The translations under genes were made by a program, and so were the position numbers. The notes under the pieces are model-generated. The model was given only the letters and a program-made list of their open reading frames with translations, was not told the origin of the DNA and ran no database searches. Positions 1 through 64,000 of a DNA stretch of 64,000 nt are shown here, piece by piece (the stretch's first letter is position 1; every line of letters begins with the position of its first letter). The stretch comes from Xanthomonas sacchari. GTDB lineage: Bacteria; Pseudomonadota; Gammaproteobacteria; Xanthomonadales; Xanthomonadaceae. The stretch lies in NCBI RefSeq assembly GCF_040529065.1, contig NZ_CP132343.1, forward strand, positions 2,666,001-2,730,000. The letters are read 5' to 3'.

Positions 1-303
1 TACTCCAGCCAGCCGGTCTGTGAATGCCTTGGTCAGCAGGTGCGACAACTGATCGGTGCCGTATTCGATACCCAGCTCAGTGGCGCGTTGAGTTGCGCAG
101 GCTCGATCAAGCACAAAGTGACGAATCTGTTCGAAGTATTCAGGTTCTCCTCCACAAGCCCTGGCAGCCTGGTAGGAGGCAAGCGTCTTGTAGCCGAGCG
201 CTGCGGCCAAAAGCTGCTGCGCATGTCCATGTTTGATGGATAGGCCGGAAGACCCGCTGAGCGAGCGAAAGGAGTGGGTGATGTCGGAAAGGCCAATGTT
301 CAC
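1..303 (-). CDS. Conserved hypothetical protein, C-terminal part outside window
   Basis: I do not recognise a family. On the minus strand a GTG codon at 303-301 opens a frame that stays open for 101 codons to the window edge. It is preceded about 8 nt upstream by a GGAGAA ribosome-binding site. The protein begins VNIGLSDITHSFRS and continues with a helix-rich, Gln/Ala-containing stretch (HAQQLLAAALGYKTLASYQA). Its composition is that of a normal soluble protein, unlike the plus-strand frames over the same bases, which are Arg/Ser-rich shadows. The gene is truncated by the window, so length and function cannot be judged. The neighbouring plasmid-partition-like gene suggests an integrated mobile-element context, but that is inference. 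Confidence 0.6.
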   Translation of the reverse strand, partial: MNIGLSDITHSFRSLSGSSGLSIKHGHAQQLLAAALGYKTLASYQAARACGGEPEYFEQIRHFVLDRACATQRATELGIEYGTDQLSHLLTKAFTDRLAGV

Positions 304-1471
304 GCGATTTCTCCATGGTGATGTGCCGGACCAATCGAGCGATTACTTGGCCGACGCCCAGGGATATCGGGTGATGGCTAAAGTGAGTAACGCACTTACA
401 GTTGATGCCGTCAGGTTGGAGCCGCTCGAAGCTCAGGCCGACGAAGCCCTCGAGTCCATAGTGCTCCCAAAGCCCGGTCTGCGCAAGTCGAGCTCTTCTT
501 GAGTCGATCTTAGAGTGGCAAGTAAAGACAGGTCGGAGGTCAGGCTGCCGTTACCGAGTTGGCCGAACGGTCAAAACCGATGCGAGCAACTGATCGGCAA
601 TTTGGCCGCACACACGGCAGTGAGGCCGGACAGGCGCAGCAAAGCCTGTGCCATACGGCGTTACAAGCTCCCGCGCCATACCAGCTGATTATTCTGGCCG
701 AAACCTCGCGCTGCGAACGACCCTCCATCAACCGTATTCGTAGCTTAAGCGATTGCATACGGGCGCGTCCGACCGGATTGCCGGCAACCATTTTCTGCAG
801 GCGCTTGAGAGGCTCCAGTAGATCGTCCGCGAACGGGAACATGTCAAGGTCGCGCACGCTGCGGAAAGGGTGTAGGTTTCCCACCGCAGAGTGGGTGCAT
901 CGACCGGCACATTGATCGCGAACGCAGGCGAGACACCTATCAAAGCATCCACCAGATGCCGGGAGCGCTGAAGTAGGTCTACATATGCGCCCCACGCCAG
1001 CCGAGCCGTGTCGGCGAGCTTAAGAATTGCTCAACCAAGTCGCGGTTTCGCTGCACCTTGCCGCCCGTCGCCCGTCGCCCGCCGGCTGGCGCTCAACCGG
1101 AGCATGTACATGTCGCTGAGTTTGTCGGGCCTTCCTGGCGAGCATCACATCCAGAAAAGCCTTGCTTTCTACATTGACCAGCGTTGTCAGGCTCCAACAT
1201 CTCGACCAGGTGGTCGACTGCGCCGATATTGCCTCTAGCAGCGCGGCCGGGTCGTCCGCACCGAGGACCGTGTCATGCAGTGCTCAATGGTACGTTCTTG
1301 GCCCAGCCGATGATCAGCAAGCCATACCATCGTTTGCGCAAAAAGCAAGACAGTGCCCAGGTTACCACTGGGCTCGACAATGAATCTACGGAAGTGTTCC
1401 CGTAATTCTGGATCATCAGGGTGCGTCGAGACATAGTCGTGAAGAAGCCTGCTTGAATGAACTGCTCGTGC
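304..1471 (-). pseudogene. Frame-broken remnants, minus strand
   Basis: No intact gene is supported here. Reading the minus strand gives protein-like segments that jump between frames. One segment near 1470-1270 contains HDYVSTHPDDPELREHF and LLFAQTMVWLADHRLGQE. One near 1260-1060 contains ADDPAALLEAI and NVESKAFLDVMLARKARQ. One near 1020-880 contains LADTARLAWGAYVDLLQRS and FAINVPVDAPTLRWETY. One near 880-700 contains RDLDMFPFADDLLEPLKRL. Bases 304-480 hold another fragment (LAQTGLWEHYGLEGFVG). The frame changes and stops suggest one or two decayed genes. I cannot name the ancestor. Sequencing error is an alternative, but several independent breaks make decay more likely. Confidence 0.35.
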
Positions 1472-2293
1472 TCACGCCTGCTCCAGATCCGTTTTTATCT
1501 TGTCCCGTAATTTGGCCTTACCATTTAGATGAAGCATCGAGTCGAGAAGTGCCTTGATCGGAACGCTGTAGCTCACCTCAAGAGGAGAGTCAAGGCTATT
1601 GATAATCGCAGATTCGGGTTTCACAAGTGCGTAGTAGTCGATCAAGTCTTGGTCGAAACTGAAAATCTCGATCCTGTTTGTCGTTCCCATGGTGATTGAT
1701 AGGACGCGCATATAGCTCACTAGTGATATTTTCTCTATATCTGCAAGCGCATTAAACGCCTCTGAATCAGTAGGATTATTCTTTGGCTTGAGAACACCTC
1801 TTGCTTGCTTCGATCCTAGTGCAGCCGCTATACACATTAGCGAAATTTTATCGGTTATTTTTCGATTGTTTTTGATTATTATAGACCTCGCCTTCTCATA
1901 TTCCGATTTAGCGAGATCGCGAGAGGTCTCGAGTGCAAATTCCTTCTGTATTTTCTTTATAAATTCTAGATCAACATCCTGGCTTGAAGTAACCTCGTTA
2001 ATAAAATAAGAGGCAAGGTTGAAAACTTCTTTCAGCGATAAAGTGTCGGTTTTTGCATACTTAAAGAACGCATCAAACGCTTTGGTTTCTCGCTCGAATG
2101 AAAGTGCAAAGCTGTGCTCATCACGACGTTCTTTTACATGACCCTCAGTCATGGACAGAAGCGCACTAACAATATTTCCAGGCTGATCTATTGCTCTAAT
2201 TTGATTAATGAATGGCGTGCACCCTAAGTCCATCGATTTCTCAATTTCAATCACTACGTTTCTATCGAGTTGGTAGACAGTAGGAAGATTCAT
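1472..2293 (-). CDS. Hypothetical protein, possible PIN-like domain
   Basis: This 273-residue protein has no signal peptide and no membrane segment. It opens with a beta-strand followed by an acidic residue (VYQLDRNVVIEIEK, D10), a layout reminiscent of the start of PIN-like nuclease domains (strand-D-x-N-x-V). Other acidic residues occur in the middle and near FSFDQDLIDYYAL in the last third, where PIN-like folds carry further metal ligands. That assignment is a guess from pattern, not a detected domain. The gene is visibly AT-richer than the NRPS genes. It lies 132 bp downstream of a HEPN-domain gene in the same direction, so the two may be an operon of RNase-like proteins, as often seen in toxin or anti-phage loci. 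Confidence 0.6.
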   Translation of the reverse strand: MNLPTVYQLDRNVVIEIEKSMDLGCTPFINQIRAIDQPGNIVSALLSMTEGHVKERRDEHSFALSFERETKAFDAFFKYAKTDTLSLKEVFNLASYFINEVTSSQDVDLEFIKKIQKEFALETSRDLAKSEYEKARSIIIKNNRKITDKISLMCIAAALGSKQARGVLKPKNNPTDSEAFNALADIEKISLVSYMRVLSITMGTTNRIEIFSFDQDLIDYYALVKPESAIINSLDSPLEVSYSVPIKALLDSMLHLNGKAKLRDKIKTDLEQA

Positions 2294-2425
2294 AGATAAT
2301 TCCAGAGTGAGTGCCAGTAGGAACCGATGGTCCGTTTATAACATATAGGGAGCCGTCGCAACCCATGTGAAGTGCGCGACAACTAGCCGAATTGCACGAC
2401 ATACTTATACCAGATTATCACGCAA

Positions 2426-3142
2426 TCATACATTTTTCCCAGAATAATCCATGTATAAATCAATGTACTTTATAAGGCTATGCAGATTAATCGTCACGCG
2501 ATGAACAAAATCATCAATTGAGTTCGACGGAAGCGTTATCTCACCATTTTCCGCTTTAAAGGATCTGCCGATGCGTTCACGATGAACTTGCTTTTCCACC
2601 ATTCCACCAAAATGAACTATAACATGACGAATCGTAAACATCTCATCCAGCATTTGCGGGCACTGCGCGTTTTCCCAGTTAGATGTTTTAAACTTTAGCG
2701 CCAACTTGAGGTGTCTATATATGTAATATATCTTCCTCAGCACCTTATTTCCGTTTTGCATTCCGAGATCGAAATCCTTTGCGAACTCACCATACTTTTC
2801 ACCATCAGATTCCTGTAATTCAATGAGCGGGAACAATGTGCTCACGAAGGCCTCCATACTGGCGCATATGCTTACCAAACATTGCCTTCGAACCATATCG
2901 CCGTATTCGCCGCCTCTGAGATACGTGTTGAGATCATCAGCGCTTATCATCGTCGTATAGCCGTCAGGAAAATCGTCGCTTAGCCTAAGGTAGCCGCTGA
3001 AGTCGACAAGCGGTATGAGGTGCTGTACGTATGCGCTTCCAATTGCAACCTTGGCGACCTGATCGAGATTTCTATATAAGTTCTCGCACTTAGAATGCAA
3101 TTCTTTATTTACAATATTCATGGAAGTTGCAACGTTCTTCAT
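2426..3142 (-). CDS. HEPN-domain protein
   Basis: The 238-residue protein carries an R-x4-H motif (RHVIVH, residues 172-177, followed by FGG). This is the catalytic signature of HEPN RNases. It also has an upstream helix (QCLVSICASMEAFVSTLF, about residues 88-104) of the type that packs against the motif helix in stand-alone HEPN proteins. The family commonly cleaves RNA in toxin-antitoxin, abortive-infection and anti-phage systems. Some members are inactive antitoxin-like partners, but the motif here looks intact. The gene is AT-rich relative to the rest of the window. It is followed in the same direction by the possible PIN-like gene, and the pairing supports a defence or toxin role by inference only. 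The start was taken at the first Met; an alternative Met lies at residue 8. Confidence 0.65.
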   Translation of the reverse strand: MKNVATSMNIVNKELHSKCENLYRNLDQVAKVAIGSAYVQHLIPLVDFSGYLRLSDDFPDGYTTMISADDLNTYLRGGEYGDMVRRQCLVSICASMEAFVSTLFPLIELQESDGEKYGEFAKDFDLGMQNGNKVLRKIYYIYRHLKLALKFKTSNWENAQCPQMLDEMFTIRHVIVHFGGMVEKQVHRERIGRSFKAENGEITLPSNSIDDFVHRVTINLHSLIKYIDLYMDYSGKNV

Positions 3143-3391
3143 CGTTGGTGCCCTAGCTCAGGTTATACAACCATCCACAGCAGACCGCATGGCAGCACCT
3201 TGACTTGAGTCGAGGGTAGGTATCCCGAGTTCATTTAACAAGCTGACGGATAGCAGGATCCACGAGACTGCACCAGAAAAATCGGACTCCACTTTTGTTC
3301 GGAAGCTGCCTTCTATAACCCGCATGAACCTCCATGTCATGCGTTCAAGCCGACCGGACTTCTGCTGCTCGCCCTGTCCAGTTGACCGCCA

Positions 3392-3820
3392 TTAGCTGCC
3401 GAGTCCTTCCCGCAGCGATCTCACCTTCTCGCGTGCCTGATCATTGGTGAAACGAACTGAATCACGTCGGCCAGCGTCGGCTCGCTCCTGCAGGTGACTC
3501 AGGTAGGCCGCATCGGCATACGTTCGCTTAAGCGCCGCCACGCGATCGGGCCTTCGGCGCCGGGTGGCTTCGCCGATGGCAAAGCCACTGGCATCGACCT
3601 GGTAATGGGCAATGCCAAGTTGTCCTCGGAGAACGCGAACCGCCGCATCGAGGCCGGAGAACAAACGAGGGGCGCCGTCCTTGGTGGTCAACGTACGTTC
3701 CTGCATGCCTACCTTGAACAGCACTACATAGCCACCCTCCTGACCTACCAAGACAGTATCGCGAACGCTGCCGGCAGCGGCCAATTCACGGGCAGTAGCA
3801 AGTTTGACAGTGTTAGACAT
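3392..3820 (-). CDS. ParC-like plasmid partition-associated protein
   Basis: This is a 142-residue soluble protein beginning MSNTVKLATARELAAAG, followed by RDTVLVGQEGGYVVLFKVGMQERTL. From memory this matches small proteins of integrative elements and broad-host-range plasmids annotated as ParC-family partition-associated proteins. I could not search to confirm. The C-terminal half is charged and helical. An upstream Met would add 15 residues, but the start at 3820 is preceded by a clear AGGGAG site about 8 nt upstream and is preferred. A conserved plasmid-type gene beside a HEPN/PIN-like pair and gene remnants suggests the left 4 kb descends from an integrated mobile element. The exact molecular role is unknown. 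Confidence 0.55.
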   Translation of the reverse strand: MSNTVKLATARELAAAGSVRDTVLVGQEGGYVVLFKVGMQERTLTTKDGAPRLFSGLDAAVRVLRGQLGIAHYQVDASGFAIGEATRRRRPDRVAALKRTYADAAYLSHLQERADAGRRDSVRFTNDQAREKVRSLREGLGS

Positions 3821-3919
3821 GATCGGCTCCCTGTTAACAATTATCTGGGGATCATACGCCGTCACGCCGCCCTCCCCACCTGATCGATCTCAGGCCCCCA
3901 ATCCAGCCGGGCGAAAAGC

Positions 3920-3943
3920 AAAGGCCCCGCATGCGGGGCCTTT
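3920..3943. terminator. Palindromic terminator hairpin
   Basis: This is a perfect 24-bp palindrome: a GC-rich core (GGCCCCGCATGCGGGGCC) with AAA on one side and TTT on the other. It lies 100 bp upstream of the ParC-like start and about 185 bp downstream of the lipoprotein stop on the minus strand. Read from the Rhs-lipoprotein side it would end that transcript, and the symmetry allows termination in both directions. The rest of 3821-4127 shows no gene. Confidence 0.65.
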
Positions 3944-4127
3944 GATCGTCGGCGCTTAGGTGGAGGTTCTAGCCTCCGTCCCCAGCAATGGTGGGTGAAT
4001 TGGCCTGGACGATGACGAGAGTCTAGCTCTGGTAGCATTCCACAGTAATCAGACGAATCCCAATTCTTATGTCAGAAAATCCCGCATCAGGACAAATGCA
4101 CCTCGACTCAAGGAGAGCCTAACCGAA

Positions 4128-4442
4128 CTACTTTTTGGGTATGAATGTCATCTTGAGGTTTTCGTAAGTTTCCCTATCTCGACTATCGCCCTTCTCAGCA
4201 GCCAGCTGTCCCCAGTGTAGAGCATCTGGGCCATTGTGGTGCAAAACGCAATCCAAGTAATAGTCGCGCATCCCTCTGATTGCCGAGAGTTCTCCACTCT
4301 CGGCCTTCGCACGATTGGACGCAACATCAAAAGTCCTGCAACTTCCGTCACCTGAAACGGGAGTTGCATCAACTTCACGATCGTTTTCCCCACAAGAAAC
4401 CAAAAGCACCAGACATCCCAAAAACCAGACCCTAAGCATCAT
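4128..4442 (-). CDS. Small lipoprotein, probable Rhs immunity protein
   Basis: This 104-residue protein starts with a hydrophobic leader and a lipobox ending in Cys (MMLRVWFLGCLVLLVSC). It is predicted to be a lipoprotein anchored on the periplasmic side. The mature part is short and hydrophilic, with no recognised enzyme motif. Its ATG overlaps the TGA of the rhs gene in an ATGA arrangement, so the two are translationally coupled. In Rhs and other polymorphic-toxin loci the gene immediately after the toxin tip usually encodes the cognate immunity protein. A lipid-anchored immunity protein would suggest that the toxin acts in the periplasm or is intercepted there. The immunity role is inferred from position, size and export. 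Confidence 0.7.
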   Translation of the reverse strand: MMLRVWFLGCLVLLVSCGENDREVDATPVSGDGSCRTFDVASNRAKAESGELSAIRGMRDYYLDCVLHHNGPDALHWGQLAAEKGDSRDRETYENLKMTFIPKK

Positions 4443-7400
4443 GGCCTCACACTCCTATACTCGCCGGGGTTACTCAAATCCATAGGGCCGTGAATATCAC
4501 CTTTGTGCCCGTAGGGAATCGCCATCGGACCTCTAGGGGTATACCAAACGGATCGCGTTGGCGCATCGACCTCGGTTCCCCTAACTCTGGACAGCCCAGT
4601 CATCACATTGACCATGCCGGGCTCTTCAGGGTCAGCACCAGTGTTACACGCCTTCAGAATGACAGGCTCATAGTCTTTGCATCCCTGCTGCTTCAAGATG
4701 TCGTTAAACTTAGCCATTGAGCGAGCATTATTACCATAATATCTAACCTTGTTTGCTGTTCCAGCTCGAGTATCAGACACGTGTGTCCAAGCGCCATGAG
4801 CGTAGACAACGCAGTAGCCGACCATATCTACGTCGGCCAAGGCTCCTTTATAGACAATGGCATCCTCCTTGTTCTGCGGACCAACCAGCACCACTTTCCT
4901 CAGACCAAGTGGATCAATATAAGCTAAAGGGCCACCATCAACATACGCATATGTAGCGCTCCCTCCTTCCAACCCAATCAAATCACTTTGTGCATACCGC
5001 CCGGTGCCAGCATCGTAGTCCCGGAAATAGTTCTGGTTGAGCCCCGTGGCGCTGTCGTAGCGCTGTCCAGGGAACCGCAGGTTGAACACGAATGCGGTGC
5101 CGTCGTTGTCTGGGTTTTGGTTCGGCGGCGTAGTGCCGAAGGCCTCGCCCTTGATGTCCCAGGCCCAGATGGCAACGTCGCGCACCGAGTCGATTACCGC
5201 CCGTGGCGCTCCCAGATGGTCTGGCTGCACATAGTTCAGCGCGGTCCCTGCCAGCACGCCCACCGGCAGGTCATCGAGCCAGATCGCCTGCTGGAGGGCC
5301 TTGCCGTTGGTGTCGTAGTCGCCCATCCAGTGGCCGGCTTCGTCGTAGACGGTGTAGGTGTTGGTGGTGCCGAGGAACCGGCGCACCTGCTCGCCCCGGT
5401 CGTTGTAGCGATACTCCATCGCCAACGTGCCGCTGCGCGTGGCTTGGCTCAGGCGTCCCGTCGCATCGTAGGCGAAGGTGCGGGCCGTGCCATCGATGGC
5501 CGTGGTGTTGCCTGCGGCATCGTAGCTGCGCGCTGCGCCGGCCACGCTTGCCAGGCGGTGGCTGTCGGTTGGATAGGTGTAGGTCTGGCTGGCGCCGTTG
5601 ACCTGGGCGCTGAGGCGATTGCCGGTGGCGTCGTAGCTGTAGCCGTCGATCACCGTGCCGGTCGCGCCGTCCTTGAAGGCGGTCAGCCGATTCAGGTTGT
5701 CATAGCCCAATTTCACCACGGGTGCGGTGTTGCCGGGCGCGGTCAGCGCATTGAGGTTGCCCGCCGGGTCGAAGCCGAACCCGATGTTGAGGCCATCCTT
5801 GCGGCCGTCCTGGATCGCCAGTGGGCGGTAGTTCTTGTCCAGCACGCGCTGCAACGGCCGGCCGTTGCCATAGGCCCAGCCAGCGCTGGGGCCGAACGGG
5901 TAGTAAGTCGCGCCGCTCAGCAGTTTTTGGCGCGCGCCGCCGGCGGGCGTGACGCCCACTTCCGTTGTCTGTCCCAGCGCATTGCGCACGTAATCCACCA
6001 CCGCGCCGTCCGGATAGGTCACCCGGCTGAGGCGGTCGCCCTTGGTGTAGGCGTAGCGCAGCGCGAACGCCTTGCCATTGGTGGTCTGCACCTTGCGCAC
6101 CACGCGCCCGAACCGGTCATAGCAATATTGGGTCGTGCCGCTGCCGTCCTGCAGCCTGCTCAAGCGGCCCAGCGCGAAGGTTTCCCCGGCCGCGCACACG
6201 TTCTGGCTGGCATCGTAGGTGTAGGTTGCGATCAGCGCCTTGTCGGCGTAAGTGGCCTTGGCCAATCGCCCCAGCGCATCGTAGAGGTAGCTGGTCTTGG
6301 TCCCACGCGCGTCGGTCTGCGTGACCATGTTGCCGGCACTGTTGTAGGTGTAGCTGGTCACGCCCGTGTCGGGGCTGGTCAGCTTCAGCAGGTCGCCCAG
6401 GCCGTTGTATTGGTAGACCGTGGCCAGGCCCTTGGGATCGGTGACTTTCGCGATGCGGTCCAGCGCGTCGTAATCGAACTGGGTCTTGGCCGCGATGCCA
6501 CCCACGTCCTGCGTGGTCTGCTTGACCCGGTTGAGCGGATCGTAGTCGGCCTGGGTCTTGTGCTTGAGCGCGTCGGTGACCAGTTGCACGTTGCCGTTGT
6601 CGTCGTAGCTGAAGTCGGTCGGATCGGCTTCGGCCGTGGCCTGCGTCGCCAACTGGCCAATTCGGTTGTAGATCCGCGACAGCGTGTGCGTGAGGGTGCC
6701 CGACGCGTCCTTGGTGTCTTCCTTGGCCCGGTTGCCCGACGGATCCAGCGTGTAATGGATGGTGTTGCCGGCGCCATCGGTCACGTCGGTCAAGCGATGC
6801 GCGGCGTCGTAACCATAGGTGACGAACGTGCCGTCGGGATCGGTCACCTTTTTGACATTCCCTACCTCATCGTAGGCCACGACCGTCGTCTGATCCTGGT
6901 CGGACGGTGTGCCATCCGCGTTCGCGCGCAGCGTGCTTGAGTCCGTCCAGCCGCGTGGCGTGTAGGTGAGGTCCCGGATCAGGCCATTGGCGTCCTGGGT
7001 GCGCGTCGGGCGCCCGTTACGGTCGTAGGCCACATAGGTGGTGGCCCGGCCCAGCGCGTCGATGACCTGATACAGATCCCCCGCGCGGTGGCAGGCGCCA
7101 CCGACAGTGGCGCAGCCGGATTCATCGGCGGTCAGGTAGTAGCGGTAGGTCGTGGTGTCCGCCACATCGGTGCGCGGGCCGTCCTGGCTCAGCACCAAAC
7201 CGATCTGTGGGCACTGTGTGCCGTCCACGCTATCGCAGTAGCTGGTCAGCCACTGACGCACACCAGTCGGGGCGTTGAGCGTGCTACCGCAGGTGTAGCT
7301 GGCAGCAGCGGACACGCTCGGATCGAGGTCACAACGTGCCGTCTGCTGACCGCGGGCGTTGTAGGCCCACATCGTCTTGGCGGTCGTGGCGCCGGCCGCA

Positions 7401-9040
7401 TCCAGCACCGTGCGGGTCAGTGGCACGCGCAGGCTGGTGTTCCAGGTGATGTTCGTCGTGCGCTGCTGCGCAGTCCCCGACGCATCGATCTGCTGGGTCA
7501 ACAGGCCACCGGCGGCATAGGTCGTCTTGGTGACCGTGCCCTTGAAGTCGGTCCTCGACGCCGGATACCCGTTGTCGTCGTAGGTCAGCGCCTTCCAGGG
7601 CTGATTGCATTGTTCACCGCACGGCACGCTGGCACCGGTCGGCTTGAGCGAGCCGTAGCCGGTGTCCGTGTAGGTCAGAAAGGTCCTGAATCCCAGCGGA
7701 GAGGTCACCGCGGCCGGGGTGGCCCAGTTGGAGGTGGAGGCCGAATACTCGACCGAGATGGCATCGACGTTGCCGGCGAAGCTCGACGCAATCGCATCGC
7801 CACTGCTGGCATAGCGCGTGGTTTCAAAGCGCACGCCCTTCTCGTCGATGACGCCAGTCAGCGCCGTCGGCTGACTCTTGTTGGAGGTGAGCGAGGCCTC
7901 GTTGTAGACGTATTGGCGCGTCTTGCCGTCCGGATACTGCACGGAGGTCAGGTTGCCGATGCTGTCGTAGCCGTAGGTCAGCGTGCCGCCGTCAGGCAAG
8001 GTGACGGTGCTCAGGCGGTTGTTGCTGTCGTAGGCGAAGCTCAGCGAGCGGCCGCCCACATCGGTGACCCGCTGCAGCAGGTTCGGCGGGGGCTTGGTGC
8101 CGGCGACCGGCGGCAGGTCGCTGTATTGCAAGGTCAACACCGTCTGGCCCATGCGATCGAACACCGAGCGCAGCAGGCCGGCGGTGTCGTAGAGCTCGGT
8201 CTGCTGGGTCGCCGCCACCGCCAGGGAGTAGCCTAGCAACACGCCGGCGCTGTCGCGGCGCTCGGTCAAGGCATCGGCGATGTCCGGGTCCGGCACCCAC
8301 GCGCCGTTGCTGGGACGAAACCGTTCAACCACACCGTCAGGCCGCTGGACATCGATAAAGCTGCCACCATTGGCGACGCCCGACAGCATCAGATCCAGTC
8401 GGCGCTCGAAGGAGTGGCGCCACTGCTTGCCCAGCGTCACCGCGGTCACGAAGGTCTTGCTGTTGTAGAACCGGCGCAGGGTCAGCCAGGTCGGCGAATC
8501 GTAGTCGGTGTCCTGGCGGAACATGTTGCCCGTGGACGTGTTGATCGGGTCGCCTTCGAAGGCAGTTCCCCGATGCACCCCGCCTTGCTTCAGCGCGGCG
8601 TTGCCGCTGCTGCCATGGGGGCCGGTGTTGTCGCCAGCCTGGCCCAGCCCTCCGGTGCACCCGGTGTTGCAACTACCCGTGTTCTTGACCGGCTGGCCTT
8701 CGCCCACGATCTTGTCGTTGGCGTAGACATAGCCCCACCACTGCCCGTTTTGATACACGGTCGCAGCCGCAAAGCCATCGCTGTAGGTCACAGTAAAGAC
8801 GGGCGTTTTTTCGCAGCCATTGGATTGACACACCCGCATGGCGCCATCGATGACGAACTGCACCGCCTCGTTCACGGTCGCAAACGATTGCGAACCATTG
8901 CTGGAATCCCCGACATACGGCGGCCCATATTGTCGCTTCGGGGTGACCGCCACACTGGGGAAGGCCGCCAGCGCGCCGGTAAGCAGCAACAGGCACGCAC
9001 CGCCGAAACGGCGGGCGGCACGCACGTGGGGGTTCGGCAT
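4439..9040 (-). CDS. Rhs/YD-repeat protein with C-terminal toxin tip
   Basis: The protein has 1533 residues from the Met preceded by AAGGA (an upstream Met at 9058 lacks a ribosome-binding site). A signal peptide (about residues 1-32, ending FPSVAV) indicates export. After a short unique region come a DUF6531-like start (GDPINTSTGNMFRQDTDY) and then many YD repeats of the G-x3-Y-x-YD type. The Rhs core ends with the hallmark QNYFRDYDAGTGRYAQSD and IDPLGL. The last 153 residues are a non-repeat tip, as in Rhs toxins whose shell encapsulates the C-terminal effector. The tip has two hydrophobic strands ending in YCVVYAHG (His about 1415) and VILKACNTG (Cys about 1465), resembling the His/Cys dyad of clan CD proteases. 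No PAAR domain is present. The lipoprotein gene directly downstream is its likely immunity partner. Confidence 0.85.
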   Translation of the reverse strand: MPNPHVRAARRFGGACLLLLTGALAAFPSVAVTPKRQYGPPYVGDSSNGSQSFATVNEAVQFVIDGAMRVCQSNGCEKTPVFTVTYSDGFAAATVYQNGQWWGYVYANDKIVGEGQPVKNTGSCNTGCTGGLGQAGDNTGPHGSSGNAALKQGGVHRGTAFEGDPINTSTGNMFRQDTDYDSPTWLTLRRFYNSKTFVTAVTLGKQWRHSFERRLDLMLSGVANGGSFIDVQRPDGVVERFRPSNGAWVPDPDIADALTERRDSAGVLLGYSLAVAATQQTELYDTAGLLRSVFDRMGQTVLTLQYSDLPPVAGTKPPPNLLQRVTDVGGRSLSFAYDSNNRLSTVTLPDGGTLTYGYDSIGNLTSVQYPDGKTRQYVYNEASLTSNKSQPTALTGVIDEKGVRFETTRYASSGDAIASSFAGNVDAISVEYSASTSNWATPAAVTSPLGFRTFLTYTDTGYGSLKPTGASVPCGEQCNQPWKALTYDDNGYPASRTDFKGTVTKTTYAAGGLLTQQIDASGTAQQRTTNITWNTSLRVPLTRTVLDAAGATTAKTMWAYNARGQQTARCDLDPSVSAAASYTCGSTLNAPTGVRQWLTSYCDSVDGTQCPQIGLVLSQDGPRTDVADTTTYRYYLTADESGCATVGGACHRAGDLYQVIDALGRATTYVAYDRNGRPTRTQDANGLIRDLTYTPRGWTDSSTLRANADGTPSDQDQTTVVAYDEVGNVKKVTDPDGTFVTYGYDAAHRLTDVTDGAGNTIHYTLDPSGNRAKEDTKDASGTLTHTLSRIYNRIGQLATQATAEADPTDFSYDDNGNVQLVTDALKHKTQADYDPLNRVKQTTQDVGGIAAKTQFDYDALDRIAKVTDPKGLATVYQYNGLGDLLKLTSPDTGVTSYTYNSAGNMVTQTDARGTKTSYLYDALGRLAKATYADKALIATYTYDASQNVCAAGETFALGRLSRLQDGSGTTQYCYDRFGRVVRKVQTTNGKAFALRYAYTKGDRLSRVTYPDGAVVDYVRNALGQTTEVGVTPAGGARQKLLSGATYYPFGPSAGWAYGNGRPLQRVLDKNYRPLAIQDGRKDGLNIGFGFDPAGNLNALTAPGNTAPVVKLGYDNLNRLTAFKDGATGTVIDGYSYDATGNRLSAQVNGASQTYTYPTDSHRLASVAGAARSYDAAGNTTAIDGTARTFAYDATGRLSQATRSGTLAMEYRYNDRGEQVRRFLGTTNTYTVYDEAGHWMGDYDTNGKALQQAIWLDDLPVGVLAGTALNYVQPDHLGAPRAVIDSVRDVAIWAWDIKGEAFGTTPPNQNPDNDGTAFVFNLRFPGQRYDSATGLNQNYFRDYDAGTGRYAQSDLIGLEGGSATYAYVDGGPLAYIDPLGLRKVVLVGPQNKEDAIVYKGALADVDMVGYCVVYAHGAWTHVSDTRAGTANKVRYYGNNARSMAKFNDILKQQGCKDYEPVILKACNTGADPEEPGMVNVMTGLSRVRGTEVDAPTRSVWYTPRGPMAIPYGHKGDIHGPMDLSNPGEYRSVRP

Positions 9041-9303
9041 AGCTTCGTCCTTGAGCATAGATTGAGTTGTGGGGCCCGCAGCCGCAACGAGCAGCTTCTT
9101 GGCGGCGCCATCTTACCGGTCCTTGTTGCAAATTCTGAGACAGACGTTGGATTTCTTAGCCTGCGAGATTCCCACCTGACGACCAAGCGGCAAACGGTCG
9201 TCCTTCGACCTACTCGGCGCTCCTTGGCCCGTCGCTGGGTAGCTCAGGACAAGTCCGAGGCTCCCAACTTACTCGGACAACCCACATCCATCTCCGTTGC
9301 CGC

Positions 9304-9708
9304 TCAGCCCGGATACTTGGGGAACTTCTCGTCCGGGTGGCTTGCCTTCCACTGCTTGTAGGCCGCGGTGCCTTCCCACGCCTTGAACGCCAAGGGAGTG
9401 CGTCCGCGGCCCGACCAGGTCTCCTGGGTATGGGGCAGCCAATACTTAGGCGCAACTTCCTTTTTTGCCTGGGCGGGAGCAGCGTTGCGGGGACGGCCCG
9501 GGTTGCTGGCTCCAATGGCAACAGCTAACTCGGCCCTCTGTTTCGGGGTGAAGTGCTTATTGTACTGTGACAGCAAGCCGATGATTTCTGTTAAAGCCGA
9601 TGCGGCCTGTTCTTGGCGGAGAGCAACTTCCTGCTCTTCAAGCTTCCGGATTTCATCTTGGATCTTAGATTTTGCGCTAGAGATGGCTGTAAGAGATAAC
9701 TTATTCAT
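9304..9708 (-). CDS. H-NS family nucleoid-associated protein
   Basis: This 134-residue protein has the two-part H-NS layout. The N-terminal helix (about residues 12-50, rich in Lys/Glu/Gln) serves for oligomerisation. After a Pro/Ala/Lys linker, the C-terminal DNA-binding segment contains TWSGRGRTP (residues 97-105), the AT-hook-like motif of the family, followed by PLAFKAW. Such proteins bind AT-rich or horizontally acquired DNA and usually silence it. It is monocistronic, with a weak Shine-Dalgarno sequence, and lies between the rhs gene and a 541-bp AT-rich gap. It could regulate the neighbouring accessory genes, but nothing in the sequence shows its targets. Confidence 0.88.
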   Translation of the reverse strand: MNKLSLTAISSAKSKIQDEIRKLEEQEVALRQEQAASALTEIIGLLSQYNKHFTPKQRAELAVAIGASNPGRPRNAAPAQAKKEVAPKYWLPHTQETWSGRGRTPLAFKAWEGTAAYKQWKASHPDEKFPKYPG

Positions 9709-10249
9709 TCTTGATCAAGAAGATAGAGATTTTTCCATGCCAAGCCTAACCGCCTTAAACATTGGTTGCAACAAATTTTCGTTATCACTGCTTAGCTGAT
9801 GATGTTGAGTCGAACAGATGCTAATCAGCCTAACCCAAACGAAGCCATCAAGCCAACGCTCTAGTGCATTAGCCATTATGTGCTTCGCCCTGTTAATGGG
9901 CATCCTAGCGAGCACTTTCCACATCTGGAGGCAATGACAATTTATCCAAGATCATAGAATGCACCAAAGGTATACTAATGTGCCCCATGCTTAAACCTGC
10001 TATGCTCATAAGCGGCGGCAATCCCTCAAAAGAATCACGAAATTGAAGGAAAAGAGTGACTCAAATTCTTGAATTAAAGATACAGAGCAATAGCGATTTT
10101 AGACTTGGTTGCCAGAACTGCGATTCGATTGATCCCCAATCTAGTGATGGGATCCTAGTCGGACCAATACGGACTCGGCTCAGCGCATTACCGGTTGTTT
10201 TATACAGGCTTAGCCATGTCGCTACTTCAGGTCAGCTCAACTAAAGCCA
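9709..10249. other. AT-rich intergenic region without supported gene
   Basis: This is 541 bp between the H-NS-family gene and the XRE gene. It is clearly AT-richer than its surroundings and holds only short, composition-driven frames. A GTG frame at 10056-10244 has an upstream AAGGA but no recognisable content. The promoter of the H-NS-family gene must lie at its left end; I see no convincing -35/-10 pair. It may mark a junction of acquired DNA. Confidence 0.4.
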
Positions 10250-10501
10250 CTATTGCGCGGATACTTTGACAGTCAGCAATCGCAGCGCGGCGGTTGGCGT
10301 CATGCCCAGCGCTCCGACCAAATCAACAAACTCCACGACGTCCAGTCGTCGTGCCCCGGCCTCCACAGCAGACAGGCGTTGTTGTGGCCAACCTAATGCC
10401 CGCGCCACATCGGTCTGCGACAGGCCTAAAGCCTCACGCTGCTGCCGCAAGCCGAGTACGAGTGCTCGGTAGTCCGCACGATAGATGGTCTTTGAACTCA
10501 T
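10250..10501 (-). CDS. XRE-family helix-turn-helix regulator
   Basis: The 83-residue protein is almost entirely a Cro/C1-type helix-turn-helix domain. The segment LRQQREALGLSQTDVARAL is helices 1-2, and WPQQRLSAVEAGARRLDV is the recognition helix with its turn. A short helical tail (FVDLVGALGMTPTAALRLL) completes the fold. Stand-alone domains of this size act as repressors or as antitoxins. It is transcribed divergently from the 262-residue hypothetical gene. The 119-bp gap between them holds a 7-bp inverted repeat that is a plausible operator, so autorepression and control of the divergent gene are likely. Confidence 0.85.
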   Translation of the reverse strand: MSSKTIYRADYRALVLGLRQQREALGLSQTDVARALGWPQQRLSAVEAGARRLDVVEFVDLVGALGMTPTAALRLLTVKVSAQ

Positions 10502-10550
10502 AGCCGCGGGGAGAGAAACGCGGCCTGAAATCTATGAGGCACTCACCGAA

Positions 10551-10567
10551 TACATGAAAATCATGTA
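10551..10567. promoter_or_regulatory. Palindromic operator candidate between divergent genes
   Basis: TACATGA-aaa-TCATGTA is a perfect 7-bp inverted repeat with a 3-bp spacer. It lies 50 bp from the XRE start and 54 bp from the divergent gene's start. Its size and symmetry fit a dimeric XRE regulator. A possible -10 hexamer (TAGACT, 10566-10571) for the rightward gene abuts it, so binding would block that promoter. Confidence 0.45.
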
Positions 10568-10620
10568 GACTGATCTGGAGATGATTGCTAGCCTTTGGCT
10601 AAGCCTCACCAGGAGGTCAG

Positions 10621-11409
10621 ATGAGTCAGACGGGCAGCGAATATGTCGACGTGCTGCATGGCATGGGCATGCCTGCCCTGCAATTGGTACGTGCGACTGC
10701 TTGGTATGCATTCGTGCGCGCCGCGCAGGAATCGGCGCCGATAAGTCCTACACCCACACTCTCTCGCTTGCTGCTAGAGGAACTGGCGCGCGCCGGAGTC
10801 CTAAAGCCCACTGCTTCTGCGCCAAGCGTGCTCGATCCCTGGGGCTGGCACTACGCGGACAGGGTTGGCGACACATCGGACTTGTCTGCCCACTTACTTG
10901 TCATCATCAATAGTATTGCAACGCAGCCCGCCGCTAACGCGGCTCGCCTATGGTTGTGGCGGCAACTCATCGATGCTGAGTCCGAGGCCCACATGGCCGA
11001 CTTGTTGGCGCGCCATCAACTGGGCGCGCTACGCGCGCTCATCACGCATGTACATCCCCACTGGCAAGACCACAGCCTATGCAGACGTCGCTATCTAGGC
11101 TGGTATGCCGTGCGTGGAGCTGCAGCCGCTTTTCTACGCACGGACGGAGATGACCAGATGACTGCTCTGACACTTCTGGGGGAACTGCGCAGACGTAGCC
11201 GGTGGCTGGCACATCAATTCCATCAACATACAGTCGGGCCAGCACAATATTGCTTCCCACCTTCGCCGACCGCTCGGCAATCTCTGCTCTCTCAGGTATT
11301 CTTGAAGCATATCGCCCCGCTCGGCAGGGCCTACTGGCGCGAAGTACTAAGCCTACAGAGTTTAAACACTTCCGCTTGGGATTCAGATCGGCAATCCGCT
11401 GACGAATAG
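10621..11409 (+). CDS. Hypothetical protein
   Basis: This 262-residue protein begins with an excellent ribosome-binding site (AGGAGGT, 5 nt before ATG). It is predicted soluble and mostly alpha-helical, rich in Ala, Leu, Arg and Trp, with no signal peptide. I recognise no catalytic motif or family. Visible landmarks are YVDVLHGMGMPALQLVRATAWYAF near the start, a WGWHYADRVGD segment and a central HVHPHWQDH cluster. It is the only supported plus-strand gene in the window. It diverges from the XRE gene across a palindromic operator candidate and converges on tniQ, so it may be cargo of the adjacent transposition module. A toxin role paired with the XRE protein is possible but unsupported. Confidence 0.65.
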   Translation: MSQTGSEYVDVLHGMGMPALQLVRATAWYAFVRAAQESAPISPTPTLSRLLLEELARAGVLKPTASAPSVLDPWGWHYADRVGDTSDLSAHLLVIINSIATQPAANAARLWLWRQLIDAESEAHMADLLARHQLGALRALITHVHPHWQDHSLCRRRYLGWYAVRGAAAAFLRTDGDDQMTALTLLGELRRRSRWLAHQFHQHTVGPAQYCFPPSPTARQSLLSQVFLKHIAPLGRAYWREVLSLQSLNTSAWDSDRQSADE

Positions 11410-11471
11410 AGCAAGGAAGCCCGCGCCATTGCCGTTTCGGCAACCATCCCCGCAGAATATTAGCAGTGTCG

Positions 11472-11506
11472 GGCAGAGTGGACCAAGCCGCTTAGTCCAC
11501 TCTGCC
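11472..11506. terminator. Hairpin between convergent genes
   Basis: A 12-bp perfect stem (GGCAGAGTGGAC / GTCCACTCTGCC) encloses an 11-nt loop. It lies between the convergent 262-residue gene and tniQ. There is no strong T-run on either side, so it is either a bidirectional terminator or part of a transposon end. Termination is favoured by its position. Confidence 0.4.
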
Positions 11507-11570
11507 GTGAAATCGAAGCTACTAACGCTTCGCCAATTGCATCTGGATTTCATAAGCCTCATTCGATTTT

Positions 11571-12440
11571 TCAATCGAATGGTTGTAACGGCGCGGCGCG
11601 CACTTCAAAGTGCTTGCGTGAAGATACGCAAGCGATATTAGTCATTTTCGCGGAAAGATTTTCGCATCTGCGCGACCGCCAACGTCTTTCTAGCCAAACC
11701 CATGCTTCAATGGGCCAATCTGGAATTTTGACTCCCGTCTCCGTCCGCAAGGCAAGCCAGGCCCGCCACGCGGCGTACAGGGCCGATAAGCGATCTATCG
11801 GGGCCAGCATTCCAATCCGACTAGGGCGACCAGGTGGGTAAAGACGGCCCCGGCCGGTTCGAACCCAACCTTTCTCCGCGAGAACCCAGCTAGAGCCAAC
11901 ACTAGCGATTGGACCCGAGATACATCCCCAATTTCGTGCGGCCGCTAACGCCAAGTCTCGCCGAAGGCGGAGGTCCAAGAGATCTAGTTTTTCATCAGTT
12001 CGCCACTCCTTTAGCCATCCACACCATCGCAAAAGTTCTGGATCTTCAGAAATATCCACTTTTATCGAAAGCGCTCGATGGTAGAGAAGAAGATCGTGTT
12101 CTTCGCAGCAGATAGTTCTTACGTCAAGCCAAGCAGCGAGTACCGGATGCCTTAGTACACCAGATTTCGTTTTTTCCACGCAAAGCGGACAGCATATGTC
12201 CCGCCATTCTGGGGCGATCCTAAAATCGACTGGCACATCAAGCGCACGCCCCAACCCTGAGGGCAAATCGGTCCACTCTCTTTTGTACAAGGGTCGCTCA
12301 GGCTCAGCAGGGTCACAAACGCACCAAGCCCACCAATCAGCCTCACTGATACCCAGAAGTATTCGAGTAGCGTCAAGCCATGAGCGCACGCTTTCGCCAG
12401 GATGGACGGACGAAAATACGGGAATTTCAAGAATTTCCAT
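11571..12440 (-). CDS. tniQ: TniQ-family transposition protein
   Basis: The protein has 289 residues from the Met preceded by GGAGGG (an upstream Met would add nine residues). It carries the N-terminal TniQ/TnsD zinc-binding signature: CPLC (residues 84-87), then about 25 residues later CEEH (112-115), with a Trp between. It also has the usual HPGESVRSWL motif near the start. TniQ proteins work with the TniB ATPase and the TniA transposase to choose the insertion site. It is last in the tniA-tniB-tniQ operon and overlaps the tniB stop by 14 nt. At about 290 residues it is shorter than Tn7 TnsD and closer to the Tn5053/Tn402-type TniQ. No sequence-specific attachment site could be identified. 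Confidence 0.82.
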   Translation of the reverse strand: MEILEIPVFSSVHPGESVRSWLDATRILLGISEADWWAWCVCDPAEPERPLYKREWTDLPSGLGRALDVPVDFRIAPEWRDICCPLCVEKTKSGVLRHPVLAAWLDVRTICCEEHDLLLYHRALSIKVDISEDPELLRWCGWLKEWRTDEKLDLLDLRLRRDLALAAARNWGCISGPIASVGSSWVLAEKGWVRTGRGRLYPPGRPSRIGMLAPIDRLSALYAAWRAWLALRTETGVKIPDWPIEAWVWLERRWRSRRCENLSAKMTNIACVSSRKHFEVRAAPLQPFD

Positions 12441-13314
12441 TGCGCCCTCCTTCGCCAACATGGCCATAACTCAATGCGATCTCGAGCAACTCAATGTCAA
12501 TGCGAGTAAGCCCCCTGGCGATGGCAATCCTATTGGCCCCGGAAATGACCTCAAGAATTTTAGCCGTTGAGCAGCAACCGTGCGCTATAAGCCATCTAAC
12601 GGTAGCTTTATCATCCAATCCAGACGACTGCGGAAGGCCTAACTCTTTGTCAACGCTAACCAGAAAAGACCTGAATTCTTGCGACTCCTCCCACATCGGA
12701 ATTTCAATTCGCGTAAATCTTGACTGAAGTTGCTCATCGGCCGATAAAACGTTCACCAGATTCATGGTGGAAGCGATAGAGATCGTCACCCCTCGATTTG
12801 AAATCGCTTTGATGAATGCTAAAGTTTGCTGTTGCGTTGATCTTCCTGCATTCAGAAAATTCCCTGCTTCATCTATTAGCAGCTGCCTAACTCCAGAAGA
12901 AGACAGTAGATCTAGCGCTTTTTCACACATTGCCGAGGGCTTTCCAGCCATCTGTGCACCAGGAAGACACGCATCCACTATTGAACGTGCTAGCTTGCTA
13001 TGGTATCCATCAAACGGCGCTTCCACGTAAATGACTTCTTTTCGCCTAGCCGCAGGCTCGTTCGATGGTGGCGCAACCTGATCCAGATAGTGCATCTGCA
13101 AACGCGTCTTCCCGCAGCCTGGCCCCGCGGCGAGATGAACGCATTTCGGACGATCGCGCCCAGCCTCTACCGTTCTTAGGTGGCTTAATAATTTTAGATA
13201 CTTGACGGCTGCTGGATGAGGTATGAAGCGGAACGAATGCTCAAGACTTCTCTGCTTTCCCGTGTATGCCCTCTCGGAAGGAGGGCCACTCTCATTTTCG
13301 CTCCGGGCGATCAT
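12427..13314 (-). CDS. tniB: TniB-like AAA ATPase of transposition
   Basis: This 295-residue AAA ATPase has a Walker A motif GPGCGKT (residues 64-70), a Walker B motif QLLIDEA (144-150) and a following AGNFLNAGRST segment typical of TniB/TnsC. The protein links target selection by TniQ to the DDE transposase and gives target immunity in related systems. Its ATG overlaps the tniA stop by 4 nt, and its own stop lies inside the tniQ start region, so the three are co-translated. The N-terminal part (HSFRFIPHPAAVKYLKLLSHL) is the helix that usually precedes the P-loop in this family. Confidence 0.88.
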   Translation of the reverse strand: MIARSENESGPPSERAYTGKQRSLEHSFRFIPHPAAVKYLKLLSHLRTVEAGRDRPKCVHLAAGPGCGKTRLQMHYLDQVAPPSNEPAARRKEVIYVEAPFDGYHSKLARSIVDACLPGAQMAGKPSAMCEKALDLLSSSGVRQLLIDEAGNFLNAGRSTQQQTLAFIKAISNRGVTISIASTMNLVNVLSADEQLQSRFTRIEIPMWEESQEFRSFLVSVDKELGLPQSSGLDDKATVRWLIAHGCCSTAKILEVISGANRIAIARGLTRIDIELLEIALSYGHVGEGGRNGNS

Positions 13315-15143
13315 CCGACCACCCCGTCAGTCCAGTTGAATGCGGTAACCTCTTGGGTATAGTCAACTGCTGGACTTGAAGGCTCCGGCTTCGAATTCGG
13401 TGTCCTCGCAACCTTTCGCCTAGCCAATTTAGATGACGATTCCGCTTCGAGCTGAATGCTTCTTTGCCTCCGAATGGCCTCAAACATCTCACTCTCTTCG
13501 GACGCCAGCTTCCCTTTCGCTCTCAGTTCAGCCCTAGCCTCCCGCAGCTCCCATAAGGAGAATTCGCCCTGTGATCTGTCAAGCAATGGCACATCAATGA
13601 AACGATCTGCTTGTCGCAGATACACCTTTGTAAGGTCTCTTTGACTGAAGTGAATTTGATGATCCTTTTGATCGTTGATCAGGGGAGTGAGGCACGGGTC
13701 CCAATAGTTTAGGCCGTGAATCGTGATTCCTGTCCGACGAATTTTCCGAGAAACAGAAGGCAAGAATCCCGCAACGAAGGAGCGCGCATCAGCAATGATT
13801 GCAGGAATGATCGGACGGCCGCTGGCGTCTCGCCAGGCAGCATCCCATGCAGCAGCTGGAGTGGTTCCTCCAAGACCCGCGTGCGGCCTATTATGATACT
13901 TCCCGGCAATTTCTTCGGCGAGCCAGCGGTCCAGATCGTGTAAAGACATCGTCGCATGTTTCTCAGATTGATAGTTCCCCCTCGCCTTTACATTAGAGAA
14001 AGTAGTTCCCGGAAGAAGATGGACGGCCCCCATCATGGTTCCTATCACGCGTTCAACATATGCACCGTAATGAGGACTCCTAACAGGCCGTTCTTGGATT
14101 CGAATTCCATACCGCTCGCACTGCGCTTTGACTTCCTTCGCCTGAAAGGTCTTTGCGTTGTCCCAATGAATGCATTCCATCTTGCCAAACATTGGGTAAG
14201 CAACGTCAAGTCCGAGTCGCTTCAACCAGGCCTGCTTCGGGAAGGACGCATGCTCCAATGCATGCGCTACCGACGTCTGATTCGGAGTATCGAAACTAAG
14301 GTAGTAGCCTAGAATGCAGCGGGTATAGACATCGATTGCTACAGTTAGCCACGGTCTACCGATTGGCTTTCTGGTCGTTCCAGAAACGACTACCAGGTCA
14401 ACAAGGGCATGGTCGATCTGAACAGCCTCAAGTGATCTTGATACCTTTAATCTCGCGTTTGAAGGGGCCTGTAGTGCATGAGCATCGTGAAATCCTAGGC
14501 GCCTTTTCGCGGTATACATAGGATCCCGGCTGGATATCCGTGCGAGAACGGCTTTCCTCCCAGGAGCACAAACCCCAGCCTCACGGGCGAGCTCTGCAGC
14601 GCGCCGAACGACAGCAACGACGGGGCGCTTTTCGCGGGTTAGGTAGACCTCCTCGATAGCCTTGTTGATCAAGCTCTCTACGACCGGAGCTAGGCGACGA
14701 CTTCCCGGGCTTGGCCCTGGGATAGATGGCAGCTGCGAACCCGGCATCGGATTTTCGCGATGAACTTGCAGCCGCCGCCTCACCGTACGTGGATGAACAC
14801 CCATTTTTCGTGCGACTTCAATGCAGTCGGTCAATTTGACGGCACCGGTCCCCTTGCGCCCGAGGCTCATGAGCGCTTCATACCATCGGAGGGCCTCCTG
14901 TTCAGTTTTCGGATCCGAGGCGCTTATATCTCGAATGCTTTTTTCCTGACGTTCGGTTCGAAAAGGCTCGATCATGCTGACGTCCGCCCAAATGAACTCG
15001 GACGTGCCCTCGACCTTCAGATGAATCCGCCCTTCAGAGTGGATGCCCACAACTACTACTGCCCGGCCACCACATACCGCCAGCAACCCCTCCTTGATTA
15101 GCAAATCAGGGACAATTCCAGCCAATCTTTTTGTTGCAGCCAT
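13311..15143 (-). CDS. tniA: TniA/TnsB-like DDE transposase
   Basis: The protein has 610 residues from the Met preceded by GGAGG; the longer frame from 15305 lacks a good site and its extension looks non-coding. It has an N-terminal helix-turn-helix part (KMGVHPRTVRRRL, about 113-125), then an integrase core. The catalytic triad reads D244 (VQIDHALVD), D328 (IHWDNAKTF) and E364 (YVERVIG), with 35 residues between the second Asp and the Glu, as in the Mu/TnsB/retroviral-integrase fold. It would cut and join element ends. No TnsA-like nuclease accompanies it, so replicative cointegrate formation as in Tn5053-type elements is expected. First gene of the tni operon. Confidence 0.9.
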   Translation of the reverse strand: MAATKRLAGIVPDLLIKEGLLAVCGGRAVVVVGIHSEGRIHLKVEGTSEFIWADVSMIEPFRTERQEKSIRDISASDPKTEQEALRWYEALMSLGRKGTGAVKLTDCIEVARKMGVHPRTVRRRLQVHRENPMPGSQLPSIPGPSPGSRRLAPVVESLINKAIEEVYLTREKRPVVAVVRRAAELAREAGVCAPGRKAVLARISSRDPMYTAKRRLGFHDAHALQAPSNARLKVSRSLEAVQIDHALVDLVVVSGTTRKPIGRPWLTVAIDVYTRCILGYYLSFDTPNQTSVAHALEHASFPKQAWLKRLGLDVAYPMFGKMECIHWDNAKTFQAKEVKAQCERYGIRIQERPVRSPHYGAYVERVIGTMMGAVHLLPGTTFSNVKARGNYQSEKHATMSLHDLDRWLAEEIAGKYHNRPHAGLGGTTPAAAWDAAWRDASGRPIIPAIIADARSFVAGFLPSVSRKIRRTGITIHGLNYWDPCLTPLINDQKDHQIHFSQRDLTKVYLRQADRFIDVPLLDRSQGEFSLWELREARAELRAKGKLASEESEMFEAIRRQRSIQLEAESSSKLARRKVARTPNSKPEPSSPAVDYTQEVTAFNWTDGVVG

Positions 15144-15697
15144 CGCCCAAACCTCCGGCCGAAGACAGCAACCGCCCAGCCCTCTTGACGACGGGAGAGT
15201 AAAGTGGGAGGCTGAACAAATCGGGCACCAACCGATCATTTCCTGAATGGCACGGGCGCCAACCCGTGCCATTCGTCGTTTCAGCCTGGGCGGTTGCCGA
15301 ATCAAGCCACGCTAATGACTCCCGACGCCTTAGGTTCCGGGGTGATAGCACACAGTGCACGCGGCATCAATGCAAGTCATTGAAGCGCATGAATTTTTGC
15401 TACGTTTTTCCGAAAATGCTGTCGTTTTTTCAGGGCAGGAAATGGGTAGTGCGACTACGCAAGACCTAAACTTCGCTGGGTCCTAAGATGGTGTCCCTAT
15501 CAGCGCGTCTGTGCCAAGATGATGTCGCTGCCAGTTCAACCTGCCTCCGTACTGCCCGGCCAGTGGTCTGATGGCGCTGCTAATTCTTTGTTTCCCAAAC
15601 TATTTTTTCCGAGTGACAGTAATTGGGAACACTGACATCGCCGGCCCTAGTTCCCGCGAACCAAGGATCAGGAATCTGCAGTTGCCGCACCCTATGG
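15144..15697. other. Intergenic region, likely transposon end
   Basis: This is 554 bp between tniA and the aminotransferase gene, without a supported gene. The part next to tniA must hold its promoter. Two direct repeats lie at 15482-15529. The exact element boundary and any target duplication cannot be fixed, because I find no matching inverted copy elsewhere in the window. The aminotransferase transcript ends here, but no clear hairpin is visible. Confidence 0.4.
15482..15529. repeat. Pair of direct repeats, putative transposase-binding sites
   Basis: CCTAAGATGGTGTCCCT (15482-15498) and GCCAAGATGATGTCGCT (15513-15529) match at 13 of 17 positions and are offset by 31 bp. Short repeats of this kind near the transposase gene are typical of TniA/TnsB-bound ends. 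The assignment to the element's end is inference from position. Confidence 0.4.
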
Positions 15698-17020
15698 CTA
15701 GCGCCTCTGCTGGGCGGCCTTTTCGCATTGTGCCTGGACAGCGGCAGCGAGGCGTTCAAGCCCGTCAATCAGCACCGTGTCCTCGATGGTCAGGGGCGGT
15801 ATCAGCTTGACGACATTCTCTTCCGGGCCACAGAGTTCGACGATCAGTCCCAGTTCGAATGCGGTCCGTGAGACGGCGTCGGCGATGTGCCGGTCCAGGA
15901 AAACCAAGCCCTGCAACATGCCGATCCCCCGCACCTCGCTAATGTGCTCCGGCGCGGACGCCTGGATGGAACGAAGAGCCTCCCTGATCAGTCTTGCCCG
16001 GTGGTCGATCGCATTGCAAAACCTGCTGTCTTCCCAGTAGCTCAGCACGGCGGTCGCGGCCACGAAGGCGAGATTGTTGCCGCGGAACGTTCCGTTGTGC
16101 TCGCCCGGCTCCCAGGAGTCCAGGCCGGGCTTCATCAATACCAGGGACATCGGCAGACCATAGCCGGAGATCGACTTTGACAAGCACACGATGTCGGGGC
16201 AGATTCCGGCGCGCTCGAAGCTGAAGAACGCCCCGGTGCGGCCGCAGCCGGCCTGGATGTCGTCTACGATGAGCATGATGTCTTGCTTCCTGGCCAGCTC
16301 GGCCAGACGCACAAGCCACGCGGAAGACGCCACGTTGATCCCGCCTTCAGCCTGCACCGTCTCGACGATGAACGCGGCGGGCAGATCAATGCCCGATCCG
16401 CCCCGCAGCAACAACGCTTCGACTACATCCAGCGTATCGAGGTCCTTGCCCAGGAAGCCATCGTAGGGCATGCGTACGATGTCGTGCAGGGAAACACCGG
16501 CCGCCGCACGCTTGGACGCCCTCGCTGATGCGGCCAGCGACGCCAGTGTCATGCCGTGGAAGGCGTTGGTGAAGGCGACGACATTGCGCCGCCCGGTCAC
16601 CTTCCGTGCCAGCTTCAATGCGGCCTCTACCGCGTTGGTGCCGGTCGGTCCGGTGAACTGCACTCGGTAGTCGTAGCCTCTTGGTGACAGGATGACGCGC
16701 TTGAACTCCCGCAAAAAATCGCGCTTGGCGAGTGTATGCAGATCCAGCGCCTGGATTACGCCATCGTTCGACAGATAGGCGATCAGCCTGTCGCGTACCA
16801 ACGGATTGTTGTGCCCGTAGTTGAGCGAGCCGGCTGCAGCCAGGAAATCGATATACGTCCGCCCTGCCTCATCCTCCAGGACCGCGTTACGCGCTGTGGC
16901 GAACATCGCGGGGAATCTCCTGCAATAGCTTCTGACGCCGGATTCGACCTCCGCGAAGATCTGAAAAGAGTCTTGGACGGCCGAAGTTTCTTCAAGCTCG
17001 ACGACTGCGCAGACAGACAT
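15698..17020 (-). CDS. Diaminobutyrate-2-oxoglutarate aminotransferase
   Basis: This 440-residue class III, PLP-dependent aminotransferase of the EctB/Dat type converts aspartate semialdehyde and glutamate to L-2,4-diaminobutyrate (Dab). The start at 17020 is preceded by AAGGAG; an in-frame upstream Met is unlikely. Diagnostic segments are QFTGPTGTNAVEAALKLAR (121-139), FHGMTL (154-159), VDDIQAGCGRTG (252-263, acidic residues that contact the PLP ring) and the PLP lysine K282 in LSKSISGYGLPM. It lies 69 bp downstream of the CmlA-like gene as the last gene of the NRPS operon. Synthetase D carries an adenylation domain with a Dab-type code, so the likely job is to supply that monomer. A role in ectoine synthesis is improbable because no ectA or ectC is adjacent. 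Confidence 0.88.
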   Translation of the reverse strand: MSVCAVVELEETSAVQDSFQIFAEVESGVRSYCRRFPAMFATARNAVLEDEAGRTYIDFLAAAGSLNYGHNNPLVRDRLIAYLSNDGVIQALDLHTLAKRDFLREFKRVILSPRGYDYRVQFTGPTGTNAVEAALKLARKVTGRRNVVAFTNAFHGMTLASLAASARASKRAAAGVSLHDIVRMPYDGFLGKDLDTLDVVEALLLRGGSGIDLPAAFIVETVQAEGGINVASSAWLVRLAELARKQDIMLIVDDIQAGCGRTGAFFSFERAGICPDIVCLSKSISGYGLPMSLVLMKPGLDSWEPGEHNGTFRGNNLAFVAATAVLSYWEDSRFCNAIDHRARLIREALRSIQASAPEHISEVRGIGMLQGLVFLDRHIADAVSRTAFELGLIVELCGPEENVVKLIPPLTIEDTVLIDGLERLAAAVQAQCEKAAQQRR

Positions 17021-17089
17021 TGAACGCTCCTTGATTCGATTGGATTGACACCGCACGGCGTCCGGTTGTGGGCACGACGCCCGTCCCGT

Positions 17090-18679
17090 TCAGAACTCCA
17101 GTTCTCTGCTGCAGAATAGACGCTCGCCCGGGATCCCCGCCTGCCTGCACTTGTCCAAAAACATGTCCGACTCCACCAACTGGATGCTGTCGGGCTCGTA
17201 CTTCAGGCCCATCATGTACTGCAGCCAAGGCTCCTGCCCCATCGCATAGATGAAGACCCGCGGCGGCTGCACCTCGCTCAGTACGTTCCAGGCGCGTTCG
17301 CAGTTGGCTCCCGACAGGCGCCGTGACTCATTGTTCTTGCGGCTGACTGGTTTGCCGAGCAACGGTTCGTACAGCCAGGCCAGCGGCGCACCGTGACATT
17401 CCATTCCCAGGAACAGCGCGTCGATCCGGCCGACGCGGCGCATCATGCGCTGGTAGAGCATGCCATCGACGCCATCTGAGTCGATCAGGAACATGAATTT
17501 GCGGCCTTTGAGCGTCAGCGCAATGGCATGTTTGCTGTAGATGCTGAGATCCGCGTGCTCGCCGGTGAACGGCAAACTGAGGATTTCTCCGTCCGGGATC
17601 TCGACACGCTCGAACGCATCCAGCACTTCGACGTCCTCGAATCCCAACGAGCGCAGCATGAGTTTCATGGATGGATCGGCGATATTGCCGCTGTTGTTCG
17701 AGGGCACGATTACCTTGCCGATCCGGTGTCGCAGCTGGATCAGTATCTCCGCGCAAAAGTGGTCCTGGTGGGAATGCGTCAGCACCACATAGTCAATGAA
17801 CTCGGGAAGGTCGTTGTAGGTAAACCGACCATCGTCTTTCGTCTCGAATGCCACCATCGGGTCGAAAAGCACCGAGACCTGGCTGCTCTGAAACAGGACG
17901 CAGGCATGGCCGAAATAGCGCATGCGTACTTCGTCCCCGGCATAGTGGGCGTTTCCGTTCGTTGCCGGTGGCATCGTAGTGAAGAACTCGGCGAAGGCTG
18001 GCGCGGCGTCGGCGCCCACCTCGAACAATGCCGCGATTTCCTGGAACGGCCTGGGCGTGGTGCGCATGCCCGCAAGCACGTCCATCCGCTTATCGGAGAA
18101 CTGCATTGCGACACGATAGGAATTCTTGCCGTCGAGGCGGGGCGTGCTCATGAAGAAGTGGCGGTCCTGCTCGCCGATCAACTGCAGCAGGATTTCCTGT
18201 TTGCCGCCCATGCCTTCGTCGTAGACCAGATCCTCGAAGAGGCGCAGGCCCGGATGGTCGTTGGTGTCGTACAGGCACTCGACGAGGCCGCGCAGCGATG
18301 GCGGCAGCTTGGAGTAGAAGCCGTTAAGCGAGAATCCGTTGGCTTCGGCCTGAAGCGTGGCGCTGAAGTTCTTCAGATCCTCGGCGAAGGTCAAAAGAGG
18401 CGCGCACTGCTCCTGTGTCTGTGCCATCAACTGCTCTACCGCAGGGACATCTTCCACTGCCAGGCTGACGAACGGGCCGCCGTACATTGCCGGATCGCTA
18501 CTCGCGGCCAGGTGCGCGGCGGGATTGGTCACGAACGATTCCATCAGCGGCAGCAGGCGGAACTTGAGGTTCATCGCCAGCTGCGCCGGGGCGATCAGGT
18601 ACGGCCATGCGTACCAGCCCGATACCAGCGGCTCGATCTTTGTCCCAGATTTCAGAAAAACGGTATCGGTTGGAAGCAT
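17090..18679 (-). CDS. CmlA-type di-iron beta-hydroxylase
   Basis: The 529-residue protein has a helical N-terminal domain (about 1-245) and a C-terminal metallo-beta-lactamase fold with THSHQDH (301-307). CmlA of the chloramphenicol pathway has the same two-part build and nearly the same length (about 532). It uses a non-heme di-iron centre to beta-hydroxylate an aromatic amino acid held on an NRPS carrier domain. The metal ligands I recall for CmlA (His305, His307, Asp309, His310, Glu377, Asp403) are all matched here at a constant offset of three: H302, H304, D306, H307, E374 (FTGEH) and D400 (FLIDSDG). This argues strongly against an ordinary hydrolase. It lies in the NRPS operon, 49 nt after the SyrP-like gene. 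The substrate module is not shown; the aromatic-type first module of synthetase B is the best candidate. Confidence 0.85.
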   Translation of the reverse strand: MLPTDTVFLKSGTKIEPLVSGWYAWPYLIAPAQLAMNLKFRLLPLMESFVTNPAAHLAASSDPAMYGGPFVSLAVEDVPAVEQLMAQTQEQCAPLLTFAEDLKNFSATLQAEANGFSLNGFYSKLPPSLRGLVECLYDTNDHPGLRLFEDLVYDEGMGGKQEILLQLIGEQDRHFFMSTPRLDGKNSYRVAMQFSDKRMDVLAGMRTTPRPFQEIAALFEVGADAAPAFAEFFTTMPPATNGNAHYAGDEVRMRYFGHACVLFQSSQVSVLFDPMVAFETKDDGRFTYNDLPEFIDYVVLTHSHQDHFCAEILIQLRHRIGKVIVPSNNSGNIADPSMKLMLRSLGFEDVEVLDAFERVEIPDGEILSLPFTGEHADLSIYSKHAIALTLKGRKFMFLIDSDGVDGMLYQRMMRRVGRIDALFLGMECHGAPLAWLYEPLLGKPVSRKNNESRRLSGANCERAWNVLSEVQPPRVFIYAMGQEPWLQYMMGLKYEPDSIQLVESDMFLDKCRQAGIPGERLFCSRELEF

Positions 18680-18728
18680 CGAATATCCCTATAGAGGTTC
18701 TACGCATGGAGACGCGGCAGCGGCCCGC

Positions 18729-19688
18729 TCAGGTGGAGGAAAGGTAGGCGAGCGTATTACGTTCGCCCTTGAACGACTCGCGGCCATGCATCATCAGGAC
18801 GTTGTCGATCATCAGCAGGTCGTTGCGCTGCCAATCGAACAGCAACTTGTTCTGGTTCAGGACCTTTCGCACCTGCGCAAGCACATCCTCTTCCATGGCC
18901 TCGCCATCGCCGTACTCGCACTCATGCGGAAGATTGCCCTTCCCCACCATTTGCTCGAACATGCCGCGAATGGCGGGATTCAACGCCGACGCATGCCATT
19001 GCTCGGCCTGGTTGAACCAGACCTCCTCGCCTGTGCGGGGATGCGTCGTGACGGCCTCGCAGCGGGTGGAGACGCGCAGCATGCCGTTGGCCGACCATGT
19101 GCAGACCGATCCCTGTTCGGCGGCGATCTTCTCCACCTGGGCACGGTCCTCGGTCTGGTAGGTCGCCTGCCAGCTCTTCCCGAACGGAATGTTCGGCTGA
19201 AAGTTGCGGATGTAGTTGATCTTCTTCTCTCGAAACTTGTCAGCGATGTCCTGCGGCAGCTGCTGCAGGATGTCGCGACTACTGGCAAGCGATGTCTGTC
19301 CGCCCGAAGCGGCCGGGGTCAGACTGTAAAAGAACAGGCGCGTCGGCCAGTCGGGCAGATAGGACATCTCGTTGTGCAGCGAGATCACCTCGGTGGCCGG
19401 ATACTCGGTAGAGGTGAAGACATCAGCAACCACGCGATTGCGCGGCGAATCGCCGCCCACATAGCCGAACGGCTTGCCTCCCAGACGTTCGGCACAGTTG
19501 TGGAAGTCCTGCGCGCCCTTCAGAGTGAAGCCTCGGAAGAGAATCCCCCCATGCTGCAACAACAGTTCCTCGATTCTGGCGCTTTCATGCGCCAGGTAGC
19601 CCTGCAACGTGTCCAGGCTGGCGTCCGCCTCTGGCGTCACGACCACCGGGTGGTGGTCCGAGGTCGAAAACAGGGAACTCACTTTCAT
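18729..19688 (-). CDS. SyrP-like Fe(II)/2-oxoglutarate dioxygenase
   Basis: This 319-residue TauD/SyrP-family oxygenase starts at 19688, preceded by GGAGA; the longer frame from 19979 is non-coding upstream. The metal triad is visible as H105 and E107 in SLHNEMSY, a hallmark of the SyrP branch, and H301 in LMMHGRESF. R310 is a candidate 2-oxoglutarate-binding Arg. SyrP in syringomycin synthesis beta-hydroxylates an aspartyl residue on its carrier domain, and relatives hydroxylate other carrier-bound residues. In this operon the Asn/Asp-type second module of synthetase B is the most obvious partner, though that is inference. It follows the type II thioesterase by 83 nt. Together with the CmlA-like enzyme it gives the pathway two mechanistically unrelated hydroxylases. 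Confidence 0.88.
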   Translation of the reverse strand: MKVSSLFSTSDHHPVVVTPEADASLDTLQGYLAHESARIEELLLQHGGILFRGFTLKGAQDFHNCAERLGGKPFGYVGGDSPRNRVVADVFTSTEYPATEVISLHNEMSYLPDWPTRLFFYSLTPAASGGQTSLASSRDILQQLPQDIADKFREKKINYIRNFQPNIPFGKSWQATYQTEDRAQVEKIAAEQGSVCTWSANGMLRVSTRCEAVTTHPRTGEEVWFNQAEQWHASALNPAIRGMFEQMVGKGNLPHECEYGDGEAMEEDVLAQVRKVLNQNKLLFDWQRNDLLMIDNVLMMHGRESFKGERNTLAYLSST

Positions 19689-19771
19689 AAACCGGTCTCC
19701 ATGCGGTGTGATGCGATGTACGGGCCGCGCCGATGCCGATGCGGCGAGTGAAACATGCGGTGTTGGTCTGG

Positions 19772-20599
19772 CTAGAGCATGCGTGGGCTGCTGGTACTGG
19801 CGGCATGCGTGCTGCGCCCTGGGTCTGCGGTGGTTGGGCTGCGCGCAGGCAACTGCTTGATCATGTCCTCCAACTCGCTGTTGAGTTGATCCACCACGGC
19901 ACTGCGCTGTGTGTTGATAAAGAAGTGGCCGTCGTCGAACCACGTGGTGCGGCACGCGGCGGATGTCTCCTTCGCCCATCCTTCGACCTGGCCGTAGCCC
20001 TCGTTGTCGTCTTGCCGGCCGGCGTAGACACTGATCGGAATTTGCAGCAGAGGGCCTGGGCGATACGCGTAGTCCTCGGCCAGTGTGAAGTCGGCGCGGA
20101 TTGCAGGAAGCATGAGTGCCATCAGTTCGCGACTCTCCAGCACCTCGGCAGGCGTTCCGTTGTAGTGACGCAATTCCTTGATGAAGTCGGCATCCGACAG
20201 CTGCCGCAACTGCCTGGAGGGGCTACGGAACCGCGGCGCCTGACATCCCGAGGCAAACAAGTGTCGTGGGCCCGTAATGCCGTGCAGACGCAGATAGCGC
20301 GCCAGTTCGAATGCGATCAGCGCCCCGACGCTATGGCCGAAGAAGGCGAACGGCAAGCAGCCCTGCTGTGTGATCGCCGGCGCCATCGCCCTAAGCAAGG
20401 TCTGCATCGAAGCGATCGGAGCCTCCGCGATGCGTGCGCCCCGTCCAGGGAGCTGCAGGGCGCAGATCTCGACAGATGGATGCAACGCGGGACGCCACGC
20501 AGCGAAATTGAAGGCGCTTCCACCTGCGTAGGCGAAGCAGAACAGCCGCATCCGTGGCGGCGCGGCGGTCATGTGGACGACCCAGGGGGTGTGGTGCAT
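19772..20599 (-). CDS. Type II thioesterase
   Basis: This 275-residue alpha/beta hydrolase begins at the Met at 20599, behind a GAGGGAG site and 4 nt after the stop of synthetase A. The upstream extension of the frame overlaps synthetase A and is a shadow. Family features are RLFCFAYAGGSA near the start, the nucleophile elbow GHSVG (S90), ELARYLR after it, and the catalytic His in DDGHFFI near the C-terminus. Stand-alone thioesterases of this class remove wrong or stalled acyl groups from carrier domains, keeping the assembly line running. Final product release should instead fall to the thioesterase fused to synthetase A. The C-terminal tail (last about 25 residues, Ser/Thr/Pro-rich) is unusual and may be disordered. 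Confidence 0.9.
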   Translation of the reverse strand: MHHTPWVVHMTAAPPRMRLFCFAYAGGSAFNFAAWRPALHPSVEICALQLPGRGARIAEAPIASMQTLLRAMAPAITQQGCLPFAFFGHSVGALIAFELARYLRLHGITGPRHLFASGCQAPRFRSPSRQLRQLSDADFIKELRHYNGTPAEVLESRELMALMLPAIRADFTLAEDYAYRPGPLLQIPISVYAGRQDDNEGYGQVEGWAKETSAACRTTWFDDGHFFINTQRSAVVDQLNSELEDMIKQLPARSPTTADPGRSTHAASTSSPRML

Positions 20600-20603
20600 G
20601 ACG

Positions 20604-23600
20604 TCAAACTCCCTCAGGTGCGGCCGCCCGTGGGGAGGCTGCCATGTGGAGGCACGTTCGGTCCGGCGGTGCACTGCCATGCCCCAGAGCGTTCTCGATC
20701 GCCTCGGCGATGCACTGCACGTGGGGGTCTCTCATCAGACCGTAGTGATCCGTCTCGAGGTGATGGCTCCTGCCCTCACTGGTCCACGGCTCGGAAGCGC
20801 GCATTGGCGGATCCATCGGAGCGGCGGGGTCCTGGCGCATCGCCCAGAATGTCTGCACAGGGGCCGGCACGGGGCTGGGACGGTAGCCTGCGAGCAATCG
20901 CAGGTGTCCATGGGTGACAGGCACTTGCGCCTTGAAATGGGAGAAGGCAGCGGCATCGAGGTCCGGCGTCAGCCATTGACTCAGCAATGGCCCCGCGTCG
21001 GAAAACGTCATCTGCAACAGCGCGGCGACTTCGCTGGAACCCGGTATCGCGTTCTCCCGGCCGCCCTGCTTCCAGGAGTACCCGCTTCCACGCAGTTCCA
21101 CCAGTGCGGCCTTGAGCAGCAGGGCATCGTCATCCAGGCATGCATCGTCGACGTAGGAGCGAGCGTCGACGAGGCCGAGGTACTCGATCTCATTGCCCTC
21201 CCCGATCAACTGCGCTGCCACCGCGGCCGCGATGACGCCGCCCGTCGACCACCCCAGCAGACGGTAAGGCCCCGACGGTTGCGCGATGCGTATGGCCTGT
21301 GCGTATGCGCGGGCCATGTCCGTGATGGTCTCAAATTTGTGCGGCGCCCCGTTCGCCTCAGGTGCCTGGATGCCATGAACTGGAATCCGTGGCGCCAGGT
21401 GTCGCGCCAGCGCCCGATAGAAGAATACCTGTCCGCCGACTGGATGGAGGCAGAATAGTGGCCTGTCCTCGCCTGCGCTTTGCAGCGGCACCATCACTGT
21501 CTGCGTTTGGCGGCCGGTCTCGACCATGGCGGCGAGGTCGCAAAGGCGCGAAGCCGAGAATATCGCCGCGATCGGCAGGTCCGCATCGAAGCGCATCCGT
21601 AGCGCATGCACTAGCTTGATCGCAAGCAGGGAATGTCCTCCCAACTCAAAGAAGTCGTCCTGCCGCCCGACCCGCTCCAGGTTCAACAGTTCCTGCCAGA
21701 TCGCGGCAATTCCCTGCTCCGTCTCGCCGTCTGGCGCCTCGTAGGCGCGGCTGGCCACGGCCGCCTGGTCCGGGGCCGGCAGCGCCGTGCGATCCAGCTT
21801 GCCGTTGGGCGTCAGCGGCAAGCTCTCCAACATCACGAACGCGCTGGGCACCATGTACTCGGGCAAGGCCTGCGATAGCGCATCGCGCAGCGACGCCACC
21901 GCCAACGCATTGCCGGCGTCGGGCACCACATAGGCCACCAGCCGCTTGTCGCCCGGCACATCCTCGCGTGCGAGCACCACTGCCTCGCGTACGCTCGCGC
22001 ACGCCGCCAGCCGCGCCTCGATCTCCCCCAGCTCGATGCGGAACCCGCGCACCTTCACCTGGAAATCGTTACGCCCCAGATACTCGATGTTGCCGTCCGG
22101 CCGCCAGCGCCCCAGATCGCCGGTGCGGTACATGCGGGCATCGCGATCGGACGCAAACGGATCGGCCAGGAACCGCTCGGCCGTCAGCTCCGGGCGGTTC
22201 AAGTAGCCGCGGGCCACACCGGCACCGCCGATGTACAGCTCGCCGATCACCCCGATCGGTACCGGCTGACCCTGCGCATCCAGCACGTACACCTGCGTAT
22301 TGGCGATCGGCTTGCCGATATGGCCAACGAACCCGGTCTCCCGCGTCATCGTCGTCCAGGTCGAGTAGGTCGTTGTCTCCGAAGGACCGTACAGGTTCGC
22401 CACCACCTGCGCCTGGCTTGTCGCAAACACCCGCTCCACCAGCGCTCGCTTCAGCGGCTCGCCGGCCAGGTTCACCGTCGTCACCGAGGCCGGCAGGTCC
22501 GCGCCGTCCAGCACCGCGGCCATCGCCGAAGGCACCGTGTTGACCAGCGTCGTCCCATCCAGGGCCTGCCCCGCCGACACCAGGTCCGCAACCAGCCGCA
22601 CGCTGCGGCCGCTGCTCAGCGGCACGAACAACTCGAACACGGCCAAGTCGAAATTGATCGACGTCGACAACAGCGTCGTGGCCAACTGCTCGGCACTGAA
22701 GCTGGCCTGCGCCCAGGCCACCAGGTTGACGGCGTTGGCATGCGCGAGCATCACCCCCTTGGGCCGTCCGGTGGAGCCGGAGGTGTAGATCACGTAGGCC
22801 AGATGCCGCGCACTCAGACCAGCCACGACCGGATCGTGTGCCGGCTGGCGGGCCAGTGCGGCATCGTCGTCCACGGCCACGATTGCCACGGCCCTCTCGT
22901 CGCCGCCGAGAGCACGCACCGTGTCGACCAACCGCGCCTGCGTCAGCAGCGCCACCGGCTCGGCATCGGCCAGCATGTAGGCCAGCCGCTCGGCCGGATA
23001 CGCCGGATCCAGCGGCACGTAGGCACCGCCGGCCTTGAGGATCGCCAGGATCCCCACCACCATCTCCACGCTGCGCGGCAGGCAGATCGCCACGCGCGTA
23101 TCCGGTTGCACGCCCAGTGCGATCAGGCGGTGCGCCAGCTGGTTGGCACGGGCGTTCAATGCACCGTAGCTCAGCTGCTGGTCCCCGCACTCCAGGGCCA
23201 GCGCCTGCGGCTGCCGCGATGCCTGCGCCTGGAACAAGACATGGATCGGCGTGTTCTGCGGAACATCCATCCGCGTCGCGTTGAACGTGTGCAATACCTG
23301 CTCGCGTTCCTCCGGCGATAACAACGGCAGGCGCGAGACGGCTTGCGTGTCGTCACTCACCATCGCCGCCAGCAGCGTCTGCCACTGGCCCAGCAACCGC
23401 TCCATGCGCGCCGGCTCGAACAGGTCGGCCGCATACACCAGCCCACCGACGAGCCCATCCGGCGTCTCGCTCAGCGCCAGCGACAGGTCGAACTGCGCGC
23501 TCGGCGTGCCCGTCTCCAATGCAGCCAGACGCAGGCCGGGCAGCTGCAACGCCCCCTCGCCGGGGGTGTTGTTCAAGCTCAGCATCGCCTGGAACACCGG

Positions 23601-26600
23601 GCTGTGACTCAGGCTGCGCACCGGCTGCACCGCTTCGACCACCTGCTCGAACGGCAGATCCTGGTGCGCATAGGCGCCCAGCAGCCTGGCACGCACCTGC
23701 GCCAACAGCGCCGCCACACTCGGGTCGCCGTCCAGGTCCACGCGCAGGGCCAGGGTGTTGGCGAAGAAGCCGATCAACGGCTCGATCTCGGCGCGTTGCC
23801 GGTTCGCCACCGGGCTGCCGATCACCACCTGGTGCTGGCCGCTCAGCCGCCCCAGCAGCGCCGACCAGCTGGCCAGCAGCGTCATGAACAGCGTGGTGCC
23901 GTGGCGCTGCGACAGCTGCTGCAGTTGGGTACTGAGCGCCTGCGGTACCCGCACCGCCACGCGGGCGCCCCGGTAGCGTTGCACCGCCGGCCGCGGGTGG
24001 TCGGTCGGCAGCTCCAGCAGTGCCGGTGCATCACGCAACTGGTCCTTCCAGAACCCCCGTTGTTCGTCCAGCACAGTCCCCTGCAACCAGCGCCGCTGCC
24101 AGGCCGCATAGTCCGCATACTGCACCGGCAGTGCCGGCAAGGGATCGGCCGCGCCGGTCAGGAAGGCGGCATACAGCGCGCTGACCTCACCCACCAGTAC
24201 CCCGATCGACCAGCCATCGGAGACGATATGGTGCTGGGTCACCAGCAGAACGTGTTCCTTTTCGGCGAGAACCAGCAAGCGGCCACGCACCAGCGGGCCC
24301 TGCGCCAGGTCGAACGGCGCGCCGGCCTCGGCCAGGCGCAGTTCTGCGACCGCCGCCTCCTGCTCGGCCCCCTGCAGATGGCGCAGGTCGTGCTCGATCA
24401 ACTGGAAGCCGCTATCTGCCGGTGCGATCACCTGTCGCGGTTCGCCCTCCACGCTGGCGAAGGTGGTGCGCAGGCTCTCGTGCCGCGCCACCACGCGGTC
24501 CAGGCTGCACTGCAGCGCGGTGCGGTCCAGCATACCGCTCAGCCGCAGCGCGGCCGGGATGTGATAGGCCGCGCCCGCAGCATGATCGAGTTGATCCAGG
24601 AACCACAGCCGCTGCTGCGCCCACGACAGCGGCAACGTCCCCTCCCCCCGCTCCACCGGCTCGATCGCCTCCTGCGTCGTGGCGCCGGCAGCGGCCACGC
24701 GTGCGGCCAAGGCGGCCAGCACCGGATGGGCGAAGACCTCGCGCAATGCCAGTTCCACCCCCAGCGTCGCACGCACCCGGGTCACCAGGCGCACCGCCAG
24801 CAACGAGTGCCCGCCCAGCTCGAAGAAGTGGTCCTGCCGCCCCACCCGCTCCAGGTTCAACAGTTCCTGCCAGATCGCGGCAATTCCCTGCTCCGTCTCG
24901 CCGTCTGGCGCCTCGTAGGCGCGGCTGGCCACGGCCGCCTGGTCCGGGGCCGGCAGCGCCGCACGATCCAGCTTGCCGTTCGGCGTCAGCGGCAAGCTCT
25001 CCAACATCATGAACGCGCTGGGCACCATGTACTCGGGCAAGGCCTGCGATAGCGCATCGCGCAGCGACGCCACCGCCAACGCATTGCCGGCGTCGGGCAC
25101 CACATAGGCCACCAGCCGCTTGTCGCCCGGCACATCCTCGCGTGCGAGCACCACTGCCTCGCGTACGCCCGCGCACGCCGCCAGCCGCGCCTCGATCTCC
25201 CCCAGCTCGATGCGGAACCCGCGCACCTTCACCTGGAAATCGTTACGCCCCAGATACTCGATGTTGCCGTCCGGCCGCCAGCGCCCCAGATCGCCGGTGC
25301 GGTACATGCGGGCATCGCGATCGGACGCAAACGGATCGGCCAGGAACCGCTCGGCCGTCAGCTCCGGGCGGTTCAAGTAGCCGCGGGCCACACCGGCACC
25401 GCCGATGTACAGCTCGCCGATCACCCCGATCGGTACCGGCTGACCCTGCGCATCCAGCACGTACACCTGTGTGTTGGCGATCGGCTTGCCGATGGGAATG
25501 ATGTGTGCCCCGTCGGGCACATTCGCCACACGATACGTGGTCGCGAACGTCGTGCCCTCGGTGGGTCCATAGCAGTTGAGCACATGTGCCGGAGACGAGG
25601 AGCCGCGCAATGCCCGGGCAGCGCTGCGGGGCTCCAGCACGTCGCCTCCGACCAGCAGATAGCGCAGCCCGGGAAACGACAGGCCGAACGTATTCACGTA
25701 TTCGTTGAACAGCCCGACCGTAAGCAGCAGCAGGGTTGCCGCTCCTTCGCGCAGTGTGTTGCCGAGCGACTGCGGGTCCATGAGCACCGGCTGGGGAATG
25801 ACCAGCAGGCGCGCACCATTAAGCAGCGCTCCCCACACCTCCCACGTGGCTGCGTCGAACGCTGGGTTGGAACAATGGCCGACACAGTCGTCCGCAGAGA
25901 TCGGCACGGCCGGATTGTCAGTGGTCAGATGCACCACGTTGCGATGTTCGAGCATCACGCCCTTCGGCTTGCCTGTGGAGCCGGAGGTATAGATCACGTA
26001 AGCAAGGTGACGCGACGTCAGCCCATCGATGATGGGGTTAGAGACATCCCCGGCACCGGCGACAGCCATGATGTGATCGAAGACCAGCAACGGGCAAGAC
26101 GCGGTGCCCAGCACCGGCACGGTCTCCAATAGCGTGGCTTCGCTCAACACGGCGGCTGGCCGGGTGTCCTCCAACATATACGCCAGACGTTCCGCAGGGA
26201 GCGCGGGGTCCAATGGAACGTAGGCGCCGCCAGCCTTCAGCACGCCGAGCATGCCTGCGGCCAGCGCAACCCCACGCTGCGCGCAGAGCGCGACGCAGCA
26301 GTCCGGACCCACGCCCAGCGCAATCAGGCGATACGCGATCAGGTTGGCCTGGCGATTGAGTTCGCCGTAACTGAGCCGCAGGCCGTCGCAGTCGATCGCG
26401 ATCGCCTGCGGTTGCCGTGCCGCGTGTGCCTCGAACAGGACATGGATCAGGGCCTCGGGTTGAGACGGTCGCTGCGTCGCATTGAAGCCGTACACGACCT
26501 GCCCACGCTCGGCGGCGGCCAGCAACGGCAGCCGCGTGACCGCCTGACAATCGTCAGCCACCATCGCCTCCAGCACCCGCACCCAATGCCCGAGCATCCG

Positions 26601-27974
26601 CTCGATCGTGCTGCCATCAAACAGGTCTGTGGCATAGATCGCCCCTCCCACCAGCCCGTCGGCGCCATCGACCAGGGAGAGCGCAAGGTCGAAGTGCGCG
26701 GTCTTCTGCACCGTTTCCAGCGCGGCCATGGTTAGTTTCGACTGCGGCAACGATGGCGGCGGCTCCACGCCCGGCGTGTTGTCCAAGGCCAGCAGCACCT
26801 GGAACAGCGGACTGTAGCTGAGACTGCGAACCGGCTGGATCGCTTCCACCACCTGCTCGAACGGCAGGTCCTGGTGCGCATAGGCGCCAAGGGTCGTGTC
26901 CTTGATCCGCGCCAACAACTGGGCGACGGTTGGTGCACCGGATAGGTCCACACGCAGCGCGAGGGTATTGACGAAGAACCCCACCAGCGGCTCGATCTCT
27001 GCCCGCTGGCGATTGGCAACTGGCGTGCCGATCACCAAGTCGGTCTGCCGGCTCAATCGCGACAACAGGATCGACCACCCTGCCAGCAAGGTCATGAACA
27101 AGGTGGCGCCATGGCGCTGCGACAAGGCGCGCAACTGCTCGCTCAGTCGGTGCGACAGGCGCAGCATCCGACGATCGCCACGATAGCTCTGCACCGCAGG
27201 GCGCGGCCGGTCAGTGGGCAACTCCAGCAATGACGGGGCGCCAGCCAGTTGCCTCTGCCAGAAGTCGAGCTGTCCCTGCAACACGTCGCCCTGCAGCCAG
27301 CCGCGCTGCCAGGATGCGTAGTCGGCGTACTGGATCGGCAACGGCGGCAGGGGATCTGCCAAGCCGTGGCTGAACGCGGCATAGAGTGCGCCCACTTCCT
27401 TTGCCAACACGCCGATCGACCAGCCATCGGAGATGATGTGGTGCTGGGTGACCAGCAACACGTGCTCGCGCTCGGACACTACCAGCAAGCGGCCACGGAT
27501 CAGCGGCCCTTGCGCGAGATCGAACGGCGCACGGGCCTCCTGCAGGCTCACGTGCGCAAGCGCGGCGTCCTGCGCGGCCGGCTCCAGGCCGCTCAGATCG
27601 TGCACCGTCAGTGCAAAGCCGACGTCCGCGGCGGCGATCACCTGCCGCGGCTCGCCCTCCACGCTGACGAAGGTGGTCCGCAGGTTTTCGTGCCGCGCCA
27701 CGATGCGGTCCAGGCTTTCCTGCAACGCCGTGCGATCCAGCGTACCGGTCAATCGCAGCGCGGCCGGGATGTGGTAAGCCGCACCAGCCGCGTGGTCGAG
27801 CTGATCAAGGAACCATAGCCGCTGCTGTGCCCACGACACCGGCAAGAGGCCGCCTCGTTCCACCGGCTGGATCGGCGCGCTCCCAACCGGCTGCGGCGCA
27901 AGCTTCGCCTTTGCCAGCTTGAGCAGGCGTTCCTTTTCGGCAATGGAAAGATTCTTCAGCGCAGTGCGTTCCAT
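20604..27974 (-). CDS. NRPS A: C-A-T-C-A-T-TE, terminal synthetase
   Basis: The protein has 2456 residues and adds the last two residues, then releases the peptide. Order: N-terminal helix (LSIAEKERLLKLAKAKL); C1 (about 40-490, HHIISDG); A1 (about 510-1010); T1 (GGHSLLAVRL, about 1050); C2 (1100-1535, HHIVSDG); A2 (1570-2065); T2 (GGHSLLAIKL, about 2110); TE (about 2155-2440, nucleophile in GWSTGG). Both C domains have the L-L type start (SWAQQRLWFLDQLD). Specificity codes aligned by eye to GrsA: A1 is DAWLLGCTFK, which has no exact match I know and looks aliphatic (Val/Leu-like). A2 is DLFNNALTYK, the known Ala code. The start has AAGG upstream. It follows synthetase B by 52 nt. The C2-A2 DNA is nearly identical to a tract in synthetase D, and the C-terminal parts of A1 and A2 are shared. 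Linear versus cyclic release cannot be told. Confidence 0.95.
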   Translation of the reverse strand: MERTALKNLSIAEKERLLKLAKAKLAPQPVGSAPIQPVERGGLLPVSWAQQRLWFLDQLDHAAGAAYHIPAALRLTGTLDRTALQESLDRIVARHENLRTTFVSVEGEPRQVIAAADVGFALTVHDLSGLEPAAQDAALAHVSLQEARAPFDLAQGPLIRGRLLVVSEREHVLLVTQHHIISDGWSIGVLAKEVGALYAAFSHGLADPLPPLPIQYADYASWQRGWLQGDVLQGQLDFWQRQLAGAPSLLELPTDRPRPAVQSYRGDRRMLRLSHRLSEQLRALSQRHGATLFMTLLAGWSILLSRLSRQTDLVIGTPVANRQRAEIEPLVGFFVNTLALRVDLSGAPTVAQLLARIKDTTLGAYAHQDLPFEQVVEAIQPVRSLSYSPLFQVLLALDNTPGVEPPPSLPQSKLTMAALETVQKTAHFDLALSLVDGADGLVGGAIYATDLFDGSTIERMLGHWVRVLEAMVADDCQAVTRLPLLAAAERGQVVYGFNATQRPSQPEALIHVLFEAHAARQPQAIAIDCDGLRLSYGELNRQANLIAYRLIALGVGPDCCVALCAQRGVALAAGMLGVLKAGGAYVPLDPALPAERLAYMLEDTRPAAVLSEATLLETVPVLGTASCPLLVFDHIMAVAGAGDVSNPIIDGLTSRHLAYVIYTSGSTGKPKGVMLEHRNVVHLTTDNPAVPISADDCVGHCSNPAFDAATWEVWGALLNGARLLVIPQPVLMDPQSLGNTLREGAATLLLLTVGLFNEYVNTFGLSFPGLRYLLVGGDVLEPRSAARALRGSSSPAHVLNCYGPTEGTTFATTYRVANVPDGAHIIPIGKPIANTQVYVLDAQGQPVPIGVIGELYIGGAGVARGYLNRPELTAERFLADPFASDRDARMYRTGDLGRWRPDGNIEYLGRNDFQVKVRGFRIELGEIEARLAACAGVREAVVLAREDVPGDKRLVAYVVPDAGNALAVASLRDALSQALPEYMVPSAFMMLESLPLTPNGKLDRAALPAPDQAAVASRAYEAPDGETEQGIAAIWQELLNLERVGRQDHFFELGGHSLLAVRLVTRVRATLGVELALREVFAHPVLAALAARVAAAGATTQEAIEPVERGEGTLPLSWAQQRLWFLDQLDHAAGAAYHIPAALRLSGMLDRTALQCSLDRVVARHESLRTTFASVEGEPRQVIAPADSGFQLIEHDLRHLQGAEQEAAVAELRLAEAGAPFDLAQGPLVRGRLLVLAEKEHVLLVTQHHIVSDGWSIGVLVGEVSALYAAFLTGAADPLPALPVQYADYAAWQRRWLQGTVLDEQRGFWKDQLRDAPALLELPTDHPRPAVQRYRGARVAVRVPQALSTQLQQLSQRHGTTLFMTLLASWSALLGRLSGQHQVVIGSPVANRQRAEIEPLIGFFANTLALRVDLDGDPSVAALLAQVRARLLGAYAHQDLPFEQVVEAVQPVRSLSHSPVFQAMLSLNNTPGEGALQLPGLRLAALETGTPSAQFDLSLALSETPDGLVGGLVYAADLFEPARMERLLGQWQTLLAAMVSDDTQAVSRLPLLSPEEREQVLHTFNATRMDVPQNTPIHVLFQAQASRQPQALALECGDQQLSYGALNARANQLAHRLIALGVQPDTRVAICLPRSVEMVVGILAILKAGGAYVPLDPAYPAERLAYMLADAEPVALLTQARLVDTVRALGGDERAVAIVAVDDDAALARQPAHDPVVAGLSARHLAYVIYTSGSTGRPKGVMLAHANAVNLVAWAQASFSAEQLATTLLSTSINFDLAVFELFVPLSSGRSVRLVADLVSAGQALDGTTLVNTVPSAMAAVLDGADLPASVTTVNLAGEPLKRALVERVFATSQAQVVANLYGPSETTTYSTWTTMTRETGFVGHIGKPIANTQVYVLDAQGQPVPIGVIGELYIGGAGVARGYLNRPELTAERFLADPFASDRDARMYRTGDLGRWRPDGNIEYLGRNDFQVKVRGFRIELGEIEARLAACASVREAVVLAREDVPGDKRLVAYVVPDAGNALAVASLRDALSQALPEYMVPSAFVMLESLPLTPNGKLDRTALPAPDQAAVASRAYEAPDGETEQGIAAIWQELLNLERVGRQDDFFELGGHSLLAIKLVHALRMRFDADLPIAAIFSASRLCDLAAMVETGRQTQTVMVPLQSAGEDRPLFCLHPVGGQVFFYRALARHLAPRIPVHGIQAPEANGAPHKFETITDMARAYAQAIRIAQPSGPYRLLGWSTGGVIAAAVAAQLIGEGNEIEYLGLVDARSYVDDACLDDDALLLKAALVELRGSGYSWKQGGRENAIPGSSEVAALLQMTFSDAGPLLSQWLTPDLDAAAFSHFKAQVPVTHGHLRLLAGYRPSPVPAPVQTFWAMRQDPAAPMDPPMRASEPWTSEGRSHHLETDHYGLMRDPHVQCIAEAIENALGHGSAPPDRTCLHMAASPRAAAPEGV
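21811..24814 (-). repeat. 3.0-kb NRPS repeat, copy in synthetase A
   Basis: Covers most of C2 and all of the Ala-type A2 domain. It aligns with 60997-64000 at a constant offset of 39,186 bp. The few differences include 23250 (A/G), the valine/alanine codon near 23898, and several bases near 24720-24745. Confidence 0.8.
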
Positions 27975-28026
27975 CTAGCGACCTTGTCTGCAGGTGTCCT
28001 TGCGAATGCGTAGCATCGGAACGCGC

Positions 28027-37855
<9,829 letters not shown>

Positions 37856-37866
<11 letters not shown>

Positions 37867-40800
37867 GGTCGACACCGTTGGCTAGCAGGGCGAGGAGTTC
37901 TTCCTCGGAGAGATCGCTCAATCCGTCCTCGACCGCTACGACGTCCGATGTCGAGAAGAGCTTCAGCTGTTCATTGACGACCATCGCGGCGAGCGACGAA
38001 AAGGTCGGTTGCTCGAAGAGCGCGCGTAGTGGCACCTCCACCTGCAGGCGCTCGCGGATCCGGATCACCAGTTGCATCACCAGCAGCGAGTGCCCGCCCA
38101 GTTCGAAGAAGTTGTCCTGGCGCCCGACCTGTTCCAGGCCCAGCAACTCCTGCCAGATCGTCGCGATGGTCTGCTCCACCTCCCCCACCGGCGCCTCGTA
38201 GGCACGGCTGGCCACCGCCGCCTGGCCCGGAACCGGCAAGGCCTTGCGGTCCAGCTTGCCGTTGGGGGTGAGCGGCAGCGCCTCCAGCGTCACGAACGCG
38301 TTGGGCACCATGTACTCCGGCAAGGCCTGCGCCAGCGTCTCGCGCAGCGCCGCCGCCGACAGCTCCACGCCCACCTCCGCCACCAGGTACGCCACCAGCC
38401 GCTGATCGCCCGGCACGTCCTCGCGCGCCAGCACCACTGCCTCGCGCACGCCTGCGCATGCCACCAGCCGCGCCTCGATCTCACCCAGCTCGATCCGGAA
38501 CCCGCGCACCTTCACCTGGAAGTCGTTGCGTCCCAGATACTCCAGCGTGCCGTCGGCGCGCCAGCGGCCCAGATCGCCGGTGCGGTACATCCGCGCTCCC
38601 GCCTCCTGCGCGAACGGATCGTCCAGGAACCGCTGCGCGGTCAACTCCGGCCGGTGCAGGTAGCCGCGCGCCACGCCCACCCCGCCGATGTGGATCTCCC
38701 CCGCCACTCCGATCGGGACCGGCTGCCCCTGCGCATCGAGCAGGTAGATCCGCGCATTGGCGATCGGCTTGCCGATCGCCGGCCCGCCCGTGGAGGCCGC
38801 CACGTCCTCGATCGTCGCGTCCACCGTGCACTCGGTGGGGCCGTACATGTTGTGGAAGCCCACCTGCGTGGACGCGCGCAGCCGCTCCCACAGGTGCGGC
38901 CCGATCGCTTCGCCGCCCAACAGTACGCTGCGCGGCCGACGCGCCCCAGGCGCTAGCAGCCCGGCGGCCAGCCATGCCTCCAGTTGCGAGGGCGTGCTGT
39001 CCACCGCATCGATGCGCTGCTGCTCCAGGAATCCTACCAGCGCCGCGGCATTGGCCCGCAGCGCCTGCGGGATCAGCACCAGGCAGTGGCCCGACAGCAA
39101 CTGCAGCAGCCCCTTGAGCGACATGTCGAAGGAGAATGCCGCGTTCAATGCCACCCGCGCATTGGCCGGACATTGGCGGTGCGTGGTCCGGGTCATCACC
39201 TGCCAGAAGTTCACCGCCGAGCAGTGCTCGACCATGACGCCCTTGGGTTGGCCGGTGGAACCGGAGGTATAGATCACGTAGGCCAGGTGCCGGGCGTGCA
39301 AGCCGGGCACCACCGGGTCGTGCGCGGCAGTGGCGGCGTCGTGCGCCAGGTCTTCAAGCACCAGCACGGGCGCGGCGGCGCTGGCCAGCATTGGCAGTTG
39401 CGCATGCAGCGCGGCCTGGGTGACCACCGCCATCGGCGCGCTGTCGGCCAGCATGTAGGCCAGGCGCTCGGCCGGATAGGCCGGGTCCAGTGGCACGTAG
39501 GCGCCGCCGGCCTTGAGGATGCCCAGCACGCCGACCACCAGGTCCACGCTGCGCTCGGTGCACAGCGCAACGCGCTCGTCCGGGCGCACGCCCAGGCCGA
39601 TCAGGCGGTGCGCGAGCCGGTTGGCCCGCCGGTTCAACTCCCCGTAGCTCAGCACCTGGCCGTCGCACTCCACGGCCGGGGCGTCTGGCTGCCGCGCCGC
39701 CTGCGCCGCGAACAGGCCGTGGATCAACGCCTGCTGCGGATACGCCGCCTGTGTGGCATTGAACCCGTGCAGCACCTGCGAACGCTCGGCCGGCGACAAC
39801 AGCGGCAGGCGGCTCACCGGCTGCGTATCGTCGGCCACCATGGCCGCGAGCAGGGTCATCCAATGAGCGACGATCCGCTGTGCGGTCTGGTGCACAAACA
39901 GGTCAGTGGCGTAGACCAGGCTGCCGGTCAAGCCCGTGGGCATGTCGGTCAGCGACAGGGACAGATCGACGCGCGCCGTCCGCTGCTCGATGTCGAGGTT
40001 CTCAAGAGTCAGGCCCGGCAGATCCAATTCGCCAGCGCCGGGCGCGTTATTGAGGTTCAACCAGGCCTGGAACACCGGGCTATAGCTCAGGTTGCGCTCG
40101 GGCTGCAGGGCTTCGACCACCTGCTCGAACGGAAGATCCTGGTGCGCGTAGGCCTCCAGCGTCGTCGACCTGACCTGGGCCAGCAGCGCGGCCACGCTGG
40201 GATCGGCCCGTAGGTCCACGCGTAGCGCAAGCGTGTTGACGAAGAACCCGATCAAGGACTCCGTTTCCGCGCGCGGGCGGTTGGCCACCGGGCTGCCGAT
40301 GACGATGTCGTGTTGCCCGCTCAGGCGCGACAGCAATGACGCCCAGGCCGCATGCAGGGTCATGTACAGGGTGACGTTATGCCGTTGCGAGAATGCCCGC
40401 AGCGCCGCGCTGAGGTCGGCGCTCAATTGGACAGGAACGCGGTTGCCGCGATAGCGTTGCACCGCCGGACGCGGCAGATCGGTCGGCAGTTCCAGCAGCG
40501 CTGGGGCTGCAGCCAGATGCGTGCACCAGAACTCCAGCTGTGTCTGCAGCACTTCGCCCTGCAACCACCGACGCTGCCAGACGGCATAGTCGGCGTACTG
40601 GATCGGCAGTGGCGGCAGCGGATCCGGCTCGCCCTGGCAGAAGGCGGCATACAGCGCCGCGACCTCGCGCACCAGGATGCCGATCGACCAGCCGTCGGAA
40701 ATGATGTGATGCTGGCTGACCAGCAACACATGCTCGCGTTCGCCCAGTGCCAGCAGGTGACCACGGATCAGCGGGCCGCGCGCCAGATCGAAGGGCGCGC

Positions 40801-43800
40801 GCGCCGTGGTGGCGCCCAAGGCATCGATCGCCGCCTGCTGGGCAGGGCTGTCCATATCGCACAGGTCATGTTCGGCCAGGGCGAAGCCGCTGCTTTCAGC
40901 GGCGGCGATGCGCTGCCACGGCTCGCCCCCGACGGTGACGAAGGTCGTACGCAGGCTTTCGTGCCGCGCCACGATGCGATCCAGACTGGCCTGCAGTGCG
41001 GTCCGGTCCAGCAGACCGGTCAGACGCAGCGCCGTCACGATGTGGTAAGAAGCGCTCGCCGTATGGTCGAGCTGGTCAAGGAACCATAGCCGCTGCTGCG
41101 CCCACGACAAGGGCAGCGCCTCGCCCCGCGGCACCGACAGAATCGCACCTTGCGCCGACGCGGCCGCGTTGGGCACGGTACGGGCCAGCGTCGCCGGTGT
41201 TGGTTGCGCGAACACGTCGCGCAGCGCCAGCTCCACGCCCAGCGCGGCGCGCAGCCGTGTGACCAGCCTAACCGCCAGCAGAGAGTGCCCGCCCAACTCG
41301 AAGAAATGATCGTGGCGCCCCACCCGCTCGATTCCCAGCAGGTCCTGCCAGATCGCTGCGATCGCCTGCTCCAGCTCGCCCACCGGCGCCTCGTAAGCCA
41401 GGCTGGCGACCGCCGCCTGGTCCGGCGCCGGGAGTGCCTGACGATCGAGCTTGCCGTTGGGCGTGAGCGGCAGCGCCTCCAGCGTCACGAACGCGCTGGG
41501 TACCATGTACTCTGGCAGCAATCGCGACAACGACGCACGCAGCGCGGCAGCCGTTACCTCTGCACCGACTTGCGGCACTACGTAGGCCAGCAACCGCTTG
41601 TCGCCGCCTGCATCCTCGCGTGCGATCACCACGGCTTTGGCAACGCCGTCGCATGCGACCAGCCTGGCCTCGATTTCACCCAACTCGATGCGCAGGCCGC
41701 GGATCTTCACCTGCAGGTCGTTGCGTCCCAGGTAATCCAGCGTGCCGTCCGGCAGCCAGCGACCGAGATCCCCGGTCCGGTACATCCGTGCCTCGGGATC
41801 AGTTGCAAAGGGATCGGCGAGGAAGCGCTGCGCGGTCAGCTCCGGCTGGTTCAGATAGCCACGTGCCACGCCTGGTCCGCCGACATGGATTTCACCTGCG
41901 ACCCCAACCGGCAGCGGGTCTCCGTGCGGCCCCAGGACGTACACTCGGGTATTGGCGATCGGCCGGCCGATGGGAATGGTCCGGGCAGCGTCCGGCAACG
42001 TCGCGATCTCGAAGGTCGTCGCGAAGGTCGTCGCCTCGGTGGGACCATAGCCATTGAGGAGGTGACGCGGCGGCAGTGCGCCGTTGAGCACGCGCGCCAC
42101 GCTGCGCGGGTCCAGAACGTCTCCGCCGACCAGCAGATACTTCAAGCCGGCGAAGGCCAGGCCCAGCACGTTGACGTACTCGTTGAACAGGCCGGCGGTC
42201 ATCCACAGCGCGGAAGCCTTGCCTTCGACCAGCACACGGTTGAGGGCCTGTGGGTCGAGCACGTCCTCCTGCGCCACGACCAGCAGGCGTGCGCCGTTGA
42301 GCAAGCCGCCCCAGATCTCCCAGGTGGATGCATCGAATGCCGGATTCGCGCAGTGCGCGACGCAGTCGTCCGGGCTGAGCGGCGCATAGGAGGCATTGAC
42401 TGCGAGCCGCACGACGCTACGGTGCTCGACCATCACCCCCTTGGGCTGCCCGGTCGAACCGGAGGTGTAGAGAACATAGGCCAGGTGACGCGACGTCAGG
42501 CACGGCACGATCGGATCGGGGACAGCCGCAGGCAGTGGAGCGGCCTCGATTTCATCAAGCACCAGGACGCTGGCATGCGCGGCCGTGGAAGGAAGCCGTT
42601 CGCGCAATGCCGACTGCACCAGGATCGCCGCGGGCGCGATGTCGGCCAGCAGATAGGACAGGCGTTCGGCCGGATACGACGGGTCCAGCGGCACGTAGGC
42701 ACAACCTGCCTTGAGAATGCCAAGCAGGGCGACCACCATGCCAACGCTGCGCTCCATGCATAGCGCGATGCGATCGTCGGGTCTGACCCCGAGAGCGATC
42801 AGCCGTTGCGCCACGCGGTTGGCGCGTCGATTCAACGCGTCGTAGCTGACCAACTCCCCGGCACCATCCAGGGCCACTGCCTGCGGCTGCCGCATCGCCT
42901 GCGCCTCGAACAGGACGTGGATCGGCTGGTCGTGCGGATAGTCCGCCTGTGTCGCGTTGAAGTCGTATACGACCAGTTCGCGCTCTTCCGGCGAGAGCAC
43001 GCCCAGTTGCGTAAGCGAGCGTTGCGGGTCTTCGGCCAGGGCCTGCACCAGCGCCGCGATGGCCCGCTCCACGTAGCCAAGCACGCGTGCGCTGTCGATG
43101 CCCGGCACCGACCAGATCGCCAGGCCGAATCCCTGCCCGAGGTCATCCACCGAGACCGTCAGCGGATAATTCGTGCGCGCAAACCCGTCCACCACCCACA
43201 CACCTTCCCAGGCGGATACCTTCGCCGCAACCTCGTCGGGTTCGCTGACCTCGTGGCTGTGGCGGTAATTGAGCAAGCTTGTGAACAGCGGTGCTGGGGA
43301 CTGTACGCCGCTGCAGCGCTGGGCAAGCGCCAGCGGCGTCTGCTCGTGGGGCAGCAATGCCCCGAGCCGGCGATAGGTGTCCTGGACCGCCTCGGCCACG
43401 CCCAGACCTGCCAGCGGCAACCGGATCGGCAGGGTATTGATGAACATCCCCACGACCTGCTCGGCGCCTTCGGTCTCCTGCAGGCGCCCCGACAACACGG
43501 TGCCGAAGACCACGTCGTCGCGCCCGCAGCATTGCGCCAACACCCGTGCCCAGGCCAGGTGGAACAGGACGGCCGGAGTCACGCCCTGCTGCCGGGCTGT
43601 CTCGCGGATCCGCTGCGCCAGCGTCTCGTCCAACCGTTGCCGTGCCTCGTCCAGTTCGCCTGCGTTCTCCGCCTGGACGTCCAGCACCCCGAATGGCGCA
43701 GTGGGTTCGTCCACATCGCCCAGCTCCGCGCGGAAATACGCCTCGTGCTCCGCCTCGGACATCGCAAGCGCCCTTGCGATGAAATCGCGATATGGCATCG

Positions 43801-46800
43801 GCGCCGGTAGCGTCGCCTGCTGGCCCTGCAGCACGGCCTGGATTTCCGACAGGATCAGATCCTGGGCAATATGGTCACAGACGATGTGGTGGTTCAACAG
43901 GGCCAGCAGCCAATCGCCGGTCGCCGGATCGCGTGCCACGTAGGCGGCCAGGATCGGCGCCTGGCGCAGATCCAACCGCATCCGCCGTGGGTCGGTCTGG
44001 GCCAGCAACTGCGCCTGCGCCGGCGCGTCCGCCGACAGGGTCAGCTCGTGGACCGGCAGCACCGCGCGGCGCTGCACCACCTGCATCGGCTTGGCGAGTT
44101 CCTCCCAGTGCACCGCGCTGCGCAGAATGTCATGGCGATCGATCACCTGCTGCAAGGCGTCCAGGAATGCGTCCAGCCGCGCGCGGCCGTCGAAGGCCAC
44201 CATGGTGCACAGCAGGTAGGTGTCGCCGCCGTTGTCGTGCTCCAGCAGGTGATGGAACAGGATGCCTTCCTGCAGGGGCGCCAGCGGATAGATATCCTGG
44301 ACGTTGGCAACGCCGCCAGGCACGCTTTCCACCAGGCGGTCGATCTCGGCCTGGGTCAGGCTCGCCAGCGGCAGCAGGTCGGGCGTGATCGCCACAGTCG
44401 CAGTGGTAATCCTGTTCGGCGGTACCGTGGCACGCGGCAGCGCGGACGCCGCCAGCACTATTTGCTCCGCCAGCGCGCCTAGCGTCGGCGCCATGAACAC
44501 GCTGCGCACGTCAGCGCTCAGCCCGCGTTGACGCAGTTGCTCGATCAGGCCGATCACCAGCAGCGAGTGCCCGCCCAGTTCGAAGAAGTTGTCCTGGCGC
44601 CCGACCTGTTCCAGGCCCAGCAACTCCTGCCAGATCGTCGCGATGGTCTGCTCCACCTCCCCCACCGGCGCCTCGTAGGCACGGCTGGCCACCGCCGCCT
44701 GGCCCGGAACCGGCAAGGCCTTGCGGTCCAGCTTGCCGTTGGGGGTGAGCGGCAGCGCCTCCAGCGTCACGAACGCGTTGGGCACCATGTACTCCGGCAA
44801 GGCCTGCGCCAGCGTCTCGCGCAGCGCCGCCGCCGACAGCTCCACGCCCACCTCCGCCACCAGGTACGCCACCAGCCGCTGATCGCCCGGCACGTCCTCG
44901 CGCGCCAGCACCACTGCCTCGCGCACGCCTGCGCATGCCACCAGCCGCGCCTCGATCTCACCCAGCTCGATCCGGAACCCGCGCACCTTCACCTGGAAGT
45001 CGTTGCGTCCCAGATACTCCAGCGTGCCGTCGGCGCGCCAGCGGCCCAGATCGCCGGTGCGGTACATCCGCGCTCCCGCCTCCTGCGCGAACGGATCGTC
45101 CAGGAACCGCTGCGCGGTCAACTCCGGCCGGTGCAGGTAGCCGCGCGCCACGCCCACCCCGCCGATGTGGATCTCCCCCGCCACTCCGATCGGGACCGGC
45201 TGCCCCTGCGCATCGAGCAGGTAGATCCGCGCATTGGCGATCGGCTTGCCGATCGCCGGCCCGCCCGTGGAGGCCGCCACGTCCTCGATCGTCGCGTCCA
45301 CCGTGCACTCGGTGGGGCCGTACATGTTGTGGAAGCCCACCTGCGTGGACGCGCGCAGCCGCTCCCACAGGTGCGGCCCGATCGCTTCGCCGCCCAACAG
45401 TACGCTGCGCGGCCGACGCGCCCCAGGCGCTAGCAGCCCGGCGGCCAGCCATGCCTCCAGTTGCGAGGGCGTGCTGTCCACCGCATCGATGCGCTGCTGC
45501 TCCAGGAATCCTACCAGCGCCGCGGCATTGGCCCGCAGCGCCTGCGGGATCAGCACCAGGCAGTGGCCCGACAGCAACTGCAGCAGCCCCTTGAGCGACA
45601 TGTCGAAGGAGAATGCCGCGTTCAATGCCACCCGCGCATTGGCCGGACATTGGCGGTGCGTGGTCCGGGTCATCACCTGCCAGAAGTTCACCGCCGAGCA
45701 GTGCTCGACCATGACGCCCTTGGGTTGGCCGGTGGAACCGGAGGTATAGATCACGTAGGCCAGGTGCCGGGCGTGCAAGCCGGGCACCACCGGGTCGTGC
45801 GCGGCAGTGGCGGCGTCGTGCGCCAGGTCTTCAAGCACCAGCACGGGCGCGGCGGCGCTGGCCAGCATTGGCAGTTGCGCATGCAGCGCGGCCTGGGTGA
45901 CCACCGCCATCGGCGCGCTGTCGGCCAGCATGTAGGCCAGGCGCTCGGCCGGATAGGCCGGGTCCAGTGGCACGTAGGCGCCGCCGGCCTTGAGGATGCC
46001 CAGCACGCCGACCACCAGGTCCACGCTGCGCTCGGTGCACAGCGCAACGCGCTCGTCCGGGCGCACGCCCAGGCCGATCAGGCGGTGCGCGAGCCGGTTG
46101 GCCCGCCGGTTCAACTCCCCGTAGCTCAGCACCTGGCCGTCGCACTCCACGGCCGGGGCGTCTGGCTGCCGCGCCGCCTGCGCCGCGAACAGGCCGTGGA
46201 TCAACGCCTGCTGCGGATACGCCGCCTGTGTGGCATTGAACCCGTGCAGCACCTGCGAACGCTCGGCCGGCGACAACAGCGGCAGGCGGCTCACCGGCTG
46301 CGTATCGTCGGCCACCATGGCGTTCAGTATGGCTACCAGATAGGCATTGAACCTGCAGATCGTCTCGTGATCGAACAGGCTGGTGGAATAGATGAGTTTG
46401 CCTGTCAGGCCCTTGCCCGAATCGATGAACGACAGATCCAGATCGAAGTGCGCGCTGCCATGCGCCATCTCGACCTTCTTAGCGGTCAGCCCCGGTAGCT
46501 GCAAGGCCTCCTCGCCGACCGCATTGTTCATGCTCAGCAACACCTGGAACACCGGGCTATAGCTCAGGTTGCGCTCGGGCTGCAGGGCTTCGACCACCTG
46601 CTCGAACGGCAGATCCTGGTGCGCGTAGGCCTCCAGCGTCGTCGACCTGACCTGGGCCAGCAGCGCGGCCACGCTGGGATCGGCCTGCAGGTCCACGCGT
46701 AGCGCCAGCGTGTTGACGAAGAAGCCGACCAGCGGCTCGATCTCCGCACGCGCGCGATTGGCCACCGGGCTGCCGATGACGATGTCGTGCTGCCCGCTCA

Positions 46801-47722
46801 ACCGCGCCAGCAGGATCGACCATGCGGCCAGCAAGGTCATGAACAAGGTGGTGCCGTGACGCTGCGACAGCGCACGCAGCCCGGTGCTCAGTTCTGCAGT
46901 CAGGCTGAGGTCGATGCCGTCACCGACGTAGGTCTGCGACGCCGGCCGTGGCCGATCCGTCGGCAGTTCCAGCAGCGCCGGCGCGCCGCGCAGGTGCCCG
47001 GTCCAGAAATCGAGCTGCCGTTGCAGCACCTCGCCCTTGAGCCACTGGCGCTGCCAGGCCGCATAGTCGGCGTACTGGATCGGCAGCGGCGGAAGCGGAT
47101 CGGGCTCGCCCCGGCAGAACGCGCTGTACAGGGCGCCGACCTCGCGGATCAGCACGGCCGTCGACCAGCCGTCGGAGATGATGTGGTGCTGGGTCACCAG
47201 CAGAACATGCTCGTTCTCGGACAGCGACAGCAGGTGGCCGCGATAAAGCGGCCCGTTCCTCAGATCGAAGGGCGCATGCGCCTCAGTGGCGAGCAATGCG
47301 TCCAGCGCTGCCCGCTGCGCCACGGGATCGAGCGCGCGCCAGTCCTGCTCGACCAGGGCAAATCCGGCGTCCGCGGCGACGATCGTCTGGCGCGGCTCAC
47401 CGTCGGCACTGACGAACACCGTGCGCAGGCTCTCGTGCCGCGCCACGATGCGGTCCAGGGTCGACCGCAGCGCCGCCTGGTCGAGGTGTCCGATCAAGCG
47501 CAGGGCGGCCTGCAGATGATAGGCCGCGCCGGCAGCATGATCGAGCTGGTCCAGGAACCACAGTCGCTGCTGTGCCCACGACAATGGCAAGGGCTGGCTG
47601 CGATCGGCGCGCGGAATGCCCTGCTTCCTGCTTTCTTCGGCATGCAGTGCAATGCGTTGCTTCATCCGGTTCTGGATGATGGTCTGTTTCAGCGCTTCCA
47701 GCGCGGCGGCGTTGTCAGTCAT
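37856..47722 (-). CDS. NRPS C: C-A-T-E/C-A-T-C-A-T
   Basis: Three modules, 3288 residues. The ATG overlaps the synthetase D stop (ATGACTGA). Order: N-terminal helix (ALEALKQTIIQNRMKQRIAL), C1 (40-465), A1 (505-1000), T1 (about 1050), dual E/C domain (1140-1575, GILFHHLL followed by GGDTY; HHIVCDH), A2 (1600-2100), T2 (about 2140), C3 (2200-2620), A3 (2665-3160), T3 (about 3200), acidic tail (SDLSEEELLALLA). Codes by eye: A1 and A3 are the same, DMKDLGMVDK, eight of ten positions matching a Glu code (DAKDLGVVDK), so Glu or Gln. A2 is DAWWLGGTFK, nine of ten matching a Val code. The first residue should be epimerised to D. A 1769-bp tract covering T, the A domain and the end of C is repeated in the first and third modules with no length difference, showing recent duplication inside the gene. 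Confidence 0.95.
38076..39844 (-). repeat. 1769-bp NRPS module repeat, copy 1 (module C3)
   Basis: Covers the carrier start, the whole Glu-type adenylation domain and the end of the condensation domain. It aligns with 44553-46321 at a constant offset of 6477 bp with no indel and no difference that I noticed, and with 47932-49648 with a few substitutions. Confidence 0.8.
44553..46321 (-). repeat. 1769-bp NRPS module repeat, copy 2 (module C1)
   Basis: Same tract as 38076-39844. Both edges are sharp. On the left the carrier-domain sequence diverges because this carrier precedes a dual E/C domain; on the right the condensation domains differ. This is a recent copying or gene-conversion event. 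Confidence 0.8.
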
Positions 47723-50700
47723 TGATCGACTCTCGATCCAGCATCTCGCGTAGTTCTTCCTCGGACAGGGAGTCCAGCTCGCGCTGCATGCGCTCGAGCT
47801 CGTCGCCCAGAAAGACCGTCTTTTGCAGTTCGTCGACGGCAGCGGCCAGCTCCATCAGCGTCGGCCGTTCGAACAGCGCACGCAGCACCACGTCGACCTG
47901 GAATTGCTCGCGGATCCGGATCACCAGTTGCATCACCAGCAGCGAGTGCCCGCCCAGTTCGAAGAAGTTGTCCTGGCGGCCGATCTGTTCCAGGCCCAGC
48001 AACTCCTGCCAGATCGTCGCGATGGCCTGCTCCACCTCCCCCACCGGCGCCTCGTAGGCACGGCTGGCCACCGCCGCCTGGCCCGGAACCGGCAAGGCCT
48101 TGCGGTCCAGCTTGCCGTTGGGGGTGAGCGGCAGCGCCTCCAGCGTCACGAACGCGTTGGGCACCATGTACTCCGGCAAGGCCTGCGCCAGCGTCTCGCG
48201 CAGCGCCGCCGCCGACAGCTCCACGCCCACCTCCGCCACCAGGTACGCCACCAGCCGCTGATCGCCCGGCACGTCCTCGCGCGCCAGCACCACTGCCTCG
48301 CGCACGCCTGCGCATGCCACCAGCCGCGCCTCGATCTCACCCAGCTCGATCCGGAACCCGCGCACCTTCACCTGGAAGTCGTTGCGTCCCAGATACTCCA
48401 GCGTGCCGTCGGCGCGCCAGCGGCCCAGATCGCCGGTGCGGTACATCCGCGCTCCCGCCTCCTGCGCGAACGGATCGTCCAGGAACCGCTGCGCGGTCAA
48501 CTCCGGCCGGTGCAGGTAGCCGCGCGCCACGCCCACCCCGCCGATGTGGATCTCCCCCGCCACTCCGATCGGGACCGGCTGCCCCTGCGCATCGAGCAGG
48601 TAGATCCGCGCATTGGCGATCGGCTTGCCGATCGCCGGCCCGCCCGTGGAGGCCGCCACGTCCTCGATCGTCGCGTCCACCGTGCACTCGGTGGGGCCGT
48701 ACATGTTGTGGAAGCCCACCTGCGTGGACGCGCGCAGCCGCTCCCACAGGTGCGGCCCGATCGCTTCGCCGCCCAACAGTACGCTGCGCGGCCGACGCGC
48801 CCCAGGCGCTAGCAGCCCGGCGGCCAGCCATGCCTCCAGTTGCGAGGGCGTGCTGTCCACCGCATCGATGCGCTGCTGCTCCAGGAATCCTACCAGCGCC
48901 GCGGCATTGGCCCGCAGCGCCTGCGGGATCAGCACCAGGCAGTGGCCCGACAGCAACTGCAGCAGCCCCTTGAGCGACATGTCGAAGGAGAACGCCGCGT
49001 TCAATGCCACCCGCGCATTGGCCGGACATTGGCGGTGCGTGGTCCGGGTCATCACCTGCCAGAAGTTCACCGCCGAGCGGTGCTCGACCATGACGCCCTT
49101 GGGTTGGCCGGTGGAACCGGAGGTATAGATCACGTAGGCCAGGTGCCGGGCGTGCAAGCCGGGCACCACCGGGTCGTGCGTGGCAGTGGCGGCGTCGTGC
49201 GCCAGGTCTTCGAGCACCAGCACGGGCGCGGCGGCGCTGGCCAGCATCGGCAGTTGCGCATACAGCGTGGCCTGGGTGACCACCGCCATCGGCGCGCTGT
49301 CGGCCAGCATGTAGGCCAGCCGCTCGGCCGGATAGGCCGGGTCCAGTGGCACGTAGGCGCCGCCGGCCTTGAGGATGCCCAGCACGCCGACCACCAGGTC
49401 CACGCTGCGCTCGGTGCACAGCGCAACGCGCTCGTCCGGGCGCACGCCCAGGCCGATCAGGCGGTGCGCGAGCCGGTTGGCCCGCCGGTTCAACTCGCCA
49501 TAGCTCAGCATCTGGCCGTCGCACTCCACGGCCGGTGCGTCCGGCTGCCGCGCCGCCTGCGCCGCGAACAGGCCGTGGATCAGCGCCTGCTGCGGATACG
49601 CCGCCTGCGTGGCATTGAACCCGTGCAGCACCTGCGAACGCTCGGCCGATGGCAGGACCTGCAATGCGCGCACCGCAAAGGTGGGCTGCGTTTCGAGCGC
49701 GGCAACCAGGGCCGTCACGGCCGTGCCCAGGTAATGGACGACGCGCTGCGGATCGATCCTGGCGCTGCACTGCACGACCAGGGCGAAGCCTCGCCCGAAA
49801 TCGTCAACCGACATGGTCAGCGGGTAATTGGTGCGAATCTCGTCGCTCACCACCCGCACGCCCGACCATGCCTGTGCCTCGGCGCTGTCGTGGTCGTAAT
49901 TGTGCCGGTAGTTGAGCAAGGCGGTGAACAACGGCAGCGGTGGCTGGATGCCGCTGCAACGTTGTGTCACGGCCAGCGGCATTTGCTCATGGAGCAATAG
50001 CGCGCTCAAGCGTCGGTGCGTCTCACGCACTGCCTCGGCCACGCCGAGTTCCGCCAGCTGCAAGCGAATCGGCAGGGTGTTGATGAACATCCCGACCACA
50101 TGTTCGGTCCCTTCGGTCTCTTGCAGGCGGCCCGACAGCACCGTGCCGAACACCACGTCGTCGCGCCCGCTGCACCGGGCCAGCACCTGTGCCCAGGCCA
50201 GATGGAACAGCACCGACGGGGTCACCCCTTGTTGCCGCGCCACCTCGCGCAGCCGCAGCGCCAACGCGTCATCCAGCCGCAGGCGTGCTTCGTGCACTTC
50301 GCCAGCGCTTTCCGCCTGCACGTCCAGCACCCCGAACGGCGCCGTGGGTTCGTCCACATCGCCCAGTTGCGCGCGGAAATACGCCTCGTGCTCTGCCTCG
50401 GACACCGCCAGCGTCCGTGCGATGAAATCCCGATATGGCTTCGGCGCCGGCAGCGTGGCCTGCTGGCCCTGCAGGACGGCCTGAATTTCCGACAGGATCT
50501 GATCCTGGGCGATGTGATCGCAGACGATGTGGTGGTTGAGCAGGGCCAGCAGCCACTCGCCGGTCGCCGGATCGCGCGCCACGTAGGCCGCCAGGATCGG
50601 TGCCTGCCGCAGATCCAGCCGTACCCGCCGCGGGTCGGTCAGGGCCAGCAACTGCGCCTGTGCCGGCGCATCCGCCGACAGCATCAGCTCGTGAACCGGC

Positions 50701-53700
50701 AACACCGCGCGGCGCTGCACCACTTGCACCGGCTTGGTCAGTTCCTCCCAGTGCACCGCACTGCGGAGGATGTCGTGGCGATCGATCACCTGCTGCAAGG
50801 CGTCCAGGAACGCATCCAGCCGCGCGCGGCCGTCGAAGGCCACCATCGTGCAAAGCAGGTAGATGTCGCCACCGCTGCCGCTTTCCAGCAGGTGATGGAA
50901 CAGGATGCCTTCCTGCAGGGGCGCCAGCGGGTAGATATCCTGGACATTGGACGTGCCGCCAGGCACGCCGCCCACGATGCGATCGATCTCCGCCTGGGTC
51001 AGGTTCACCAGCGGCAGCAGCTCCGGCACGATCGCCGTGGTCGATGGAGTAATCAAGTTGTGGGGCACGGCGCCGCGCACGATTGCCGGCGACGCCTGCA
51101 GCAGATGTGCCGACAGCGCGCTCAGCGTCGGCGCCATGAACACGCTGCGTACGTCCGCGCTCAGCCCGCTCCTGCGCAATCGCTCGATCATGCCGATCAC
51201 CAGCAGCGAGTGCCCGCCCAGTTCGAAGAAATTGTCCTGCCGCCCGACCTGCTCCAGGCCGAGCACCTCTTGCCAGATCGTCGCAATCGCCTGCTCGACT
51301 TCCCCAACCGGCGCTTCGTACACACGGTTGGCCACCGCCCCGAGGTCCGGTGCTGGCAATGCCTTGCGGTCCAACTTGCCGTTAGGTGTGAGTGGCAGCG
51401 CCTCCAAGGTCACGAATGCACTGGGCACCATGTAGTCCGGCAAGTCTTTCGACAACGCTTCGCGCAAGGCCCCCACCGTCGGTGCGACACCGTCCTGCGG
51501 CACCACGTAGGCGATCAGACGCTTTTCGTCGGACGCTCCCTTCTGCGCAACCACCACCGCTTCGCGCACCCCGGCAGCCGCGGCCAGCCTTGCCTCGATC
51601 TCGCCCAGTTCGACGCGGAATCCACGCACCTTCACCTGGAAGTCGTTGCGGCCAAGGAACTCGATATGGCCGCCCTGGCGATAGCGCGCGCGATCGCCGC
51701 TCTTGTACATGCGCGCACCCGGCATGGTACTGAAGGGATCTCGCAGGTAGCGCTCGGCGGTCAGCGCATCGCGGTTGAGGTAGCCACGCGTGACGCCGTC
51801 GCCGCCGATGTAGATCTCGCCGGCAACGCCGAGCGGGACCGGTTGCAATGCCGCGTCCAGGATGTAGATCTGAGTATTGGCCACGGGCCGCCCGATCGTC
51901 GCGCTGGCCATCGTCTCGTTTAACGCGTCGTACTGCACATAGGCTGCGGTACAGGTGACGGTGGTCTCGGTGGGCCCGTAGGTATTGATGAGCTTGAGCG
52001 ACGCAGGACGCAGCGCGTCCCATGCTTGCAGCTTCTGGGTCGATAGCGCGTCGCCGGTAACGTTGAGCAGGCGCAGATGGTGCAGGTCACGATGCGCCTT
52101 GTCAGGATCGCGTTGCCACTCGGTGACCAGGGTGTGCCAGTGCGCGGCGGTGATATGTACCACGGTCAGCGCCGGCCCCGCATCTTCGCCCGCTGTGCCG
52201 AAGATGCGGCTGGTCGGCAGCAACGTCGCGCCGCCGCACAGGGCCGGGAACATCTCTTCCACCGAGACGTCGAAGTTCAGTGAATTCTGCTGCAACACGG
52301 TATCGCTCGGCACGATGCCGAACAGGCGCACCGCGTCGAAGATGTAGTTGACTAGGCCGCGATGTTCGACCATCACGCCCTTGGGCAGCCCGGTGGTGCC
52401 GGAGGTGTAGATCACGTAGGCCAGATGGCGAGGTGTCAGATCGGCGACCAGCGGATCGTGCACCGGCTGTTGCACCAGTGTCCGGTCCCGGTCCAGCGTG
52501 AGCAGCGGAATCTGCGCGTGGCCAGAGCTGGCACGCTGCGCGATGTCGTCGAGACCGGCATGCGTCAGCAGCACGAGCGGACGGCTGTCTTCCAGGATGT
52601 AGGCCAGGCGCTCGGCCGGGTACGCCGGGTCCAGTGGCACATAGGCACCGCCGGCCTTTAGGATGCCCAGCACGCCGATCACCATCCATGCATTGCGCTC
52701 GGCACAGATCGCGACCCGCGTGTCGGGTTTCACGCCGAGTTCGATCAGGCGATGCGCCAGGCGGTTCGCCTGGCGATTGAGCTCCGCGTAACTCAGCTGC
52801 TGCCCGTGGTCCCTCACCGCGATGGCATGCGGTTGCGCAGCGACCTGCGCCTCGAACAGATGGTGAATGCAGAGATCCCGGGGGTATGGCCTCACCGTGT
52901 CGTTGAACGCCACCAGCAACTGGTGGCGCTCGGCATCGGTGAGCAGAGGCAATTCGCTCACGCGCAACTGCGGGTCGCTTACCAGCGCCTGCAGCAGGAG
53001 ATCGAAGTGGCTGGCCAGGCGCACGATCCGCTCGCGGTCGAACAAATCGGTCGCGTACTTCAGCACCCCGCGAATGGCATCGCCCTCTTCCAGCAATGCC
53101 AACGACAGGTCGAACTGCGAGGTGGGGCTGCGTGTCTCCTGGGCCACCAGGGTCAGACCCGGCAGATGGAACGCGTGCTGCGGCGTGTTCTGCAGGTCCA
53201 GCGACACCTGGAACAGGGGACTGTGACTGAGGCTGCGTTCGGGCTGGAGTGCTTCGACCACCTGCTCGAACGGCAAATCTTGGTGCGCGTAGGCGCCCAG
53301 CGTTGCGGCCTTGACCCGCTCCAGCAGCTCGACCACGGTGGGGTCGGCCTGCACACCCACGCGCAAGGCCAGGGTATTGACGAAGAAACCCACCAGTGGC
53401 TCGATCTCGGCACGCGGGCGGTTCGCCACCGGGGTACCGACGACGATGTCGTCCTGGCCGCTCAAGCGCGACAGTAGCGCCGTCCACGCGGTCAGCAGTG
53501 TCATGAACAGGGTGACGCCATGCCGGCGCGAGAACGTGTTCAGCTCGGCGACACGGGCTGCAGAGAGGCGGACTTCTACTTCGTCGCCCGCATAGCGCTG
53601 CACCGCCGGCCGCGGCCGATCGGTCGGCAGCTCCAGCAGCGCCGGGGCGTCGCGCAGGTGTTCCTTCCAGAACGCGAGCTGGTCCTGCTGCGCCGGACCC

Positions 53701-56700
53701 TGCAGCCAGCGCCGCTGCCAGGCGGCATAATCCGCGTACTGCACCGACAATGTCGGCAGAGGGTCAGGCTCGCCCTGGCGGAATGCTGCGTACAGCGTGC
53801 TGAGCTCGCCCACCAGCACCCCGATCGACCAGCCATCGGAGACGATGTGATGCTGGGTGACCAGCAGCACATGCTCCTCGTCGGAAAGCTGCAGCAGCCT
53901 GCCCCGGATCAAGGGGCCGCGCGCCAGATCGAATGGAGCATGTGCTTCGTTCGTGCTGAATTCGGCGACCGCGGCGGATTGCGCCGCCGCGCCCCGCTCG
54001 CGCAAGTCGTGCGAGATCAGCAGGAAACCGGCATCTGCGGCGGCGATGAATTGTTGCGGCGTCCCTTCCACGCTGGTGAAGGTGGTGCGCAAGCTCTCGT
54101 GCCGCGCCACCAGGCGATCGAGGCTGGCCTGGAGCGCCACGCGGTCCAGGCTGCCGCTCAGGTGCAACGCCACGGGAATGTGATACGCAGCGCTGGCCGC
54201 AGGGTCCAGTTGGTCGAGAAACCACAGCCGCTGCTGTGCCCACGACAATGGCAGCGTCCCACTGCGGTCCACCGGCACGATCGCGTCCTGCGTCGCGGCA
54301 CCCGCGCCGGCCACGCGCGCGGCCAAGCGTGCCAGCACCGGCTGCGCGAACACCTCGCGCAGCGGCAATTCGATGCCCAGCGCCGCGCGCAGGCGCGTCA
54401 CCAGTCGCACCGCAAGCAAAGAGTGTCCGCCGAGCTCGAAGAAGTGATCCTGTCGCCCCACCCGTTCCAGGCCCAGCAGTTCTTCCCAAAGCGCGGCGAT
54501 CGCCTGTTCCAGTTCTCCCTGCGGCGCGACATATGCGTGGCTGACCACCGCCGCCTGGTCGGGTGTCGGCAAAGCCCGGCGATCCAGCTTGCCGTTGGGC
54601 GACAGCGGCAAGCTCTCCAACGTCACGAATGCACTAGGCACCATGTACTCGGGCAGCGCCTGCGACAGCACCTCGCGCAGTGCGCTCGCCGATGGCGCGA
54701 TACTGGCTTCGGGTACGACATAGGCCACGAGCCGTTTGTCGCCGGTCGCGTCCTCGCCTGCCAACACAACAGCCTCGCGCACGCCGGTGCAGGCTGCCAA
54801 CCTGGCCTCGATCTCCCCCAGTTCGACGCGGAAGCCTCGGATCTTCACCTGGAAGTCGTTTCGACCCAGGTACTCGATGGTGCCGTCGGCCCGCCAGCGA
54901 CCCAGGTCGCCGGTGCGGTACATGCGCGCATGCGGCATGTCCGAGAACGGATCGGCCAGGAACCGCTCTGCAGTCAACTCCGGGCGGTGCAGGTAACCGC
55001 GCGCCAGTGCGTCTCCGCCGATATGCAGCTCGCCAGTGACACCGATCGGTACCGGGGCGCCATGCGCATCCAGCAGGTAAATGCGCACGTTGGCGATCGG
55101 CTTACCTATCGGAGGCAGCGCCGGCCATCTCGCCGGCTCCTCCGCCAGGGTCAATGCCGTGACCACGTGCGTCTCCGTCGGCCCATAGTGATTGTGCAGC
55201 CGGCACCCTGGGTTCGCATCAAAGAACGCTCGGATCGCCGGATTGGCGAACAGTTGTTCGCCAGCCGTCACCACCCCACGCAGGGCCGGCGTCGTGGTCC
55301 CGGATTGCTGCGCCGCGGCGGCCATGCCCTGCAACGCGACAAAGGGCAGAAATATCCGCTGCACCTGCTGCGCCTGGAGGAATCGCAGCAGCTCGAAAGG
55401 ATCCTGCCGGATAGCGTCGTCCACCAGCAGCAGACAACCACCCGTGCCCAGGGTATGGAAGATCTCCTGGAACGCGACGTCGAATCCCAGTGCGGAGAAC
55501 TGCAGGACACGTTCGGGCAAGCAGGCTCCCGGGTAGGCACCCTGCTGCCATGCCAACAGGTTGCGCAGCGCCCGATGCGGCATCGCGACACCCTTGGGCT
55601 TGCCCGTCGAGCCGGAGGTATAGATGACATAGGCAAGGTGGTCCGACCCGATTGCCCGCGGCAAGGGGTTACTTTCGGGTTGCCCCGTCAGTTCTTCCAG
55701 GCCCTGCGCGTCCAGATGCAAACGCGGCACAGAAGCGGCAAGCGGAAGTGCTATCGATGGCTGCGTCACCACAACGGATGGCGCGCTGTCCTGCAGAAGA
55801 TAGGCGAGGCGCTCGGCAGGATAGGCAGGGTCCAGAGGCACGTATGCCCCACCCGCCTTGAGCGCGCCGAGTACGGCGACGACCAGTTCCGGGCAGCGCT
55901 CCATGCAGATCGCGACGCGGTCGTCCGGACGCACCCCCAGCGCGATCAGGCGATGCGCAAGCCGGTTGGCGCAGCGGTTCAATGCGCCGTAGGTCAGTCG
56001 CTGCCCTGCGTGTTCCACCGCGATGGCATCGGGCTGCTGTGCGGCCATCGCCTCGAACTCCGCGTGCACCGGTTGCCGATACGGATACTCCGCCTGCGTG
56101 GCATTGAACCGGACCAGCACCGTCTCGCGCTCGACCTCCGGCAGGATGGGCAATCGGCAAACCGTCTGCCGGTCGTCGGCCACCATGGCGTTCAGCACGG
56201 CCCTCCAGCAGCCGAGCAACCTCTCCATGGTCTGGCGATCGAACAGATCCGTGGCATAGGTCAGCTCACCTGCCAGGCCACCCGCCGCTTCGCTAAGCGA
56301 CAGGGCGAGATCGAACTGCGCGGTGTTCTGCGGATTGTCCAGCACCGCCAGGCTCAACCCCGGCAGCGCCGGTTCGCCGTCCGCGGGCGTGTTGTTCAGG
56401 CCGAGCATCGCCTGAAATATCGGGCTGTAGCTCAGGCTGCGCGCTGGCTGAAGTGCTTCGACCACCTGCTCGAATGGCAGGTCCTGATGCGCATAAGCCG
56501 CGAGCGTCGTCGTCCTGACCTGCGCCAGCAGCGCTGCTACGCTCGGGTCTTCCCGCAGATCCACCCGCAATGCCAGAGTATTGACGAAAAAGCCCACCAG
56601 CGGCTCGATCTCGGCCCGCGCCCGGTTTGCTACGGGACTGCCGATCACGACCTGGTCCTGACCGCTGAAGCGCGCAAGCAGTACCGACCAACTGGCGAGC

Positions 56701-59700
56701 AGGGTCATGAACAAGGTCGCGCCATGACGCTGCGACAGGGCATGCAATGCGCTGAAGAGATCCACGTCCACACGAACCGGAATGCGGTCGCCCGCGTAGC
56801 GCTGCGTGGCTGGGCGCGGCCGGTCAGTCGGCAGTTCCAGCAACGCGGGTGCGCCCTGCAACTGCCCGCGCCAAAAGGCGATCTGTTCCTGCAGAAGATC
56901 GCCCTGCAGCCAAATTCGCTGCCATGCGGCATAGTCCGCGTACTGGATCTGCAATGCCGGCAATGGATCGGACGCACCGATATGGAAGGCGGCATACAGC
57001 GCGCTGAACTCGCGTACCAGCACCCCGATCGACCAGCCATCGGAGACGATGTGGTGCTGGGTCACCAGCAGCACGTGCTCCTGCGCGGACAAAGCCAACA
57101 GGCGGCCGCGGATCAGCGGGCCTTTCGCCAGGTCGAACGGCGCGCCAGCCTCGGCGAGGCGCAGTTCGGAGACCGCTGCGTCTTGGGCGGCAGCGTCCAA
57201 CCCACGCAGATCGTGCGTAATCAATGCGAAGCCACTGTCCGGTGGCGCGATCACCTGCTGTGGCTCGCCCTCCACGCTGACGAAGGTCGTACGCAGGCTT
57301 TCGTGACGCGCTACGATCCGGTCGAGGCTCGACTGCAGCGCGGCGAGGTCCAACTGCCCGCTCAGCTGTAGCGCCGTCGGCATGTGATAAGCCGCTCCCG
57401 CCGCCGCGTCGAGCTGGTCCAGGAACCAAAGCCGTTGCTGTGCCCATGACAATGGCAGCGGCCGGGTGCGATCGGTCAACGGAATGATCGCGTGGGACGC
57501 CCGGCTCGCTGCAGCGATGACAGTGGCGAGGGCAGCTAACATCGGTGCAACGAAGACGCTGTGCACGGGCAGTTCCACGCCCAGCGTCGCGCGCAGACGC
57601 GTCACCAGCCGGACGGCCAGCAAGGAATGTCCGCCCAGTTCGAAGAAGTGATCGTGCCGGCCCACTCGCTCCAGACCAAGCAGTTCCTGCCAGATCGTCG
57701 CGAGTGACTGTTCGATCTCGCCCACCGGCGGCATGTAGTCGCTGCTCGCCAATGCCGCCCGGTCCGGCACCGGCAATGCCTGACGATCCAGCTTGCCATT
57801 CGGCGTCAGCGGCAAGCTCTCCAACATCATGAACGCGCTGGGCACCATGTACTCGGGCAAGGCCTGCGATAGCGCATCGCGCAGCGACGCCACCGCCAAC
57901 GCATTGCCGGCGTCGGGCACCACATAGGCCACCAGCCGCTTGTCGCCCGGCACATCCTCGCGTGCGAGCACCACTGCCTCGCGTACGCCCGCGCACGCCG
58001 CCAGCCGCGCCTCGATCTCCCCCAGCTCGATGCGGAACCCGCGCACCTTCACCTGGAAATCGTTACGCCCCAGATACTCGATGTTGCCGTCCGGCCGCCA
58101 GCGCCCCAGATCGCCGGTGCGATACATGCGGGCATCGGGATCGGACGCAAACGGATCGGCCAGGAACCGCTCGGCCGTCAGCTCCGGGCGGTTCAAGTAG
58201 CCGCGGGCCACACCGGCACCGCCGATGTACAGCTCGCCGATCACCCCGATTGGCACCGGCTGACCCTGCGCATCCAGCACGTACACCTGCGTGTTGGCGA
58301 TCGGCCGACCGATGGGCATCGGATCGCATACCAGGCCAACCTGGGTGCGATGGAGCGTCGCCCATACGGTCGCTTCGGTGGGGCCATACTCGTTGTACAG
58401 CGCAAGCTCCGGAACAAAGCGCTCCGTCATCCTCTGCAGGGCGGGAGGGCAGACCTCTCCCGCCACGATGATTTCCTTGAGGCTTCGCTCGTGGCTCTCT
58501 TCCATCTGCTCAAGGATCAGGCGCGCCAGCGACGGTACGCAAAGCAGCGTGGTGATGCAATGCCGATTGATGTCACGCGCAATTGCCTGCGGGTCATGCC
58601 CAGCATCGCGCTCAAGGACCACCAGCGTCCCGCCCTCGAGCAGGGTGCCGAAGATGCCGGCAACCGAGCTGTCGAAGGCAATGGACGACAGCAGTAGAAA
58701 GCGCTCGTACCCAGCGTACGCGTTCGTTCTGGCCAGGGTAGACGCCACCAATTGCCGATGCTCGATCATCACTCCCTTGGGCCGTCCGGTGGAGCCGGAG
58801 GTGTAGATCACGTAGGCCAGATGCCGCGCACTCAGACCAGCCACGACCGGATCGTGTACCGGCTGTAGGGCCAATGTGGCATCGTCCACGGCCACCCGGG
58901 TCACGTCCGCCGTCGGATCCAGGTGCTGGACCTTCTCGGCCAGCGCTGACTGCGTCAACAGCGCAACCGGCTCGGCATCGGCCAGCATGTAGGCCAGCCG
59001 CTCGGCCGGATACGCCGGATCCAGCGGCACGTAGGCACCGCCGGCCTTGAGGATCGCCAGGATCCCCACCACCATCTCCACGCTGCGCGGCAGGCAGATC
59101 GCCACGCGCGTATCCGGTTGCACGCCCAGTGCGATCAGGCGGTGCGCCAGCTGGTTGGCACGGGCGTTCAATGCACCGTAGCTCAGCTGCTGGTCCCCGC
59201 ACTCCAGGGCCAGCGCCTGCGGCTGCCGCGATGCCTGCGCCTGGAACAAGGCATGGATCGGCGTGTTCTGCGGAACATCCATCCGCGTCGCGTTGAACGT
59301 GTGCAATACCTGCTCGCGTTCCTCCGGCGATAACAACGGCAGGCGCGAGACGGCTTGCGTGTCGTCACTCACCATCGCCGCCAGCAGCGTCTGCCACTGG
59401 CCCAGCAACCGCTCCATGCGCGCCGGCTCGAACAGGTCGGCCGCATACACCAGCCCACCGACGAGCCCATCCGGCGTCTCGCTCAGCGCCAGCGACAGGT
59501 CGAACTGCGCGCTCGGCGTGCCCGTCTCCAATGCAGCCAGACGCAGGCCGGGCAGCTGCAACGCCCCCTCGCCGGGGGTGTTGTTCAAGCTCAGCATCGC
59601 CTGGAACACCGGGCTGTGACTCAGGCTGCGCACCGGCTGCACCGCTTCGACCACCTGCTCGAACGGCAGATCCTGGTGCGCATAGACGCCCAGCAGCCTG

Positions 59701-62700
59701 GCACGCACCTGCGCCAACAGCGCCGCCACACTCGGGTCGCCGTCCAGGTCCACGCGCAGGGCCAGGGTGTTGGCGAAGAAGCCGATCAACGGCTCGATCT
59801 CGGCGCGTTGCCGGTTCGCCACCGGGCTGCCGATCACCACCTGGTGCTGGCCGCTCAGCCGCCCCAGCAGCGCCGACCAGCTGGCCAGCAGCGTCATGAA
59901 CAGCGTGGTGCCGTGGCGCTGCGACAGCTGCTGCAGTTGGACACTGAGCGACTGCGGTACCCGCACCGCCACGCGGGCGCCCCGGTAGCGTTGCACCGCC
60001 GGCCGCGGCTGGTCGGTCGGCAGCTCCAGCAGTGCCGGTGCATCACGCAACTGGTCCTTCCAGAACGCCCGTTGTTCGTCCAGCACAGTCCCCTGCAACC
60101 AGCGCCGCTGCCAGGCCGCATAGTCCGCATACTGCACCGGCAGTGCCGGCAAGGGATCGGCCGCGCCGGTCAGGAAGGCGGCATACAGCGCGCTGACCTC
60201 ACCCACCAGTACCCCGATCGACCAGCCATCGGAGACGATATGGTGCTGGGTCACCAGCAACACGTGCTCCTGCGCAGACAACACCAACAGGCGGCCGCGG
60301 ATCAGCGGGCCCTGCGCCAGGTCGAACGGCGCGCCGGCCTCGGCCAGGCGCAGTTCTGCGACCGCCGCCTCCTGCTCGGCCCCCTGCAGATGGCGCAGGT
60401 CGTGCTCGATCAACTGGAAGCCGCTATCTGCCGGTGCGATCACCTGTCGCGGTTCGCCCTCCACGCTGGCGAAGGTGGTGCGCAGGCTCTCGTGCCGCGC
60501 CACCACGCGGTCCAGGCTGCACTGCAGCGCGGTGCGGTCCAGCATACCGCTCAGCCGCAGCGCGGCCGGGATGTGATAGGCCGCGCCCGCAGCATGATCG
60601 AGTTGATCCAGGAACCACAGCCGCTGCTGCGCCCACGACAGCGGCAACGTCCCCTCCCCCCGCTCCACCGGCTCGATCGCCTCCTGCGTCGTGGCGCCGG
60701 CAGCGGCCACGCGTGCGGCCAAGGCGGCCAGCACCGGATGGGCGAAGACCTCGCGCAATGCCAGTTCCACCCCCAGCGTCGCACGCACCCGGGTCACCAG
60801 GCGCACCGCCAGCAACGAGTGCCCGCCCAGCTCGAAGAAGTGGTCCTGCCGCCCCACCCGCTCCAGACCAAGCAGTTCCTGCCAGATCGTCGCGAGTGAC
60901 TGTTCGATCTCGCCCACCGGCGGCATGTAGTCGCTGCTCGCCAATGCCGCCCGGTCCGGCACCGGCAATGCCTGACGATCCAGCTTGCCATTCGGCGTCA
61001 GCGGCAAGCTCTCCAACATCACGAACGCGCTGGGCACCATGTACTCGGGCAAGGCCTGCGATAGCGCATCGCGCAGCGACGCCACCGCCAACGCATTGCC
61101 GGCGTCGGGCACCACATAGGCCACCAGCCGCTTGTCGCCCGGCACATCCTCGCGTGCGAGCACCACTGCCTCGCGTACGCTCGCGCACGCCGCCAGCCGC
61201 GCCTCGATCTCCCCCAGCTCGATGCGGAACCCGCGCACCTTCACCTGGAAATCGTTACGCCCCAGATACTCGATGTTGCCGTCCGGCCGCCAGCGCCCCA
61301 GATCGCCGGTGCGGTACATGCGGGCATCGCGATCGGACGCAAACGGATCGGCCAGGAACCGCTCGGCCGTCAGCTCCGGGCGGTTCAAGTAGCCGCGGGC
61401 CACACCGGCACCGCCGATGTACAGCTCGCCGATCACCCCGATCGGTACCGGCTGACCCTGCGCATCCAGCACGTACACCTGCGTATTGGCGATCGGCTTG
61501 CCGATATGGCCAACGAACCCGGTCTCCCGCGTCATCGTCGTCCAGGTCGAGTAGGTCGTTGTCTCCGAAGGACCGTACAGGTTCGCCACCACCTGCGCCT
61601 GGCTTGTCGCAAACACCCGCTCCACCAGCGCTCGCTTCAGCGGCTCGCCGGCCAGGTTCACCGTCGTCACCGAGGCCGGCAGGTCCGCGCCGTCCAGCAC
61701 CGCGGCCATCGCCGAAGGCACCGTGTTGACCAGCGTCGTCCCATCCAGGGCCTGCCCCGCCGACACCAGGTCCGCAACCAGCCGCACGCTGCGGCCGCTG
61801 CTCAGCGGCACGAACAACTCGAACACGGCCAAGTCGAAATTGATCGACGTCGACAACAGCGTCGTGGCCAACTGCTCGGCACTGAAGCTGGCCTGCGCCC
61901 AGGCCACCAGGTTGACGGCGTTGGCATGCGCGAGCATCACCCCCTTGGGCCGTCCGGTGGAGCCGGAGGTGTAGATCACGTAGGCCAGATGCCGCGCACT
62001 CAGACCAGCCACGACCGGATCGTGTGCCGGCTGGCGGGCCAGTGCGGCATCGTCGTCCACGGCCACGATTGCCACGGCCCTCTCGTCGCCGCCGAGAGCA
62101 CGCACCGTGTCGACCAACCGCGCCTGCGTCAGCAGCGCCACCGGCTCGGCATCGGCCAGCATGTAGGCCAGCCGCTCGGCCGGATACGCCGGATCCAGCG
62201 GCACGTAGGCACCGCCGGCCTTGAGGATCGCCAGGATCCCCACCACCATCTCCACGCTGCGCGGCAGGCAGATCGCCACGCGCGTATCCGGTTGCACGCC
62301 CAGTGCGATCAGGCGGTGCGCCAGCTGGTTGGCACGGGCGTTCAATGCACCGTAGCTCAGCTGCTGGTCCCCGCACTCCAGGGCCAGCGCCTGCGGCTGC
62401 CGCGATGCCTGCGCCTGGAACAAGGCATGGATCGGCGTGTTCTGCGGAACATCCATCCGCGTCGCGTTGAACGTGTGCAATACCTGCTCGCGTTCCTCCG
62501 GCGATAACAACGGCAGGCGCGAGACGGCTTGCGTGTCGTCACTCACCATCGCCGCCAGCAGCGTCTGCCACTGGCCCAGCAACCGCTCCATGCGCGCCGG
62601 CTCGAACAGGTCGGCCGCATACACCAGCCCACCGACGAGCCCATCCGGCGTCTCGCTCAGCGCCAGCGACAGGTCGAACTGCGCGCTCGGCGTGCCCGTC

Positions 62701-64000
62701 TCCAATGCAGCCAGACGCAGGCCGGGCAGCTGCAACGCCCCCTCGCCGGGGGTGTTGTTCAAGCTCAGCATCGCCTGGAACACCGGGCTGTGACTCAGGC
62801 TGCGCACCGGCTGCACCGCTTCGACCACCTGCTCGAACGGCAGATCCTGGTGCGCATAGGCGCCCAGCAGCCTGGCACGCACCTGCGCCAACAGCGCCGC
62901 CACACTCGGGTCGCCGTCCAGGTCCACGCGCAGGGCCAGGGTGTTGGCGAAGAAGCCGATCAACGGCTCGATCTCGGCGCGTTGCCGGTTCGCCACCGGG
63001 CTGCCGATCACCACCTGGTGCTGGCCGCTCAGCCGCCCCAGCAGCGCCGACCAACTGGCCAGCAGCGTCATGAACAGCGTGGCGCCGTGGCGCTGCGACA
63101 GCTGCTGCAGTTGGGTACTGAGCGCCTGCGGTACCCGCACCGCCACGCGGGCGCCCCGGTAGCGTTGCACCGCCGGCCGCGGGTGGTCGGTCGGCAGCTC
63201 CAGCAGTGCCGGTGCATCACGCAACTGGTCCTTCCAGAACCCCCGTTGTTCGTCCAGCACAGTCCCCTGCAACCAGCGCCGCTGCCAGGCCGCATAGTCC
63301 GCATACTGCACCGGCAGTGCCGGCAAGGGATCGGCCGCGCCGGTCAGGAAGGCGGCATACAGCGCGCTGACCTCACCCACCAGTACCCCGATCGACCAGC
63401 CATCGGAGACGATATGGTGCTGGGTCACCAGCAGAACGTGTTCCTTTTCGGCGAGAACCAGCAAGCGGCCACGCACCAGCGGGCCCTGCGCCAGGTCGAA
63501 CGGCGCGCCGGCCTCGGCCAGGCGCAGTTCTGCGACCGCCGCCTCCTGCTCGGCCCCCTGCAGATGGCGCAGGTCGTGCTCGATCAACTGGAAGCCGCTA
63601 TCTGCCGGTGCGATCACCTGTCGCGGTTCGCCCTCCACGCTGGCGAAGGTGGTGCGCAGGCTCTCGTGCCGCGCCACCACGCGGTCCAGGCTGCACTGCA
63701 GCGCGGTGCGGTCCAGCATACCGCTCAGCCGCAGCGCGGCCGGGATGTGATAGGCCGCGCCCGCAGCATGATCGAGTTGATCCAGGAACCACAGCCGCTG
63801 CTGCGCCCACGACAGCGGCAACGTCCCCTCCCCCCGCTCCACCGGCTCGATCGCCTCCTGCGTCGTGGCGCCGGCAGCGGCCACGCGTGCGGCCAAGGCG
63901 GCCAGCATTGGGTGGGCGAAGACCTCACGCAATGCCAGTTCCACCCCCAGCGTCGCACGCACCCGGGTCACCAGGCGCACCGCCAGCAACGAGTGCCCGC
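47715..64000 (-). CDS. NRPS D, first in order, 5' end outside window
   Basis: This is the upstream synthetase: 5428 codons are visible and the frame is still open at the right edge inside a carrier domain (GHSLLAVRL), so at least one more module precedes. The complete modules, with approximate A-domain coordinates and by-eye codes, are: D1 60960-62430, DLFNNALTYK (Ala). D2 57780-59250, DSALIAEVWK (no match I can name). D3 54590-56080, DVQFVAHVVK (Pro type). D4 51370-52870, DVEHNTTVTK (close to a Dab code I recall from syringomycin-type synthetases). D5 48110-49590, DMKDLGMVDK (Glu/Gln). C domains before D1-D4 are of the L-L type with HHIVSDG. The one before D5 is dual E/C (GILFHHLL, GGDIY, HHIVCDH), so Dab should become D-Dab. 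All visible A domains end with the NGKLDR lysine motif. The C-terminal tail (ELERMQRELDSLSEEELREML) is a likely docking helix. Confidence 0.95.
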   Translation of the reverse strand, partial: GHSLLAVRLVTRVRATLGVELALREVFAHPMLAALAARVAAAGATTQEAIEPVERGEGTLPLSWAQQRLWFLDQLDHAAGAAYHIPAALRLSGMLDRTALQCSLDRVVARHESLRTTFASVEGEPRQVIAPADSGFQLIEHDLRHLQGAEQEAAVAELRLAEAGAPFDLAQGPLVRGRLLVLAEKEHVLLVTQHHIVSDGWSIGVLVGEVSALYAAFLTGAADPLPALPVQYADYAAWQRRWLQGTVLDEQRGFWKDQLRDAPALLELPTDHPRPAVQRYRGARVAVRVPQALSTQLQQLSQRHGATLFMTLLASWSALLGRLSGQHQVVIGSPVANRQRAEIEPLIGFFANTLALRVDLDGDPSVAALLAQVRARLLGAYAHQDLPFEQVVEAVQPVRSLSHSPVFQAMLSLNNTPGEGALQLPGLRLAALETGTPSAQFDLSLALSETPDGLVGGLVYAADLFEPARMERLLGQWQTLLAAMVSDDTQAVSRLPLLSPEEREQVLHTFNATRMDVPQNTPIHALFQAQASRQPQALALECGDQQLSYGALNARANQLAHRLIALGVQPDTRVAICLPRSVEMVVGILAILKAGGAYVPLDPAYPAERLAYMLADAEPVALLTQARLVDTVRALGGDERAVAIVAVDDDAALARQPAHDPVVAGLSARHLAYVIYTSGSTGRPKGVMLAHANAVNLVAWAQASFSAEQLATTLLSTSINFDLAVFELFVPLSSGRSVRLVADLVSAGQALDGTTLVNTVPSAMAAVLDGADLPASVTTVNLAGEPLKRALVERVFATSQAQVVANLYGPSETTTYSTWTTMTRETGFVGHIGKPIANTQVYVLDAQGQPVPIGVIGELYIGGAGVARGYLNRPELTAERFLADPFASDRDARMYRTGDLGRWRPDGNIEYLGRNDFQVKVRGFRIELGEIEARLAACASVREAVVLAREDVPGDKRLVAYVVPDAGNALAVASLRDALSQALPEYMVPSAFVMLESLPLTPNGKLDRQALPVPDRAALASSDYMPPVGEIEQSLATIWQELLGLERVGRQDHFFELGGHSLLAVRLVTRVRATLGVELALREVFAHPVLAALAARVAAAGATTQEAIEPVERGEGTLPLSWAQQRLWFLDQLDHAAGAAYHIPAALRLSGMLDRTALQCSLDRVVARHESLRTTFASVEGEPRQVIAPADSGFQLIEHDLRHLQGAEQEAAVAELRLAEAGAPFDLAQGPLIRGRLLVLSAQEHVLLVTQHHIVSDGWSIGVLVGEVSALYAAFLTGAADPLPALPVQYADYAAWQRRWLQGTVLDEQRAFWKDQLRDAPALLELPTDQPRPAVQRYRGARVAVRVPQSLSVQLQQLSQRHGTTLFMTLLASWSALLGRLSGQHQVVIGSPVANRQRAEIEPLIGFFANTLALRVDLDGDPSVAALLAQVRARLLGVYAHQDLPFEQVVEAVQPVRSLSHSPVFQAMLSLNNTPGEGALQLPGLRLAALETGTPSAQFDLSLALSETPDGLVGGLVYAADLFEPARMERLLGQWQTLLAAMVSDDTQAVSRLPLLSPEEREQVLHTFNATRMDVPQNTPIHALFQAQASRQPQALALECGDQQLSYGALNARANQLAHRLIALGVQPDTRVAICLPRSVEMVVGILAILKAGGAYVPLDPAYPAERLAYMLADAEPVALLTQSALAEKVQHLDPTADVTRVAVDDATLALQPVHDPVVAGLSARHLAYVIYTSGSTGRPKGVMIEHRQLVASTLARTNAYAGYERFLLLSSIAFDSSVAGIFGTLLEGGTLVVLERDAGHDPQAIARDINRHCITTLLCVPSLARLILEQMEESHERSLKEIIVAGEVCPPALQRMTERFVPELALYNEYGPTEATVWATLHRTQVGLVCDPMPIGRPIANTQVYVLDAQGQPVPIGVIGELYIGGAGVARGYLNRPELTAERFLADPFASDPDARMYRTGDLGRWRPDGNIEYLGRNDFQVKVRGFRIELGEIEARLAACAGVREAVVLAREDVPGDKRLVAYVVPDAGNALAVASLRDALSQALPEYMVPSAFMMLESLPLTPNGKLDRQALPVPDRAALASSDYMPPVGEIEQSLATIWQELLGLERVGRHDHFFELGGHSLLAVRLVTRLRATLGVELPVHSVFVAPMLAALATVIAAASRASHAIIPLTDRTRPLPLSWAQQRLWFLDQLDAAAGAAYHMPTALQLSGQLDLAALQSSLDRIVARHESLRTTFVSVEGEPQQVIAPPDSGFALITHDLRGLDAAAQDAAVSELRLAEAGAPFDLAKGPLIRGRLLALSAQEHVLLVTQHHIVSDGWSIGVLVREFSALYAAFHIGASDPLPALQIQYADYAAWQRIWLQGDLLQEQIAFWRGQLQGAPALLELPTDRPRPATQRYAGDRIPVRVDVDLFSALHALSQRHGATLFMTLLASWSVLLARFSGQDQVVIGSPVANRARAEIEPLVGFFVNTLALRVDLREDPSVAALLAQVRTTTLAAYAHQDLPFEQVVEALQPARSLSYSPIFQAMLGLNNTPADGEPALPGLSLAVLDNPQNTAQFDLALSLSEAAGGLAGELTYATDLFDRQTMERLLGCWRAVLNAMVADDRQTVCRLPILPEVERETVLVRFNATQAEYPYRQPVHAEFEAMAAQQPDAIAVEHAGQRLTYGALNRCANRLAHRLIALGVRPDDRVAICMERCPELVVAVLGALKAGGAYVPLDPAYPAERLAYLLQDSAPSVVVTQPSIALPLAASVPRLHLDAQGLEELTGQPESNPLPRAIGSDHLAYVIYTSGSTGKPKGVAMPHRALRNLLAWQQGAYPGACLPERVLQFSALGFDVAFQEIFHTLGTGGCLLLVDDAIRQDPFELLRFLQAQQVQRIFLPFVALQGMAAAAQQSGTTTPALRGVVTAGEQLFANPAIRAFFDANPGCRLHNHYGPTETHVVTALTLAEEPARWPALPPIGKPIANVRIYLLDAHGAPVPIGVTGELHIGGDALARGYLHRPELTAERFLADPFSDMPHARMYRTGDLGRWRADGTIEYLGRNDFQVKIRGFRVELGEIEARLAACTGVREAVVLAGEDATGDKRLVAYVVPEASIAPSASALREVLSQALPEYMVPSAFVTLESLPLSPNGKLDRRALPTPDQAAVVSHAYVAPQGELEQAIAALWEELLGLERVGRQDHFFELGGHSLLAVRLVTRLRAALGIELPLREVFAQPVLARLAARVAGAGAATQDAIVPVDRSGTLPLSWAQQRLWFLDQLDPAASAAYHIPVALHLSGSLDRVALQASLDRLVARHESLRTTFTSVEGTPQQFIAAADAGFLLISHDLRERGAAAQSAAVAEFSTNEAHAPFDLARGPLIRGRLLQLSDEEHVLLVTQHHIVSDGWSIGVLVGELSTLYAAFRQGEPDPLPTLSVQYADYAAWQRRWLQGPAQQDQLAFWKEHLRDAPALLELPTDRPRPAVQRYAGDEVEVRLSAARVAELNTFSRRHGVTLFMTLLTAWTALLSRLSGQDDIVVGTPVANRPRAEIEPLVGFFVNTLALRVGVQADPTVVELLERVKAATLGAYAHQDLPFEQVVEALQPERSLSHSPLFQVSLDLQNTPQHAFHLPGLTLVAQETRSPTSQFDLSLALLEEGDAIRGVLKYATDLFDRERIVRLASHFDLLLQALVSDPQLRVSELPLLTDAERHQLLVAFNDTVRPYPRDLCIHHLFEAQVAAQPHAIAVRDHGQQLSYAELNRQANRLAHRLIELGVKPDTRVAICAERNAWMVIGVLGILKAGGAYVPLDPAYPAERLAYILEDSRPLVLLTHAGLDDIAQRASSGHAQIPLLTLDRDRTLVQQPVHDPLVADLTPRHLAYVIYTSGTTGLPKGVMVEHRGLVNYIFDAVRLFGIVPSDTVLQQNSLNFDVSVEEMFPALCGGATLLPTSRIFGTAGEDAGPALTVVHITAAHWHTLVTEWQRDPDKAHRDLHHLRLLNVTGDALSTQKLQAWDALRPASLKLINTYGPTETTVTCTAAYVQYDALNETMASATIGRPVANTQIYILDAALQPVPLGVAGEIYIGGDGVTRGYLNRDALTAERYLRDPFSTMPGARMYKSGDRARYRQGGHIEFLGRNDFQVKVRGFRVELGEIEARLAAAAGVREAVVVAQKGASDEKRLIAYVVPQDGVAPTVGALREALSKDLPDYMVPSAFVTLEALPLTPNGKLDRKALPAPDLGAVANRVYEAPVGEVEQAIATIWQEVLGLEQVGRQDNFFELGGHSLLVIGMIERLRRSGLSADVRSVFMAPTLSALSAHLLQASPAIVRGAVPHNLITPSTTAIVPELLPLVNLTQAEIDRIVGGVPGGTSNVQDIYPLAPLQEGILFHHLLESGSGGDIYLLCTMVAFDGRARLDAFLDALQQVIDRHDILRSAVHWEELTKPVQVVQRRAVLPVHELMLSADAPAQAQLLALTDPRRVRLDLRQAPILAAYVARDPATGEWLLALLNHHIVCDHIAQDQILSEIQAVLQGQQATLPAPKPYRDFIARTLAVSEAEHEAYFRAQLGDVDEPTAPFGVLDVQAESAGEVHEARLRLDDALALRLREVARQQGVTPSVLFHLAWAQVLARCSGRDDVVFGTVLSGRLQETEGTEHVVGMFINTLPIRLQLAELGVAEAVRETHRRLSALLLHEQMPLAVTQRCSGIQPPLPLFTALLNYRHNYDHDSAEAQAWSGVRVVSDEIRTNYPLTMSVDDFGRGFALVVQCSARIDPQRVVHYLGTAVTALVAALETQPTFAVRALQVLPSAERSQVLHGFNATQAAYPQQALIHGLFAAQAARQPDAPAVECDGQMLSYGELNRRANRLAHRLIGLGVRPDERVALCTERSVDLVVGVLGILKAGGAYVPLDPAYPAERLAYMLADSAPMAVVTQATLYAQLPMLASAAAPVLVLEDLAHDAATATHDPVVPGLHARHLAYVIYTSGSTGQPKGVMVEHRSAVNFWQVMTRTTHRQCPANARVALNAAFSFDMSLKGLLQLLSGHCLVLIPQALRANAAALVGFLEQQRIDAVDSTPSQLEAWLAAGLLAPGARRPRSVLLGGEAIGPHLWERLRASTQVGFHNMYGPTECTVDATIEDVAASTGGPAIGKPIANARIYLLDAQGQPVPIGVAGEIHIGGVGVARGYLHRPELTAQRFLDDPFAQEAGARMYRTGDLGRWRADGTLEYLGRNDFQVKVRGFRIELGEIEARLVACAGVREAVVLAREDVPGDQRLVAYLVAEVGVELSAAALRETLAQALPEYMVPNAFVTLEALPLTPNGKLDRKALPVPGQAAVASRAYEAPVGEVEQAIATIWQELLGLEQIGRQDNFFELGGHSLLVMQLVIRIREQFQVDVVLRALFERPTLMELAAAVDELQKTVFLGDELERMQRELDSLSEEELREMLDRESIND
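47932..49648 (-). repeat. NRPS module repeat, copy 3 (module D5)
   Basis: Aligns with 38076-39792 at an offset of 9856 bp with scattered single-base differences. It is shorter than the other two because the preceding domain is a dual E/C domain with a different end. Confidence 0.75.
57671..58306 (-). repeat. 0.64-kb repeat of A-domain C-terminus and carrier (module D2)
   Basis: Aligns with 60863-61498 of module D1 at an offset of 3192 bp without indels. With the preceding repeat it brackets a non-matching core of 660 bp in D2 against 642 bp in D1. The C-terminal A-domain part is also shared with both modules of synthetase A (about 21811-22310 and 24985-25484). Confidence 0.75.
58967..60826 (-). 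repeat. 1.86-kb repeat of C domain and A-domain N-terminus (module D2)
   Basis: Aligns with 62141-64000 of module D1 at an offset of 3174 bp with only scattered differences. It stops abruptly where the substrate-binding core of the adenylation domain begins. Confidence 0.75.
60997..64000 (-). repeat. 3.0-kb NRPS repeat, copy in synthetase D
   Basis: Partner of 21811-24814 in module D1. The match continues to the window edge, so the true repeat is longer than 3.0 kb. Both copies have the same orientation and reading phase. Confidence 0.8.

Follow-up and report, generated by a model that had tools for sequence, protein, structure and literature searches.

The window (the whole stretch analysed, 64,000 nucleotides; G000:C1:2666001-2730000) lies on a one-contig chromosome of 4,957,212 bases from X. 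sacchari. G-labels denote the genomes compared, G000 being the genome of the window itself, and the genus set comprises 20 genomes with G000 included. The window holds four nonribosomal peptide synthetase (NRPS) genes with tailoring genes downstream of them, and NRPS gene 1 runs past the window end to a start at G000:C1:2733037. The features are as follows.

15698..17056, minus strand: 2,4-diaminobutyrate (Dab) aminotransferase, Dab supply (TIGR00709, 417 bits, cut-off 401.6)
17090..18679, minus strand: CmlA-type non-heme diiron beta-hydroxylase (CmlA_N domain)
18729..19979, minus strand: TauD/SyrP-like Fe/2-oxoglutarate oxygenase (PF02668, 154 bits)
19772..20680, minus strand: stand-alone type II thioesterase (PF00975, 150.6 bits)
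20604..27974, minus strand: NRPS gene 4, modules 13 (Val/Leu-type, DAWLLGCTF) and 14 (Ala), terminal thioesterase (TE)
28027..37875, minus strand: NRPS gene 3, modules 10 (Phe-like), 11 (dual E/C, Asn) and 12 (Glu)
33118..34440, minus strand: dual E/C domain of module 11, predicted to make residue 10 D; HHLLGGAGD motif
37856..47722, minus strand: NRPS gene 2, modules 7 (Glu), 8 (dual E/C, Val) and 9 (Glu)
42977..44302, minus strand: dual E/C domain of module 8, predicted to make Glu-7 D
47715-67037, minus strand: NRPS gene 1, 6440 aa, past the window end
47715..64000, minus strand: in-window part of NRPS gene 1, modules 2-6 plus the end of module 1 with its carrier domain
49632..50945, minus strand: dual E/C domain of module 6, predicted to make Dab-5 D
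58194..60656, minus strand: condensation and adenylation domains of module 3, code DSALIAEVW
64560-65588, minus strand, outside the window: adenylation domain of module 1 (NRPS gene 1)
65649-67007, minus strand, outside the window: starter condensation domain of module 1 (NRPS gene 1)

A domain profile search placed 14 condensation (C) and 14 adenylation (A) domains, alternating C-A, across the four NRPS genes. The A3 and carrier motifs were present in all 14 modules and the A8 motif YRTGD in 13, module 5 carrying YKSGD, and the terminal TE motif was found in NRPS gene 4. A sequence-only reading of the window had described four collinear synthetase genes in one direction with 13 modules, three dual E/C domains, a terminal TE, a type II TE and three tailoring enzymes, for a peptide of at least 13-14 residues. 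This inventory held throughout: all four genes are on the minus strand, the 13 modules are modules 2-14, the dual domains are in modules 6, 8 and 11, both thioesterases and the three tailoring genes have motif or profile matches, and 14 C-A-T modules were counted, the C and A domains of the remaining one (module 1, Ala) lying at 64560-67007. That reading had also named a frameshift or inactivated module as what would speak against it; translation of the four genes showed them open, with no internal stops. Fifteen condensation matches were found chromosome-wide, and the only one outside the cluster was weak and below the family cut-off, so that by this test the cluster is the chromosome's only NRPS. 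There was no match in the genome to MbtH, a helper needed by some A domains, no Rfam match in the 64-kb window, and no tRNA was found. The four genes are a real, complete and uncharacterised assembly line.

The dual E/C domain of module 6 was 79% identical to that of module 8, 59% to that of module 11 and 22-25% to the remaining C domains of the cluster; the HHLLGGAGD motif of module 11 was also present in modules 6 and 8, with longer spacing. The C domain of module 1 shared 18-36% identity with the other C domains of the cluster, and the starter-C motif FDHxxxDGW was present in all 8 first modules read.

The sequence-only reading stopped at base 64000, with the most informative genes just beyond, and had proposed reading the full locus past that base. 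Doing so added the Ala module, a carrier protein, a fatty acyl-AMP ligase (FAAL), an acylase and an exporter. The "unseen start" of that reading is real and corresponds to Ala module 1, preceded by the carrier protein and the FAAL. The stretch beyond the window is called L010 (window coordinate = L010 + 63000).

L010 4034-4318: PP-binding carrier, 94 aa, upstream of NRPS gene 1 (profile match)
L010 4436-6238: FAAL, 600 aa, upstream of NRPS gene 1 (FAAL profiles)
L010 6461-8989: penicillin amidase (acylase), 842 aa, divergent from FAAL (PF01804, 735 bits)
L010 9031-10737: ABC exporter, divergent from FAAL (TIGR01194)
L010 10911-13813: two FtsX/MacB-type (ADOP/MacB-type) permeases, beyond the exporter
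Beyond the two permeases: VWA/CoxE protein

The FAAL and carrier adjoin the first module; none of the best FAAL matches reached the curated cut-off of its model. The exporter passed the cut-off of TIGR01194, the model for cyclic peptide export (367.9 bits, cut-off 286.2). The acylase did not reach the cut-off of the NCBIfam PvdQ equivalog (80 bits against 950), and "PvdQ-like" as used here therefore names a kind of enzyme and not membership of the PvdQ family. From residue 287 on it aligned with penicillin acylases of solved structure, over their mature beta chains, and its GSNAW Ntn-serine motif is intact. This motif was present, with no stops in the matched stretch, in all 11 acylase relatives checked. 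In-frame TGA codons were found in the relatives of G037, G130, G151 and G248, which indicates that the acylase gene is not always intact. In G003, G017 and G117, relatives of the permeases lie next to the cluster; in G247 they are on the contig that carries the tailoring genes. In the FAAL/acylase intergenic region (L010 6239-6460, window 69239-69460), a stretch around TTGAC...GGAAAAGTAAAT looked conserved by eye in G000, G003 and G017, and is a possible promoter.

At the other end of the cluster, transposon genes (TniB-like ATPase, rve/Mu-C integrase) at window 12427-15305 end approximately 400 bases from the Dab aminotransferase gene, and an RHS-repeat protein lies at 4439-9058. GC content was 0.49-0.60 (0.65 in one 2-kb bin) in window 1-16000 and 0.65-0.71 in the NRPS region. 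None of the other 19 genomes of the genus gave a match to a flanking 273-aa protein at 1472-2293, and window 9000-16000 had no plasmid match. A relative (36%) of the RHS protein was seen at 11358-13355 of L076 (G247:C184), from another genus, approximately 3 kb from the exporter of an acylase-exporter pair.

The codes at nine positions of each A domain were extracted by alignment. They were DLFNNALTY for modules 1, 2 and 14, DSALIAEVW for module 3, DVQFVAHVV for module 4, DVEHNTTVT for module 5, DMKDLGMVD for modules 6, 7 and 9, DAWWLGGTF for module 8, DAFTVAAVW for module 10, DATKVGEVG for module 11, DAKDMGVVD for module 12 and DAWLLGCTF for module 13, whose domain grouped with Val-type domains in the tree. 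The Ala, Pro, Dab, Glu, Phe and Asn assignments follow Stachelhaus codes. For the other two residues, published His codes include DSALIAEVWK, the residue of which can bear a beta-hydroxyl, and DAWWLGGTFK is implied to be a Val sequence (PMC12283262). DMKDLGMVD, carried by three modules, was not found in the open-licence literature searched. The predicted backbone is [acyl]-Ala-Ala-His-Pro-D-Dab-Glu-D-Glu-Val-Glu-D-Phe-Asn-Glu-(Val/Leu)-Ala, in which residues 5, 7 and 10 are given as D because modules 6, 8 and 11 each carry a dual E/C domain. Its predicted mass is approximately 1572.7 Da when linear with two hydroxyls, or 1754.9 Da with a C12 acyl chain. The aligned codes agreed with the residue order read by eye at every position it named. 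The position it left as X (position 3) is likewise there and carries the published His code, whereas its three Glx residues were too few: four were found, at positions 6, 7, 9 and 12.

Three tailoring genes could supply or modify these residues. The Dab aminotransferase was also above the EctB equivalog cut-off (608 against 552.2 bits), and the EctB reaction is identical. This gene and Dab codes occurred together in G000, G003, G017 and G117, whereas the G295 stretch showed neither. The diiron hydroxylase has the CmlA_N domain and a metallo-beta-lactamase-like metal site (HSHQDH in the translation) of a CmlA-type enzyme; it scored 322 bits to CmlA itself, below the 608 bits to PDB 8a90, a "non-heme diiron monooxygenase" with which it shares 269 of 519 aligned residues (52%). 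We take 8a90 to be FrsH, likewise a CmlA-type diiron hydroxylase. FrsH, of the FR900359 pathway, is described as hydroxylating carrier-bound Leu (PMC7794379), in contrast to the present cluster, which has no certain Leu-specific module. Among the 20 genus genomes (own included), 7 matched the diiron hydroxylase at E <= 0.001 and 3 at 88% identity or more; among 395 family genomes, 25 matched at E <= 1e-80, 5 of them at 70% or more.

The TauD/SyrP-like gene probably starts near 19688, judging by eye from its translation, and its matches in G117 and G295 span 319 of 416 residues. Its profile match is to the TauD family only. A close relative of it and an Asn code were found together in all 5 genomes in which both were readable. 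Since the close relative (69%) stays in G295 with the Asn code, Asn is the likeliest target, and Asn-11 is most likely the residue that this enzyme would hydroxylate. For the diiron enzyme, G295 has only a 40-41% relative and no close one. The two codes not read there are those for His and Dab, a contrast drawn from one genome in which the codes DAKNAGIDI and DSVDVGTVY are without assignment; in the tree, DSVDVGTVY branched as the sister of the Dab clade (support 0.949). The aromatic residue 10 was also considered as the diiron target and was weakened as a candidate by G017, where the enzyme is 88% identical and a Dab code, with no aromatic code, is read. His, Dab, Val, Glu and Asn remain as candidate targets.

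Clusters of the same kind were read in other genomes. That of G003 has 16 modules, the 14 of G000 plus Ala-Gln. G017 has 18, with codes in the order Ala-Gln-Ala-His-Pro-D-Dab-Glu-D-Glu-Val-Glu-D-Dab-Asn-Glu-Ser-Thr-Ser-D-Thr-(Val/Leu). G117 has 15, two A-domain pieces being overlapping parts of one domain in two frames, in the order Ala-Val-His-D-Thr-D-Dab-Glu-D-Glu-(Ile/Val)-Glu-D-Tyr-Asn-Glu-Tyr-Ala-Gln (the Dab code from a partial domain). G295, with 14 A domains, is a more distant line. The core D-Dab-Glu-D-Glu-Val-Glu-D-X-Asn-Glu, with dual domains at matching places, was common to G000, G003, G017 and G117. Across this peptide family the core is thus constant while the ends differ, the module number being 14, 15, 16 or 18. 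The G117 homologue of NRPS gene 1 is split between reading frames at two places, by decay or sequencing error.

The three DMKDLGMVD domains were 98.3-100% identical to one another within a genome (four genomes) and 74-91% identical between genomes at matching positions. In the tree, those of each genome grouped in a clade of their own in all 5 genomes (support 0.82-1.0), which indicates that they are being homogenised. In G000, A2 and A14 did not differ over 1035 bases, nor A7 and A9 over 1056 bases, and the cluster contains repeats that are 95-99% identical and reach 3.9 kb in length. Such repeats could hide an assembly error in module number; an assembly artefact is unlikely given that the homogenisation pattern is repeated in five genomes. 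As judged from the identities and the tree, the pattern is one of concerted evolution by recombination, which is known in kind for NRPS genes, and the five genomes make it a clear natural case.

The acylase was then followed across 297 family genomes, 26 of which matched at E <= 1e-60, 20 of these at 45% identity or more. Thirteen of the 20 stretches were examined, a non-random choice made mainly for high identity and long contigs (G037, G155, G130, G151, G248, G277 and G172 were left out). In all 13, the exporter was adjacent to the acylase and NRPS sequence was present in the stretch; in G014 the pair stood beside an NRPS gene of at least 4 modules. FAAL and carrier were found in 8 (G000, G003, G017, G117, G295, G170, G215 and G247), each with the acylase in the cluster and divergent from FAAL, and neither a FAAL relative nor the carrier was found in the stretches of G014, G008, G258, G140 and G173. 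A scan of named genomes for FAAL relatives gave 9 loci, including Lysobacter sp. ISL-50, L. antibioticus 13-6 and Caenimonas sp. SL110, and 7 of the 9 were compared gene by gene. Both Lysobacter loci carry the acylase and exporter. The other five lack them within the stretch covered, which for two of the five extends only approximately 3.4 and 4.2 kb in the direction concerned. The recurring acylase-exporter pair suggests that tag-and-trim maturation or protection is widespread among Xanthomonadaceae peptides.

Taken together, we consider the cluster to be a complete and probably working lipo-initiated NRPS pathway, with acylation, assembly, export and deacylation outside the cytoplasm, at a probability of roughly 0.6. 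Points against it are the reading of substrates from 9-residue codes, one of which (DMKDLGMVD) had no hit in the literature searched, the lack of an MbtH match, the long repeats, the acylase relatives with in-frame TGA codons and the five FAAL loci outside Lysobacter that gave neither acylase nor exporter within the stretch covered. The low score of the acylase against the PvdQ model (80 bits against 950) also means that its substrate may differ or that its role may be detoxification only. We infer each chemical step, and the order of export before deacylation, from gene and domain content, codes, conservation and co-occurrence. The FAAL would activate a fatty acid and load it onto the small carrier protein, and the starter C domain would couple it to Ala-1. 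The 14 modules would then extend the chain to Ala-Ala-His-Pro-D-Dab-Glu-D-Glu-Val-Glu-D-Phe-Asn-Glu-(Val/Leu)-Ala, with Dab from the cluster's own aminotransferase and the D configurations introduced by the three dual E/C domains. On the tethered chain, the diiron enzyme would beta-hydroxylate one residue and the TauD/SyrP-like enzyme one as well, most likely Asn-11. The terminal TE would free the chain, linear or as a ring, and the cyclic-peptide ABC exporter would carry it out of the cytoplasm, where the acylase, probably membrane-anchored, would strip the acyl chain, as PvdQ does for pyoverdine. There is precedent for such a step in GdnD, which removes the acyl group from lipopeptides (PMC10587159). 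As a default guess, the free peptide would inhibit the growth of competitors.

The main rival, which we regard as less likely, takes the acylated lipopeptide as the active form and the acylase as self-protection that inactivates the peptide near the producer. Acylated glidonins inhibit the host and non-acylated forms do not, and detoxification has been proposed for GdnD, with a comparison to Tem25 of telomycin (PMC10587159). The occurrence of the acylase-exporter pair with very different NRPS genes, including the five stretches in which no FAAL was found, resembles a general resistance module. However, the placement of the acylase in the cluster and divergent from FAAL in 8 of 8 stretches with both fits maturation too; the sequence data agree with deacylation as either a maturing or a disarming step. 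It is unlikely that the cluster is decayed or silent and makes no product. The transposon and lower-GC RHS region abut its downstream end and the first NRPS gene of the G117 relative is split between frames, yet the four NRPS genes of G000 are open, the motifs sought are present with A8 varying in module 5 only, and G003 and G017 retain the same architecture.

A pyoverdine-like siderophore pathway appears most improbable. In its favour, acylase, cyclic-peptide exporter, Dab aminotransferase and SyrP-like hydroxylase all occur in siderophore clusters, as do His codes of the present kind. The residue of the His code found here can take a beta-hydroxyl (PMC12283262). However, a Pfam scan found no TonB receptor among the flanking ORFs of the G000, G003 and G017 clusters, nor was one near the G000 cluster among the matches listed, and no hydroxamate or catechol genes were among the neighbours identified. 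The divergent promoter, the one region searched, has no Fur-like box (best match 9/19, background mean 9.65); a Zur-like box was also sought there, and inspection by eye showed no clear candidate. We rejected the siderophore reading because these flanks gave no receptor and this promoter no Fur box. A very doubtful extension of the pathway favoured here is that removal of the acyl group, acting as a temporary transit tag, takes place outside the cytoplasm and leaves a free Ala-1 amino group that makes Ala-Ala-His a high-affinity Cu/Ni site of the X-X-His (ATCUN) type, to which beta-hydroxy-His and the anionic Glu core would add backing. If so, the peptides would be secreted and metal-dependent, harmless inside the producer and metal-loaded only outside. 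The position of the His code, third in G000, G003 and G117 and fourth in G017, counts against such a site.

The locus had been called uncharacterised, and this stands insofar as no product with this residue order was found in the open-licence literature. It is probably not wholly unseen, however, since fragments matching it were published by Royer et al. in 2013. In X. sacchari NCPPB4393, these authors described daT, staM and syrP in one locus and A domains for Dab, Val, Glu, Phe, Asn and Pro, together with a signature of undefined specificity, DAWLLGCTFK, which equals module 13 here in the nine positions read (PMC3849588). In the section that describes them, the fragments are contigs without module order or product and without mention of His or Ala domains; "acylase", "penicillin" and "fatty acyl" are absent from the main text (PMC3849588). 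Going by that description rather than by DNA, they are probably the same cluster. The locus would thus complete a cluster seemingly glimpsed as contigs in 2013, and the predicted mass gives a direct search target. Another novel NRPS cluster has been reported for the ryegrass strain GW (PMC7479056).

The META-B loci of X. albilineans and X. oryzae carry daT, staM or syrP in one or the other locus and, as here, dual C/E domains and a predicted lipopeptide (PMC3849588). In contrast to that group, marked by Dpg genes and MbtH, the present genome gave no MbtH match and the cluster's neighbours scanned no DpgA-type match, and its diiron hydroxylase is only 36-39% identical to those of G001, G012 and G014 of the same genus. 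Telomycin is an N-acylated NRPS peptide with an acylase, Tem25. It and the glidonins combine such a peptide with a PvdQ-like deacylase (Tem25 and GdnD), as here, although the peptides differ; GdnD is encoded far from the glidonin cluster (PMC10587159), whereas the acylase and exporter here are inside the cluster. Pyoverdine maturation uses an exporter (PvdE), an acylase (PvdQ) and an aminotransferase (PvdH), and the same three kinds of enzyme are present here. The present cluster differs from it in its peptide, in having FAAL and carrier as separate genes, and in that no siderophore signature was found. The machinery is of a known type, but the family of peptides it would make is uncharacterised, with apparently only fragments on record so far.
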